Shown: in pieces, positions 1-46,314 of the stretch
Layout of the letters: each line of letters starts with the position of its first letter
Numbering within the stretch: position 1 is the stretch's first letter
The notes under the pieces: model-generated
Database searches by the model: none
Told to the model about the DNA's origin: nothing
What the model saw: only the letters and a program-made list of their open reading frames with translations
Origin: a virus
Length of the DNA stretch: 46,314 bases
Direction: 5' to 3' (one strand)
Virus record (IMG/VR): IMGVR_UViG_3300032087_003821
Location: 1 to 46,314 of that record
Translations under genes and position numbers: made by a program

Positions 1-850
1 CTTTGTCTCTAAACTCTACTTGGAAGTGCCACGGAACACTTGCATCAGGCTTGTGCATTGCATCTACAGGTATCTCAAATTTAGGCTTAGGACGTTCTGC
101 CCATACACGTTTACTTTCTGTATATGCACGTTGTGGCATACCGTTCCATAAACGTTTCAAGTCTTCTTCTTTGTATCCTTCAACGATTCTCGACGCCGTA
201 GGGTCGGACTGCGGTTTAAGGGTGACGTTGATACCTTGCTCATGAAAGAACAAAGCGTTTTCCCAATCACGTTCAAACCAGTCTGGCACCATAACCATAT
301 TGATCGTAACTTGTACATCATGCTCCTGACACAGTATCAACTTGTCTGCAAAGTCTTGCATTTTTTCTACAGTATTTAAGTGTTCTGTGTGTAGGCTTGC
401 TGTAATACTTGCTCTATGGAAAGGTTTTACACGTTCTACATAGTCTTTAAACCAACTCATTGGTCGACTACAGTTTGATGTCATGTGTACACTAGTATAG
501 TTGGTGTTGTCTACGTCATCAGCCAGATGCTGTAGAATATCCAAGTAGCCAGGATGGAAAGTAGGCTCCCCGCCACTAAGACTAAAATGATAACTATTAA
601 ATCCGTTTTCACGTGCCTGTCTCTTTATTTCATCTATGGTCCGTAAGCATAGTTCTGTAGGACGGTGGTCTTTACGGTCACTGCGGGCGTAAGGCCAACA
701 ATAACTACAACGATAGTTACAGAATCGTCCAAGGAGCCAACTGACTGTGAATATGTCGCGGTAGAGTAGAGTACGCTGCCCAACACTGACAATATCATCA
801 AAGGGTAGTTTTGTAAAGTCATAATTTGACCATTTTAAATCTTCAGTCAT
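1..850 (-). CDS. Radical SAM protein, 3' end cut by the window edge
   Basis: 283 codons are visible from the ATG at 848-850 and the frame is still open at position 1, so the C-terminus is missing. The product carries a CxxxCxxC iron-sulfur motif (C44, C48, C51, in the context RFCNYRCSYC) and a GGEP SAM-binding motif at about residues 93-96, both standard for radical SAM enzymes that cleave S-adenosylmethionine to a 5'-deoxyadenosyl radical. The N-terminal layout (VSWLLGRFC) closely resembles the gene at 4716-5855 (VTWDLGRRC), so the two are likely paralogues. The substrate is unknown. It starts 13 bases after the end of the SGNH gene at 864 but has its own promoter (856-884) that places transcription initiation at or next to the ATG, with no Shine-Dalgarno sequence. 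Confidence is high for the family and low for function. Confidence 0.93.
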   Translation of the reverse strand, partial: MTEDLKWSNYDFTKLPFDDIVSVGQRTLLYRDIFTVSWLLGRFCNYRCSYCWPYARSDRKDHRPTELCLRTIDEIKRQARENGFNSYHFSLSGGEPTFHPGYLDILQHLADDVDNTNYTSVHMTSNCSRPMSWFKDYVERVKPFHRASITASLHTEHLNTVEKMQDFADKLILCQEHDVQVTINMVMVPDWFERDWENALFFHEQGINVTLKPQSDPTASRIVEGYKEEDLKRLWNGMPQRAYTESKRVWAERPKPKFEIPVDAMHKPDASVPWHFQVEFRDK

Positions 851-855
851 GTTTA

Positions 856-884
856 ATTATACTTTATCTTTCTTTTTTTGTCAA
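856..884 (-). promoter_or_regulatory. Sigma70-type promoter giving a probably leaderless mRNA
   Basis: Read on the minus strand: -35 TTGACA (884-879), a 17-bp spacer, -10 TATAAT (861-856), both exact consensus. Only five bases separate the -10 from the ATG at 850, so the expected +1 falls on the start codon itself. The -35 and most of the spacer lie inside the last codons of the upstream SGNH gene. It should make the left-edge radical SAM gene independent of the long operon. Confidence 0.8.
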
Positions 885-1637
885 TAAGTTGTCTAGTTTA
901 CCATAAAAGTAATTTTCAATTAGAGTTTCCCATACCATAGGAGATGCGTGAAAGCCGTCAACATAAAGTTTCTTATTTTTATATATAGAATCATCATTAT
1001 AATTATACAATCTCCTTATCCTATTATCCAACACATAGTGGGTTATAAGTTCAACGTCATGCATTTTAAATTCATCTTTTACACGTTTGTCTTTTATGAG
1101 ATAGTTATCAAAACTAAACCATAAAACTTTATGATTTTTACTTTTTATAAAGGCGTTTAACGCTACTATTTTTGAAATAAGATCTTCTTGTTCTAGTGTT
1201 CTAATACTATTTACTTTTAATTTCATTAAAGATTTTTCAATCACCCTGTCCCAAGTAGTCATTCCTGCATCTAATTTTGATATGTTGTAATATTCTATGA
1301 AACAATTAAACAAACGATAGTCCCAAAATTTAGGAAAATTATCAACCATACTCCACGACTTATATTTTATATCTTTTTTACGTTTGTATTCTTGGTAACG
1401 TCCTAATTTTGGTATTTCTGCTAGAATTAAAATATTTTCATTTTGATGCTTGTTTATAATGCCATGTATCCTTGAAAAGTAACTTTCTATTCCTAGTGCA
1501 ACTACACCATAGTTGTATGATTCAACTTCATATCTTTCTGCAATTAATTCACAAAATGGATTAAATTCAGGCACTGTATGACTTGTACCATGCAGCACTA
1601 ATGTTTTAAAATTTTCCAAATGCCCAATATCTTTCAT
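864..1637 (-). CDS. SGNH/GDSL-like hydrolase (first of three in the cluster)
   Basis: 257 residues. The N-terminus has a short beta strand followed by GTSH (residues 17-20), resembling block I of SGNH hydrolases with S19 as candidate nucleophile. Near the C-terminus DGFH (D227, H230) matches the block V Asp-x-x-His that completes the triad. A YNYG segment after the first helix fits the block II region. This family cleaves or transfers ester-linked acyl groups, often on sugars. No signal peptide is seen, so it should act in the cytoplasm. The start at 1637 lies inside the end of the PP-loop gene (32-base overlap) and is preceded by a GGTGG Shine-Dalgarno-like stretch. The family call rests on motifs only and overall similarity is low. 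Confidence 0.7.
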   Translation of the reverse strand: MKDIGHLENFKTLVLHGTSHTVPEFNPFCELIAERYEVESYNYGVVALGIESYFSRIHGIINKHQNENILILAEIPKLGRYQEYKRKKDIKYKSWSMVDNFPKFWDYRLFNCFIEYYNISKLDAGMTTWDRVIEKSLMKLKVNSIRTLEQEDLISKIVALNAFIKSKNHKVLWFSFDNYLIKDKRVKDEFKMHDVELITHYVLDNRIRRLYNYNDDSIYKNKKLYVDGFHASPMVWETLIENYFYGKLDNLLTKKER

Positions 1638-2274
1638 GACACCACCAACAATCGCCGCATACTGTAGAATAGTTATTTGTTACATTTGCTAATCCTTCAC
1701 AACTGCGTGTAAGAGGCAATAGAGTATCTACTAGGCTATGTTGTTTATATATTTCAGCCAATTGATCCTTAGTCATTTGTCCCCAGGGTCTGTACTGAGG
1801 AGGAATTTTTTTACTATCATGCACCATTTCACTAAAAATTTCAAATCCATCTTGACGTTTTTTTACAGGACATGTTTCTACAATATCAATAGTTTTACCG
1901 TTCAGTTCTATTGTAGCATCTTTACTAGGCGCCATACTTGTTGCATTCATTTGTAAATCAATATTATGAAGTTTATATATTTCGAGTTGTGCTTCTGTAA
2001 AATACTCCGGCTCAGGCAAATCATAGTAGTAAATATGATGCTTTCTTATTAAAGATGTTTTGAAGTATCCAACAATAAATCTAATTACACCCTGTGCAAC
2101 CTGGGGGTTCCAATTATCTTTACGTGCATGTCCTAATGTTAGCACATGTACATTTTTATCTTTAATATTGTTTTCTTCGAGTGTTCGTATCAGTTCAAAT
2201 AACATAATAGAACTATCAGCGCCGCCGCTGCAATTAACTAAAATATTATTGTAATCTTTTACAATATCAAACAT
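1606..2274 (-). CDS. PP-loop ATPase with a QueC-like zinc motif (copy A)
   Basis: 222 residues. SGGADSS at 16-22 is the pyrophosphate-binding PP-loop of N-type ATP pyrophosphatases, which adenylate a carbonyl or carboxyl group so nitrogen or sulfur can be installed. The C-terminus has SC (C192) followed by CxxCxxC (C206, C209, C212) and an Arg. That arrangement matches the zinc site of QueC, which makes 7-cyano-7-deazaguanine. Length is close to QueC (about 230), but no other deazaguanine genes are present here, so the true substrate is open. Two longer relatives (8844-9674, 10992-11843) share the TRSCEG signature. It overlaps the SGNH genes on both sides, which suggests a shared pathway. The start follows GGAG seven bases upstream. 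Confidence 0.85.
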   Translation of the reverse strand: MFDIVKDYNNILVNCSGGADSSIMLFELIRTLEENNIKDKNVHVLTLGHARKDNWNPQVAQGVIRFIVGYFKTSLIRKHHIYYYDLPEPEYFTEAQLEIYKLHNIDLQMNATSMAPSKDATIELNGKTIDIVETCPVKKRQDGFEIFSEMVHDSKKIPPQYRPWGQMTKDQLAEIYKQHSLVDTLLPLTRSCEGLANVTNNYSTVCGDCWWCHERYWAFGKF

Positions 2275-3001
2275 TTATTTCTCCTAATCTTAGTTTAATT
2301 GTTGGAATAATGTATTCCTTTAACACTTTTTCTTGCCAATATAAATTCATATGTACACCATCATTTGTCCAAGATTTTACCCTTCTAGGATCGTAATGCT
2401 TTTGAAGTTTGATAAAATGGTATACACTTTTTATATCAGGATGATCACTTGGCAAATGTGTTCCATTATGAACAGTCCAACATATATCAATAACATTGGC
2501 CATTTGACATATTTTTCTAGCATAGTGTAAATCAATACAAGCAATTGTACCTGCTGCCATATCATCGTGGAGAAGTTGATTAACATCGCTCCATATTTTA
2601 AATTTATGTTTTGGTATATAATCTACATTTTTATAGTCAACAGTAGTTGAATAAAGTGTTCCATCATACCATAGAGGACTATAAGATGTCATATAATCTT
2701 TTTTCAAGCGTTCAAAATTTACATTTGGTTTAGACGGTGTAGGCCAATAAGGACCATTGTATATATAACGTGTCCCTCTGTTGGTAATTCCTTCAATTAA
2801 AACTGCATCTACTTGGTAATCTTCAACTAAATGCATAATACGATTAGCATACAATTCACTTCCTCGACCAGACATTGCTTTACATATAAATTCGTGTTCT
2901 GGCATCATTTCATTTAATTGTTCATAAAGTCTAGGTGTCAACTTTGCACCTTTTCCATTATATCCATAACTATGACTGCTACCAACTATTCCAATTTTCA
3001 T
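2267..3001 (-). CDS. SGNH/GDSL-like hydrolase (second of three)
   Basis: 244 residues beginning MKIGIVGSSHS. The GSSH at 7-10 sits where SGNH block I (GDSL-like) is expected, directly after the first strand, with S9 as candidate nucleophile. DGVH (D214, H217) near the C-terminus fits block V. SGRGSE at about 44-49 could be the block II glycine region. The start overlaps the stop of the next upstream gene as ATGA (4 bases), typical of translational coupling. Role by family: esterase or acyltransferase acting on a small molecule or glycan; substrate unknown. It is related in layout to the 2998-3687 gene (both start MKI-V-G-S) and they may be an old tandem duplication. Confidence 0.78.
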   Translation of the reverse strand: MKIGIVGSSHSYGYNGKGAKLTPRLYEQLNEMMPEHEFICKAMSGRGSELYANRIMHLVEDYQVDAVLIEGITNRGTRYIYNGPYWPTPSKPNVNFERLKKDYMTSYSPLWYDGTLYSTTVDYKNVDYIPKHKFKIWSDVNQLLHDDMAAGTIACIDLHYARKICQMANVIDICWTVHNGTHLPSDHPDIKSVYHFIKLQKHYDPRRVKSWTNDGVHMNLYWQEKVLKEYIIPTIKLRLGEINV

Positions 3002-3687
3002 TCTTTATATTTCTCTTTTAACATGTCATAAACTTTTTCGGCTAATGCTTCATTACCTTCAGGTGTAAAATGATAACCTTTATCTAAAACATATTTGTCT
3101 TTAAACTGTATTGTATCCTCTATACACGGATTATCTAAATGTATGTCTCTTTCAAACCAAGAAAATGTTACATGTCTTCCTTTGAAGTTATTTAATACTG
3201 CATCTCCTGCTAATAAAAAAGCCTTGTCTTGTTCGTAAAAAATGTCTGGATGAATATATTTAAAAAACATCTTGTGAATTTTTTCACTAGTGCTGCTGTT
3301 ATATAATCTACCTTTGCCTATTGTTGACAAAGTAAAAATTTGACAATCTTTTTTAAAAGTGTTTCTGTTTATCAAGTAATAGTTTTCACCTGGTTTTTTT
3401 GTAGCATGCCTTACCAAGGCTTTATTTTCTAATTTTTTTTCCATGTTGTATGCAAAAAATCTATTCTGTGTTGTAATTTGTCTTACTACTATGTCTGGTT
3501 TATAATAACTAATTGCCTGATCCATAAATCTATAAGTTAGATAATTACTACCGCCACCAATGCCTAAGTTGTATACAGTAGCATCTGGAAAATATTGTAA
3601 TAATTTATAAGGGTAGGTGTCTTTAAAAGACATAATACCATCTACCCAACCATCTGTATAACTACAACCTACACAAACTATTTTCAT
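2998..3687 (-). CDS. SGNH/GDSL-like hydrolase (third of three, clearest motifs)
   Basis: 229 residues. GCSYTDG at 7-13 is a good SGNH block I (nucleophile S9), GIGGGSN at 42-48 carries the block II oxyanion glycine, and HFTPEGN beginning at H206 is a typical block V histidine context, with D202 four residues upstream. This is the most convincing SGNH member of the three. No signal peptide or membrane segment is present. It abuts the radical SAM gene at 3688 with no gap. Expected chemistry is ester hydrolysis or acyl transfer, perhaps trimming or adding acyl groups on the product made by the neighbouring enzymes; that link is inference from operon position. Confidence 0.85.
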   Translation of the reverse strand: MKIVCVGCSYTDGWVDGIMSFKDTYPYKLLQYFPDATVYNLGIGGGSNYLTYRFMDQAISYYKPDIVVRQITTQNRFFAYNMEKKLENKALVRHATKKPGENYYLINRNTFKKDCQIFTLSTIGKGRLYNSSTSEKIHKMFFKYIHPDIFYEQDKAFLLAGDAVLNNFKGRHVTFSWFERDIHLDNPCIEDTIQFKDKYVLDKGYHFTPEGNEALAEKVYDMLKEKYKE

Positions 3688-4719
3688 TTATATACCACAC
3701 TTTTCTGTACATAAAGGCAATAATCTATTTGAAAAGTTATCTTCTAAATCTTCTTCATAAAATTTATGATTTAATATTTCAAAAATATTATAATAATTCA
3801 AATTGTTAAAATTACTACCGTATTCACTTATTCTTTCATCAAGCCAGACAAAACGTCTCCGGTCATTTGCCCTACCAGTATGCATACTAAAATAACAACA
3901 AGGCCATACTTCTCCCATTTGATTTATTTGAATTCTGGCATCTTTCATCCACGGGCAAACAGGTTTAGAAACTTCTGTACTATTGCTAGTCTTTTTATCA
4001 TTATTTTTTATTTCATCTTCGGCCCATTCAACATCTTTACGTAGATTATCTACAGTTTGTTTATTAGGAGACGTAATTAGTCCAGCAGGCATTCCTTTGT
4101 ATTCAACAACAGGTATACTGTTATCAAAACTTCTATTTAAACTAAATGCAATAAAACCCATTTCTTTTGCTAGATTACTTGCTTCCTGTAACTGATGTAA
4201 GTTATGGTCAAATACAATCATACGCCATCTAGCAGGACCTCCTGCATCTATATATGCTTTAGCATTTTTCATAATATCGCCAAAATCTACACCTCGTCTA
4301 TATATGTGATTTGTATCTTCTAATCCGTCAATACTAAATGTAACCACACTTCCCGGAAATTTCTTTACAATGTTTGCTAAAGAAATCCAAAAGTCTTTAG
4401 ATCTTGCTCCGCCATTAGTGTGTATATTTAATCTAACATTTTGATTTGGTTTATCATATAATAATTCTAACATTTCAATAAATTTTGGATGACTTGATAT
4501 GTCTCCAAAATTGCCGTTGAAACTAATTTTTTCTAATTTAGTTTTATCAGCAAAATCACAAACTTGCTGCCAAACGTCCCAATCTATATGTTGCAATTTT
4601 ACTAAAGGATTGACTGCACCGCCTTTAATGTTTCTTACACACGCACCACAAAAACTATTACAATAACTTGTAACATCTATTTGTATTTCAAAAACATTAA
4701 AAGGATCTATTACATTCAT
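3688..4719 (-). CDS. Radical SAM/SPASM-like protein, 'TNHxYR' subfamily (copy A)
   Basis: 343 residues. CxxxCxxC is at C20, C24, C27 (YCNSFCGAC). The usual GGEP is replaced by NGNFGD at about 68-73. A DG..DTNHIYR block at about 131-140 is shared with the genes at 13273 and 14340, defining a subfamily within this window. The C-terminal half has C255, the CC pair 274-275 after a GEVWP turn, and C337/C341, as expected for a SPASM-like domain that binds auxiliary clusters. SPASM radical SAM enzymes mostly modify peptides or proteins, but also sugars such as aminoglycosides. It overlaps the next radical SAM gene by ATGA. Substrate unknown. Confidence 0.9.
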   Translation of the reverse strand: MNVIDPFNVFEIQIDVTSYCNSFCGACVRNIKGGAVNPLVKLQHIDWDVWQQVCDFADKTKLEKISFNGNFGDISSHPKFIEMLELLYDKPNQNVRLNIHTNGGARSKDFWISLANIVKKFPGSVVTFSIDGLEDTNHIYRRGVDFGDIMKNAKAYIDAGGPARWRMIVFDHNLHQLQEASNLAKEMGFIAFSLNRSFDNSIPVVEYKGMPAGLITSPNKQTVDNLRKDVEWAEDEIKNNDKKTSNSTEVSKPVCPWMKDARIQINQMGEVWPCCYFSMHTGRANDRRRFVWLDERISEYGSNFNNLNYYNIFEILNHKFYEEDLEDNFSNRLLPLCTEKCGI

Positions 4720-5855
4720 TCCTCTAGATGACCTTCCATCACTTTATTATAATTGTCTATGTATTTGCTTTTAGGCGCACACAGTCCGCATCCACATGTG
4801 TGCTTTGGACAAATAATTGTAGGTAATGTATTTGTATTGAGTTTGTGTTTTAGGTCTGCTAATATTTTATCACCTTCACTAATTTTACCAATTGGACCTC
4901 GTGTTTGATCAAAGCGGGCTTGACAAGTTTGATGATGGAAAACACTATCAGTTTGTTGTTCTAAATGTAAAAAGAAATAATTTACACTACAATGCCAACC
5001 TTTAAATTCTCTTAAATCAACAAATGTGCTTTTTCTACTTTCGCCGTTCAAACTCAAACACATTTCTCGACTACCGCAACACGGTCTACCGATTGTCATA
5101 CCTAGTTTTTTCTTTTCACTAGTCTTTTCTCCAGCATTGCTAAGTTGTGCTGCTTCTTCTTGTGTCTCGTTTAATTCTGCATTTTTATATGTCCAGTAAT
5201 TTTTCATGTAATCTAATTGTTCATCAGTATACATATGTGCAAAATTACTTTTACTGTCAGGCTCTTCTCCAATAATTCTTGGTACATATTTTACGCCTAA
5301 ATTGTGTAGATAATCACATAAATCTTTACATTCGTCAAAGTAAGCAGCATGAAACATAACATTACAACTAATACTATAATCAGCATCATGAAACTGTTTT
5401 ATTCTATCACGCACTTGTTGTTTAAGTTTGTTATCACTTTCTGCGTGATAGCTAACTGTAATGTGTCCTAAATTTTCCATTACTGCATCAGCCATTTTTG
5501 CGCTCATTGCACCATTACTTGTAAGTGCAAAACCACAAGCCCATTTATCTTGATACTTAGCTTCGTATTCTTCTTTTAAATATTTTACAAAAGGAATAAA
5601 GTTTGGATTTACTGTTGGTTCTCCACCAGTAAAACTTATGCTAGTATGCTTGTAACTTCTTTTCTCCATATAAACATCAATATATTCAAAAAGAAAATCA
5701 ACTGCACTTTTAAGTTCGTCTAGACTTGCATGAGGACTAAAATTATCATGTCTATGTGCTGGGCAATAACTACAATCATAATTACAACGTCTGCCTAAAT
5801 CCCAAGTAACTTGAAATACTTTACCTGTAAGTAGGTCAACTGTATCAAAACTCAT
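4716..5855 (-). CDS. Radical SAM protein, paralogue of the left-edge gene
   Basis: 379 residues. CxxxCxxC at C24, C28, C31 (RRCNYDCSYC), GGEP at 77-80, and a cysteine-rich C-terminus (C349, C354, C356, C359) that may bind an auxiliary iron-sulfur cluster or zinc. The N-terminal part matches the truncated gene at 1-850. The start codon shares one base with the stop of the upstream radical SAM gene (5855) and the end overlaps the downstream one by four bases, so four radical SAM genes (8313 to 3688) are read as one coupled block. The specific reaction cannot be told from sequence. Confidence 0.92.
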   Translation of the reverse strand: MSFDTVDLLTGKVFQVTWDLGRRCNYDCSYCPAHRHDNFSPHASLDELKSAVDFLFEYIDVYMEKRSYKHTSISFTGGEPTVNPNFIPFVKYLKEEYEAKYQDKWACGFALTSNGAMSAKMADAVMENLGHITVSYHAESDNKLKQQVRDRIKQFHDADYSISCNVMFHAAYFDECKDLCDYLHNLGVKYVPRIIGEEPDSKSNFAHMYTDEQLDYMKNYWTYKNAELNETQEEAAQLSNAGEKTSEKKKLGMTIGRPCCGSREMCLSLNGESRKSTFVDLREFKGWHCSVNYFFLHLEQQTDSVFHHQTCQARFDQTRGPIGKISEGDKILADLKHKLNTNTLPTIICPKHTCGCGLCAPKSKYIDNYNKVMEGHLEE

Positions 5856-7171
5856 TATATATAATCCTTAAATATCGGTTCTACGTCTAACAAACTTTCT
5901 GCTCTAATTTTGTCTAATGTAGCAGTATAATTTTTAAAATAATCCCAATGCTCTTTATAGTAACTTTCACTAGTCATATAACTTACTACACTGTTTCTTA
6001 TACCCTTTGCCTTTGTTTTTGTATTATCTGGTAAATCTGTATCTTCTATCCAGTCTACAAAATTATCAAAATTTGTTTCAATGTGTTTTTTTAAATCATC
6101 TGGCAACACTCTGATATTTAAGTGTTTAGGATGATGTGCCATATGGAATGTGATTATAGGTTTTCCTTTAAAGCAATTTAATTTTTTAAAACCACTCTCT
6201 GTAAGTTTCCATTTCATAAAATCAATCATATGGTTTACGTTATATGCTGTAACTGTAAAGGCAAGCCATCCCATTATGTTAGGCGGCGATCCGTCTAATG
6301 TATATAGATTTTTTAAAAGTTTATTCCATTTTGCTGGATTTCTTTGGTATTCTAAAACTTTGCCATATCCATCTATACTTGCACCAACTCGGACTTGTTT
6401 AAAGTTTTTCCACAAATCGATTACTCTAGGTGGCAATGTACTCATGTTTGTGTTATATTCAACAATAATATTTTTTGCGCTATCAGTATCAATGCAATGT
6501 TGTAAAAAATCATAGTGTCTATCTATTAGCATCGGTTCGCCACCTGCAAAATAAACATGTTCAATGTTTTGCACATTACTATACAATTGTTTCCAAAAAC
6601 TGTCATTATGTACCCAGTTATATGCATCAGATACAAGTTTGTTTCCTTTACGATATATCTGCACTTCACCGCTAGTTTCTTTGTAAGTAGTTTTACCTGT
6701 AAGTTTTTCCCAATCTTCATACCACGTATCACTGTCAGTTGGACCGCACATTCTACATTTTAAATTACAAAAATTACCAAATCGCAAATCGTAATATTGT
6801 ACAGGATTTTTTTCGGTATCAATTTCGCCTAAATTGTTGGTAATTTTTTGTGCTTTTTGTAAGGTAAAATTTGGCCAGTTTTTTTCTTCATATAGACGTC
6901 TGCTGCTTAGTCCATTTTCTTCTTCATTACGACAACGACCGCACTCTTCACTCCACTTACCCGATAACATATTTAATCTTACATTTTTCATTAAATCTGC
7001 ATTACGTGCTTCGTTTAAATTATCAACACCAACATTATATGCAGTGCCATCTGACTTTCTAATTACACCTTGATTTTTTGTAATGTTTGCTTGACAGCAT
7101 ACACGGATATCTCCATTAGATCTAGCTGCTTGGAATATCCACGGTATAGGGCAAAATGTATCAGACATCAA
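5855..7171 (-). CDS. Radical SAM protein with N-terminal twitch/SPASM-like domain (1 of 5)
   Basis: 438 residues. A cysteine-bearing module precedes the radical SAM core: C7 in FCPIPW, the CC pair 25-26, and CxxC at 77/80. The core follows with CxxxCxxC at C135, C139, C142 and GGEP at 210-213. This order, auxiliary-cluster domain first, is that of the family known as N-terminal twitch radical SAM proteins, common in phage and marine genomes and of unknown function. Sister genes in this window are 7168-8313, 9667-10995, 11830-13230 and 20834-22207. It is coupled to the neighbours by overlaps of 4 and 1 bases. The second Met may be the real start; the difference is one residue. Confidence 0.92.
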   Translation of the reverse strand: MMSDTFCPIPWIFQAARSNGDIRVCCQANITKNQGVIRKSDGTAYNVGVDNLNEARNADLMKNVRLNMLSGKWSEECGRCRNEEENGLSSRRLYEEKNWPNFTLQKAQKITNNLGEIDTEKNPVQYYDLRFGNFCNLKCRMCGPTDSDTWYEDWEKLTGKTTYKETSGEVQIYRKGNKLVSDAYNWVHNDSFWKQLYSNVQNIEHVYFAGGEPMLIDRHYDFLQHCIDTDSAKNIIVEYNTNMSTLPPRVIDLWKNFKQVRVGASIDGYGKVLEYQRNPAKWNKLLKNLYTLDGSPPNIMGWLAFTVTAYNVNHMIDFMKWKLTESGFKKLNCFKGKPIITFHMAHHPKHLNIRVLPDDLKKHIETNFDNFVDWIEDTDLPDNTKTKAKGIRNSVVSYMTSESYYKEHWDYFKNYTATLDKIRAESLLDVEPIFKDYI

Positions 7172-8313
7172 AATAACTCCGGTGTAATTAGTTTTTCTAT
7201 TTTATTCCAAAGTTCAGGATTTTTATCTATCCAATGTTCGGCACGTATTTTATTTAATTGAGCATCATTACGTACAAACAAACCAAAATCGCCTTCTACA
7301 TTCATTTCATTTTTTAACAAATTTATAATTTTTTTATAGGTTACAGGAACTTTTTTATTTAGATTTTCTAAATAATCATTTATCCATGGTTTAATTTGCT
7401 TTGGTAAATTCCTAGGTTGCATCCATTGCGGGCCATCTACAACAACACATTCATGGTATAATTCATTATCATTGCAGTAATCAATTATTTCGTGTAATTT
7501 GTTTACATTATATATACTGATAGCACTATGTACATTTATATTGTTAAAATTTTGTTTGTACCATTGCACATTTTTATCAACATTATTCCAATCACTGTCT
7601 TTACGCAAAAAATCATTTAATTTGCCATAACTATCAATGCTTAAATCAATATTTACATTTTTACACTGTTTTAACAAATCTAATAATTCGTCATCGGGCA
7701 ATAAACTAACATTTGTTACTAATAATATTGTTATATTTTCAAGTGTGCATTTTTTTAATACTTTTTTAAGTTTCTTTTGCTCCATCATAGGCTCTCCGCC
7801 TAGTACTTTGATAAAACGCAAGTCACTCAAGTCGTAAGAATCTACAATTGTGTTATCAGTAACGACACCTCTGGGTATTTCCATTCCTAATTTTTTTGCA
7901 TCGCTGTACCAGTGCGTACTCAATTGAGGCATACACATTCTGCATTTGTTATTACACACGTTAGATAATGCTAAATCAATGTTTGTAAGTTTTTTTACAC
8001 GCCCTAACCCTTCTTCTTTGCTAGGTAATCCAAAATCACCACCCCAGGGTGCAATTAAATCAGTACGCATACTTCTAGCACTGTGTTTTTCATCTTCATA
8101 ACATTTATTGCAACCATGCACATACTCATCGTTGAGCATTTTTTGTCTTAACCAGTTCATATATTCGTGATTAAATGGATCGGGGTGCGAAACATTCAAA
8201 TCTTCAGGTACTTCTTCCTGTTTAAACACACAACAAGGAAAGATTTGTCCGTCTGGGCGCATAGCCATATGATGAAATGGCATAACACATGCATGTTTAG
8301 GTATCTTATTCAT
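7168..8313 (-). CDS. N-terminal twitch radical SAM protein (2 of 5)
   Basis: 381 residues, the shortest of the five. The N-terminal module has C9, the CC pair 27-28 after a PDGQIFP turn, and CxxC at 68/71. The core has C120, C124, C127 and GGEP at 172-175. The spacing between module and core is shorter than in its neighbours. It lies between another N-twitch gene and the SDR gene, overlapping the latter by eight bases, so the dehydrogenase and the radical enzyme are probably made together. Function unknown beyond radical chemistry; the auxiliary cysteines suggest one or two extra iron-sulfur clusters. Confidence 0.91.
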   Translation of the reverse strand: MNKIPKHACVMPFHHMAMRPDGQIFPCCVFKQEEVPEDLNVSHPDPFNHEYMNWLRQKMLNDEYVHGCNKCYEDEKHSARSMRTDLIAPWGGDFGLPSKEEGLGRVKKLTNIDLALSNVCNNKCRMCMPQLSTHWYSDAKKLGMEIPRGVVTDNTIVDSYDLSDLRFIKVLGGEPMMEQKKLKKVLKKCTLENITILLVTNVSLLPDDELLDLLKQCKNVNIDLSIDSYGKLNDFLRKDSDWNNVDKNVQWYKQNFNNINVHSAISIYNVNKLHEIIDYCNDNELYHECVVVDGPQWMQPRNLPKQIKPWINDYLENLNKKVPVTYKKIINLLKNEMNVEGDFGLFVRNDAQLNKIRAEHWIDKNPELWNKIEKLITPELF

Positions 8314-8860
8314 ACCACATTTCCGGCTGCATAGGATCTATGCTCAATTCATTTATATTTAAATGCTTTGGTTGATCAACAATCCATTTAATGTAGCTCG
8401 CAGCTACATCTATGTCCATGCATTTTCTGTCTGGGTGTTTTTGTTGATTATTGCTTAGTGTTCCAAAACTAATATATGTAATTTTAGGACCGCTTGCCCA
8501 TACACCTGTCAATCCCAATGTGTTAGAGTAATCGCGGAGTGCTTTCTTTTCTGCATTATACAGCCAAGCACCGCCTTTTTTTACTCTGTCAGTTGTACTA
8601 CCTATGTTGATAATATGACAATTATGTTTTTCTAGCACACATTTTTTGTAGACAATATCTAACAAACTCGTTTGATTGAATCTAAACAAAGCACTACAAT
8701 TGATAAAAACGTCATGTGTCAATACTGCTTCAGCACAACGTTCCATATCTAACTTTTTACCAAAATCATATCCAGTTGCTCTACTAATAAACTCTGCGTT
8801 TGGATAAATTTTTGCTAATGCAGCAGAAACGCCTACATCCTTGTTACCTGTTATAATCAT
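8306..8860 (-). CDS. Short-chain dehydrogenase/reductase (SDR), short form
   Basis: 184 residues, shorter than the usual 230-250. The N-terminus MIITGNKDVG is a degenerate TGxxxGxG dinucleotide-binding loop (T4, G5, G10). NCSA at about 54-57 occupies the NNAG position. S88 (in NIGSTTD) with Y101 and K105 (YNAEK, the YxxxK motif) makes an intact catalytic set. NAD(P)-dependent oxidation or reduction of an alcohol/ketone is therefore plausible. The missing length is at the C-terminal substrate-binding part. It overlaps the PP-loop gene by 17 bases and the radical SAM gene by eight, with an AAAGGAAATAAATG start context that recurs at two other junctions. Confidence 0.85.
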   Translation of the reverse strand: MIITGNKDVGVSAALAKIYPNAEFISRATGYDFGKKLDMERCAEAVLTHDVFINCSALFRFNQTSLLDIVYKKCVLEKHNCHIINIGSTTDRVKKGGAWLYNAEKKALRDYSNTLGLTGVWASGPKITYISFGTLSNNQQKHPDRKCMDIDVAASYIKWIVDQPKHLNINELSIDPMQPEMWYE

Positions 8861-9674
8861 TTATTTCCTTTATTAAACTTCCTACACGTTTATTTGCCCA
8901 TTCACGTTCTTCACACCACCAACATTCGCCACATTCTGGTATATGCATACCTGCTTGATAATCTTTAAAATGACCACAAGCGTCTTTTACAACATCGTGA
9001 TGATTTATATCGCCTTCACAACTGCGTGTGGTTTCGTATAAATCCAATATATTGTGTATATAATACTGTGTTACTATCCAATCTTTTTTAACAAATCTAA
9101 ATGGGTGTACAAATGTTGCATTTACTTTGCCGCTGTAAAACCACAAATCAGTTAGTTGTCCGTCTTCAGCATCTTTGTCTCTGTTGGTCATGCGATCTTC
9201 ACGCAAATCATCAGGATTTTTACTAGTTGCATTATAAACAGCATCCAAGTTGTATTCCCATGCAGCAAATTTGTTGAAACTGCCAACAATGATTTGATCG
9301 CCGCTGCGTCCGTCTATTACAGGACCAATAACTCCGTGTTCTAATTCTGGTGGAATATATGTTGTATACCTGTTTTCAATAATGTAAGGAAACAAGTCTT
9401 TCAATTTGTTAAAAACTTGCATAGAAATATGGCCTTGCCACGGTCTTGTTTCCCAACAACGTTGATATGTTATAACATCAACTTTAGTATTTAAGTTATA
9501 TCTTTGTATCATACTACAAAGTAAATATGTAAGTAATGCACTATCTGCACCACCGCTTAAATTTACACCAATACGTTGCCATTTTTCGTCTATAGGAATG
9601 CTTAGATGCGACACAGTATGTAGCAAAACATTATCAGCAATATTTTTATAAAGACTATTGTTTACTTCATACAT
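8844..9674 (-). CDS. PP-loop ATPase with QueC-like zinc motif (copy B)
   Basis: 276 residues. The PP-loop SGGADS is at 40-45, preceded by a 35-residue N-terminal extension absent from copy A. TRSCEG (C219), then CGECWWC (C248, C251, C254) followed by EER, matches the QueC metal site; the insert between C219 and C248 is longer than in QueC and contains an extra Cys (C233). Members of the family adenylate a substrate and release pyrophosphate. It is flanked by the SDR and a twitch radical SAM gene (eight-base overlap with 9667-10995), and the pair radical SAM then PP-loop is repeated immediately upstream. Substrate unknown. Confidence 0.87.
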   Translation of the reverse strand: MYEVNNSLYKNIADNVLLHTVSHLSIPIDEKWQRIGVNLSGGADSALLTYLLCSMIQRYNLNTKVDVITYQRCWETRPWQGHISMQVFNKLKDLFPYIIENRYTTYIPPELEHGVIGPVIDGRSGDQIIVGSFNKFAAWEYNLDAVYNATSKNPDDLREDRMTNRDKDAEDGQLTDLWFYSGKVNATFVHPFRFVKKDWIVTQYYIHNILDLYETTRSCEGDINHHDVVKDACGHFKDYQAGMHIPECGECWWCEEREWANKRVGSLIKEINDYNR

Positions 9675-10995
9675 TATATACTAGTTCTCCGTCTACAAAC
9701 TTAAAACGTTGTATATGATCATTAAAGTTTTGATTCCATAATGTATCTGATTTAGGAATATACTTTAACAATGCTTGATAATCTTTATTTGTGGCTTGGT
9801 GTTTCATAACATATTCTCGTACTTGCTCAATGGCTTGTAATGCACTGGTAATATCAGTCCACCATCCGTATTTTATTTCTTCATCCCAAACATAATTATA
9901 CATTTCTTTGGTTGTAAGTATATTTCTTCTACGTTCTTTATCTATTTTAATTACAGCATTCCTAGCGTTTTCAATTTCGTTTAAAGTAGGACCTCTAAAT
10001 TTTAACATCATTACACTTGGATTTAAATATGCAGGTGTGTAAACAATGCTGCAATTTATGTAATCTAATTCAAGTGATAAGAATCCACGCATAACATCTT
10101 CAAATTCCATTATCTGATATACACTTGTAGTGCATACTAGGTTTATATGACTGTGCTTGTTATCAACTGCTTTGAATTTTTCTATGTTTTCTTTAAGTTT
10201 ATTCCAATCGCCTTGCCTAAAGTATGGATACAAGCGAGGTCCTGCATCTACACTTATCATTATATTACAATATCCAAATTTTTTCAAGAGAAAACTTAGG
10301 GCTTCTGGATCAAAATCTGCATTGAAGTTACTATGGAATATAATTTTTATGTTTTTTGCGTTTGGGTGTTCACTAAGTTTTTCTAATGTGGGCAAAAATT
10401 GCTTTTGATATAGTACTTCTCCGCCTGCAAAATCAATGCGTTCCAAGTTAGGAAAGTTTTTATTTAAGTCCTCAGCAATTTCCAATGCACGTTTTGTACT
10501 AATTTGCATTGTAAAGTCGTCGTCAACAGATGATCTGTGCATACGTCCAGTTAATTGGTGAAGTTGATGCTTGTGATCTTCCTCATCAGGTTCATATCCT
10601 TTGAGTTTTTTCATCCAACCACTACTAAACACTTGACTGCAATGCAAACAGGCCATGTTACAACTATGACTAAAACGTATTTCTACAGTTTTAAGTCCTG
10701 CAAAATCTACTTCTCCAGTTTCTAGATTATAATGTGTAAGATCTGCTTCTTGTTCTTGCCGCATACTTTTGCCGCTACGATCACGTTCTACATGCTCGCA
10801 CATATCGCAACCAAAACTCCATTCACCACGCATCATTTCTAATCTATGTTTGCGGAATAGTTCGTTGTTGTAAAACTCGCTGGGTAACCAAGCATCATCT
10901 AGTATTTGCATTTTTTCATGCTGCTGCGGACAACTTGTTACAAAGCCATTTTTAAAGTTCAATCCACCTATTGTGTAGTAGCAAGGTAAACTCAT
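9667..10995 (-). CDS. N-terminal twitch radical SAM protein (3 of 5), divergent
   Basis: 442 residues. The core motif is C112, C116, C119 (SCNMACLHC); the GGEP motif reads GGEV (191-194). The N-terminal module is altered: C5 and C22 with no CC pair, then CxxC at 63/66. The loss of one cysteine suggests a different auxiliary-cluster arrangement from its sisters. Overlaps of 8 and 4 bases tie it to PP-loop genes on both sides. Together with 11830-13230 and the two PP-loop genes it forms a repeated radical SAM + PP-loop unit, which argues that the two enzyme types act in succession or as a complex; this is inference. Confidence 0.9.
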   Translation of the reverse strand: MSLPCYYTIGGLNFKNGFVTSCPQQHEKMQILDDAWLPSEFYNNELFRKHRLEMMRGEWSFGCDMCEHVERDRSGKSMRQEQEADLTHYNLETGEVDFAGLKTVEIRFSHSCNMACLHCSQVFSSGWMKKLKGYEPDEEDHKHQLHQLTGRMHRSSVDDDFTMQISTKRALEIAEDLNKNFPNLERIDFAGGEVLYQKQFLPTLEKLSEHPNAKNIKIIFHSNFNADFDPEALSFLLKKFGYCNIMISVDAGPRLYPYFRQGDWNKLKENIEKFKAVDNKHSHINLVCTTSVYQIMEFEDVMRGFLSLELDYINCSIVYTPAYLNPSVMMLKFRGPTLNEIENARNAVIKIDKERRRNILTTKEMYNYVWDEEIKYGWWTDITSALQAIEQVREYVMKHQATNKDYQALLKYIPKSDTLWNQNFNDHIQRFKFVDGELVYNV

Positions 10996-11843
10996 ATGTT
11001 CTCCAATAAGAAGCCATTACAATTATCCAAACCCCATTGCTTTTCTTGGCAGAAAAAACAGTGTCCGCACTCTGGTGGATATTGTCTATTGTGTCTGTAT
11101 TCTTCACCAAACTCTGCAACATCGCCTTCGCAACTTCTAGTAAGTTTTAACAAGTCCCATTGATTATAATTATGATACTGTGCCATTGTAAAGTTTTTGC
11201 GTAATAGTCCAAATGGATTGATAGCAGGGCCGCTAATAGCCCAATCCCAATTGTCTTTCATATATTCTTCATTGCGGAATGTAGGTTCGTCTTCAGTAGC
11301 GAACGGAGGATTCATTGTAATACCTGTATAAATCAAATCAATCTTATACCTATGCATTACATATTCTTGAAAATCTAATGTGCATAACACATCACAGTTT
11401 GCTTCTCTTGGTAGTTTTGTAAAAATATGTTCTTTGCCTAAACGTGTAAGAGGCACATCTTCAAACTCTGGCGGTAAAAAGCCCCATACCTGTTCTTGTA
11501 TAATATTTGGAAAACGTGCCTTTAAATAATTATACACATCTTCTGCCATAGGAGCAAGCCAAGGCTTTTCTTTCCAAAAACGTACAAGCGTCATACAATA
11601 AATTTTATTATTGTAATTATTCTTTTCTATGTAATCACAAAGCATATAAGTTAGGATACTACTATCTGCACCACCACTTAAACTAACCAGCAAGTTTTTT
11701 GCATTTGGATCAAAATGTACAGGTAAACCATTTATTCTATGTATCTCAGGATAAGGGCGAAATAGAAGTTCGTATGTGTTTACAAACTTTTCATCTTTAT
11801 AACCTGATTCTAAATAGTCAAGATAATGTTTATCGTCCATCAA
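10992..11843 (-). CDS. PP-loop ATPase with QueC-like zinc motif (copy C)
   Basis: 283 residues. SGGADSS is at 56-62. TRSCEG (C238) is followed by CGHCFFC (C259, C262, C265) and QEKQWG. The layout follows copy B (long N-terminal extension, TLVRFWKEKPW versus TYQRCWETRPW after the second strand), so B and C are closer to each other than to copy A. The C-terminal Arg after the CxxCxxC motif is a Lys here. Coupled by ATGA to the downstream radical SAM gene and by a 14-base overlap to the upstream one. Likely reaction: ATP-dependent adenylation for amide, nitrile or thio-group formation; target unknown. Confidence 0.87.
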   Translation of the reverse strand: MMDDKHYLDYLESGYKDEKFVNTYELLFRPYPEIHRINGLPVHFDPNAKNLLVSLSGGADSSILTYMLCDYIEKNNYNNKIYCMTLVRFWKEKPWLAPMAEDVYNYLKARFPNIIQEQVWGFLPPEFEDVPLTRLGKEHIFTKLPREANCDVLCTLDFQEYVMHRYKIDLIYTGITMNPPFATEDEPTFRNEEYMKDNWDWAISGPAINPFGLLRKNFTMAQYHNYNQWDLLKLTRSCEGDVAEFGEEYRHNRQYPPECGHCFFCQEKQWGLDNCNGFLLENI

Positions 11844-13230
11844 ATATGTCCTTCATCTCAGGAAATACTTCTGCAAAGCTGTTACCACGTTGAGCATCAC
11901 ATCTTTGTAAAAATTCCTGCATCTCTGGCAAACGTCTACTCCAGTCTTCACTTTCCATAAATGATAACATTCCTTTAAGACGTTTAATACCATAAGGTGC
12001 AGCATCAAACATTTCTTTTGTGATTTTACCTTTGTGCCAAACAGGTACGCCAAGTTCCCAATTTTCTTCCCACCAAGGATAAAACTCTTCATACTTTTTA
12101 CGTACTTCTGCTTTAAACCATTCTGGTAATACTTTAACATTGAGGTGTGGTGGATGGTAAACAAAGTGATAGTTAATTCCTCCTGCACCAAATGGCCACA
12201 TATTGATTTTGTTAAAGTTTTGTGTTAGTTTCCATTTTATAAAGTCTGGCAAATAATAAATGTTCAATGCTTGTACTGCACAAGCAACTGTAATTTCTAC
12301 GTTATTGCTTGTTTCTTTGTCTAGTATATGAAATACTTCTTCTGTACGTTTCCATTTGCTCGGATAACGAATGTAATCGTTCATTTCGTGTATACTGTCT
12401 ACCGAATAGTGAAAACGCACCAGTTTGAATTCTTTCCATAGATCAAATAAATCCTCTCGCCATTCAACTCCATTTGAGTTATAACGTAGTTCAAGATCTT
12501 TTGCAATACCTTGTCGTATTGCTTCTTCAAGTATTTCATAATGCTCCTCAATAATAAGACTTTCACCGCCTGCAAAATAAATTTGCTGCATATTTGGCAT
12601 CTGTTCATAAAACTGTTCCCAGAACACAGGATTTTGCTTGTGCCAGTTATAACTACTGCCATTAGTACTGCCTTTATCCTGCCATTGCATCGTTTCTTTT
12701 AACGATTCATTTTTTACTTCTGGAAAGATCTTTTTGTAGTCTTTTATCCAACCTGAACTATCATGCGGGCTACACATAACACATGCTAACTGGCATTTTG
12801 TACCAAAACGCAAATCAATATATGCTAGTTGCGGTGGTACTTCTCCATCTTCTGTTGTGTTTGCAATAAGTTCATCTACATTTGTACGCTGGCTCCAATA
12901 TGCAGTTTCCCACATACGCTTACTATTATGTCCTGCTGCTTCTTCCTTATAACACTTTAAGCAACTAGGAGGCTTTTCGCCGTTCATCATTTGCTTACGT
13001 ACATTTTTCATATACTCACTGTTCCATGCAGTTTGAAAATCAGTAACATTTAAATTGTTAGGTTTGCCATCATCTGTTTTAAGAATACCAACTTGTCCGC
13101 CGTGTTCTTTGTCATTGGTTGGTCCAACACTACTAGCGTTTGCTGTGCAGCACACTCTCATACTGCCGTCTGGTCTTGTGCTTAGATGCACCCAAGGAAG
13201 GATGCAAAATGTATCCGATACTTTGCTCAT
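11830..13230 (-). CDS. N-terminal twitch radical SAM protein (4 of 5)
   Basis: 466 residues, the largest of the set. N-terminal module: C9 (TFCILPW), CC 27-28, CxxC 90/93. Core: C146, C150, C153 (KCQLACVMC) and a GGES variant of GGEP at 221-224. It most resembles 5855-7171 (same SYNWH..PVFW / AYNWVHNDSFW and YHFVYHPPHLNVKVLP / FHMAHHPKHLNIRVLP regions), so these two are probably the closest paralogues. It is preceded by the only real gap (42 bases) in the long operon, with an AGG Shine-Dalgarno about a dozen bases before the ATG and no convincing promoter. Confidence 0.92.
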   Translation of the reverse strand: MSKVSDTFCILPWVHLSTRPDGSMRVCCTANASSVGPTNDKEHGGQVGILKTDDGKPNNLNVTDFQTAWNSEYMKNVRKQMMNGEKPPSCLKCYKEEAAGHNSKRMWETAYWSQRTNVDELIANTTEDGEVPPQLAYIDLRFGTKCQLACVMCSPHDSSGWIKDYKKIFPEVKNESLKETMQWQDKGSTNGSSYNWHKQNPVFWEQFYEQMPNMQQIYFAGGESLIIEEHYEILEEAIRQGIAKDLELRYNSNGVEWREDLFDLWKEFKLVRFHYSVDSIHEMNDYIRYPSKWKRTEEVFHILDKETSNNVEITVACAVQALNIYYLPDFIKWKLTQNFNKINMWPFGAGGINYHFVYHPPHLNVKVLPEWFKAEVRKKYEEFYPWWEENWELGVPVWHKGKITKEMFDAAPYGIKRLKGMLSFMESEDWSRRLPEMQEFLQRCDAQRGNSFAEVFPEMKDIFDGR

Positions 13231-13272
13231 ACTGTACTTACCTAATTATCTGCGTAGTTTATGATGATATGA

Positions 13273-14343
13273 TTATTTACGTGTTTCGTTTGTTTCAATG
13301 TAATACAATTCATTATGATATGCTTTATTTTTTGCACAAGTTTTAATACATCTTGTCAAATGTAAAGGATGTCCTGGTGTCCAACTTGCTTCCAATAGTT
13401 TTTGATACCAACTATGATTTAATATTTCTTCTAAACTGTGATGATTTAAATTATTCCAGCCGTTATCAAAATAATTTAATTTATCAATTATCTTTTCAGA
13501 ATTTTTAAAAAAACTGTCCCATAAAAAACAACACGGCCATACACTCAAATCGTTAGCAATGAAAATTTCTTGCTCATGTATGTACTTGCAAGTAATACTA
13601 CTTACAATTTCTGTTACTTTGGTTTTATCAGTTTGTTGTTTTTTTGTTTTGTACTCTAGAATAAATTTATCTAACTCTTTTGCAATTTCTTTTTGTTTGT
13701 GTTCTTTACTACCAGTTGTAGTAATTACTTTTGTTTCTTTTGAATTTTTCTTTCCCACTTGTGATAACCATTGATGATAACTATTACGCATTCCTGTTCT
13801 AGTTGCAAAGTCAAAACCTAACACAGCAGCGTGAGCCCTGGCAGTAACTAAATCTTTTTCATTATGATCAAACTCAATAAAAATCCATGTTGCATGTTTT
13901 TCGGGTGCAGTTTCTGCAAACGCTGTAATATTACGTTCTACAACATTCCACTTAGTGTTTACACGATATATATGATTAGTTTCTTTGTGTCCATCTATGC
14001 AAAAATGCACATGCAATTTTCCTAAATACTTTGTAGCAAGTTTTCCTAGTTCTTTCCACCAATCTTCTTTATTATAACCTCCGTTTGTACTGTATTCGCA
14101 ATAGGCACCTCTTTCTAAAAGATATTCAGTCATTGCAAAGCAATCCTTGTTTAATATAGGATCGCCTAAGACACCGCAAAACTTAAATTCAACATCACTA
14201 TAATCATCTGATGGAAAAATACGTTGTAAATCTTGCAACGTAAATGAATTTATTTGTAACAAGTCTTTGTTTAAAGTTCTAGCACAGCCCGGACATGCAG
14301 CATTACAATCACTGGTAATTTCTAATTCAACTTTACGTATCAT
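13273..14343 (-). CDS. Radical SAM/SPASM-like protein, 'TNHxYR' subfamily (copy B)
   Basis: 356 residues. CxxxCxxC is at C13, C17, C20 (DCNAACPGC). In place of GGEP there is CGVLGDP (56-62), and the DGHKETNHIYR block is at about 117-127. The C-terminal part has C252 and the CC pair 271-272 after SVWP, then a TRCIKTC ending that resembles the LCTEKC ending of 3688-4719. A lysine-rich linker (about 198-245) separates the core from the SPASM-like part. It overlaps 14340-15422 by ATGA. The shared CGxxGDP and TNHxYR signatures mark the three genes as one subfamily with, presumably, related substrates. Confidence 0.9.
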   Translation of the reverse strand: MIRKVELEITSDCNAACPGCARTLNKDLLQINSFTLQDLQRIFPSDDYSDVEFKFCGVLGDPILNKDCFAMTEYLLERGAYCEYSTNGGYNKEDWWKELGKLATKYLGKLHVHFCIDGHKETNHIYRVNTKWNVVERNITAFAETAPEKHATWIFIEFDHNEKDLVTARAHAAVLGFDFATRTGMRNSYHQWLSQVGKKNSKETKVITTTGSKEHKQKEIAKELDKFILEYKTKKQQTDKTKVTEIVSSITCKYIHEQEIFIANDLSVWPCCFLWDSFFKNSEKIIDKLNYFDNGWNNLNHHSLEEILNHSWYQKLLEASWTPGHPLHLTRCIKTCAKNKAYHNELYYIETNETRK

Positions 14344-15422
14344 TTAAATTGAGCTCCAAACGGATCAAACTCTTTACCGCACTTCATACTACACACTTTT
14401 AATTTGCCATCGGCACAACTTGACTTGTTCCAACTGGCTTCTATGTTGTCAAATATACCTGTATCAAACACTGCACGTAAACCGTGTGTTTTAGCACTAA
14501 TTGCTTCTTTACCACCTATAGCATCAATAAAATTCCATACTTGTTCAACCTTAGGATCTTTGTGCCACCATTTGTACATACGCCCAGCTGTCCAGCAGCA
14601 AGGCATAGCAAGTCCTTCTGCTGTGATAAACAAGTTGCCTTCATCTTTTACTTTGCATTGTATTTCTGCACGATCATAATATGCATCCATACTACCGTGT
14701 TTGTTTTTTACGTTATCGTACTGTTTAATTGCATCATTTTGAAATTCTGTTTTTGGTTTTGCTAACTTTTGTGTTTCTTTGCCTTTGCGATTCACTGCTT
14801 GATGCGATTCTTTCTTTTCACTGCTGGCAGTAACAAATCTGCCTGTTTTCTTTTTAATAAATCTTTCACATCCCCATTCATCTGCAAGTGCTTCTGCTTG
14901 TTCGACTTGATGTTGATTATGTTCGAATATTAGGAAGTCCCAACGTGCTCTACCGCCTGCATCTATAAATGCTCGCATATTGCGTTCTACATTGTCCCAG
15001 ACAACACCCTGCCTGTATAAATGATTAGTGTCACTAAGACCGTCCACGCTGAAAATAACAGCACCCATCCTACCAAAGACTTTGGCCAATTCACGCCACC
15101 ACGTTTCATCTTTTGCTCCTGCATTTGTATTCATACTCAGCCACATTTTGCTGTTGTGTTCTCTAAAGTATTTGAATATGTCAAGTGTGTCCCGTGCAAC
15201 AATAGGATCACCCAAGTTACCACACATATACATAGTTTCTAATTGTGCAATAAATTCTGGTTCAAATATTCTTTTACAATCATCCAGTGTTAGTTCGCTT
15301 AAATCAATGTGTGGATTCAATGCACCGCCATTTTGATTGCGGTCACACATAGGACAACTGGCTTGACAGTTCTGTGTATTTTCTAAGTGTATAGTTTTTA
15401 TGTCTTCATACCTATACATCAA
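14340..15422 (-). CDS. Radical SAM/SPASM-like protein, 'TNHxYR' subfamily (copy C)
   Basis: 360 residues. CxxxCxxC at C19, C23, C26 (NCQASCPMC), CGNLGDP at 67-73 replacing GGEP, DG..DTNHLYRQGV at about 127-140. A charged Lys/Glu linker (about 180-230) precedes C256 and the CC pair 275-276, and a final C344/C348. Like 3688-4719 it has NGGALNPH just after the cluster motif (GGAVNPL there), so those two are the closer pair. An 11-base overlap joins it to the 74-aa gene upstream, making that small protein a possible partner or substrate. Confidence 0.91.
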   Translation of the reverse strand: MMYRYEDIKTIHLENTQNCQASCPMCDRNQNGGALNPHIDLSELTLDDCKRIFEPEFIAQLETMYMCGNLGDPIVARDTLDIFKYFREHNSKMWLSMNTNAGAKDETWWRELAKVFGRMGAVIFSVDGLSDTNHLYRQGVVWDNVERNMRAFIDAGGRARWDFLIFEHNQHQVEQAEALADEWGCERFIKKKTGRFVTASSEKKESHQAVNRKGKETQKLAKPKTEFQNDAIKQYDNVKNKHGSMDAYYDRAEIQCKVKDEGNLFITAEGLAMPCCWTAGRMYKWWHKDPKVEQVWNFIDAIGGKEAISAKTHGLRAVFDTGIFDNIEASWNKSSCADGKLKVCSMKCGKEFDPFGAQFK

Positions 15423-15636
15423 GCACCAACTTTACATCTTTACCAGGGCCAGTTTTACTAGGCAAATTGCCATACTGATCAATATACCATTCAATAACTG
15501 CCTTGTACCAATTTTGGCTGTTGTGATGCGCACGTTTGTTAAACTGCCAAATATTATTGTTTGTTGCTTGCATTGTGCTTAGAGCTCTTGCACTTTCTGT
15601 TTGAAGTTCACGTAACGTTAAATCATTTATATCCAA
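15412..15636 (-). CDS. Small conserved-looking protein, 74 aa, unknown
   Basis: Kept as a gene because it fits exactly between its neighbours with overlaps of 11 and 14 bases, like every other junction in this operon. The product begins MDINDLTLRELQTES, helical and charged, with a Trp/Asn/His-rich centre (NNNIWQF, HHNSQNW) and a C-terminal GPGKD turn. No cysteine, signal peptide or membrane segment is present. I do not recognise the family. It sits directly before a SPASM-type radical SAM gene, so a binding partner or a ribosomally made substrate is conceivable, but no leader/core boundary or repeat is visible to support that. Confidence 0.75.
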   Translation of the reverse strand: MDINDLTLRELQTESARALSTMQATNNNIWQFNKRAHHNSQNWYKAVIEWYIDQYGNLPSKTGPGKDVKLVLDV

Positions 15637-16666
15637 TTTTCATAAACCTTTTATATTTGTCTAATTGTAATTCGCCTTGATATAAAACTTTAGACATAGG
15701 CGCACTAGCACTAAAATTATCTAAAGTTTTGTGACAATTTACGTGTTCTTCTATTTCAAAATAATCATTTCCTTGTAGTATTACTAATTGATTTTTTTGT
15801 ATACAATCATACCATTCTTTAAAATTTTCGATATGTTCTGTACTGGTATTTATAACTGTGTTAGGATACCCCCATAGTCTTTCAGTTGTTCCGTCTGATT
15901 TGTTTACATCGTATATATGTTCATCAAACATAATTTCAAATATATCCTGTGTACATGCCTTGAAACGCCAATCCTCTAACACCCATTTTTTATTAAACGT
16001 TTCGGCAATTTTCCAAACATTAGGATCGATATCAAAACTTACAATTTTATCAATTTTTAATTTACTTTCAAATAACATTGTAGCCAATGTAGCATACCAA
16101 CCAGCACATAAAAATACTGTGCCTAAAACTACATCTAAATCTTTTAATGTATCAACTAACCAAATTTTGCTTTTTAGTTGTCCTTGGCTAAAACAATCTT
16201 TATCAAATTCGATATCATTTGTAATTAAATCTTTTAACGCTTTCACAAAATAACTATCGGTATATCTTTTTAATACTTTAAACAAACTCCATATATTGTC
16301 ATCAGTAATTAGTTTTTTTAAATCTTCATCTCCGATTAGTCTAAAAGTACTGTAAATATTATCTTCTAATACTGCCTTACGTAAATCTTCATTTCCTGGT
16401 AATAATCTAAATAAACTGCGAAGGTTTTCTTCTAATACTGCCTTACGTAAATCTTCTATATCGCCAACACAACGTTTGTTATCAACCAGTCTAAACACAC
16501 TATGCGGACTTTTACTTACAATAGCTTTGCTTAGTTCTTCTTTATTTGCTAATTGCAAAATAGTATAGATATCTTTATCGTTATAGCACCGGCGTAGTAG
16601 GCTAATTTTTTCATTGTCTACATTTAATATTTCAAATCTATCTAGTATTTCAAATATTTCCATCAA
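15623..16666 (-). CDS. Class I methyltransferase-like protein with N-terminal tandem repeats
   Basis: 347 residues in two parts. Residues about 43-137 hold four degenerate 21-28-residue helical repeats built on EDLRKAVLEDN..S.FRL. Residues about 180-345 look like a Rossmann methyltransferase: LCAGWYATLA at 186-195 in the motif I (SAM-binding) position and SFDIDP at 210-215 as the acidic motif II. It contains no recognised catalytic signature, so SAM binding is likely and methyl transfer only probable. The middle repeats share an exact 29-bp DNA repeat, a sign of recent in-frame duplication. It overlaps the glycosyltransferase upstream by 17 bases and the 74-aa gene downstream by 14. Confidence 0.75.
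   Translation of the reverse strand: MMEIFEILDRFEILNVDNEKISLLRRCYNDKDIYTILQLANKEELSKAIVSKSPHSVFRLVDNKRCVGDIEDLRKAVLEENLRSLFRLLPGNEDLRKAVLEDNIYSTFRLIGDEDLKKLITDDNIWSLFKVLKRYTDSYFVKALKDLITNDIEFDKDCFSQGQLKSKIWLVDTLKDLDVVLGTVFLCAGWYATLATMLFESKLKIDKIVSFDIDPNVWKIAETFNKKWVLEDWRFKACTQDIFEIMFDEHIYDVNKSDGTTERLWGYPNTVINTSTEHIENFKEWYDCIQKNQLVILQGNDYFEIEEHVNCHKTLDNFSASAPMSKVLYQGELQLDKYKRFMKIGYK
16362..16456 (-). repeat. Exact 29-bp direct repeat (66-bp period) inside the methyltransferase-like gene
   Basis: The 29 bases at 16362-16390 recur without change at 16428-16456. The 66-base offset equals 22 codons, so the repeat is in frame and encodes the EDLRKAVLE part of two adjacent helical repeats. Identity at DNA level, against only protein-level similarity of the flanking copies, suggests recent duplication or conversion. 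Confidence 0.9.
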
Positions 16667-17684
16667 ACTTTTCCTTTAACCAGTCAAAGTCATTGATACG
16701 TTTCAATTCTTCTGTATTGTTCCTATGACGAGCACCATAAGCAGCACCTGCTTTAGCACCTTTTAACGCATATTCTGCAAAAGGAGGATCATTTTCAGTA
16801 TAAGTACACCATGCTCTCAATCTTTTATTTGTTTCTTCATCTTTTTGTCTGTCAATAATTTTACTACTCAATTTGACACATTCTCTAAAAGCACTCTTCC
16901 ATGTGTTAAAAGGATCAGTATTAAATGCTGTTACATTAGATATCTTATCCATTGCTACAAATTTATTACTTATACTTGTTGTCATATCAGGTTTGCTTGT
17001 ATCCATCATAAGTGTTTTTTCTGTAGGAAAAAGTTTTACACCGCCATATCCGTATACTAGCCCATTTACTGGATTTAAACTACGCCATACATGCACTGCT
17101 TCTTTGTTATGATGTTCAGGAATATGATTAAACTTAAAATAATCTGTTAGTTGTGCATCACCATCAATAATCCAAAACATTTCTGTTTCACATAAACTTG
17201 CTGCGGCGATGTGTGCTTGATGAATACCTTTCACACCATGTATACGTTTTACATCTGGAAAACGTTCTAGTATACGTTCATAATTTTCGTCAGCATTTGG
17301 CTCATTGTAACTTATAAAAACTTTGTCAAATTCACTACCAACTGGTTTGCTTGCTTGTATCTCAACAAACTTTTTATTGATATAAAAACGTGCTTTTAAT
17401 TCACCTGGTCCGTGATGACTGTTTTTTGGCATCAATGCTACACCGTCGTAAAACTTGCCATTTAAAAAAACGTGTGTTATGTCTTGACTATAATCGTCTG
17501 GCACATAATCAAATTCAAAATCATATTTTACAATTAGGTTATTATAAACAATCCAAACAAACTTGGTTAGACATTTTTGTTTTGCTTCTGGTACAGTGCT
17601 TGCACATTTAGCCGTAGGAACAGATTGCTTTAAATCTAAAAATAATTTTTCAGACGGATCGCCTATAAAATAAACATCATACAT
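16650..17684 (-). CDS. GT-A-type glycosyltransferase-like protein with N-terminal extension
   Basis: 344 residues from the ATG at 17684. The C-terminal two thirds match the gene at 22207-23133: ISYNEPNADENY versus LSYDEPNAEKNY, then GVKG..QAH/SAH and a DGD (D164-D166) where the other has DAD. DxD is the metal/nucleotide-sugar site of GT-A glycosyltransferases. The first 110 residues (MYDVYFIGDP...) are an extra domain absent from the paralogue. An upstream in-frame ATG at 17756 is rejected because it lies upstream of the promoter and inside the divergent leader. It heads the long operon; its predicted transcript starts on the ATG with no Shine-Dalgarno sequence. Confidence 0.8.
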   Translation of the reverse strand: MYDVYFIGDPSEKLFLDLKQSVPTAKCASTVPEAKQKCLTKFVWIVYNNLIVKYDFEFDYVPDDYSQDITHVFLNGKFYDGVALMPKNSHHGPGELKARFYINKKFVEIQASKPVGSEFDKVFISYNEPNADENYERILERFPDVKRIHGVKGIHQAHIAAASLCETEMFWIIDGDAQLTDYFKFNHIPEHHNKEAVHVWRSLNPVNGLVYGYGGVKLFPTEKTLMMDTSKPDMTTSISNKFVAMDKISNVTAFNTDPFNTWKSAFRECVKLSSKIIDRQKDEETNKRLRAWCTYTENDPPFAEYALKGAKAGAAYGARHRNNTEELKRINDFDWLKEKFDGNI

Positions 17685-17690
17685 ACAGTA

Positions 17691-17719
17691 ATTATATGAT
17701 AATATAACTTTTAAGTCAA
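17691..17719 (-). promoter_or_regulatory. Sigma70-type promoter of the long enzyme operon; leaderless start predicted
   Basis: Minus strand: -35 TTGACT (17719-17714), 17-bp spacer, -10 TATAAT (17696-17691). Six bases separate the -10 from the ATG at 17684, so +1 should be the A of the start codon. No purine-rich ribosome site is present. There is no upstream gene on this strand, so this is the only apparent entry for transcription of about 17 kb of enzymes. Confidence 0.82.
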
Positions 17720-17729
17720 GAACAGAATA

Positions 17730-17737
17730 GATAAATA
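17730..17737 (+). promoter_or_regulatory. T4-type late promoter octamer
   Basis: GATAAATA on the plus strand, one base from the T4 late consensus TATAAATA, ending 17 bases before the ATG of the fibre gene at 17755, with GGAGGA at 17745-17750 as ribosome site. The same octamer precedes virion genes at 29406-29413 and 33945-33952. It lies back to back with the sigma70 promoter of the opposite operon. Confidence 0.7.
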
Positions 17738-17754
17738 ATGTAGCGGAGGATGAC

Positions 17755-19215
17755 ATGGCGGATTTTATACCAGGTGAAGCATATAGATTAGATATCGTTG
17801 GTGCAGACGAATCGATTATCGTAGATAGTTGGCAAGGAACTATTAAAGCAAATACAGTATCAGATTTAGGTATGGTACAAGTTGATGTATCTATTGGAAA
17901 ACTTTATGGACCTATGGTAGGCGATATTGAAGACACCGAAGGCAATATTGTATTTGATGCAACTGCTCAAACACTAAAAGCAGATGTATTTGGTAGTGTG
18001 TATGATAACAGTGGCGCTATTAAAATAATAGACGGTATGACTGGTAAAATTACTGGTCCTCTAAGTGGTAATGTGATTGCTTCAGATAATACCATAATGG
18101 TTGATACTGCTAGTAAAACAATCACAGCAAATACTTTTACCGGTGACCTATACGGAGATGTTTATGGTAACCTTACAACAGACAGTGTTGTATATGGTAC
18201 ATTTAGTGGCGATTTTAATGGTACTTCATATGGTGAATTTTTTGGTAATAGTGTAGGAGAACACACAGGCGATGTAATAGGTGATGTTACTGGTCATGTT
18301 ACTGGTAATCTTACAGGTAGCGTTACAGGAGAATTACTTGCAGTAAGAGAAGGCGAAGATGTTGCTACACGTCTTACAGCATGGAATGAACATTTCCAAC
18401 AATGGGAATGGTATGGCGGCGTCGGTAATCCATTTCCAGCAGATGAGACAGACATTGCCAAAGGTCCTATTATTTTAACTAGTACAGACAGATCTCAAAC
18501 TGCACTAAGAGCAAATGTTATACACTACAATGGCACTGAAATTATTAAATTACACACCGACGAACTAGACCCAGATTGTCCTACTGCACCAGCAACCATA
18601 AGAGGTCAGTTTGATGGTAATTTTATTCACATGGACGAAACTGATATTGCTCATACTGTTTTAAGTGCAGATACCATTGGCGGTAGTGTGTTACATCCAG
18701 TAAATGGAAAACTAAATATTGGTATGCATAACGATCCTGTTGAGGATATTCAGATCAATGCAAGTAATTTTACAATAGAATCAAAACTTACACGTATAGA
18801 TACAGCCGGTGTAGAAATTAAAACTCATACGTACAGAGGCGATGTTGATGCAAAACAAGCAGTGCGTGATGAAGATTTAATCGGTGGCTTTCACGTTCAT
18901 GCATATAACGGAAACGAAATGGTTGTTGCCGGCGGTATGGGATTCACTGTTGCAGGTGATGTAAGCGAAACTGGAATTGGTATACCTTCGAGATTTGTAG
19001 TAGGAACATCAACTAATACACATAAATTCCATCCAAACAACGAACATCAACTTGAATTCTGTAACGGGGTACTCACTGTGCCTGTAATGCAAGCAGATCC
19101 TATGGACTTTGTAACAAGAGATGAAATAACTGCCGAAGCTGGAATGATTATTTTCAATAGTAGCAGTAACACATTCCAAGGATTTAATGGCACTTCTTGG
19201 GTTGACTTACACTAA
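17755..19215 (+). CDS. Tail/side-fibre-like structural protein with G-rich hexapeptide repeats
   Basis: 486 residues. Residues about 50-195 are built of short Gly-centred repeats (GDVYGNL, GDVIGDVTGHVTGNLTGSVTG) typical of beta-helical trimeric phage fibres. The C-terminal end IIFNSSSNTFQGFNGTSWVDL is a common fibre-tip ending. No signal peptide; the protein should be assembled into the virion. It does not share the N-terminal domain of the three fibres at 27863-33319. It is the only virion-type gene on the plus strand here and is sandwiched between the two enzyme operons behind a late octamer, making it a candidate target of the neighbouring modification enzymes (inference). GGAGGA precedes the start. 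Confidence 0.85.
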   Translation: MADFIPGEAYRLDIVGADESIIVDSWQGTIKANTVSDLGMVQVDVSIGKLYGPMVGDIEDTEGNIVFDATAQTLKADVFGSVYDNSGAIKIIDGMTGKITGPLSGNVIASDNTIMVDTASKTITANTFTGDLYGDVYGNLTTDSVVYGTFSGDFNGTSYGEFFGNSVGEHTGDVIGDVTGHVTGNLTGSVTGELLAVREGEDVATRLTAWNEHFQQWEWYGGVGNPFPADETDIAKGPIILTSTDRSQTALRANVIHYNGTEIIKLHTDELDPDCPTAPATIRGQFDGNFIHMDETDIAHTVLSADTIGGSVLHPVNGKLNIGMHNDPVEDIQINASNFTIESKLTRIDTAGVEIKTHTYRGDVDAKQAVRDEDLIGGFHVHAYNGNEMVVAGGMGFTVAGDVSETGIGIPSRFVVGTSTNTHKFHPNNEHQLEFCNGVLTVPVMQADPMDFVTRDEITAEAGMIIFNSSSNTFQGFNGTSWVDLH

Positions 19216-19229
19216 ATGTATGTTATAAT
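19202..19229 (+). promoter_or_regulatory. Sigma70-type promoter for the acyl ligase gene
   Basis: Plus strand: -35 TTGACT (19202-19207), 16-bp spacer, -10 TATAAT (19224-19229). The -35 is formed by the last codons of the fibre gene. The expected +1 is near 19236, giving a leader of about 26 bases with GGAGG at 19247-19251, ten bases before the ATG at 19262. It would uncouple the ligase and the downstream gene from the late-expressed fibre. Confidence 0.75.
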
Positions 19230-19261
19230 TAAAACACTAGAAATTTGGAGGTTCTTTCAGT

Positions 19262-20251
19262 ATGATCTACATTGATGGCGTAGAATATTTAAAAAGCGAT
19301 AACGAACATGTTAGAGAATCTGTTATCAATTATCTTGATAACTGGAATATTACAGTTAGTACAAGTGGAACAACAGGCAAACCAAAAACATATCAACACA
19401 GTGAAAAACTAATGAGACAAGTTGCAGAATACAATGCAGAATATTTTATGCTTGACTCCAATAGTAGCATGATGGCATTGTACAATCCACGAGGCATTGG
19501 ATTTACAAGTATGAGCTTGTATCCTTGTCACGTTGCAAACTGCGACACATTTATTGAAACTACAGTTGCTAATCTACCGGATAGAATTAGTGAAGTACAG
19601 CCAACAAATATGTTGATACTTCCTAATGTTTGGAAAACCTGGCATAGACACAAGAAATGGAAAAACTTAGATTTAAGTTGTATGAAGCAAATGCAGGTAG
19701 GTAGTGATATCACTCCTACAGGACTAATGGAAGATTTACGAGCTCGCGGAGCACAACAAGTAAATACAGGCTACGGCAGCACAGAAGTACCGCCTGTTAT
19801 TATGAGCACAGAACGTCAAGACGTGTATAAGTTTAGTGATATAAATCCAAATATTGATTTTAAATTTGTCGAACACGATGACGGCAGTACTGAATTTTAC
19901 TGCAAATACAAAGAACAAACAGAATGGTGGGACAGCGGCGATCTTGTAGAATTTAACAGCGCAGATGAATTTAGATTGTCTGGAAGAAGATACAATGCAT
20001 TCAAAATGGAAAACTGCGGCGACAGGGTATATCCAGAACAAATTGAAAAAGTTGCTATTGAAAATGGTGCAAGTTTAGCATTGTGTAGAAAAGTTGCTCA
20101 TGAATGTGTTGTGTATTACACTGGCGAGTTAGATGTTGAAAACTTTACCAAACAACATAAATGTGCTTATGAAATCAAACCCGTTAAAGTAAATGAAATT
20201 AAAGTAGATGACAATCTACGTAAAATTTCTAGGAATCAAGAATTTGTATAG
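19262..20251 (+). CDS. Short AMP-forming acyl ligase (ANL superfamily)
   Basis: 329 residues, well below the usual 480-550. The phosphate-binding loop STSGTTGKPK is at 33-42, GYGSTE (motif A5) at 170-175, DSGD (A7) at 224-227, GRRYNAFKMENCGDRVYP (A8 hinge) at about 241-257, and the C-terminal end RKISR contains the lysine expected for adenylation (A10). The regions normally before the phosphate loop are missing, so the substrate-entry part is reduced. It should activate a carboxylic acid as acyl-AMP and pass it to a thiol or amine. The next gene, acetyltransferase-like, overlaps it by 44 bases, which suggests an activation-then-transfer pair. Acyl donor and acceptor are unknown. Confidence 0.88.
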   Translation: MIYIDGVEYLKSDNEHVRESVINYLDNWNITVSTSGTTGKPKTYQHSEKLMRQVAEYNAEYFMLDSNSSMMALYNPRGIGFTSMSLYPCHVANCDTFIETTVANLPDRISEVQPTNMLILPNVWKTWHRHKKWKNLDLSCMKQMQVGSDITPTGLMEDLRARGAQQVNTGYGSTEVPPVIMSTERQDVYKFSDINPNIDFKFVEHDDGSTEFYCKYKEQTEWWDSGDLVEFNSADEFRLSGRRYNAFKMENCGDRVYPEQIEKVAIENGASLALCRKVAHECVVYYTGELDVENFTKQHKCAYEIKPVKVNEIKVDDNLRKISRNQEFV

Positions 20252-20837
20252 ATTTGAAGCGTACGACGGATCACAGGATCTAACACAATGGTTTGTAGAT
20301 GCCGAAAAGCATGGATACTACAATAACAGTAGTAAAGAAATGCTTATTGATTATATTGCAAAATACGAAGATGCAACACTGTTTTTGCTTTACTACAACG
20401 ATAAAATTGTAGGTAATAGTGTTGTACATAGTTTAAAAGGCTTAGGTATACTAGGTAAGGATGCTTACAGAATTGGTGCTAGAACTTGTCTAGTAAGAGA
20501 TCATATCGACGGTAATAGAGTTTATGCTCCTAGATCGTGGGGACCAATAAACCATCATACACTGCAAATGTTATTTCCAGTTTGCATTGAACATGTTGGT
20601 AGAGATAAACCAGTTTACATTAGTACGCACGAAGGTGGTGTAGGCAGTCAAAATCGTGTTCATAGAGTATGGACAAAACGTTTCACTAATCAACTTGGTG
20701 TAACAAAAGACCCTATTGAATTAGAGTACAAAGGTACGTTTCAAACATTTTATCGTATCGATGTAGATCGCTTGTACGAATTGCTAAAAGATGCAAGATG
20801 GCCAGAAGCAGAACAAGCCATTCCTCTTTTTAGTTAA
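20208..20837 (+). CDS. Possible GNAT-type N-acyltransferase
   Basis: 209 residues. The central part (LFLLYYNDKIVGNSVVHSL, then YRIGARTCLVRDHI) resembles the strand pair of GNAT acetyltransferases, and SQNRVHRVW at about 147-155 sits where the acetyl-CoA-binding helix region is expected, but the classical RxxGxG/A signature is not evident, so the call is tentative. The start at 20208 gives an unusually long 44-base overlap with the acyl ligase and has no clear ribosome site; a non-ATG start nearer 20240 is possible. The stop TAA shares bases with the stop of the convergent radical SAM gene (TTAA at 20834-20837). Confidence 0.6.
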   Translation: MTIYVKFLGIKNLYRFEAYDGSQDLTQWFVDAEKHGYYNNSSKEMLIDYIAKYEDATLFLLYYNDKIVGNSVVHSLKGLGILGKDAYRIGARTCLVRDHIDGNRVYAPRSWGPINHHTLQMLFPVCIEHVGRDKPVYISTHEGGVGSQNRVHRVWTKRFTNQLGVTKDPIELEYKGTFQTFYRIDVDRLYELLKDARWPEAEQAIPLFS

Positions 20838-22207
20838 ACGTATTTTCTGCAAAGTTCAAAAAAGTCCGACATTTCAGGAAACGCTGCGGTAAAATCATTG
20901 CCGCGGCGTTTGTCTTGTTCAGTAAAGAAATTGTGAAAATCTCTGCGTCCTTGAATAATTTTATCCAATGGATATTCAGTAGTTTCCATATAATCTACTA
21001 CACGTCTAAACTTTTCATATTCTATAGTGCTAAACGCATCTTTGCGATTGTCATCTACATTTTCTTTAATAAATTGTAAATGATCATGCATATAACTCAT
21101 GTAGTTTTTAGGTAGTATGTTTATGTCATATTGTAGCGGTTCTTTTAAATGTGGTGTATCAAAACCCAAACGCTGCCATCTGTGTGTTTCTACATCATTG
21201 TATTTTGCACGCCATTCTAATATTTTTTCTAACAGTGTGCGGAATGTTGTAACACTAAAGATATTAAATGTAATCATCAACACCATAGGCGCTTCACAGT
21301 TACGCATAAAGTAATCCAAATTACGTTCAAATGTTTTGATGTCTAAGCCATCACGAATATACTCTGCCCGTTTTCCCCAGGTATCAATACTTGTAAACAT
21401 TTTGAATCGTCTAATCTTATTGTTTGTAAGCAAATCATTTACACGGTTAGTAAACTTTTCTAGTTGCTTTGGCTTACCACCTAAGTTGCTGTTGCAGTTT
21501 AATTCTAACTCTGGCTTAGGATCTGCATCCAGCATATCAAACAACTTGTATGTACTTTTTTGTATTGTAGGTTCGCCGCCTGTAATACGCAGTATATGTA
21601 GCTCTTTACTAAGCTCAGGCCACCAACGCCAAAATGCATCTAAATACGGATTGTTTTCTTCTTCAAAAATTTGAAACCAATCAATATCGCATCTATGATT
21701 TTTTACATTTGTATATGGACCGTGTTGAGCAATTTCTTGATAATATCTACTACTTGCTTTAGGATGACAATATCCGCAGCGGAAGTTACATTCGTTTCCA
21801 AAACTGACTTCTAAGTATTCTGGGTTTACGTCAAACTCTGCTCCGCCTTCTTTCACTGCTGCTAATCTGTGCTTAAAAAATATAGTTTGATTACGCTGTT
21901 TCCTATCACTAACATAATCTTTACCCATTGCTTCAATTTTCCAGCAATAATTACAACCACTAGGTTGTTCACCACGCATCATAGCAGCACGTTCTTGTTT
22001 CTTTTGTGCTGTGTTATGTATTGCACTTGGATTTTCTAATAATGGTGCTGTATCAATCTTGTGCGGTGCTGGATGATAACAACTGTGTGTTTCACCTGTT
22101 TGGAAATATATGTTAGCATGATACCATTTAGCAAAACAAAACGTAGGTGATATTTCCTGCGTAATAGTATCAATACGCTTTATTTCTTCGCTTTCGCTGC
22201 GTTCCAT
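20834..22207 (-). CDS. N-terminal twitch radical SAM protein (5 of 5), in the second operon
   Basis: 457 residues. N-terminal module: C24 (TFCFAKW), C43 followed by Tyr instead of a second Cys, and CxxC at 85/88. Core: C140, C144, C147 (ECNFRCGYC) and GGEP at 210-213. It is separated from the other nine radical SAM genes by the plus-strand segment and travels with glycosyltransferases, overlapping the DAD glycosyltransferase gene by a single base. That pairing is an argument for a glycan-linked role for the whole family here. It is the last gene of its operon and its stop overlaps the convergent gene's stop. Confidence 0.92.
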   Translation of the reverse strand: MERSESEEIKRIDTITQEISPTFCFAKWYHANIYFQTGETHSCYHPAPHKIDTAPLLENPSAIHNTAQKKQERAAMMRGEQPSGCNYCWKIEAMGKDYVSDRKQRNQTIFFKHRLAAVKEGGAEFDVNPEYLEVSFGNECNFRCGYCHPKASSRYYQEIAQHGPYTNVKNHRCDIDWFQIFEEENNPYLDAFWRWWPELSKELHILRITGGEPTIQKSTYKLFDMLDADPKPELELNCNSNLGGKPKQLEKFTNRVNDLLTNNKIRRFKMFTSIDTWGKRAEYIRDGLDIKTFERNLDYFMRNCEAPMVLMITFNIFSVTTFRTLLEKILEWRAKYNDVETHRWQRLGFDTPHLKEPLQYDINILPKNYMSYMHDHLQFIKENVDDNRKDAFSTIEYEKFRRVVDYMETTEYPLDKIIQGRRDFHNFFTEQDKRRGNDFTAAFPEMSDFFELCRKYV

Positions 22208-23133
22208 TATACTTCTCTATCTAAAAATTGTTTGCTATTATCTCTTGCAGGATTTTGATACACACTTTTAAAAAACATACTCTGATTTGCATCTAATGGA
22301 TCAGCAGCAATAGGAATATCTAATTCATTTATAAGTTTATCGCCTAATTCTTGAGTGTAATATTCAATATCTTCTTCGACTAAGTTTCCCTTTTCTTTCC
22401 AATAATTATTTAGATATTCAAAATCACGTACATTTACATAATCCCAATCGGTACACATTGTTTTGTACAAACCTTCTCTAGCACCGTATATTGCCCAGCG
22501 ACCATTTTCAACATCTGCGCCGATCATTAACCAAATGTAAAGGCGATGCAGATTTTTCCAATGATTGCGTTTAAAGCCTTCGTAATCCGGACGTACACCT
22601 TGATCCAGTGCCATTTTAACACCTTCACGGAAGCCAGCACGCCATGCTTGCTGTGGTGTAGCATTATTGTGTATTGTACTAAATGTGCCGTTCATTTGAA
22701 TGTATTGTGTATCCCAACAGAAGTCTACCTGGGCATGTGGATTATCATCTGGTGCATTTTCATGTGTACGCATGTTTAAGACATGTTGTTTAGGCCAACA
22801 CTTTAGCCCACCATTTCCGTAACTAAGACCATTTATAATGTTTTTTGCAGTCCAACTGATTACCTTGTTTGTAAGGTCTGTGTTTTCGTCAAAATCAATT
22901 GCTTGATTTAAAAAATCTGCATTTATAATATTGTCTGCGTCAACTGTAATAAATCTATCTGTAGTAGATTTTTCAGCTGCGGCTTTGTGTGCGCTATCGC
23001 TGCCTTTTACGCCTTTTACATGCTCAGCCCAAGGACATTTGCTGACTAAGTCTGCATAATTTTTTTCTGCATTTGGTTCATCGTAACTAAGATAGATTAC
23101 ATCATAGTCAACAACTCTAAAGGTGTTAGTCAT
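22207..23133 (-). CDS. GT-A-type glycosyltransferase-like protein
   Basis: 308 residues. LSYDEPNAEKNY at about 16-26, GVKG..SAHKAAA at 41-53 and the DxD motif DAD (65-67) align with 16650-17684, so the two are paralogues at the heads/tails of the two operons. Unlike that gene it lacks the 110-residue N-terminal domain. A Trp/Asp-rich region (WRAGFREGVKMALDQG) matches WKSAFRECVKLSSKII in the paralogue. Expected role: transfer of a sugar from a nucleotide-sugar to an unknown acceptor in the cytoplasm. It begins with GAGG before the ATG and overlaps the 182-aa gene by eight bases. Confidence 0.8.
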   Translation of the reverse strand: MTNTFRVVDYDVIYLSYDEPNAEKNYADLVSKCPWAEHVKGVKGSDSAHKAAAEKSTTDRFITVDADNIINADFLNQAIDFDENTDLTNKVISWTAKNIINGLSYGNGGLKCWPKQHVLNMRTHENAPDDNPHAQVDFCWDTQYIQMNGTFSTIHNNATPQQAWRAGFREGVKMALDQGVRPDYEGFKRNHWKNLHRLYIWLMIGADVENGRWAIYGAREGLYKTMCTDWDYVNVRDFEYLNNYWKEKGNLVEEDIEYYTQELGDKLINELDIPIAADPLDANQSMFFKSVYQNPARDNSKQFLDREV

Positions 23134-23674
23134 TTATTTCCTCGTAATAATAAGAATCAAATCTACGTGTAGTATACACAGAAATTTGTGTTCCGTCAAA
23201 CTCAAACTCGTCAGTAAAAGGCAAATAATTTCCTTTGTCAAATTTTAATAATTTATACAAAACATTTGGATCGTCTTTTTTTGTAACACTAAAATAATAA
23301 TTTGCTAAATCAATTGACATTTTTTGATCTAATAATTCTAATTCGAATTTATCATCAAGCATAATGTGCCAAGATTTGTTTTTGTTATTCTTTGTAATTA
23401 TTATTTGTTTTTCTTCGGGTTCCTCAGTTGGAATTTCATACAAAAATGCCCACATAAGTTTATCTTCGTCTACTTGTTTTAAACTTTTTATGCTGTATTT
23501 TTTTGTAACAAAGTCAAATTCAACTCTGTGTTCTAATAAACTCAATTTACCAGTTATAAAATCTTCAACTTCGGCAAAGTCTAATTCTAAATTCTTAAAT
23601 CTTTCATCAGGTGCATTAGTAACCTTATAGATTGTTCCGTCATCTTGAAAGCACACATATCTTTTTAGATTCAT
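23126..23674 (-). CDS. Unknown protein, 182 aa
   Basis: The product MNLKRYVCFQDDGTIYKV... is rich in Asp, Glu, Lys and aromatic residues and appears to be mostly beta structure, with three segments that repeat a loose pattern of aromatic-acidic strands. No cysteine motif, nucleotide-binding loop, signal peptide or membrane span is visible. I do not recognise the family. Its position, between two glycosyltransferases with an eight-base overlap on one side and a one-base gap on the other, suggests a role in the same sugar-transfer step or as an accessory/structural acceptor, but nothing in the sequence proves it. Confidence 0.8.
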   Translation of the reverse strand: MNLKRYVCFQDDGTIYKVTNAPDERFKNLELDFAEVEDFITGKLSLLEHRVEFDFVTKKYSIKSLKQVDEDKLMWAFLYEIPTEEPEEKQIIITKNNKNKSWHIMLDDKFELELLDQKMSIDLANYYFSVTKKDDPNVLYKLLKFDKGNYLPFTDEFEFDGTQISVYTTRRFDSYYYEEIND

Positions 23675-23675
23675 A

Positions 23676-24524
23676 TTATATTCCTAAATATTTTTCATAC
23701 TTTTTAATGATTTTACCTGTAACAAAATCTTTTTCCGTATAATGAAACACACCCGATTGCTTATAGTTTCCAATTTTTAAATTTAGATCGTCATCGATGT
23801 AAACACCTAATCTATCCTGCCATCTATAGGAAAATCTTTCCTGCCAATTTTGTACTTTTGGTTTCATATGTACAAAACTGGGATATCTAGTTTTGTTATT
23901 GGTAATTAAATGTTGATTATCCATTATTAAACTTGCTATTGCTGCTGTCATATCCATACTAGGATGAGGTAGGTGCTTTAAAGAATTATTAACTTGCATA
24001 TAAAATTGTTGCCAATTATTAGTAATTAATTCTAAACAATCATTAAACTCATGTGCTGTGTCACTCTTTTTAAAGTAATGAAATCCGTTATATAAATTGG
24101 GCAAATTAAAATTATAAAATACTTTTCTATAATGCGAATCTTTTGGAATTTGTTCACCTCTATATGTAGTAACAGTACTTGTGTAAAATAGATCATAAGT
24201 TTTTAAAAAATCAAACCATAAAGAAAGGTCATCTAAAACAAGCATGTCAGTATCAATTACAGCCGTTTCTGTATAAGGTACTGCATGATATATTTTCCAT
24301 CTGTTGCTTATTTTCCAATCTTCCTTTTCAGCGTGGTCGCCCCAAGGTATTTCTACTATGTGGTCAAACACTTGCTTATACTTTGTAGGCACTGGATCAT
24401 TTGTAACTAGGCAGGTACTACTATTTTGATTTGTTGATTTTATACTCATTGCAGCAAGATATGCTTGTCTAATATAATCAAAGTCACTGTTTTGAGCAAG
24501 CATTGTAAAATTATTGGTTGTCAA
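23676..24524 (-). CDS. Glycosyltransferase-like protein (GT8-like, DTD motif)
   Basis: 282 residues. The layout fits GT-A retaining transferases such as family 8: an N-terminal strand, ISNRWKIYHAVPYTETAVIDTDMLVLDD with the DxD (D91-D93) after the second hydrophobic strand, and a later GFHYFKKS segment. The neighbouring gene at 24511-25344 has the same plan (VMDTDF), so they look like a tandem pair, though identity is low. No membrane anchor is present. A 14-base overlap couples it to that neighbour. Donor and acceptor sugars cannot be read from the sequence. Confidence 0.75.
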   Translation of the reverse strand: MTTNNFTMLAQNSDFDYIRQAYLAAMSIKSTNQNSSTCLVTNDPVPTKYKQVFDHIVEIPWGDHAEKEDWKISNRWKIYHAVPYTETAVIDTDMLVLDDLSLWFDFLKTYDLFYTSTVTTYRGEQIPKDSHYRKVFYNFNLPNLYNGFHYFKKSDTAHEFNDCLELITNNWQQFYMQVNNSLKHLPHPSMDMTAAIASLIMDNQHLITNNKTRYPSFVHMKPKVQNWQERFSYRWQDRLGVYIDDDLNLKIGNYKQSGVFHYTEKDFVTGKIIKKYEKYLGI

Positions 24525-25344
24525 TGATTCTCTCCAAACTAAACTTATTCATTACATGACAATTACTACCTTTTAGTTTTACAGCAGTATATTCGCCTAA
24601 TCTATTTGTTTTTTGCACTAAAATTTTTATTTCGTCATCAACTATATCAAATAACACATCTTTATCTATACTATAGAACTTAGTTCCTGGCAATTTTCCA
24701 GCAAAATCACCTTGCTGATATCCATTCATAATATGTATTGCAATACTAAATGCAAAATCATTTCTAAACACAGTTGTTCGGAATTGATACATACTACGAT
24801 AATGCATATAGTTTTTTGAAATGTGTTTAATTAGATCAAAGAAAATTTTTGTCTCATTTGTCTTTCTAAAAAAGAATACAGTAGCCCAATAAAAATCTAC
24901 ACTAGTGTCGCTTACTCTTAAAAATTCACTAGTACCATTATGAATACCAACATGAGTTGCATCCTTGTATAGCAAAAGATCTTTTTGCTGTACAAAACAA
25001 TTATTTAAAATATCATTACTAACAATAAAATCAGTATCCATTACAATTGTTTGATCATAAGGAGTTAAATCATATGCGTCTGCACGATTGTAATTGTAAA
25101 ATCTTGTAATTTTATTATACAAATCGCCGTCGTGGTGTCTTTTGTCTGTAGTTTGTTTTTCATCAATAGCATGTGCTATTACCTTATCAAAACAACTTTT
25201 TTGTTTGTCAGTGAGTTCTATAGATGTCACAATGCTAGTAGGCAAATTCATATACTTGCGTATACGTTTAGCAAGGAAAACAGCTTGCTTTACATAATTT
25301 ATTGACCTATTGTTATTTGCAAATAACAGAATACCTTTTGTCAT
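24511..25344 (-). CDS. Glycosyltransferase-like protein (DTD motif), tandem partner
   Basis: 277 residues. It begins with LLFANNNRSINYVKQAVFLAKRI, comparable to AQNSDFDYIRQAYLAAMSI in the downstream gene. TIVMDTDFIVSND carries the DxD (D103-D105), then a WATVFFFRKT segment comparable to GFHYFKKS. These are features of GT-A enzymes that act on nucleotide-sugars with a divalent metal. It is the second gene of the operon, coupled by ATGA to the 115-aa gene before it. Substrate unknown. Confidence 0.75.
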   Translation of the reverse strand: MTKGILLFANNNRSINYVKQAVFLAKRIRKYMNLPTSIVTSIELTDKQKSCFDKVIAHAIDEKQTTDKRHHDGDLYNKITRFYNYNRADAYDLTPYDQTIVMDTDFIVSNDILNNCFVQQKDLLLYKDATHVGIHNGTSEFLRVSDTSVDFYWATVFFFRKTNETKIFFDLIKHISKNYMHYRSMYQFRTTVFRNDFAFSIAIHIMNGYQQGDFAGKLPGTKFYSIDKDVLFDIVDDEIKILVQKTNRLGEYTAVKLKGSNCHVMNKFSLERIIDNQ

Positions 25345-25688
25345 ACACTAACAATGCTTTCTACAGTTCTACTTTTTTTTAATTTGTTGTATTCCATTAA
25401 ATATTTGTTAGACGCTTCAAAATATTTTGTGTATATTTCACTTGTAAATTTATCTAAATTTTCTACTAAAATAGGAAGATCATTGTCGTCGATTAGAATT
25501 GTATCAGATTGTTCCATGTTTACTAAACTTTGACAAAAACTAACTAACTCTTGGGTTACTGTAAATTGTCCACCATTGTAATAGTACACAAGATTTTCTC
25601 TATATTGTTCTGTCAACAATCTTTTTTGATTGTTTAATGTAATCATGTAATTGCTGTGGTCTAATGCTTTCTGCAGACGTTCGTCCAT
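25341..25688 (-). CDS. Unknown small helical protein, 115 aa, first gene of the second operon
   Basis: A largely helical product (MDERLQKALDHSNYM..., FEASNKYLMEYNKLKKSR) with a central acidic stretch ILIDDNDLP. The N-terminal 30 residues could form a short coiled coil. No catalytic motif, signal peptide or membrane segment. I do not recognise the family. It has the best ribosome site of the operon (AGGAG at 25695-25699, six bases before the ATG) and follows directly the promoter at 25710-25738, so it should be the most strongly made product of that transcript. Confidence 0.8.
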   Translation of the reverse strand: MDERLQKALDHSNYMITLNNQKRLLTEQYRENLVYYYNGGQFTVTQELVSFCQSLVNMEQSDTILIDDNDLPILVENLDKFTSEIYTKYFEASNKYLMEYNKLKKSRTVESIVSV

Positions 25689-25709
25689 ATAAATCTCCTA
25701 TATGCTAGT

Positions 25710-25738
25710 ATTATATAGTAGTTTTTTTAAAAAGTCAA
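25710..25738 (-). promoter_or_regulatory. Sigma70-type promoter of the second enzyme operon
   Basis: Minus strand: -35 TTGACT (25738-25733), 17-bp spacer, -10 TATAAT (25715-25710). The -35 begins on the base after the stop codon of the structural gene at 25739. Expected +1 is near 25703, with AGGAG just inside the leader. It drives 25688 down to 20834. Confidence 0.82.
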
Positions 25739-26890
25739 TTAAAAGTCGGAATCTTTTGTTCCAGTTGGGACATCTAAAACTATGCCATTGTATGTTACAC
25801 CGTCATATACAAAAGTGCTTGCAGGAGTTTTTGTGTAAACAGTGCTTGTAATATTTGCTGTAACACTTTCGTCAGTTGGAGCACCTTGTTCGCCAACTTC
25901 TACCTGATAGCCTGTACCAGTATCTCCGTCGTCTAATTCTATTTTAAATTGCAATCTACTTGCTGTTGAAAGAGCAGTATTAGTTCTAGCATAAATTCTA
26001 AAAAAGTTATCATCATAAATCTGTGATACTGGAATTCCACCTGTATTGCCGCTGGCTCTTCCGCCGCCTTGCTTTTCAAATATTTTAGTCCACGTAGTAC
26101 CGCTGCCAATATTGGCTCCACTATATCCTGTTCCACTTCCAGGTGCAATTGCTTCGCAAATCCAATCTGTTTGATTACGTCTACGGAAACGTACTGTGCC
26201 TGCATCACTTAGTACCTGTGCCCAGTCCCAGTCTTTGGTATAAGGAGTACCTGTTGTGCCACCCGTTGCACTAGATTGAAATGCAAATTCACCGCCTGCA
26301 GCTAGATAGTAAATTAAATTATTATGACTTCCAAAATCAACTGTAACTTCGTGAGTAATAATTTTTGCTGCATCACTGCTACCACCAAATGTCGTTGTTC
26401 GAGTACTAGATGTACTTACACCGCCTGATGTTTCTAATGGTTCTAATCCTGTAAAACTTGTCGACGGAAATTCTGTGCTTGCATGATTAAATGTAAGCAC
26501 AGTATCAGCAATAGTATCTAAATCTAATTTATGCTGCCAAGCAATTGCATCTCTATTAGGAATATCAACATCACTAGGATATGTTAGTTGACCTTCAAAC
26601 TCAGTTGGAGAAATATCAGTAGCAAGAGTACCAAAGCAATGATTATGACCTGCTTGCAAATCAAGCCATAGATCAAAATGCTGTTGTTCTGTTACAGTAT
26701 CACTTACACCAGGTGTGTTTCCACCTACTACATTATTACTTGAAAAATTTCTTCCATAGCCGCCAAATGTTGTAAGGGGGGTACTTAAACTGCCATAGTC
26801 GTTGTATACCGATACATTGCCCAGCCTACCAGCAACCAATTCTCTTATTGCATTATAATGCGAAGCCAATATTGGGGTATTTACAGCCAT
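25739..26890 (-). CDS. Virion structural protein-like, 383 aa
   Basis: The N-terminus (ILASHYNAIRELVAGRLGNV) matches that of the next gene upstream (IISAARYNELQGRIAGLLGIGN), and both share DWxxxLSxxGxVxFxR and GTGTGY-type blocks (DWAQVLSDAGTVRFRRR here, DWQTMLSNSGQVQFGR there). They are paralogues and probably virion components of the kind seen beside fibre genes in marine T4-like phages; the exact part is unknown. The rest is Gly/Ser/Thr-rich beta structure. GAGGAA precedes the ATG. Oddly for a virion gene, it follows a consensus sigma70 promoter rather than a late octamer, so it could be made earlier or constitutively. Confidence 0.75.
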   Translation of the reverse strand: MAVNTPILASHYNAIRELVAGRLGNVSVYNDYGSLSTPLTTFGGYGRNFSSNNVVGGNTPGVSDTVTEQQHFDLWLDLQAGHNHCFGTLATDISPTEFEGQLTYPSDVDIPNRDAIAWQHKLDLDTIADTVLTFNHASTEFPSTSFTGLEPLETSGGVSTSSTRTTTFGGSSDAAKIITHEVTVDFGSHNNLIYYLAAGGEFAFQSSATGGTTGTPYTKDWDWAQVLSDAGTVRFRRRNQTDWICEAIAPGSGTGYSGANIGSGTTWTKIFEKQGGGRASGNTGGIPVSQIYDDNFFRIYARTNTALSTASRLQFKIELDDGDTGTGYQVEVGEQGAPTDESVTANITSTVYTKTPASTFVYDGVTYNGIVLDVPTGTKDSDF

Positions 26891-26909
26891 TTACATTCCT
26901 CTTTTAAAT

Positions 26910-26938
26910 ATTATAATACAAATTATCACATTTGTCAA
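26910..26938 (-). promoter_or_regulatory. Sigma70-type promoter in front of a structural gene
   Basis: Minus strand: -35 TTGACA (26938-26933), 17-bp spacer, -10 TATAAT (26915-26910), exact consensus. The -35 starts on the base after the TGA stop of 26939-27841. Expected +1 is near 26903, giving a leader of about 13 bases that contains GAGGAA. Confidence 0.8.
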
Positions 26939-27841
26939 TCATAACTCACTGGTCTTGTTATATGCAGGTGCGTCATTATTTACATATGTACCAGATGCTC
27001 TTAAATGAGAAACTGCACTTGTAAGTATACCAGCAACGTATTCGTCAGCGCCGCCTGAACCTACATCTCTATCCCAAAACACAATATCAAATGTTATTGT
27101 ACTAGAATCTTTATTTTTTGCTTGTACAAACCAATTGTTTTCCGAATATGTTCCTGTTGGGTCACCTTCTTTCAAATATACAGTTTGATAACTCGATGTC
27201 AAGTCTTCATTACCTATAGCATATCCTGTGCCTGTACCAGTAGATGTTGTTGCAGCTCTACCAAACTGTACTTGTCCACTATTAGAAAGCATTGTCTGCC
27301 AGTCTTGATTTTTTGCTAAATCTGCGCTGCCTACAGCACTGATATCTAAACTTGCATCAAAGCGTATTTGTCCTCCAGCATTAAAAAATGCTCTGCGCTC
27401 ATTTGCACTTGCAAAACCTACATCTATTGTATGATTTACTTGTTGAGGAGTTGCAGTTCCGCCCCATGGCGATGCTGCTCCGTTTTTGATACTGTTTACA
27501 CCTGCTGATTCTGCAGATGCTTGCGATGGATGTATTACAAAACGATCATTTTCTAAACTGGTAATTAGAGTTTCGTAAGCACTATATAATGCCTCTGTAA
27601 TTTCATCATCTGTTGTTACTGTTGAAATTGTTGTAGGAGTAGTGCCATTTATATGAATATAAACTTTTTCAAAATCGGTGTACAATGCGTTCATATGAAC
27701 AGCTTGAGCTTCTGTTTTTACTGGTTCAGAATTAGAAGATACAGTTTGATTGTATCCTTTATCTAAATTACCTATTCCTAAAAGTCCTGCAATTCTACCT
27801 TGTAATTCATTGTATCTTGCTGCTGAAATAATTTCTGGCAT
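26939..27841 (-). CDS. Virion structural protein-like, 300 aa (paralogue of 25739-26890)
   Basis: The product begins MPEIISAARYNELQGRIAGLLG and has a central VDVGFASANERRAFFNAGGQIRF-like region (positions about 140-160) comparable to VDFGSHNNLIYYLAAGGEFAF in the paralogue. The C-terminal half carries DWQTMLSNSGQVQFGR. The family seems to be a beta-rich virion protein; no enzyme motif is seen. It is read after the fibre gene 27863-29383 with a 21-base gap that holds GGAG and, slightly upstream, a TATAAGTA that could act as a weak late promoter. Function within the particle is unknown. Confidence 0.75.
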   Translation of the reverse strand: MPEIISAARYNELQGRIAGLLGIGNLDKGYNQTVSSNSEPVKTEAQAVHMNALYTDFEKVYIHINGTTPTTISTVTTDDEITEALYSAYETLITSLENDRFVIHPSQASAESAGVNSIKNGAASPWGGTATPQQVNHTIDVGFASANERRAFFNAGGQIRFDASLDISAVGSADLAKNQDWQTMLSNSGQVQFGRAATTSTGTGTGYAIGNEDLTSSYQTVYLKEGDPTGTYSENNWFVQAKNKDSSTITFDIVFWDRDVGSGGADEYVAGILTSAVSHLRASGTYVNNDAPAYNKTSEL

Positions 27842-27859
27842 ATGTGATCTCCATTACTG

Positions 27860-27867
27860 TACTTATA
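27860..27867 (-). promoter_or_regulatory. Possible weak late promoter octamer
   Basis: TATAAGTA on the minus strand, one base from TATAAATA, 18 bases before the ATG at 27841 and overlapping the stop of the fibre gene. Position and spacing match the clearer octamers, but the G weakens the match and chance occurrence in AT-rich DNA is possible. Confidence 0.35.
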
Positions 27868-29383
27868 CTTTCAGCACACACTCAACTAATTTTTCACCCT
27901 CGTCTAGATTTGTTTCTAATGCTATTCCAACTAGTGCTCTAGTTGCTGTTGTTGTACATACACCATTTTCCCAAGCATATACAGGCGTGCCTTTTTCAAT
28001 AACACCTGTACATCTCACCGGAACACGACCTTTTAAGGCAATAGCCTGCCCGTCAATATCGGCATTCATTAAATATGCTGGATATTCGCTAATAACACCA
28101 ATTGCTAAATCACTAGATCTTGCTGGTCTTGTTTCTGCACTAACATCTGCTTCTTCTACAAATCTTTGTGCAGATACCGCCATTACAGTACCTACAGGGT
28201 GTTCTTCTTCTGTAGTATATTTTTCTGCTAAGTCTGCATATTGTGCTTTTGTAGCAGTACCATTAAAGAATCTTGCTGTAAGATCTGCATTTGCATCTCT
28301 AATTGCTACAGTATTTGCACTTGCTGCTGTGCTTGCACTACGTCCTGTACCTGCTACATCTACAGTAGTTGCTTTTGTTGCTGTACCGCTGAATAAAGTT
28401 GCATGTATTTCAGCAAATCTTTCGCTAGAACTACCAATGTTATATACCCCATCTGCTTCAGGATATAAACCTTTTATTTCTCCTGCAACATTCCTTACGC
28501 TAACAATAGGTGTTGGATCTTCACCTGATTGACTTGCTTCAAAAACAATTTTTGGTCCTTTGTTTTCAAATTTAGCTTGGTTATCAGATTCGATTTTAAT
28601 TCTTAAATCATTACTATCACCTACAGTAAATCCTGCATCACCAAAAGTAATAGAATCCGATTTTTTTAGATAATCACTATATAATGTTCCGCCTAATCTA
28701 AGTGCATCATTAGCTGTGCCCCAGATAATTGGTTCATTGTTTGATGCACTGATGTAATCGCCTAAGTTATTTTGTGTCAACCCTGTAGCACTGTTTACCA
28801 GTGTCATACCACGTTTGATTAAACTAAAACCAGTTAAAGCTGGAACACCATCAGGTTGTAAATTTGCAAGGGTAAATTCTTCATTTGAAATAACATAAAC
28901 AGATACGTCATTTATTAGTGCAACAATAATTGTTTTTTCGTTTTCGGCATTATCTAAAACGTTTACACTAAGCATTTGTGTTGTACCGCTACCAGCACTT
29001 TGAGGACCAACAAGAATAAATTCTCCAGCAGCAGTTTTACCGTACAATTGGTTGCTAGAACTACTCCACCATAGATCGCCTTCGTCTAACCCAATTGGTT
29101 CAGTTGCACTAACTTCAGTACCACCTGCTGTTTTCCAAGCACTGCCTGTATAAAATTTTAGTTTTGTAGTGCTTGCATCGTACCAAACTTGCCCGTCAAT
29201 TGCTTTAACTGGAGCAGTTGTACCACTAAAATTTTCTAACAAATGAAGATAGTTTTCGTTTTGAACTTCACCATATCCACTATAATTTCTACCTACAAAT
29301 TTAATATCTGTAGTTTGATCAATTGTACCATCTTCTACAACAGTAAGTTGTGTACCGTTAAATCTATTTACAATATATGCCAT
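27863..29383 (-). CDS. Fibre protein paralogue 1, 506 aa
   Basis: Residues 1-125 form a domain shared with the next two upstream genes: NYSGYGEVQNENYLHLLENFSGTTAP then GQVWYD and a GDLWW..SSNQLYG block, ending ILVGPQ. Such domains probably attach the fibre to the particle. The C-terminal part (KYTTEEEHPVGTVMAV... DLAIGVISEYPAYLMNADIDGQAIALKGRVPV) is a beta-rich end domain common in marine phage fibres. No tail-collar domain is present in this copy. It has its own late octamer (29406-29413), so it can be expressed apart from the other two. Receptor binding or particle decoration are the likely roles. Confidence 0.82.
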   Translation of the reverse strand: MAYIVNRFNGTQLTVVEDGTIDQTTDIKFVGRNYSGYGEVQNENYLHLLENFSGTTAPVKAIDGQVWYDASTTKLKFYTGSAWKTAGGTEVSATEPIGLDEGDLWWSSSSNQLYGKTAAGEFILVGPQSAGSGTTQMLSVNVLDNAENEKTIIVALINDVSVYVISNEEFTLANLQPDGVPALTGFSLIKRGMTLVNSATGLTQNNLGDYISASNNEPIIWGTANDALRLGGTLYSDYLKKSDSITFGDAGFTVGDSNDLRIKIESDNQAKFENKGPKIVFEASQSGEDPTPIVSVRNVAGEIKGLYPEADGVYNIGSSSERFAEIHATLFSGTATKATTVDVAGTGRSASTAASANTVAIRDANADLTARFFNGTATKAQYADLAEKYTTEEEHPVGTVMAVSAQRFVEEADVSAETRPARSSDLAIGVISEYPAYLMNADIDGQAIALKGRVPVRCTGVIEKGTPVYAWENGVCTTTATRALVGIALETNLDEGEKLVECVLKV

Positions 29384-29405
29384 TATTGTTGTTCCTCGCT
29401 TATGT

Positions 29406-29413
29406 TATTTATC
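29406..29413 (-). promoter_or_regulatory. T4-type late promoter octamer
   Basis: GATAAATA on the minus strand, 22 bases before the ATG at 29383, ending one base after the stop of 29415-31298. GCGAGGAAC in between supplies the ribosome site. Same octamer as at 17730-17737 and 33945-33952. Confidence 0.72.
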
Positions 29414-29414
29414 G

Positions 29415-31298
29415 TTATACTGCTGATGTGCTGATTACACCTGTGTTTACGTCCCAAAGGCCACTTGATATTGTAATAGTAATTACACGCCTTGTAACTG
29501 TAAGATTCACTGTTGCTGTAGGATCACTAATTGCGAAGTCTCCAACAACATTTATGTTTTGTACACCGGCGCTGTCAACTGGTACAAGTGTTTTAGCTAT
29601 TCCGCTTTGTACATCAATTGGATCAGTTGTTGCTTCATAATAGTATGCATGAATTTTTGCAGTCGTTCCATTTCTTTCTGTAGCAGGCGGTGATATTTCT
29701 GCTAACATTGTTGCAATTTTTACAACCAAAGCATCATCACAAGTTCCGTCGCCATATGCTCCAGGATTGTATGTAGTTCCAAGTCCTGTAATATCTACAC
29801 CCATTACAATTGGTGTTGATGTCACTGCTTCATCTACATATTTTTTGTGTGCTACATCATTATCATCTGCTGGCTCTAAAACGTTTTTAATTCTTTTTGG
29901 ATTTGTCAATTCAATATCATCAACGCTGGTAATTTGTAAACCGCCAGTTGTTGATATCGTGTCTTCAGTAATTGTCATTGTATCAGTAGTTGCGCCAACT
30001 TGAAGTTGTATCAATTTGCCTACAGTTGTTAAACTACTGTTTACAACACTTGTACCTAATGTATCTAATGATAATACATCGGCTGTACCAATATGATAAG
30101 AGTGGTATACCGAATCTAGTGCAATACCGTGGCTGCTTGTCCAAAGATCAGTTCCAGTACGGAATGACCATTCTTTATCATCGCCACTAACTCTAATAAC
30201 TATACCTGCAGGTCCATATAAACTTTCTAACCCTGCTAAATCTGCTTCACTGATAAGTGTACTATCATCTTGTATTGCAAGTTCTATTCTATGATCTTCA
30301 ACACGTAATTTTGCAACATCTAAACTTACACTATCACCTTCTACTAAAATGTTTCCTGTAACACGCAAATCGCCAGCAATATCAACTGTATAAGCAGGTA
30401 ATGTACTTTGGAAAAAACCAACACGTTTTTCACTTGCATCAAAATAAACACTCTGTGCAATATCATTACTACCATTAAATGCAATTTTAAAATCTTGATT
30501 TGTTTTTTGCATTTTAAGATTAGTGATTGCACCATCCTGTCTAATATTTAAATCAAAATCGTCACCTAAGAAAAGGCCGTTATCATCTTTTATACTAATA
30601 CTACCTGTTGTAGTACTGTTATTATTAGAACTTAAAAAACTACTTTGATCATATACATTGCCAAAATCGTCTATAAGTTGTTTTGCACTGTTTGCAGATC
30701 CTAAAAATGTATATGTGCCAAATCCTGAGTTGATATTAAAACCAACTTTTAAATCTGTAAAACCTGGAATACTAGGAAAAGGAGTAAAGTTGTCTTTTGT
30801 TTCAATAGCAACTAAACTTCCATTTATATATTTTTTAATAACTGTTTTGTTTTGTCCTAGGGTATCTTTTATAGTTTCTACTATATCACCTGTTCGTGAT
30901 TGTGTTTTACTATATTGTGGTCCAACCAAAATTGTTTCTGTGCCATTCCAAAAATACACCTGGTCTTTACTACCGTCAATCCATATATCGCCTTCAATAA
31001 GTTCATCTGGCTGTGTAGAACTATAAATTGTACTATCTGTACTTCTAAATGTAATACCGTCATAAACTTTTAATCTTTGTGTAGCCCTATCGTACCACAG
31101 TTGCCCTTCGATTGGCTTGTTAGGCGCAGTAGTGTTTGAAAAATTTTCAAGCATTTTGATAAAGTTTTCATTTATACTTTCACCAAAGCCTTGATAATTT
31201 TTACCTATAAGATTTATATCTGCGGATGTAGTATCTAATCTGCCATCTACAAGTTCTACTAATAATGATCCGTCTGTCTTATTTAATTTATAGGCCAT
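29415..31298 (-). CDS. Fibre protein paralogue 2, 627 aa
   Basis: The N-terminal 130 residues repeat the shared domain (NYQGFGESINENFIKMLENFSNTTAP, GQLWYD, GDIWIDGSKDQVYFW, ILVGPQY). The middle carries DIAGDLRVTGNILVEGDSVSLDVAKLRVEDH, a pattern seen in phage fibres with registering beta repeats. The C-terminal 100 residues are Thr/Val-rich beta structure. The ATG overlaps the stop of paralogue 3 as TAATG, with a GGAG upstream, so the two are translationally coupled. The domain after the shared N-terminus differs completely from paralogue 1, consistent with modular exchange of the distal part. Confidence 0.82.
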   Translation of the reverse strand: MAYKLNKTDGSLLVELVDGRLDTTSADINLIGKNYQGFGESINENFIKMLENFSNTTAPNKPIEGQLWYDRATQRLKVYDGITFRSTDSTIYSSTQPDELIEGDIWIDGSKDQVYFWNGTETILVGPQYSKTQSRTGDIVETIKDTLGQNKTVIKKYINGSLVAIETKDNFTPFPSIPGFTDLKVGFNINSGFGTYTFLGSANSAKQLIDDFGNVYDQSSFLSSNNNSTTTGSISIKDDNGLFLGDDFDLNIRQDGAITNLKMQKTNQDFKIAFNGSNDIAQSVYFDASEKRVGFFQSTLPAYTVDIAGDLRVTGNILVEGDSVSLDVAKLRVEDHRIELAIQDDSTLISEADLAGLESLYGPAGIVIRVSGDDKEWSFRTGTDLWTSSHGIALDSVYHSYHIGTADVLSLDTLGTSVVNSSLTTVGKLIQLQVGATTDTMTITEDTISTTGGLQITSVDDIELTNPKRIKNVLEPADDNDVAHKKYVDEAVTSTPIVMGVDITGLGTTYNPGAYGDGTCDDALVVKIATMLAEISPPATERNGTTAKIHAYYYEATTDPIDVQSGIAKTLVPVDSAGVQNINVVGDFAISDPTATVNLTVTRRVITITISSGLWDVNTGVISTSAV

Positions 31299-33319
31299 TA
31301 TGCTGTTACTCCGTGATATATAATAAAGTTCAATGCTAAGAACGGGTTCACAACATTCATAGGCAAGTTTTGTAAGTCAACAACTCCGCCACTGGTTTCT
31401 AGTCTTGTACCAACACCGGATGTATCGCCGTTGTTTGGAACACTATCTGTTCCAGTATATGTTGCTGTGCTGGCCGCATAGTATTGATTGCCGTCGCCAT
31501 CCTCAAAATCATGTTTGTGTTCAGGCAAGTTTTCTTGCTGAATAGTTACTTCTGTGCTACCGCCTATACTACCTAAGTTTCCTGTTGAGATTGCATTAGC
31601 AGATAACGATCTACCAGACAAACTATTGTCTGTTGACATCAATGGCAGTTGCCCTCGTAAATCTGGAATTTTAAAAAATCCTGCTGTTGTAGGATTTCCA
31701 TAATACCATGTGCTGCTATTTGCAGGATCAAATCCAATAGCATTTGCCAAATCTAAGTATGTAGTCCTATCGTATTCTTCGCCATCACATATAAACCAAC
31801 CTGTTGGAGCAACAGGGCCGCCGTACATGATAATTGTCCCAACTGGCATTGTATCAATGCTGCCAATTAGCTGTGCAGGAGTAGCTTTAGCTAAAACTCC
31901 ACCTTGATTTACAAGTAATTCATCTGTTGTGCGATTGATACTGCTTGCTGCTGTTTGATCGCTAATTATTGCAGGAGCAGCCTGTGTACCAAAAGTTTTT
32001 GTGCTACCGCCAGTTTGTCCATCAAATACAAAACTACTGCTGGTAATTTGTCCTGTCATAGAAAATGTAGTTGTACTGTTTAGTTTAGCTGTACTACCTG
32101 CTGTACCACTTACATTACCTGTGACATTACCTGTTAAATTTCCAGTGATTCTATTTGCATACAATGTGTCAAAAGGCAAAACACTTGTACCGATATTTCT
32201 AGTATTTGCAATGTCTGGCAATATATTTGCCATTGTAATGTTTCCGTCGATTACTGCATTACCGCCTACATTTATATTTTTTGCAACACCAATTCCGCCA
32301 GCAACTCTCAATGCTCCTGTAGTAGGATTATTACTTTCGGTCGTTCCGTTTACTATTACTGAACTGTCTGTTTTGATGTTGCCTACAACATCTAAACTTT
32401 CTGTAGGATTTAAGTTGTTTACACCTATATTTGTGTTACTCTTTACCCTTAAAGGAACAACAAATGTACCATTATTATTTACACGCATATCTAAAGGTGC
32501 ACCTGGTATAGTATTTTCTATAATACCATTGTTGCCTTCAACTAAAACACTTATTGTTTTTGCATTGCCAACTTCAATACCTTGGTTATTTTTAATTTGT
32601 AATTTTTCTGTTACTTGGTTAACAACATTATTACGCATAAAGTTTGCGGCAGGAATAGTTGCACCGCTTATCAACAGATTTTCAGCTAAATCTGCTGTTC
32701 CATTAAATTTTGCTGTACTTAAACTTTTGTTGAAATTTATACCGACTTTAAACGGTGTTGTGCTACTATATCCTGCAAAAGGTGTTTTAGGAGAAAATTC
32801 TGTTCTTGTATAAATTGTTACAGGAATATCTTCAATATAATTTATTATTACTGTTCTAGTTACACTTGCTGTGTCAACAATTTCTTCAACCAAAGCACCA
32901 CTTTTATTTCCATCGCTGTAGTTTGGTCCAACAAGTAACCAGCCGCTTCCTGTATACAAATACAACTGACTAGTGCTAGTGTTTACCCATAGATCACCTT
33001 TTACACTGTTTGCAAGTTCTGGCTCAAAACTGCCTTTTTTAAGACCTCCAGCAGCAACCCAATTTGTACCATCATAAATTTTTAATTGATCGACATCTTG
33101 TGTAGTATCGTACCATAGTTGCCCTTCAACTGGATCTGAAGGCGGACTTGCATTTGCAAAGTTTTCTAGCAAATGTAGGAAATTTTCATTTACACTTTGT
33201 CCATAGTCTGTGGTAAGCCTACCAGGTAATTTCATACTTGTTTCTGTATTGATACTGCTATCTTCTACTGTAACATTACCTTTGTTAGCCTCGTCAGTGA
33301 ACGGAATATTATATGGCAT
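31298..33319 (-). CDS. Fibre protein paralogue 3 with tail-collar domain, 673 aa
   Basis: The N-terminus repeats the shared domain (YGQSVNENFLHLLENFANASPP, GQLWYD, GDLWVNTSTSQLYLY, LLVGPNY). Central Gly-rich repeats follow (GALRVAGGIGVAKNINVGG, GNLTGNVTGNVSG). The C-terminal part from about residue 500 is a phage tail-collar domain: MPVGTIIMYGG, APTGWFICDGEEYDR, FKIPDLRGQLPL, LPEHKHDF. That domain is typical of the receptor-facing end of tail or side fibres. Its ATG overlaps the stop of the 200-aa gene as TAATG, with GGAGG upstream. It is the best candidate for host recognition in this window. Confidence 0.9.
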   Translation of the reverse strand: MPYNIPFTDEANKGNVTVEDSSINTETSMKLPGRLTTDYGQSVNENFLHLLENFANASPPSDPVEGQLWYDTTQDVDQLKIYDGTNWVAAGGLKKGSFEPELANSVKGDLWVNTSTSQLYLYTGSGWLLVGPNYSDGNKSGALVEEIVDTASVTRTVIINYIEDIPVTIYTRTEFSPKTPFAGYSSTTPFKVGINFNKSLSTAKFNGTADLAENLLISGATIPAANFMRNNVVNQVTEKLQIKNNQGIEVGNAKTISVLVEGNNGIIENTIPGAPLDMRVNNNGTFVVPLRVKSNTNIGVNNLNPTESLDVVGNIKTDSSVIVNGTTESNNPTTGALRVAGGIGVAKNINVGGNAVIDGNITMANILPDIANTRNIGTSVLPFDTLYANRITGNLTGNVTGNVSGTAGSTAKLNSTTTFSMTGQITSSSFVFDGQTGGSTKTFGTQAAPAIISDQTAASSINRTTDELLVNQGGVLAKATPAQLIGSIDTMPVGTIIMYGGPVAPTGWFICDGEEYDRTTYLDLANAIGFDPANSSTWYYGNPTTAGFFKIPDLRGQLPLMSTDNSLSGRSLSANAISTGNLGSIGGSTEVTIQQENLPEHKHDFEDGDGNQYYAASTATYTGTDSVPNNGDTSGVGTRLETSGGVVDLQNLPMNVVNPFLALNFIIYHGVTA

Positions 33320-33921
33320 TATGTATTACCTCCACTCAAACTTTGTACTCTTACAGTATAATCAATTTGAATAAGTCTGTTTAATGATTTTTGAACTGGA
33401 TGAAAAATAACATGTGTAAGCAAGCGTCCTGTACCACTTGGCGAATATCCAACTAGCCCAAGCTCGTCAAAAACAAATTGTTGCTCAGTATCAGCAGCAG
33501 TATCAAAAGCGTCTTGTCCGTCGGGTTCACCATAATCGAGCAATGCACTTACAACAATATCAGTATAATTTGTACCAGTTACATGACGTGTTTCTATTTT
33601 ATTACGCTGCGGGTCTACGTTATTGACGGAACGGTCATCAACAACCTTTGTGTAAGTTTGATTATACAAACTTGCATTTGTACCAGTACTGTTTGGTGTT
33701 AGGTATGTAATAATACCTGTAGGATCAACACTAGTGCCGCCATTTCCAAACGCCATTTCATAGATAAAACCTTCGCCAGCATTACCTAAACTTTCAGCAA
33801 GGCTAATACTCATATTTTCATAATGAATAGCATTACGTTTGTTTACAAATACATGTCCAGAATCTGGATTGTGTATTTTTATATGTCCTTCAATGTGTAC
33901 ACCACTTTGTTCATTAATCAT
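33319..33921 (-). CDS. Virion structural protein-like, 200 aa
   Basis: The product (MINEQSGVHIEGHIKIHNPDSGHVFVNKRNAIHYENM) is beta-rich, with a VFVNKRNAIHYENM segment and a C-terminal LLTHVIFHPVQKSLNRLIQIDYTVRV. No enzyme motif or signal sequence. Similar short proteins sit before fibre genes in marine T4-like phages, but I cannot assign a specific part. It is the first gene after the clear late octamer at 33945-33952, with AGGAACGG as ribosome site, and leads the fibre transcript. Confidence 0.75.
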   Translation of the reverse strand: MINEQSGVHIEGHIKIHNPDSGHVFVNKRNAIHYENMSISLAESLGNAGEGFIYEMAFGNGGTSVDPTGIITYLTPNSTGTNASLYNQTYTKVVDDRSVNNVDPQRNKIETRHVTGTNYTDIVVSALLDYGEPDGQDAFDTAADTEQQFVFDELGLVGYSPSGTGRLLTHVIFHPVQKSLNRLIQIDYTVRVQSLSGGNT

Positions 33922-33944
33922 ATTTTTATTCCGTTCCTATACTG

Positions 33945-33952
33945 TATTTATC
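33945..33952 (-). promoter_or_regulatory. T4-type late promoter octamer
   Basis: GATAAATA on the minus strand. Its TAA is also the stop codon of the giant gene, so the octamer and the end of the reading frame share bases. It lies 23 bases before the ATG at 33921. Confidence 0.72.
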
Positions 33953-36900
33953 GTGGTAGCGATATTGTTTTGTCTGTTATAAATTTGCAGATTTGATTTT
34001 CACTATCTGCAATAGTTTTACCTGGTTCTGTCCAAACTCTGCCTGTTTTTCTTACAACTTCTACTATTCCTCCATCTGCTGGAGCACGAATGTAATCTGC
34101 TAAAATTATTGCAACTCTAGTTTCCGAACCCCATTGAATAGTTTCCATTGTAAATTCTGGAGCAATTGTTACATCTGCTTCTGGCGAGTCTTGATCAACT
34201 GTAGGATCAAATGTAGTAATACTATCTTTACGTAATTTGGTACCTAAGAAATAAACATCAAATTCATTTACACTAGTAGGTGTCCAATCCAACAAGAATT
34301 GTTTTGTACTGCTATCACCAATAAATTTGGTACTATGAATTTCATCTTTGTAAGGAATATTTTCTTCAATGCCTTGACCAATTACTTTTGTATTCACTGG
34401 ATAAGATTCTTTTATTCCTGTTCCTAATGTACCTCTGCGTATTTGTCTTAAAATATTACCATCAACTGCAAAATATTCAATGCGCTCTTTATCTATATAA
34501 ACCACTCCAGGCAATCCTATTGCTCTGTTAGGAGATTGAATTCCTGTTGCATCTTTTAATTGAATTGTTTGATCATAATAATTCAATGGTTGCTGCAATT
34601 CATATTCATTATCATTATTTAGACGCTTGTAATGATATCTGCCAATAATATCTTTGAATATTCTAAATCCAAATTTTGGTTTACTAGTAGGTGCAGCAAA
34701 TTGTAAGACATCAATTTTATCGTTTGGTAAAACTTTTTCATAAAGTTGTATACCGTCTTTTTTATCTACAATTTTATAATCTTTCTGCGGTACAAGTATA
34801 ATACCATTTTTAAACACCCAGACATAATTTGCACTAATTGCAGGTTGCTGTAATTTTACGTAACCTGTAGACAATAAGTTTTTATCAATGTATTCTTGTG
34901 AGCCTTCTGGTGCTTGGTTTGTATTCCATACAACGTCATAACTGTTTCTTTCAAACTCATTTATGTCGTGATTACTAAATGTATAAATGTTTACTGTTTC
35001 CCATGCTTCTGGTGCTTCTAACAAACACAGTGTATTTGTTTCAGTTAGTTTTACATCTAATAATTTTAGGTTTGCTGTGCTGTCATCATTTAAAATCATT
35101 TCAGGTGTGTCATCGATACTTTTCAGTTGGAATAGATCTCTTACATAACCTTGTAATTCTACAACAGCATCAACACCATCGTATCTAAAACTTTCAACTT
35201 TTGCATTTACAATTGTACTATCATCAGTTAGTCTAAATGATACATTAGAATTTTGCGGAATAGTTTCAATTGCACTTCCATTTTCAACAGTAACAGTAGT
35301 ATTAAAGAAGAAATATTCTGCATCTCTAATAATAAAGATTTCTAGTTTATCACCTGGCAATCCAATGTTGTTTGACAATATTTCAACACGACCATTCAAT
35401 GGATCATAGTTCCAATTTATATCTTCTAGTATTTCTCCGTTGATGTATACAATAACATCACTGCTGTTTACCAATGTTGTATCTTCAAACTGCCATGCAT
35501 CAATATCATAATCACGTTGTACAGTCATTATATAGGATTTTCTGTATCCTGGATTTAAGAATCTAGATCCTTTGCTTCTTTGTACGAGTATGTTATGCGA
35601 ATATGGTTTTTTAACAAACGGTACTGCTACATCATTCTCAAATCTGTGTACTGTGTTATCTCCGTCAACAATCATAGTTTTATCAATAACCATTTCACTA
35701 AATTGATTTATTTTATCACTGTATACAGTATAACCAATTATTGTGCCTGCTTCTGGTGCAGTTGGAAATTCTAAAACGCCAAATCCTGCTGCGTTAGTAT
35801 CGTATCCATACTGTGTAGCCGGCTCTTGTTTTACACCATTTAAGGTAACAAATGTGCTTTGATCAGTTGTAAATCTTATAGGCAATTCTAATGTACGTGA
35901 GCCGCCTGTTGCTACTATATTGTCACTGTCAATAATGTCAACACCGTTTGCTCCAATACTTAGAATACTTAAATTTTTACCTGCATCAATTACACTACTA
36001 TCAGCTAGACTAATAAATTTACCTTCGTAATCTACATTTAAATCACTGTGTGCTACAACTTCACCATCTATAGTAACAATTATTGTATTTTGTGTTTGAG
36101 GAAATAAATCAAATCCCCACTCAAGTGTTACTCCATCTGTTATATAATTTCTAACTGAAATAATACCTTGTCCTTGACTTACACGATTGTAAATTGTCAT
36201 ATCTAGTGTATCTAAAACTTGTCCAGGAACTTGTTCTTCAGGCCCTTTACTTGTAGTTTCAGTAACAAATCCGTCGCCGTCTACAGCAATTTCACCCGGA
36301 TCGATACCCAAAGCAGATGTATTTTCAAAACTACCGCCTTGTAAACTTACATCAAATGCTGTGCTTTCAGGAGTAAACGATCCGTCACTTGTGCTCTTAC
36401 GTACAACGACAACATCGTCTTGCTGTGTAACAATTACATCACTGTCTAAGAAAACAGATTTTGTTATACCATCGCCTACCGGAGATACCATTTTAGCATT
36501 TGGATTTACACCAGGAGCAGGGTAGCTAGGATCATCTATTCTTACGTTGTTTAAATATACGTTATAAATAACACCTGCTTCAAGTTCTTTTTCTAATTCG
36601 ACAATTTGAGTACTGCCATCTAACACAATAATTTCATCTTCGTTTGCTGTATCAAATGTATCAAAATCTACACCAAAGCCTTGTAAATCCCAGCCTAAAC
36701 TTTCGCCAAAGCCAATGCTGTCCATTTGAACGCCACCGTAATCAATACCATCCATCAACTGAGCAAGATCTTTACCTGGCATACCAGTTGTTGGGTTATA
36801 GAAGAAATTGATTCTATCTGCTGCTGTAAGTAATTCGGTTGATTTTTTATAATTTATTACAACTTCAGCATTGTTAGCTGGAGCATTTGTAAATGTAATT

Positions 36901-39900
36901 CTTCCTGTATATCTTTCAAAACTACGTGTTTTGTCTAATTCATTAGAAATACTAAAATCGCTTATAAGCTGGTCAACTCCATCAACAGTAATAGAAATAT
37001 CTGCACTACGTGTACTTGCTGGCCATTTAAGATTAAATTCTGTCAATCCGCCATTGCCTAAGAATGTTTCTGTTTCATCTAATGTAGTAAACAAGTAATT
37101 GCCAGAAACTCTATCGAATTTCATACGCATGTGTGTATTGCGCACAAGGTTGTTTCCGATAATTGCATACACAATTGCTTCTTCGCCATCTTCTGCTAAA
37201 CTACCATTGATTGTTACAGTAGGAGTGTTGAAATATTTTGCACCTGTGGTGTTTACTTCGATGTAACTGATACTATCTCCGCCTAAGTAAGCTAAACCTT
37301 CTAAAGTAGGGCCACCGCCTCCACTTACAGTAACATTTGCTGTATTAGTATATCCACTACCGCCACTGTAAATTACAAATTCTTTAATTTCAAAACCAAC
37401 GTTGTCATACCAGTTACGTTTTGGATATGTAAGAACATCAGCATCAACATTTACCAATTGATTATTTACAAATTTTATTGCCTCAGGAACTACTGTACCT
37501 AATTCTGGATCATAGCTTGGAGGCAAATCAAAGTCTGTTACATTAGTTTGTGTTGGTTCAATTTTTTCATATGCACTGATATATTCACGTACTTTTGCAC
37601 TGAAAGGTTTTACTTCATTTATATACTCTTGATAATTAGGAAGATTATCATTTTGGTATGTAATTTTTTGTTCAAGTTCACCAACATTGTGTTTTGCAGT
37701 TACAAAACTAGATTTGAAAATCCAATCAACATCAATTTGTTCACTGATAGCATACCGAATGCTACTAAAGAATAACTTATTCCATTCAACTTCAAGCTGA
37801 TCTACAAATAAATTTTCTTCAATTGTTTTTAGAATAATTCTAATTTCTTCGCTAGGCTCTCTATCGTAAAAACTAGTATCGTAAATAAGTTTGTCATATC
37901 CAGTAGTATCACTCTGGTACAATTGACTACTAAATTGTATTGTACCATTTTGTCTACCAATAGATTTATAATTTACAGTATAATCTACATTTGGTTGATT
38001 GTCAATCTTTTCTAATAATAACCATCCGCCTGTGCCAATTGTTTCAATTTTTACTACACTGCCAATTCTGTCTGGTGTACCTTCTAATGCATATGCACCT
38101 GGTATAATAAAGTTTATAGCAGTTTCTGCATTATATCCTTCAGCATACCAGTCTTTGTATTCCCAATAAAGAGATACATCATAATCCTGTATTTGATTTC
38201 TAAACCATTCGCCGGTGCTGCTGATCCAATTGTATATTGCCCAGAAGCCGCCTATGTCACTGTCATTTTTTACTAGAACACTAAATGGACGTACAATCAA
38301 TACTGTATTATCTAAATAATTTTTACCACTGTTTACAATTTCTACACTTGTAATTTGTCCTAAATTATTGATATATGTTTTAATTTCTGCATCTGTTCCT
38401 GTACCTTCAATGGTTACAGTTGGGCCGTGTCTTGTTGAACCACCGTTGTAGTTACTGTCAACATATCCTCTGCCAGGATTAGTAATTGCAACTTCTGTGA
38501 TACGTCCATCTACTATAGTTGGAGTAAGAACAGCCTGTTCAATTTTTGCTGTACCAATAAATCTCAGCAGCGATTCGCTTTCAATTTCTTTGTCCCAATG
38601 GTTAGAAAATTTAGAAGGCAATGGATCAACTTGCATCAATGGTGAAATATCAAATTCATCTACTACAACATATTCAGTAAGAATACCGTTTACTCTTTCA
38701 ATAATTTGTTTTAGAGCCTCTTTACGGTTTACAAACATACTCTGATTTGGTTCATTTAAAATACCAAAACGTCTAGCAATACTAACTCTTGTATCAGGCA
38801 ATTGAATATTTTGCTCATTGTAACCTACCAAACTGTCTACCCATTTGTCAACTATATCTTTATTAGGTTTGCTACTTGCTAAACCTTCAGTTAGCAATTG
38901 ATATTCACTATGAATATTTTGTATTTGTTCATCAGTTGTATAATAATCAATGTGCAATACTGTGTCTTTGTCTTTTATAAGATTTCTAACATTGTGTAAC
39001 GCAAAGTTTTTACTATCAAATAGATTTACAAATCTATATCCTTGACTTGCTGGATCTCTAATTAAATTTTCTACATCCAAAGCACTAATTTTTCTACCAT
39101 ATGTGTTAGGTAGTGTTGTTTTAGATTTAACCCAGAAATAGTATTTGCTAGACGCTGCACCAGTGATTGGATCATATGAATTTTGTATTGAATATGTATC
39201 ATCTCCATATAAACTTAAACCACTTATACCTTCTGATAACCCTTCAGTTGTGTCTGCAATTGTATCCCATTCACTTGGCAAGTAATCACTTTCCACCCAT
39301 TCATAAACATCTACATCAAATCCCGGAATAATTTGGTTCCAGTTATTAGTTTTGTATTGTATATCTCCTTGATAAGGATTGTACCATTTTACGGTGTTTA
39401 GATTCCACCAAAGTTTTCCTACATAGTTTGTAGACCAGACATCTTTATCTCCAGTATCTGTTGAACCTGTGTTATACACTGCTGGATCATAGTATAATTT
39501 AAAACTTAGTTCTTGCTCTGCTGGGCCTGCAATACGTCCTTGAATAGGATCAATATAATCTATATAACTAATAAGATCTTTAGTTTTTGTATCATATAAC
39601 CAGACACCTTTGATTTTACTTAGATCAACAAATGGATTTACACTACTGTTTATTGTCCATGCGTTTGCATTTATATTAGCTCTATAATCTTGTATAATGC
39701 CTTTGTTATTTGTACTATCACCTAGTATAATTGTAAGATCCTGTGCTGGCGCTACAAGATAAAGATGATTTCTATTCAAATATCCAAACGCATTTTTTGA
39801 ACCTGTAATATCTGTGTCTGAATATAATTTTTCTGCATATACCAATTGATTGCTAATGTCTTCGAATATATAAATTTGTCTGTTGTCTTCAACAGTATCT

Positions 39901-42900
39901 ACAATACCGGTAGCTGCATTATCAAATATTGTTGCGCCATTGTCAAATGTTACAAATGATTCTGTATCTCCACGCTCACTAGTAATTGCAAGACGTGAAT
40001 CGTCCAAGTCTACATAAACACCAAAACGATTGTTTTTCTCTCCGTCTGGAGAAAATAATTCTTGGTCTAATACAAATTGCTGATTTGATAATTTATAAAC
40101 ATATACTTTACCATTTAAAATACCATTTTCGTTAGAATTAGGAGCGCCAATTGCAAGTTTATTTCCTACACTGTTTAAAGATACACTATTGCCAAAATAC
40201 TCGTCATCAACTGGACTGTCAATATTTTGAGCAAAGACATATCTATCATTTTCTTTTCTATAAATTGCAACTCTATATTCGTCGCCTGATAATACACCTG
40301 ACAGTGCAACGACTTCGCCATTTGCACTTATATCAAATGTAACACCTACATCAGTAGCTAAACCAAAACCGCTACTATCCTCATTATATAAATCAGTTGT
40401 ATCGCTTAAATCGCTTGTTAAATATCCTGTGTAATCTACAAATGTATCTAACAAAGTCCATAAACTTGTATCAAAAGGATTTCCAGGAAACACGGTTTGA
40501 TTTGCTTGATACAAATTGCCTTCGTAATATACAATTTCATTTTCTATATATTTTGCAATAGTTTGCCATTCGCCTCTATAATTTGAATCTATATTATAAG
40601 CATATTCCTCAATGTCATCTTTTCCGCCATTGTTTATAATATAAACTCTACCATTATCAGCTAAACTTCTCACGAATAAACTATGATCAAAATCTCCAGG
40701 AGAGACTGATTTAATACCTAATCCAAATTTTTCATTATTGCCCGGAGCACTACTACAAATTATATCAATAAGTTCAAAGCTATTATCAATCAGCTTTTTA
40801 TAGATATAAACTACGCCTTGTTCTGTATATCCTAAATCAGTAGCAGCAGGATCTGCTTTAATAATATTTACACGCTGCCAATCCTGGCTTTCTAAATTGA
40901 TCGTACTACTTTCAACTGTTACAGTTCTAAGTGCTTGCCATAGTACACCTTTGCTGCTTACAATATCACCTTGATCGTATTCTTGTAATGGATCAAGAGC
41001 GCCTTTATATCTAGATTTTACATTACTTGCAGTAGGTGCACCTACATATAAGTATTGACCATTTGGAGTTAAAGATACGCTACTACCAAAATCGCCACCA
41101 GTATGATATTGAGGCAAGGGTAACAAAGTTTGTTTGATAGTAAATGGAAGAGCATCGCTTGCTCTTGTGTAAATGTAAACTTTACCATCATCCAAGTCTG
41201 GTGTACCAACAGCCATTATAGTGTTATTGTAACTTGCAGATACGCTTCTACCAAATTCATTACTGCTTTCTTCTGGCGCTGTAATGTTTTGTAATTTAGT
41301 GCGAATTATTTTATTATCAAATACAGCACTAACACCGTCGCCGATGTCATCTATCCAAAGTCTGTCTTGATTTAAGTCGTATGCTTTTAAAATAGAATTA
41401 GAATCTTTTGGTTGATTAAATCTACGAGATTTAAATTCAGTAACAATGCCTAGTGTACTATCTTCAACGTTGATTATACTTTCACTAATAGGGTTATCTG
41501 TTTCGATTTCAATGTTGGGTTGCGTGATAGAACTATCATTATTTTCTATAATGTTTCTTTGCACATTTGTTACTAACCAGAAACCATCAATGTCTGGATG
41601 AATGTTATTCACACCAATAATAGAATCTTCTGCAAAATTTATAGGTTTATTGAAATACATTTTAAAACCTAAATCAGTGCTTTCTACTCTAGTAACTGCA
41701 ATATCTGCAAGCACATGTCTATATACATTCCAACTTGTTCCATCTGTAGGAACCCATACATAAGAACCTATATCAACAGAAGCAATATCAACTGTTAGAA
41801 TATCTTCAATTACTTTTGCTAAGAAATCAATTTGTTCTAATTTTACATATCCTGCTGTTTTTGTATATTCATTTACCGCATTTAATGTAGGCAAAAATCC
41901 TGTGTCATAATTTGACGGAGCAATAAGAACATCAGATCTAGGATATTGATATACTAGGTCAGTTCTTGTTTGATCGATTTGATTTACTAGTTGTAATGTC
42001 TGAGGTTCTATTCTAAATTGTTTTTCATCTAATTTAAATTCTACTTCATCAAAACTAGTAAGTGCGCCGTACTGGCCAACCCTAATTGCCCATTCTTCGA
42101 ATAATTCAACACTGTCTTTATTAGCACTACCTAACTTATCGAAAAGTTTTGTAATACTATTTGCAGTACCTTTATCTTGTATAAATCCTTGATAGAATTT
42201 ATATTGGCTTACATCGTCTTGAATAATATTAGACAAATAATTACGTTTTTGATAACCTATTAAATGTTGCGCAAGACGCTGCTGTTCTGCGTCAAAGTTA
42301 TCAGTATCTAAATCATAAAAGTCAGCAAATTGATTTGCACGATAATCCCAGTTAGGTTGTAATTTATTTTCAGGCTTTTCTGGCAAACGTGACCATAAAT
42401 CAAAATCAAAGTTTTCAGTACCGCTGTGTGTAAACTGAGCAGCATAATAAAATTCTTTGAATTTAACCAATTCGCCAACTGTGTAATCTTTATATGATTC
42501 CCATTCTGTAATACGAGCATCATCATATAGGAAACCTGGAATATTTAAACTACCGTTCCATTCGTCAGTTCTATATCCAACAACTTTTAAACGCTGCTGT
42601 CTATAACCAGTGTTTAAACTATAGATTGTATCATTAAATACTGTTATATTATCTATGAACACAACATGTTCTTTTTGTATTAGTGGTAATTTAATTAAAA
42701 AGATTCCATCCTCAGAAGAAGTCAACTGAAAATTGTTTATGTTGTCTCTGTACACATTAAAGAATGCTCTATTTAATTTTTTATTGTTTTGATTTAGTAT
42801 TGGATAATTGTAGAAACTATCAAACACATCATCAACAACATAATATTCTTTAGAAAATAAAATATTATTTGCTGCTGGACTCAATGTAATAATACTGCTT

Positions 42901-45900
42901 GATGCCCAATTTTGTGTTGTCCAGAACATAAATTCTTTTGCTGCTAATTTCCAATTTTCAATAGCTTCGGTTTGTTTATTGAAATAATCAAATACAAAGC
43001 CTTCATCTATCATGTGCTTTTCGTAACCTAACAAAAAGTCAACAACTGTTTGTACATCTGGAAAAATTGTGCCATAATCTAATTGAGAAGGTAATCTTTC
43101 ATATCTTTTTCTAAACTTGACATTTACACCGCCTATTTCAGGTAATCTTGGAAGTTTAGTATATTTGGTATCGTCAAAAATATCTGTAGATGTATGGTTT
43201 ACCTTAGCTCTATAATACACATCATTGTATTGAACAATTTTTCCAGCAATATAGGTTTTGTTTTCGCTCCACGTTGCAAAACTTTCACTTATACCACCTA
43301 CATTTACATTAGGATCATTTGCAGATTCGATAGCTTTGTAATATGTAAAATACGGCGAGGCTACATCATAGCCAGAAATTTTAAAACCTCTGCCTGTTTT
43401 TTCTACAATAACACCACTGTAAGTAACAACTTTTTGCGGAGCACTGGTTCTAAATGTTAAATTATAGTTTTCAAAAGGTACAAATACATTACCTTGATTT
43501 AAAGGTGTTTTACTGTCTAAAACTAATTTTAATTTGTCTTTGTTTGCAAAACCTGCAAGTTTAAATCCTAATTTATTTTTAATATTTGTAATATTAGATA
43601 TGTATTTGCTATATGTAAACTCATTGTTTAAACTAATATACTCAGAAATATAATTTACTAAGCCGCCTGCGATGTTTCCATTTATTTTTGGAAACACAAT
43701 GTCTTTGGTAGTAATTCTTTTATCGGTATCTTTGTAAACAAAATTACCTGCTATATTTCTTACCACACGTGATCTATCATACCCTATACCAATAGTGTGT
43801 GCAGGACGTAATAGCACCATTGCTACTAATAATGCAAATGGATAATCACTGCTGCGTCTCCATGCAGTTTCTTCAGGTGCATGGTCGCCAAATTTAAAAG
43901 GAATATTTCTTTGTATAGAATAACTGAAGTTTTGAGCAAATCCGCTTTCTAAAGGAGATAGTAACTGTCCATTTTCATTTACCGGAATATGGCTTAGGAG
44001 TTTGCTTCTAATATATTTGCTTTTTATAACAACTGGCTTACCTGGTTCTCTAACAGCACCATTTTGCAAATCTGTCCATAGTATCAAGTTGTTGCTTGTA
44101 TAAGGAGCAGGACCATAAACACTTTCCCACCATGTAGGCTGCGATGCAAATCCTAACATCTCCCAAGGATGTGTATGAGGACGATCTGTATCAAATGCTT
44201 CAATATAAACACCTCTCCAAAATCCTGGCAGATTTTGATTATTTAAATTTACAGACCTACTATAGTTATATGTGAAACTAGCGTCTAATCTATTGAAACT
44301 ATTGTCGGTATAATCATTTATTTTTGCAACATCCAACCATTTTACAAAATCTGTAATAATAATATTGTCAATATTGCTTTTTGAGATTTTTGTATCTCTA
44401 TTCAATCCGCCAACAATATCGTGAATATCAAATATGTTTGTATCATATTCAATTTTAAGATTATTGTAAATTCTTTTTTCTAATTCTAATATTAAATCAT
44501 CACGATAATCATCATAGGCAATCATCATACTGCCATCATGTCCGCGAATAACATTCAATGGACCAGTGTTAGGAATTACATCTCCGTTTTCATCATATTG
44601 TACTTGATATGTTGTATCTAAAAACTTTTCAGGTTTGAATGCAGGATACAATCCAATTTTAGTTGGTGTAGGAGGAATAAAACTTCCTTCTGTATTTGCA
44701 TACTCTTCAATTTTAATAACATCGCCGTTTTCAAAATCTTTAAGAATTGTAACAAATCCTGTATCAGTAAAATTATAATCATAACCATGTATTAGTTGCT
44801 CGTCGTTTATATAAACATAAACTGCTGTATTACTAATTTCATTTTTTAGAAATACTTTACTTAGAGAATATGTTTTCAATCTATTGTCTAAAACATTATA
44901 TTCAATTTTTACACTACCGCCGGTGCCTGCCATATCTGTGCTGTAAAAATTCATTGTTTGAACTTTGTCTGCATTTAGTGTGTTAAAAATATAATCTACA
45001 TGTTCTTTTACTGTACCTTCAAAAAAATCATCTGTAGCAATTTGTATAAATTGTCTTTTAAACTTTTGATATTCATTTGAAGCAAATCTAAGAGATTTAA
45101 TAACATTAGCATCTTTTGATACTAAATTATACATAGATAAATTGATAGGTCCACTATGTTGAATAAACTTTCTGCCGTATTCTGCTACGTAACCTAAATC
45201 TCTTAAATTACTTACACCAGGCTGTACACCCTGAAAACCATCCAGTTCGCTAATCAATCCTTCTACATGATCGTTTACTTCGCCTAATGTAAATTCAGAG
45301 ATATTACTGTTTAACGGATTTCTTTCTAAGTTATAAGGTATTTCATAATAACCATTTGCATTCTTATCTGCATTACTATGTGTTTTTATAACAACGATAT
45401 CGGTAAATTCTAAATTGTTTGTAAACACAATCTTTTTAACATTATTTTCATTTTGTAATGTATAATCAATACCCTGTGTTTTAAATAAACTGTTTACATA
45501 AACTTTAACTTTTAAGTCAGTTAAATTGCCGCTATTGTTATAAACATCGATAGGAAAATTATTTGTAAATTCAGACCCTGTAAATTTTCTAACTACCGAT
45601 TGTTGTGATTTAACTGTTGCTTTTTTCCATGCATTTACAAATTCGTCTTTTTGATTTTTGTATTTCTTTAAGAATAAGGTATCGCTAGAAATCTTTACAA
45701 AATCATTATTTACTTTATAGTTGTATGTTTTGTTCAATAAAGGAAAATCGAAAACAATGTCGCCTATGTTTACAAAGTTTTTGTATGTAAGAGGAAATCC
45801 TAATTCGTTGTCAACAGCACCTTCGCCTACACGATAATTAAAAATTCTGTTTCCAACAAATTCTGTGCTATCATAAATGGTGCTATCACCTATACTGTTT

Positions 45901-46314
45901 CCTTCGTTGTCAAACAAGTCAAATTTTGGAGATTGATTCAATCCTGATTTATCTTGTGCCTTGTTCCATTGTGTACCATCATACCAATACATACAACCAG
46001 CATTTACATCACCATCTAATATTAAAATTGTTTCATTTTCTAAAGGCACACTATCAGCAGTTTCAACTAAACTAATCTGTAAATTGTTATTGTGTGTAAT
46101 GAAGTTTACTTGATAAATTTTGCCGTTGACAAGACTATCTGGATCTGCTGTAAACAAAACACGCATACCATCTGCTAAATCAACGCCATCAACATTATAA
46201 CCTACACTGCCTTCTATTGTGCTAAAAACATCAGGTGTAAAGGTATCAACTAGATCAACTGCTGCTTTTGCATTATTACCATGATTGAACAAACGCAAGT
46301 CTGGTTCAAATTCT
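33948..46314 (-). CDS. Giant virion protein, 5' end beyond the window (at least 4,121 aa)
   Basis: The frame is open to the right edge, so the visible TTG at 46298 is not a start. No signal peptide or catalytic motif is seen. Modules in protein order: two CBM5/12-like Trp/Tyr modules (43141-43275, 42373-42503); seven FG-GAP-type repeats (41262 down to 39735) with two more such modules between them; two G.GY-type beta repeats (38285-38495, 37195-37395); and a C-terminal third (about 37100-34000) of loosely repeated 'vy.NG..l..g.dY...g.i.f...p..gD.i.i' units, as in fibre shafts. One late segment (GLPGVVYIDKERIEYF...RRGTLGT, about 34420-34530) is common in phage structural proteins. The likely role is a very long tail or capsid-attached fibre/adhesin binding sugars. 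It overlaps the late octamer at its stop. Confidence 0.88.
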   Translation of the reverse strand, partial: EFEPDLRLFNHGNNAKAAVDLVDTFTPDVFSTIEGSVGYNVDGVDLADGMRVLFTADPDSLVNGKIYQVNFITHNNNLQISLVETADSVPLENETILILDGDVNAGCMYWYDGTQWNKAQDKSGLNQSPKFDLFDNEGNSIGDSTIYDSTEFVGNRIFNYRVGEGAVDNELGFPLTYKNFVNIGDIVFDFPLLNKTYNYKVNNDFVKISSDTLFLKKYKNQKDEFVNAWKKATVKSQQSVVRKFTGSEFTNNFPIDVYNNSGNLTDLKVKVYVNSLFKTQGIDYTLQNENNVKKIVFTNNLEFTDIVVIKTHSNADKNANGYYEIPYNLERNPLNSNISEFTLGEVNDHVEGLISELDGFQGVQPGVSNLRDLGYVAEYGRKFIQHSGPINLSMYNLVSKDANVIKSLRFASNEYQKFKRQFIQIATDDFFEGTVKEHVDYIFNTLNADKVQTMNFYSTDMAGTGGSVKIEYNVLDNRLKTYSLSKVFLKNEISNTAVYVYINDEQLIHGYDYNFTDTGFVTILKDFENGDVIKIEEYANTEGSFIPPTPTKIGLYPAFKPEKFLDTTYQVQYDENGDVIPNTGPLNVIRGHDGSMMIAYDDYRDDLILELEKRIYNNLKIEYDTNIFDIHDIVGGLNRDTKISKSNIDNIIITDFVKWLDVAKINDYTDNSFNRLDASFTYNYSRSVNLNNQNLPGFWRGVYIEAFDTDRPHTHPWEMLGFASQPTWWESVYGPAPYTSNNLILWTDLQNGAVREPGKPVVIKSKYIRSKLLSHIPVNENGQLLSPLESGFAQNFSYSIQRNIPFKFGDHAPEETAWRRSSDYPFALLVAMVLLRPAHTIGIGYDRSRVVRNIAGNFVYKDTDKRITTKDIVFPKINGNIAGGLVNYISEYISLNNEFTYSKYISNITNIKNKLGFKLAGFANKDKLKLVLDSKTPLNQGNVFVPFENYNLTFRTSAPQKVVTYSGVIVEKTGRGFKISGYDVASPYFTYYKAIESANDPNVNVGGISESFATWSENKTYIAGKIVQYNDVYYRAKVNHTSTDIFDDTKYTKLPRLPEIGGVNVKFRKRYERLPSQLDYGTIFPDVQTVVDFLLGYEKHMIDEGFVFDYFNKQTEAIENWKLAAKEFMFWTTQNWASSSIITLSPAANNILFSKEYYVVDDVFDSFYNYPILNQNNKKLNRAFFNVYRDNINNFQLTSSEDGIFLIKLPLIQKEHVVFIDNITVFNDTIYSLNTGYRQQRLKVVGYRTDEWNGSLNIPGFLYDDARITEWESYKDYTVGELVKFKEFYYAAQFTHSGTENFDFDLWSRLPEKPENKLQPNWDYRANQFADFYDLDTDNFDAEQQRLAQHLIGYQKRNYLSNIIQDDVSQYKFYQGFIQDKGTANSITKLFDKLGSANKDSVELFEEWAIRVGQYGALTSFDEVEFKLDEKQFRIEPQTLQLVNQIDQTRTDLVYQYPRSDVLIAPSNYDTGFLPTLNAVNEYTKTAGYVKLEQIDFLAKVIEDILTVDIASVDIGSYVWVPTDGTSWNVYRHVLADIAVTRVESTDLGFKMYFNKPINFAEDSIIGVNNIHPDIDGFWLVTNVQRNIIENNDSSITQPNIEIETDNPISESIINVEDSTLGIVTEFKSRRFNQPKDSNSILKAYDLNQDRLWIDDIGDGVSAVFDNKIIRTKLQNITAPEESSNEFGRSVSASYNNTIMAVGTPDLDDGKVYIYTRASDALPFTIKQTLLPLPQYHTGGDFGSSVSLTPNGQYLYVGAPTASNVKSRYKGALDPLQEYDQGDIVSSKGVLWQALRTVTVESSTINLESQDWQRVNIIKADPAATDLGYTEQGVVYIYKKLIDNSFELIDIICSSAPGNNEKFGLGIKSVSPGDFDHSLFVRSLADNGRVYIINNGGKDDIEEYAYNIDSNYRGEWQTIAKYIENEIVYYEGNLYQANQTVFPGNPFDTSLWTLLDTFVDYTGYLTSDLSDTTDLYNEDSSGFGLATDVGVTFDISANGEVVALSGVLSGDEYRVAIYRKENDRYVFAQNIDSPVDDEYFGNSVSLNSVGNKLAIGAPNSNENGILNGKVYVYKLSNQQFVLDQELFSPDGEKNNRFGVYVDLDDSRLAITSERGDTESFVTFDNGATIFDNAATGIVDTVEDNRQIYIFEDISNQLVYAEKLYSDTDITGSKNAFGYLNRNHLYLVAPAQDLTIILGDSTNNKGIIQDYRANINANAWTINSSVNPFVDLSKIKGVWLYDTKTKDLISYIDYIDPIQGRIAGPAEQELSFKLYYDPAVYNTGSTDTGDKDVWSTNYVGKLWWNLNTVKWYNPYQGDIQYKTNNWNQIIPGFDVDVYEWVESDYLPSEWDTIADTTEGLSEGISGLSLYGDDTYSIQNSYDPITGAASSKYYFWVKSKTTLPNTYGRKISALDVENLIRDPASQGYRFVNLFDSKNFALHNVRNLIKDKDTVLHIDYYTTDEQIQNIHSEYQLLTEGLASSKPNKDIVDKWVDSLVGYNEQNIQLPDTRVSIARRFGILNEPNQSMFVNRKEALKQIIERVNGILTEYVVVDEFDISPLMQVDPLPSKFSNHWDKEIESESLLRFIGTAKIEQAVLTPTIVDGRITEVAITNPGRGYVDSNYNGGSTRHGPTVTIEGTGTDAEIKTYINNLGQITSVEIVNSGKNYLDNTVLIVRPFSVLVKNDSDIGGFWAIYNWISSTGEWFRNQIQDYDVSLYWEYKDWYAEGYNAETAINFIIPGAYALEGTPDRIGSVVKIETIGTGGWLLLEKIDNQPNVDYTVNYKSIGRQNGTIQFSSQLYQSDTTGYDKLIYDTSFYDREPSEEIRIILKTIEENLFVDQLEVEWNKLFFSSIRYAISEQIDVDWIFKSSFVTAKHNVGELEQKITYQNDNLPNYQEYINEVKPFSAKVREYISAYEKIEPTQTNVTDFDLPPSYDPELGTVVPEAIKFVNNQLVNVDADVLTYPKRNWYDNVGFEIKEFVIYSGGSGYTNTANVTVSGGGGPTLEGLAYLGGDSISYIEVNTTGAKYFNTPTVTINGSLAEDGEEAIVYAIIGNNLVRNTHMRMKFDRVSGNYLFTTLDETETFLGNGGLTEFNLKWPASTRSADISITVDGVDQLISDFSISNELDKTRSFERYTGRITFTNAPANNAEVVINYKKSTELLTAADRINFFYNPTTGMPGKDLAQLMDGIDYGGVQMDSIGFGESLGWDLQGFGVDFDTFDTANEDEIIVLDGSTQIVELEKELEAGVIYNVYLNNVRIDDPSYPAPGVNPNAKMVSPVGDGITKSVFLDSDVIVTQQDDVVVVRKSTSDGSFTPESTAFDVSLQGGSFENTSALGIDPGEIAVDGDGFVTETTSKGPEEQVPGQVLDTLDMTIYNRVSQGQGIISVRNYITDGVTLEWGFDLFPQTQNTIIVTIDGEVVAHSDLNVDYEGKFISLADSSVIDAGKNLSILSIGANGVDIIDSDNIVATGGSRTLELPIRFTTDQSTFVTLNGVKQEPATQYGYDTNAAGFGVLEFPTAPEAGTIIGYTVYSDKINQFSEMVIDKTMIVDGDNTVHRFENDVAVPFVKKPYSHNILVQRSKGSRFLNPGYRKSYIMTVQRDYDIDAWQFEDTTLVNSSDVIVYINGEILEDINWNYDPLNGRVEILSNNIGLPGDKLEIFIIRDAEYFFFNTTVTVENGSAIETIPQNSNVSFRLTDDSTIVNAKVESFRYDGVDAVVELQGYVRDLFQLKSIDDTPEMILNDDSTANLKLLDVKLTETNTLCLLEAPEAWETVNIYTFSNHDINEFERNSYDVVWNTNQAPEGSQEYIDKNLLSTGYVKLQQPAISANYVWVFKNGIILVPQKDYKIVDKKDGIQLYEKVLPNDKIDVLQFAAPTSKPKFGFRIFKDIIGRYHYKRLNNDNEYELQQPLNYYDQTIQLKDATGIQSPNRAIGLPGVVYIDKERIEYFAVDGNILRQIRRGTLGTGIKESYPVNTKVIGQGIEENIPYKDEIHSTKFIGDSSTKQFLLDWTPTSVNEFDVYFLGTKLRKDSITTFDPTVDQDSPEADVTIAPEFTMETIQWGSETRVAIILADYIRAPADGGIVEVVRKTGRVWTEPGKTIADSENQICKFITDKTISLPR
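39735..41262 (-). repeat. Seven FG-GAP-type repeats (probable beta-propeller)
   Basis: Within the giant protein, blades begin near 41260 (EFGRSVSA, ending VGTP), 41096 (DFGSSVSL, VGAP), 40732 (KFGLGIKS), 40371 (GFGLATDV), 40200 (YFGNSVSL, IGAP), 40031 (RFGVYVDL) and 39794 (AFGYLNRN, VAP). Several end in a K/RVYIY- or QIYIF-type strand. Seven is the number of blades in an integrin-alpha-type propeller. Confidence 0.7.
40440..41010 (-). repeat. CBM5/12-like modules 3 and 4, inserted between propeller blades
   Basis: LQEYDQGDIVSSKGVLWQA...DWQRV (41010-40865) and WQTIAKYIENEIVYYEGNLYQA...LWTLL (40580-40440) repeat the same Trp/Tyr pattern. They lie between blades 2-3 and 3-4 of the FG-GAP array. 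Confidence 0.5.
42373..43275 (-). repeat. CBM5/12-like modules 1 and 2
   Basis: Two 45-50-residue units with the pattern W-x4-Y-x2-G-x-[IL]-V-x-[YF]-x2-x-[YF]-[YF]-x-A: WSENKTYIAGKIVQYNDVYYRA (43275-43141) and WESYKDYTVGELVKFKEFYYAA (42503-42373), the latter with a closing W in DLWSRLP. The spacing resembles chitin/cellulose-binding family 5/12 modules. Ligand unknown. Confidence 0.55.

Follow-up and report, generated by a model that had tools for sequence, protein, structure and literature searches.

Radical SAM genes form a conserved-core, variable island beside the tail genes of a marine jumbo myovirus

Ten radical SAM (rSAM) genes are clustered behind giant structural and tail-fibre genes in a 46,314-nt piece of the genome of a marine, T4-superfamily jumbo myovirus (IMGVR_UViG_3300032087_003821; the whole stretch is referred to as the window). 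Conserved order and core, gene co-occurrence, motif retention and strong purifying selection in related phages support the view that these genes act as one functional locus and are not random passengers. As a tentative reading, which we prefer to the alternatives discussed below, the locus may encode a modular pathway that acts late and whose variable, probably glycan-like product decorates the tail or the infected cell.

The CxxxCxxC motif was confirmed at the places named by the first-pass annotation in all ten rSAM ORFs. The profile search proposed there matched all ten proteins to Pfam Radical_SAM. Eight matches reach the cut-off of 29.5 bits, with 3688-4719 exactly on it, and two stay below it, 13273-14343 (21.6 bits, E 2.8e-4) and 20834-22207 (27.1 bits, E 5.3e-6). 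A genome-level search with the same profile recovered nine of the ten genes and missed 14340-15422.

The earlier division into five twitch, three SPASM-like and two plain proteins agrees with family grouping and with NF033640, the NCBIfam model of N-terminal-twitch rSAM proteins. Its curated whole-protein cut-off of 170 was passed by exactly five window proteins: R4 (5855..7171, 372 bits), R5 (7168..8313, 255 bits), R6 (9667..10995, 189 bits), the core protein R7 (11830..13230, 426 bits) and R10 (20834..22207, 305 bits). The other five did not pass it. Here and in the following, features are on the minus strand unless marked (+). Cysteines of the auxiliary-cluster type, N-terminal to the rSAM core, are conserved in the twitch family, C9, C90 and C93 being invariant and C27 present in at least 90% of 55 sequences. 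Positions 5-72 of the N-twitch profile aligned best to BtrN residues 166-238, with a whole-sequence E-value of 1.2e-8 and a value under 0.01 but above 1e-7 for the stretch on its own. Scores of the R7 model were nearly tied (CteB 11.8, BlsE 11.5, SkfB 11.4, DesII 11.4), so that it does not tell rSAM enzymes that work on peptides from those that work on sugars. Motif and Pfam match, together with family grouping or family cysteines, place R2 (3688..4719), R8 (13273..14343) and the core protein R9 (14340..15422) in one SPASM-like family with additional conserved cysteines. R3 (4716..5855) and R1 (2..850; CNYRCSYC, Pfam 60.6 bits) form one plain-core family. R1, the last gene of the cluster, is truncated by the record end and comprises 283 aa, compared with 393 aa in the related record G012 and 373 aa in G004. 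In G012 the coding strand switches directly after the R1 orthologue.

Three proteins of the cluster are QueC-like PP-loop proteins: PP1 (1606..2274), which carries SGGADS and a C-terminal CGDCWWC, PP2 (8844..9674), the partner of R6, and PP3 (10992..11843), assigned by sequence and family motifs. An AlphaFold model of PP2 (pLDDT 94.4) resembles QueC (3bl5, Z 14.5 over 187 residues; 2pg3, 13.8), Cap9 (13.2) and TilS (13.1), and T216, S218, C219, C248, C251 and C254 are invariant in 34 sequences. The phage proteins have the fold, the SGGxDS loop and the C-terminal cysteine motif in common with QueC, Cap9 and QatC, but only 14-19% identity. Cap9 joins a 7-deazaguanine-type group to protein, and the title of its entry names NDG modification. 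In Pfam scans PP2 and PP3 had no match, PP1 matched ATP_bind_3, a PP-loop family, below cut-off, and none of the three matched QueC; the QueC-like PHROG match of PP1 was weak. Pfam QueC was found in 1 of 126 phage accessory proteins and in 4 of 75 neighbour proteins of related bacterial clusters. PP2 comes next after R6 in 12 of the 13 dereplicated loci that contain R6, and a QueC-like PP-loop protein is fused to an rSAM protein in three loci. A full 7-deazaguanine pathway was not recognised in the window, which is part of a phage genome; FolE and QueD had no Pfam match among the 31 of its 34 named proteins that were scanned. Weak QueE-like PHROG matches of R1 (the best, 1.8e-7), R3, R4 and R5 ranked behind other families or were below cut-off.

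Several of the remaining first-pass functions proved less firm. SG1 (864..1637) and SG2 (2267..3001), both read as SGNH proteins, matched no Pfam or PHROG family. The GDSL/SGNH-like SG3 (2998..3687; Lipase_GDSL_2, E 2.7e-4) and the SDR-like protein (8306..8860; adh_short, E 0.0058) have sub-cut-off matches only. The core protein MT (15623..16666; conserved family A8) is methyltransferase-like by eye only, with no Pfam match, PHROG function or PDB support. A second core protein, GTa (16650..17756; family A7), is weakly glycosyltransferase-like and groups with GTb (22207..23133); neither has a significant family match or a meaningful PDB match, and the G012 homologue of GTa matched Glyco_tranf_2_3 below cut-off (E 0.0026). 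GTc (23676..24524) and GTd (24511..25344) are GT8-like glycosyltransferases, each without a Pfam match alone; their family profile matched glycogenin (E 8e-6), and D91 and D93 are invariant. ACYL (19262..20251, +) is a short AMP-binding, acyl-activating protein (E 1.9e-13) aligning to positions 170-337 of the 384 of the profile, so that the first part of the domain is missing. The adjacent U1 (20208..20837, +) is acyltransferase-like by eye only and, like U2 (23126..23674), matched no Pfam or PHROG family. U3 (25341..25688) is a small conserved protein.

Upstream of the island lies the gene of a giant structural protein (33948..46313) of at least 4121 aa, open at the record end, with CBM_5_12 and FG-GAP matches. 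It is 27.5% identical over 1483 residues to the giant virion structural protein of phage Phosso. The gene is followed by that of the jumbo-phage protein U4 (33319..33921), which has homologues in 60 phage records and is 55.9% identical to its Phosso counterpart, by three tail-fibre or tail-collar genes, TF1-TF3 (27863..33319), and by FIBb and FIBc (25739..27841), structural-like by position. TF1 and TF3 have tail-fibre PHROG matches, TF3 also has a Collar domain, and TF2 was assigned by similarity of its start. FIBa (17755..19215, +) appears by eye to be a repeat-rich, fibre-like protein. In G012 and G004 the island follows baseplate, giant structural and fibre genes, the last two classes of which precede it in the window. 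In all three it thus shows the order of the pelagimyophage-type host-recognition cluster, which is hypervariable and located after giant baseplate and fibre genes; the giant gene of the window was matched by homology to the Phosso protein, and its likeness to VrlC is one of gene order.

By their coordinates, the 16 genes from R9 to R1 are closely packed in one run, the 15 junctions of which comprise 12 overlaps, one abutting pair and gaps of 13 and 42 nt. The lone long gap (200 nt) is spanned by an ORF of 74 aa (15412-15636). The assumption that the cluster genes share transcripts fits this run. It does not extend to ACYL and its two neighbours, which lie on the plus strand and hence not on the rSAM transcript, and R10 belongs to a separate minus-strand run together with glycosyltransferase-like genes. 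T4-type late-promoter motifs (ATAAATA), expected some 20-35 nt ahead of late genes, were located 18 nt before FIBa (17731..17737, +), before TF1 (29406..29412) and before U4 (33945..33951), and none upstream of the window rSAM genes. Among 161 such sites in seven sources, 70 (43%) are positioned 15-40 nt before an ORF, compared with at most 9% for 20 permuted control motifs. In relatives the motif precedes R7, R8 and a few further rSAM genes. It was found before 24 of 38 FIBa family members and before 18 R8 orthologues, counted on partly overlapping contigs. By family, it precedes 18 of 202 R2/R8/R9, 9 of 352 N-twitch, 1 of 100 R1/R3, 1 of 91 PP, 0 of 84 GTa/b and 0 of 72 MT genes. Since most cluster genes lack a late motif of their own, and none precedes an rSAM gene in the window, it is gene packing that points to late expression of the rSAM run.

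Comparison of related phages for the same gene set revealed a conserved core order and pairs of genes that co-occur beyond chance. In 80 loci collected with R7 as bait the order GTa-MT-R9-R7-R1 is kept, while accessory rSAM, QueC-like and SDR cassettes are swapped; R9 was found in 77 of them. With R9 as bait, R7 was found at 60% identity or more in 38 of 40 loci, each 19.6 kb long or longer; 25 of these contigs are outside the R7-baited set, and 24 of the 25 have R7. These 40 loci carry a median of 8 rSAM ORFs (range 4-12). Each of twenty records, 62-257 kb in length, has 9-19 Radical_SAM matches, the four longest 17-19. A small number of rSAM genes sit away from the island, among them two at 240-243 kb of G012. 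Among 36 gene pairs tested, R5 and R6 occurred together in 8 loci, singly in 1 and 0, and were both missing in 14 (p 1.8e-5); R3 and R8 also co-occurred (p 2.8e-4). Motif loss in most copies, which would have spoken for unrelated accessory genes, was absent, as 676 of 677 family members retain CxxxCxxC. dN/dS was 0.016-0.158 in the 33 printed gene comparisons, each of which paired proteins sharing 75% identity or more.

Turnover around this core is high. Across 44 dereplicated loci 271 of 345 orthogroups were seen once, so that the accessory genes surrounding the small core differ from phage to phage, and 112 orthogroups contain CxxxCxxC in every member. The 126 accessory proteins matched 36 Pfam families, all but four through one member. 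Glycan-type genes among them include a GT8 profile, UDP/GDP-sugar dehydrogenase, NTP-transferase, carbamoyltransferase, FkbM, APS kinase and GDSL. The mosaic loci show that cassettes are exchanged between phages. What had been called one biosynthetic pathway is thus a single functional locus by core, order, co-occurrence and selection, but not one fixed pathway.

Bdellovibrionota possess N_Twi rSAM clusters in which R9-, SDR-, R4-, R7- and PP-loop-type genes stand together, with R7 relatives up to 62% identical. An interleaved tree indicates that cassettes may also have passed between phages and bacteria. Among 75 neighbour proteins of the bacterial clusters, three matched the SDR family and three glycosyltransferase family 2. 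No phage tail genes were recognised by eye in three stretches of long Bdellovibrionota contigs. The bacterial clusters cannot serve phage tails, which counts against tail decoration.

From these data we envisage a modular biosynthetic island, probably late-expressed, within the host-recognition region of jumbo phages of the T4 superfamily. GTa, MT, R9, R7 and R1 would set the scaffold chemistry. Exchangeable cassettes would decorate this scaffold differently in each phage. A cassette typically pairs an N-terminal-twitch rSAM with a QueC-like enzyme, and some also include SDR, GDSL, acyl-activating, carbamoyl-, sulfo- or methyl-transfer genes. GT8-like and GTa/GTb enzymes may prime or build a sugar chain. 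The rSAM enzymes, judging from their family, would oxidise or rearrange unactivated C-H positions. Fold, adjacency and fusion suggest that the QueC-like enzyme adenylates a carboxylate provided by its rSAM partner, giving an amide, nitrile or conjugate. Cassettes are traded among phages and, it appears, with bacteria. The product would most likely be a glycan-like moiety on tail-fibre proteins that tunes adsorption or hides the virion. Against this reading speak the near-tie in the R7 comparison, the few Pfam families matched by the accessory proteins, the lack of meaningful PDB matches for MT and GTa/GTb, the many cluster genes that have no late motif and the rSAM genes away from the island. 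A bolder version is less probable: combinatorial radical chemistry on the phage's own tail, in which a fixed core, together with twitch-rSAM/QueC-like cassettes that are exchangeable and shared by trade with bacteria of the Bdellovibrionota type, writes a phage-specific hypermodified coat of the adhesin region.

Somewhat unlikely, in our estimate, is a remodelling of the host surface, in which the pathway alters a glycan on the surface of the infected cell, LPS or another, to block other phages or help the progeny. GT8-like, sugar dehydrogenase, carbamoyltransferase, Asp_Arg_Hydrox and fatty-acid desaturase genes would suit this function, as would the glycosyltransferase family 2 matches beside the bacterial clusters, and the accessible part of PMC7029224 argues for it for pelagimyophage glycosyltransferases of the equivalent region. 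However, the late motifs at some cluster genes and the tail-gene setting suit virion parts somewhat better, and Phosso and SURPRISE13, which infect other hosts, also have rSAM modules adjoining structural genes. Unlikely, too, is a direct action of the rSAM enzymes on the polypeptides of the fibres, introducing crosslinks, epimers or hydroxylations in the way RiPP maturases treat precursor peptides. CteB, SkfB, SuiB and anSME are among the relatives by profile and fold, Cap9 with its protein substrate ranks third among the PP2 relatives, and Asp_Arg_Hydrox genes accompany the clusters, as 2OG oxygenases do those of SURPRISE13 and DT01. Yet the sugar-acting BlsE, BtrN and DesII match about equally well, and no precursor peptide was recognised, the 200-nt gap holding one 74-aa ORF. 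Production of a secreted or intracellular small molecule during infection (antibiotic, cofactor or signal), or a general metabolic boost, seems improbable. The gene repertoire is like that of natural-product clusters, G012 also encodes S-adenosylmethionine synthetase and an SbmA/BacA-type transporter, and host-metabolism boosting has been proposed for phages CP220 and CPt10 (PMC2853527, in its available part). Among 20 records, many of them fragments, S-adenosylmethionine synthetase was however found in one and A-type Fe-S carriers in none, and such gene turnover would not be expected of shared metabolism. That unrelated genes have simply gathered in a hypervariable island, as the many orthogroups seen once might suggest, is very improbable given the conserved core and order, the rSAM-PP-loop fusion, the R5-R6 and R3-R8 co-occurrence and the purifying selection.

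Multi-rSAM phages have been termed 'highly unusual', and their rSAM genes have been put down to a boosting of metabolism (PMC2853527 among the sources, as far as its available text goes). In the phages studied here, rSAM genes are linked to a tail locus, a conserved core and a QueC-like partner, with late motifs at some genes. If the product decorates the virion, it would add a new level to the recognition between phage and host, and the 112 orthogroups would be a rich source of uncharacterised radical enzymes; tail chemistry of this kind would be a viral counterpart of O-antigen diversification, with enzymes not known on virions. The cultured phages Phosso and Atu_ph07, which have an rSAM module at the same spot, make the question testable.

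The expectation that a phage rarely keeps so many rSAM genes holds for most phages, but CP220/CPt10, TARA_ERS488813_N000010 and 332-Vera show that the window is not unique. According to the accessible part of PMC2853527, Campylobacter phages CP220 and CPt10 have 11 and 12 rSAM genes, fewer than the 17-19 Pfam matches of our four longest records, and an interchangeable module of 10-12 genes, five of them rSAM genes in each phage, with a conserved functional plan; that text does not describe it as tail-linked, and we liken it by description. TARA_ERS488813_N000010, a 183-kb T4-like marine contig with 12 rSAM genes, possibly belongs to the same group as the window phage, again by description. The available portion of PMC5332604 treats it as Fe-S metabolism, and it has an A-type carrier gene, in contrast to 0 of 20 records here. 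In Sinorhizobium phage Phosso and Agrobacterium phage Atu_ph07 a four-rSAM module, which holds every Pfam rSAM match of both genomes, follows baseplate wedge, giant structural, U4 and fibre genes. Their rSAM genes are 56-81% identical to each other, with no homology to those of the window and its relatives detected by BLAST (E 1e-4); ten Phosso proteins tested included a cupin and no QueC-like protein. Aeromonas phage 332-Vera (8 rSAM genes; PMC12390700, in part), Pseudomonas phage pPa_SNUABM_DT01 and Burkholderia phage SURPRISE13, compared with the window through Phosso-type searches only, have 4-8 rSAM genes in a run or region, as far as the available descriptions go. The run adjoins structural genes in 332-Vera and SURPRISE13, and the rSAM partners in DT01 and SURPRISE13 are cupin and 2OG-oxygenase. 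The pelagimyophage host-recognition cluster, as described in the accessible part of PMC7029224, is hypervariable, lies beside tail fibres and contains aminotransferase, carbamoyltransferase and rSAM genes. The pelagimyophage Mosig has two Pfam rSAM matches and three genes 66-68% identical to genes in our records. Multi-rSAM phages are thus already in print, and the window cluster is a variant with a tail-linked core.

The radical SAM (rSAM) island of the window is real, under selection, linked to tail genes and modular. All ten rSAM open reading frames (R1 to R10) proposed by the first-pass annotation are present and intact, save that at positions 2–850, which is truncated by the end of the record; the window is a complete virus record of 46,314 bases. 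Taken together, Pfam, NCBIfam and PHROGs recognised all ten. The proposed division into three motif groups was also borne out. Five genes (R4, R5, R6, R7 and R10) exceed the curated cut-off of the N-terminal-twitch profile NF033640, three (R2, R8 and R9) have SPASM-like cysteines and two (R1 and R3) have a plain core. The cysteines common to the SPASM-like trio are C19/C23/C26, C275/C276 and C344/C348 (R9 numbering). A 74-aa ORF on the minus strand (15412–15636), which could be a small gene or a peptide, occupies the sole long gap of the rSAM run.

With R7 as bait, 167 relatives were found in viral contigs and the best 80 loci (82–100% identity) were read. At >45% identity, these best 80 of 167 loci contained R9 in 77 cases, the glycosyltransferase-like GTa in 64, the methyltransferase-like MT in 55, R8 in 50, R3 in 42, R4 in 38, the SDR gene in 37, the QueC-like PP2 in 36, R1 in 35, R6 in 33, R5 in 24, and R10 and the QueC-like PP3 in 18 each. 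R2 (5), PP1 (2) and the SGNH genes (1–2) were rare in the same best 80 of 167; all these counts are lower bounds, many loci ending at a contig edge or at the 10-kb flank. R1 was present in 17 of 23 dereplicated loci having at least 9 kb past R7. At family level, 70 of 87 sources had an MT member and 74 a GTa/GTb member. Gene order, on which the idea of a single pathway depended, was preserved across relatives, with exchange of the genes that lie between the core members (GTa-MT-R9-R7-R1). For example, R7, PP3 and R6 of locus L011 are 97% identical to those of the window, R8 is only 68% identical and an R3 relative (66%) lies elsewhere in the order. Orthogroup labelling yielded two groups named R3/R4 and two named R10/GTb, whose counts were left out.

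The R9 bait retrieved 363 relatives, 80 of which were kept. Among these, 40 loci that reached 19.6 kb or more were counted; 38 contained R7, and all 40 had 4–12 rSAM ORFs apiece. Of the 40 contigs 25 were new, 15 loci lay on contigs shared with the R7-baited set, and near-copies were retained. One of the two loci without R7 (L272) stops short of an R7 gene visible on the same contig in L070. Twenty longer records displayed 9–19 Radical_SAM matches and 9–20 matches to the twitch profile apiece (E ≤ 0.001, some below the cut-off), and none of 14 control genomes had a twitch match over the cut-off. In the 246-kb phage relative G012 the island begins at the fibre genes near 146 kb and ends with R1 at 207 kb, past which the strand switches; two more rSAM genes lie outside it at 240–243 kb. 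The AMP-binding gene ACYL (19262–20251), whose domain lacks the first ~170 positions, is paired with a fibre-like gene and the gene of a small unknown protein, all three on the strand opposite to the rSAM run; the fibre-like gene FIBa was followed by ACYL in all 7 loci that have this FIBa group.

The CxxxCxxC motif was retained in 676 of 677 members of four rSAM families (351/352, 203/203, 100/100 and 22/22), in agreement with the earlier impression that no copy is obviously degraded. It was absent from 21 of 734 ORFs having an R protein as best match; many of the 21, not all, touch a locus end. Pairwise dN/dS values against L016, L011 and L013, restricted to proteins at least 75% identical, ranged from 0.016 to 0.158 in the 33 gene comparisons listed and from 0.016 to 0.100 for the rSAM genes among them. 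Function of the island genes is maintained. N-terminal-twitch copies within one record shared at most 44.7% identity (median of the per-record maxima 31.8%; 68 records with at least three copies), and these paralogues are old. One in-frame TGA in a twitch match of the related records G010, G011, G013 and G014 marks a possible pseudogene. Co-occurrence of the members was likewise seen. Among 36 pairs in 23 loci with at least 9 kb downstream of R7, taken from a dereplicated set of 44, associations included R5-R6 (8/1/0/14, p 1.8e-5), R3-R8 (p 2.8e-4) and PP2-R6 (p 1.3e-3), in statistics that ignore relatedness. The negative associations obtained for R1 probably arise from locus edges.

The domain order of the twitch proteins looks permuted, because the profile aligns through its N-terminal part to C-terminal residues of BtrN (166–238) and, very weakly, to the C-terminal part of CteB (stretch E 2.6). 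Comparison of the R7 fold with sugar- and peptide-acting rSAM enzymes was tied, the core being equally near both. PP2 directly follows R6 in 12 of 13 dereplicated loci holding R6, and in three loci a single ORF of about 830 aa joins an R6-type rSAM to a PP2-type QueC-like domain (L066:12556–15039, L067:12559–15042 and L082:12598–15129). The structures nearest to the PP2 model (pLDDT 94.4) were QueC (Z 14.5 and 13.8), followed by Cap9 (13.2) and TilS (13.1); Foldseek alone placed thiolases such as TtuA and NcsA, Cap9 and TilS on top. QueC converts a carboxylate via an amide to a nitrile, and we infer that PP2 performs QueC-type carboxylate chemistry on another substrate. Modification of DNA with 7-deazaguanine would fit the QueC-like genes and the weak QueE-like PHROG matches, but neither FolE nor QueD was recognised among the 31 of 34 named window proteins scanned with Pfam, and this explanation was not supported.

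The Pfam analysis of accessory genes covered 126 proteins out of the 130 listed from a total of 158 orthogroup representatives. Mostly single matches in these 126 phage proteins included UDP/GDP-sugar dehydrogenase, sugar NTP-transferase, carbamoyltransferase, FkbM methyltransferase, APS kinase, GDSL, mannosyltransferase, nitroreductase, hydroxylase, desaturase and acyl-activating genes. These families, together with the match of the GTc/GTd family to glycogenin, favour a decorated glycan as the product; MT and GTa/GTb are putative transferases. Phage-borne SAM synthesis as a general supply for the rSAM enzymes was not supported, S-adenosylmethionine synthetase occurring in 1 of 20 records, many of them fragments; phage-borne A-type Fe-S carriers were found in none of the 20. 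G012 codes for this synthetase and for an SbmA/BacA-type transporter (L100:1379–2458 and L099:15949–16977, both minus strand).

ATAAATA is the core of the T4 late promoter. The motif is scarce, with five copies in the window and 33.4 (sd 5.6) in shuffles. Of 161 sites, 96 lay within 70 nt before genes and 70 at 15–40 nt, whereas none of 20 permuted motifs exceeded 17% and 9%, respectively. Within the window ATAAATA lies ahead of FIBa, the tail fibre gene TF1 and U4, the neighbour of the giant structural ORF; in G012 it is found before R7 and other rSAM genes, and in the phage relative G004 before R8. The majority of rSAM genes have no motif of their own, and per-gene counts include overlapping contigs. 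This placement and the tight gene run suggest that the rSAM genes would be expressed late.

G012 encodes a T4-type large terminase, its best cultured matches being PA5oct and kin (55%) and Atu_ph07 (52%). U4 homologues occur in 60 phage records, and the 15 listed are all 310–490 kb in size (e.g. Phosso, Atu_ph07, 121Q and Munch). The giant ORF (33948–46313) is 27.5% identical to a 4555-aa virion structural protein of Phosso over 1483 residues; CBM_5_12 (carbohydrate-binding) and FG-GAP matches lie inside it. On the basis of the terminase, U4 and giant-ORF relatives, the phage is probably a marine jumbo myovirus of the T4 superfamily. Phage-like contigs L135, L138 and L145 were binned into bacterial MAGs whose titles read Rickettsiales, Neisseriaceae and Gammaproteobacteria, which is likely binning contamination and possibly a hint to the host. 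Fatty-acid desaturase, TauD and Asp_Arg_Hydrox of Pelagibacter phage Mosig (L129) are 66–68% identical to those of L051 and G004, both jumbo-phage records; the Mosig copies sit in a SAR11 phage host-recognition cluster.

When genome contigs were scanned with the R4-type alignment pattern, 71 loci emerged, and the titles of 40 were Bdellovibrionota-type. Several loci sit on long contigs, where R9-, SDR-, R4-, R7- and PP-type genes occur together. Bdellovibrionota-titled loci with N-terminal-twitch rSAM genes include L137, L139, L136 and L180; L137 also has QueC-like, SDR-like and, by eye, HTTM-like membrane genes. Pfam was run on 75 of 80 bacterial neighbour proteins. Seven Bdellovibrionota-titled genomes (G021–G027) harbor 13–37 twitch matches (E ≤ 0.001), many of them grouped in stretches of tens of kb, and 55 of 191 genomes from the phylum of G021 (titled Bdellovibrionia) were over the cut-off. 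Phage and bacterial sequences interleave on the twitch tree, which leaves out L135, L138 and L145, with 27 label changes, of which starred branches force at least 15, against a mean of 55 after shuffling. This interleaving points to repeated exchange between phages and bacteria, qualified by many long branches and the bait used.

Published reports describe 11 rSAM genes in CP220 and 12 in CPt10, with an interchangeable five-rSAM module and a proposed role in host metabolism (PMC2853527), six in IBB_35 (PMC3322345), five in CC_R7 (PMC12398825), 12 on a Tara contig (PMC5332604), rSAM cassettes in a host-recognition cluster (PMC7029224), eight amid structural genes of 332-Vera (PMC12390700), six in DT01 (PMC8541153) and gp71–79 of SURPRISE13, with the QueC-like gp155 apart from them (PMC11898562). 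No word starting with "radical" stands in a paper about a Sinorhizobium phage that resembles Atu_ph07 (PMC11242549), and none of the literature matches listed combines Bdellovibrio with rSAM. In the literature searched, outside which most subscription papers and preprints lie, no report was found that connects clusters of this kind with tail modification or with an adjoining QueC-like partner.

Among cultured-phage records, R7 matched two, R9 one, R4 three and R10 two, all at 21–33% identity, and PP3, GTb, MT and R3 matched none. Vibrio phage K566 (L130) has six Radical_SAM matches, with four rSAM genes contiguous and one on the opposite strand. Two Phosso rSAM genes have relatives in Burkholderia phages FLC6, FLC8 and SURPRISE13 and in Pseudomonas phage DT01, beside cupin and 2OG-oxygenase genes in SURPRISE13 and DT01 and, according to its report, in FLC6 (PMC8066314). 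In Phosso and Atu_ph07, four rSAM genes, which are all Pfam rSAM matches of these genomes, stand right after homologous baseplate, giant, U4 and fibre genes; the Phosso module occupies about 185–192 kb of its record. Their proteins displayed no BLAST relation at E 1e-4 to the rSAM proteins of the window and related records, so that the likeness to the island is one of arrangement. Multi-rSAM phages have been on record since 2010 and are now joined by a concrete, testable hypothesis.
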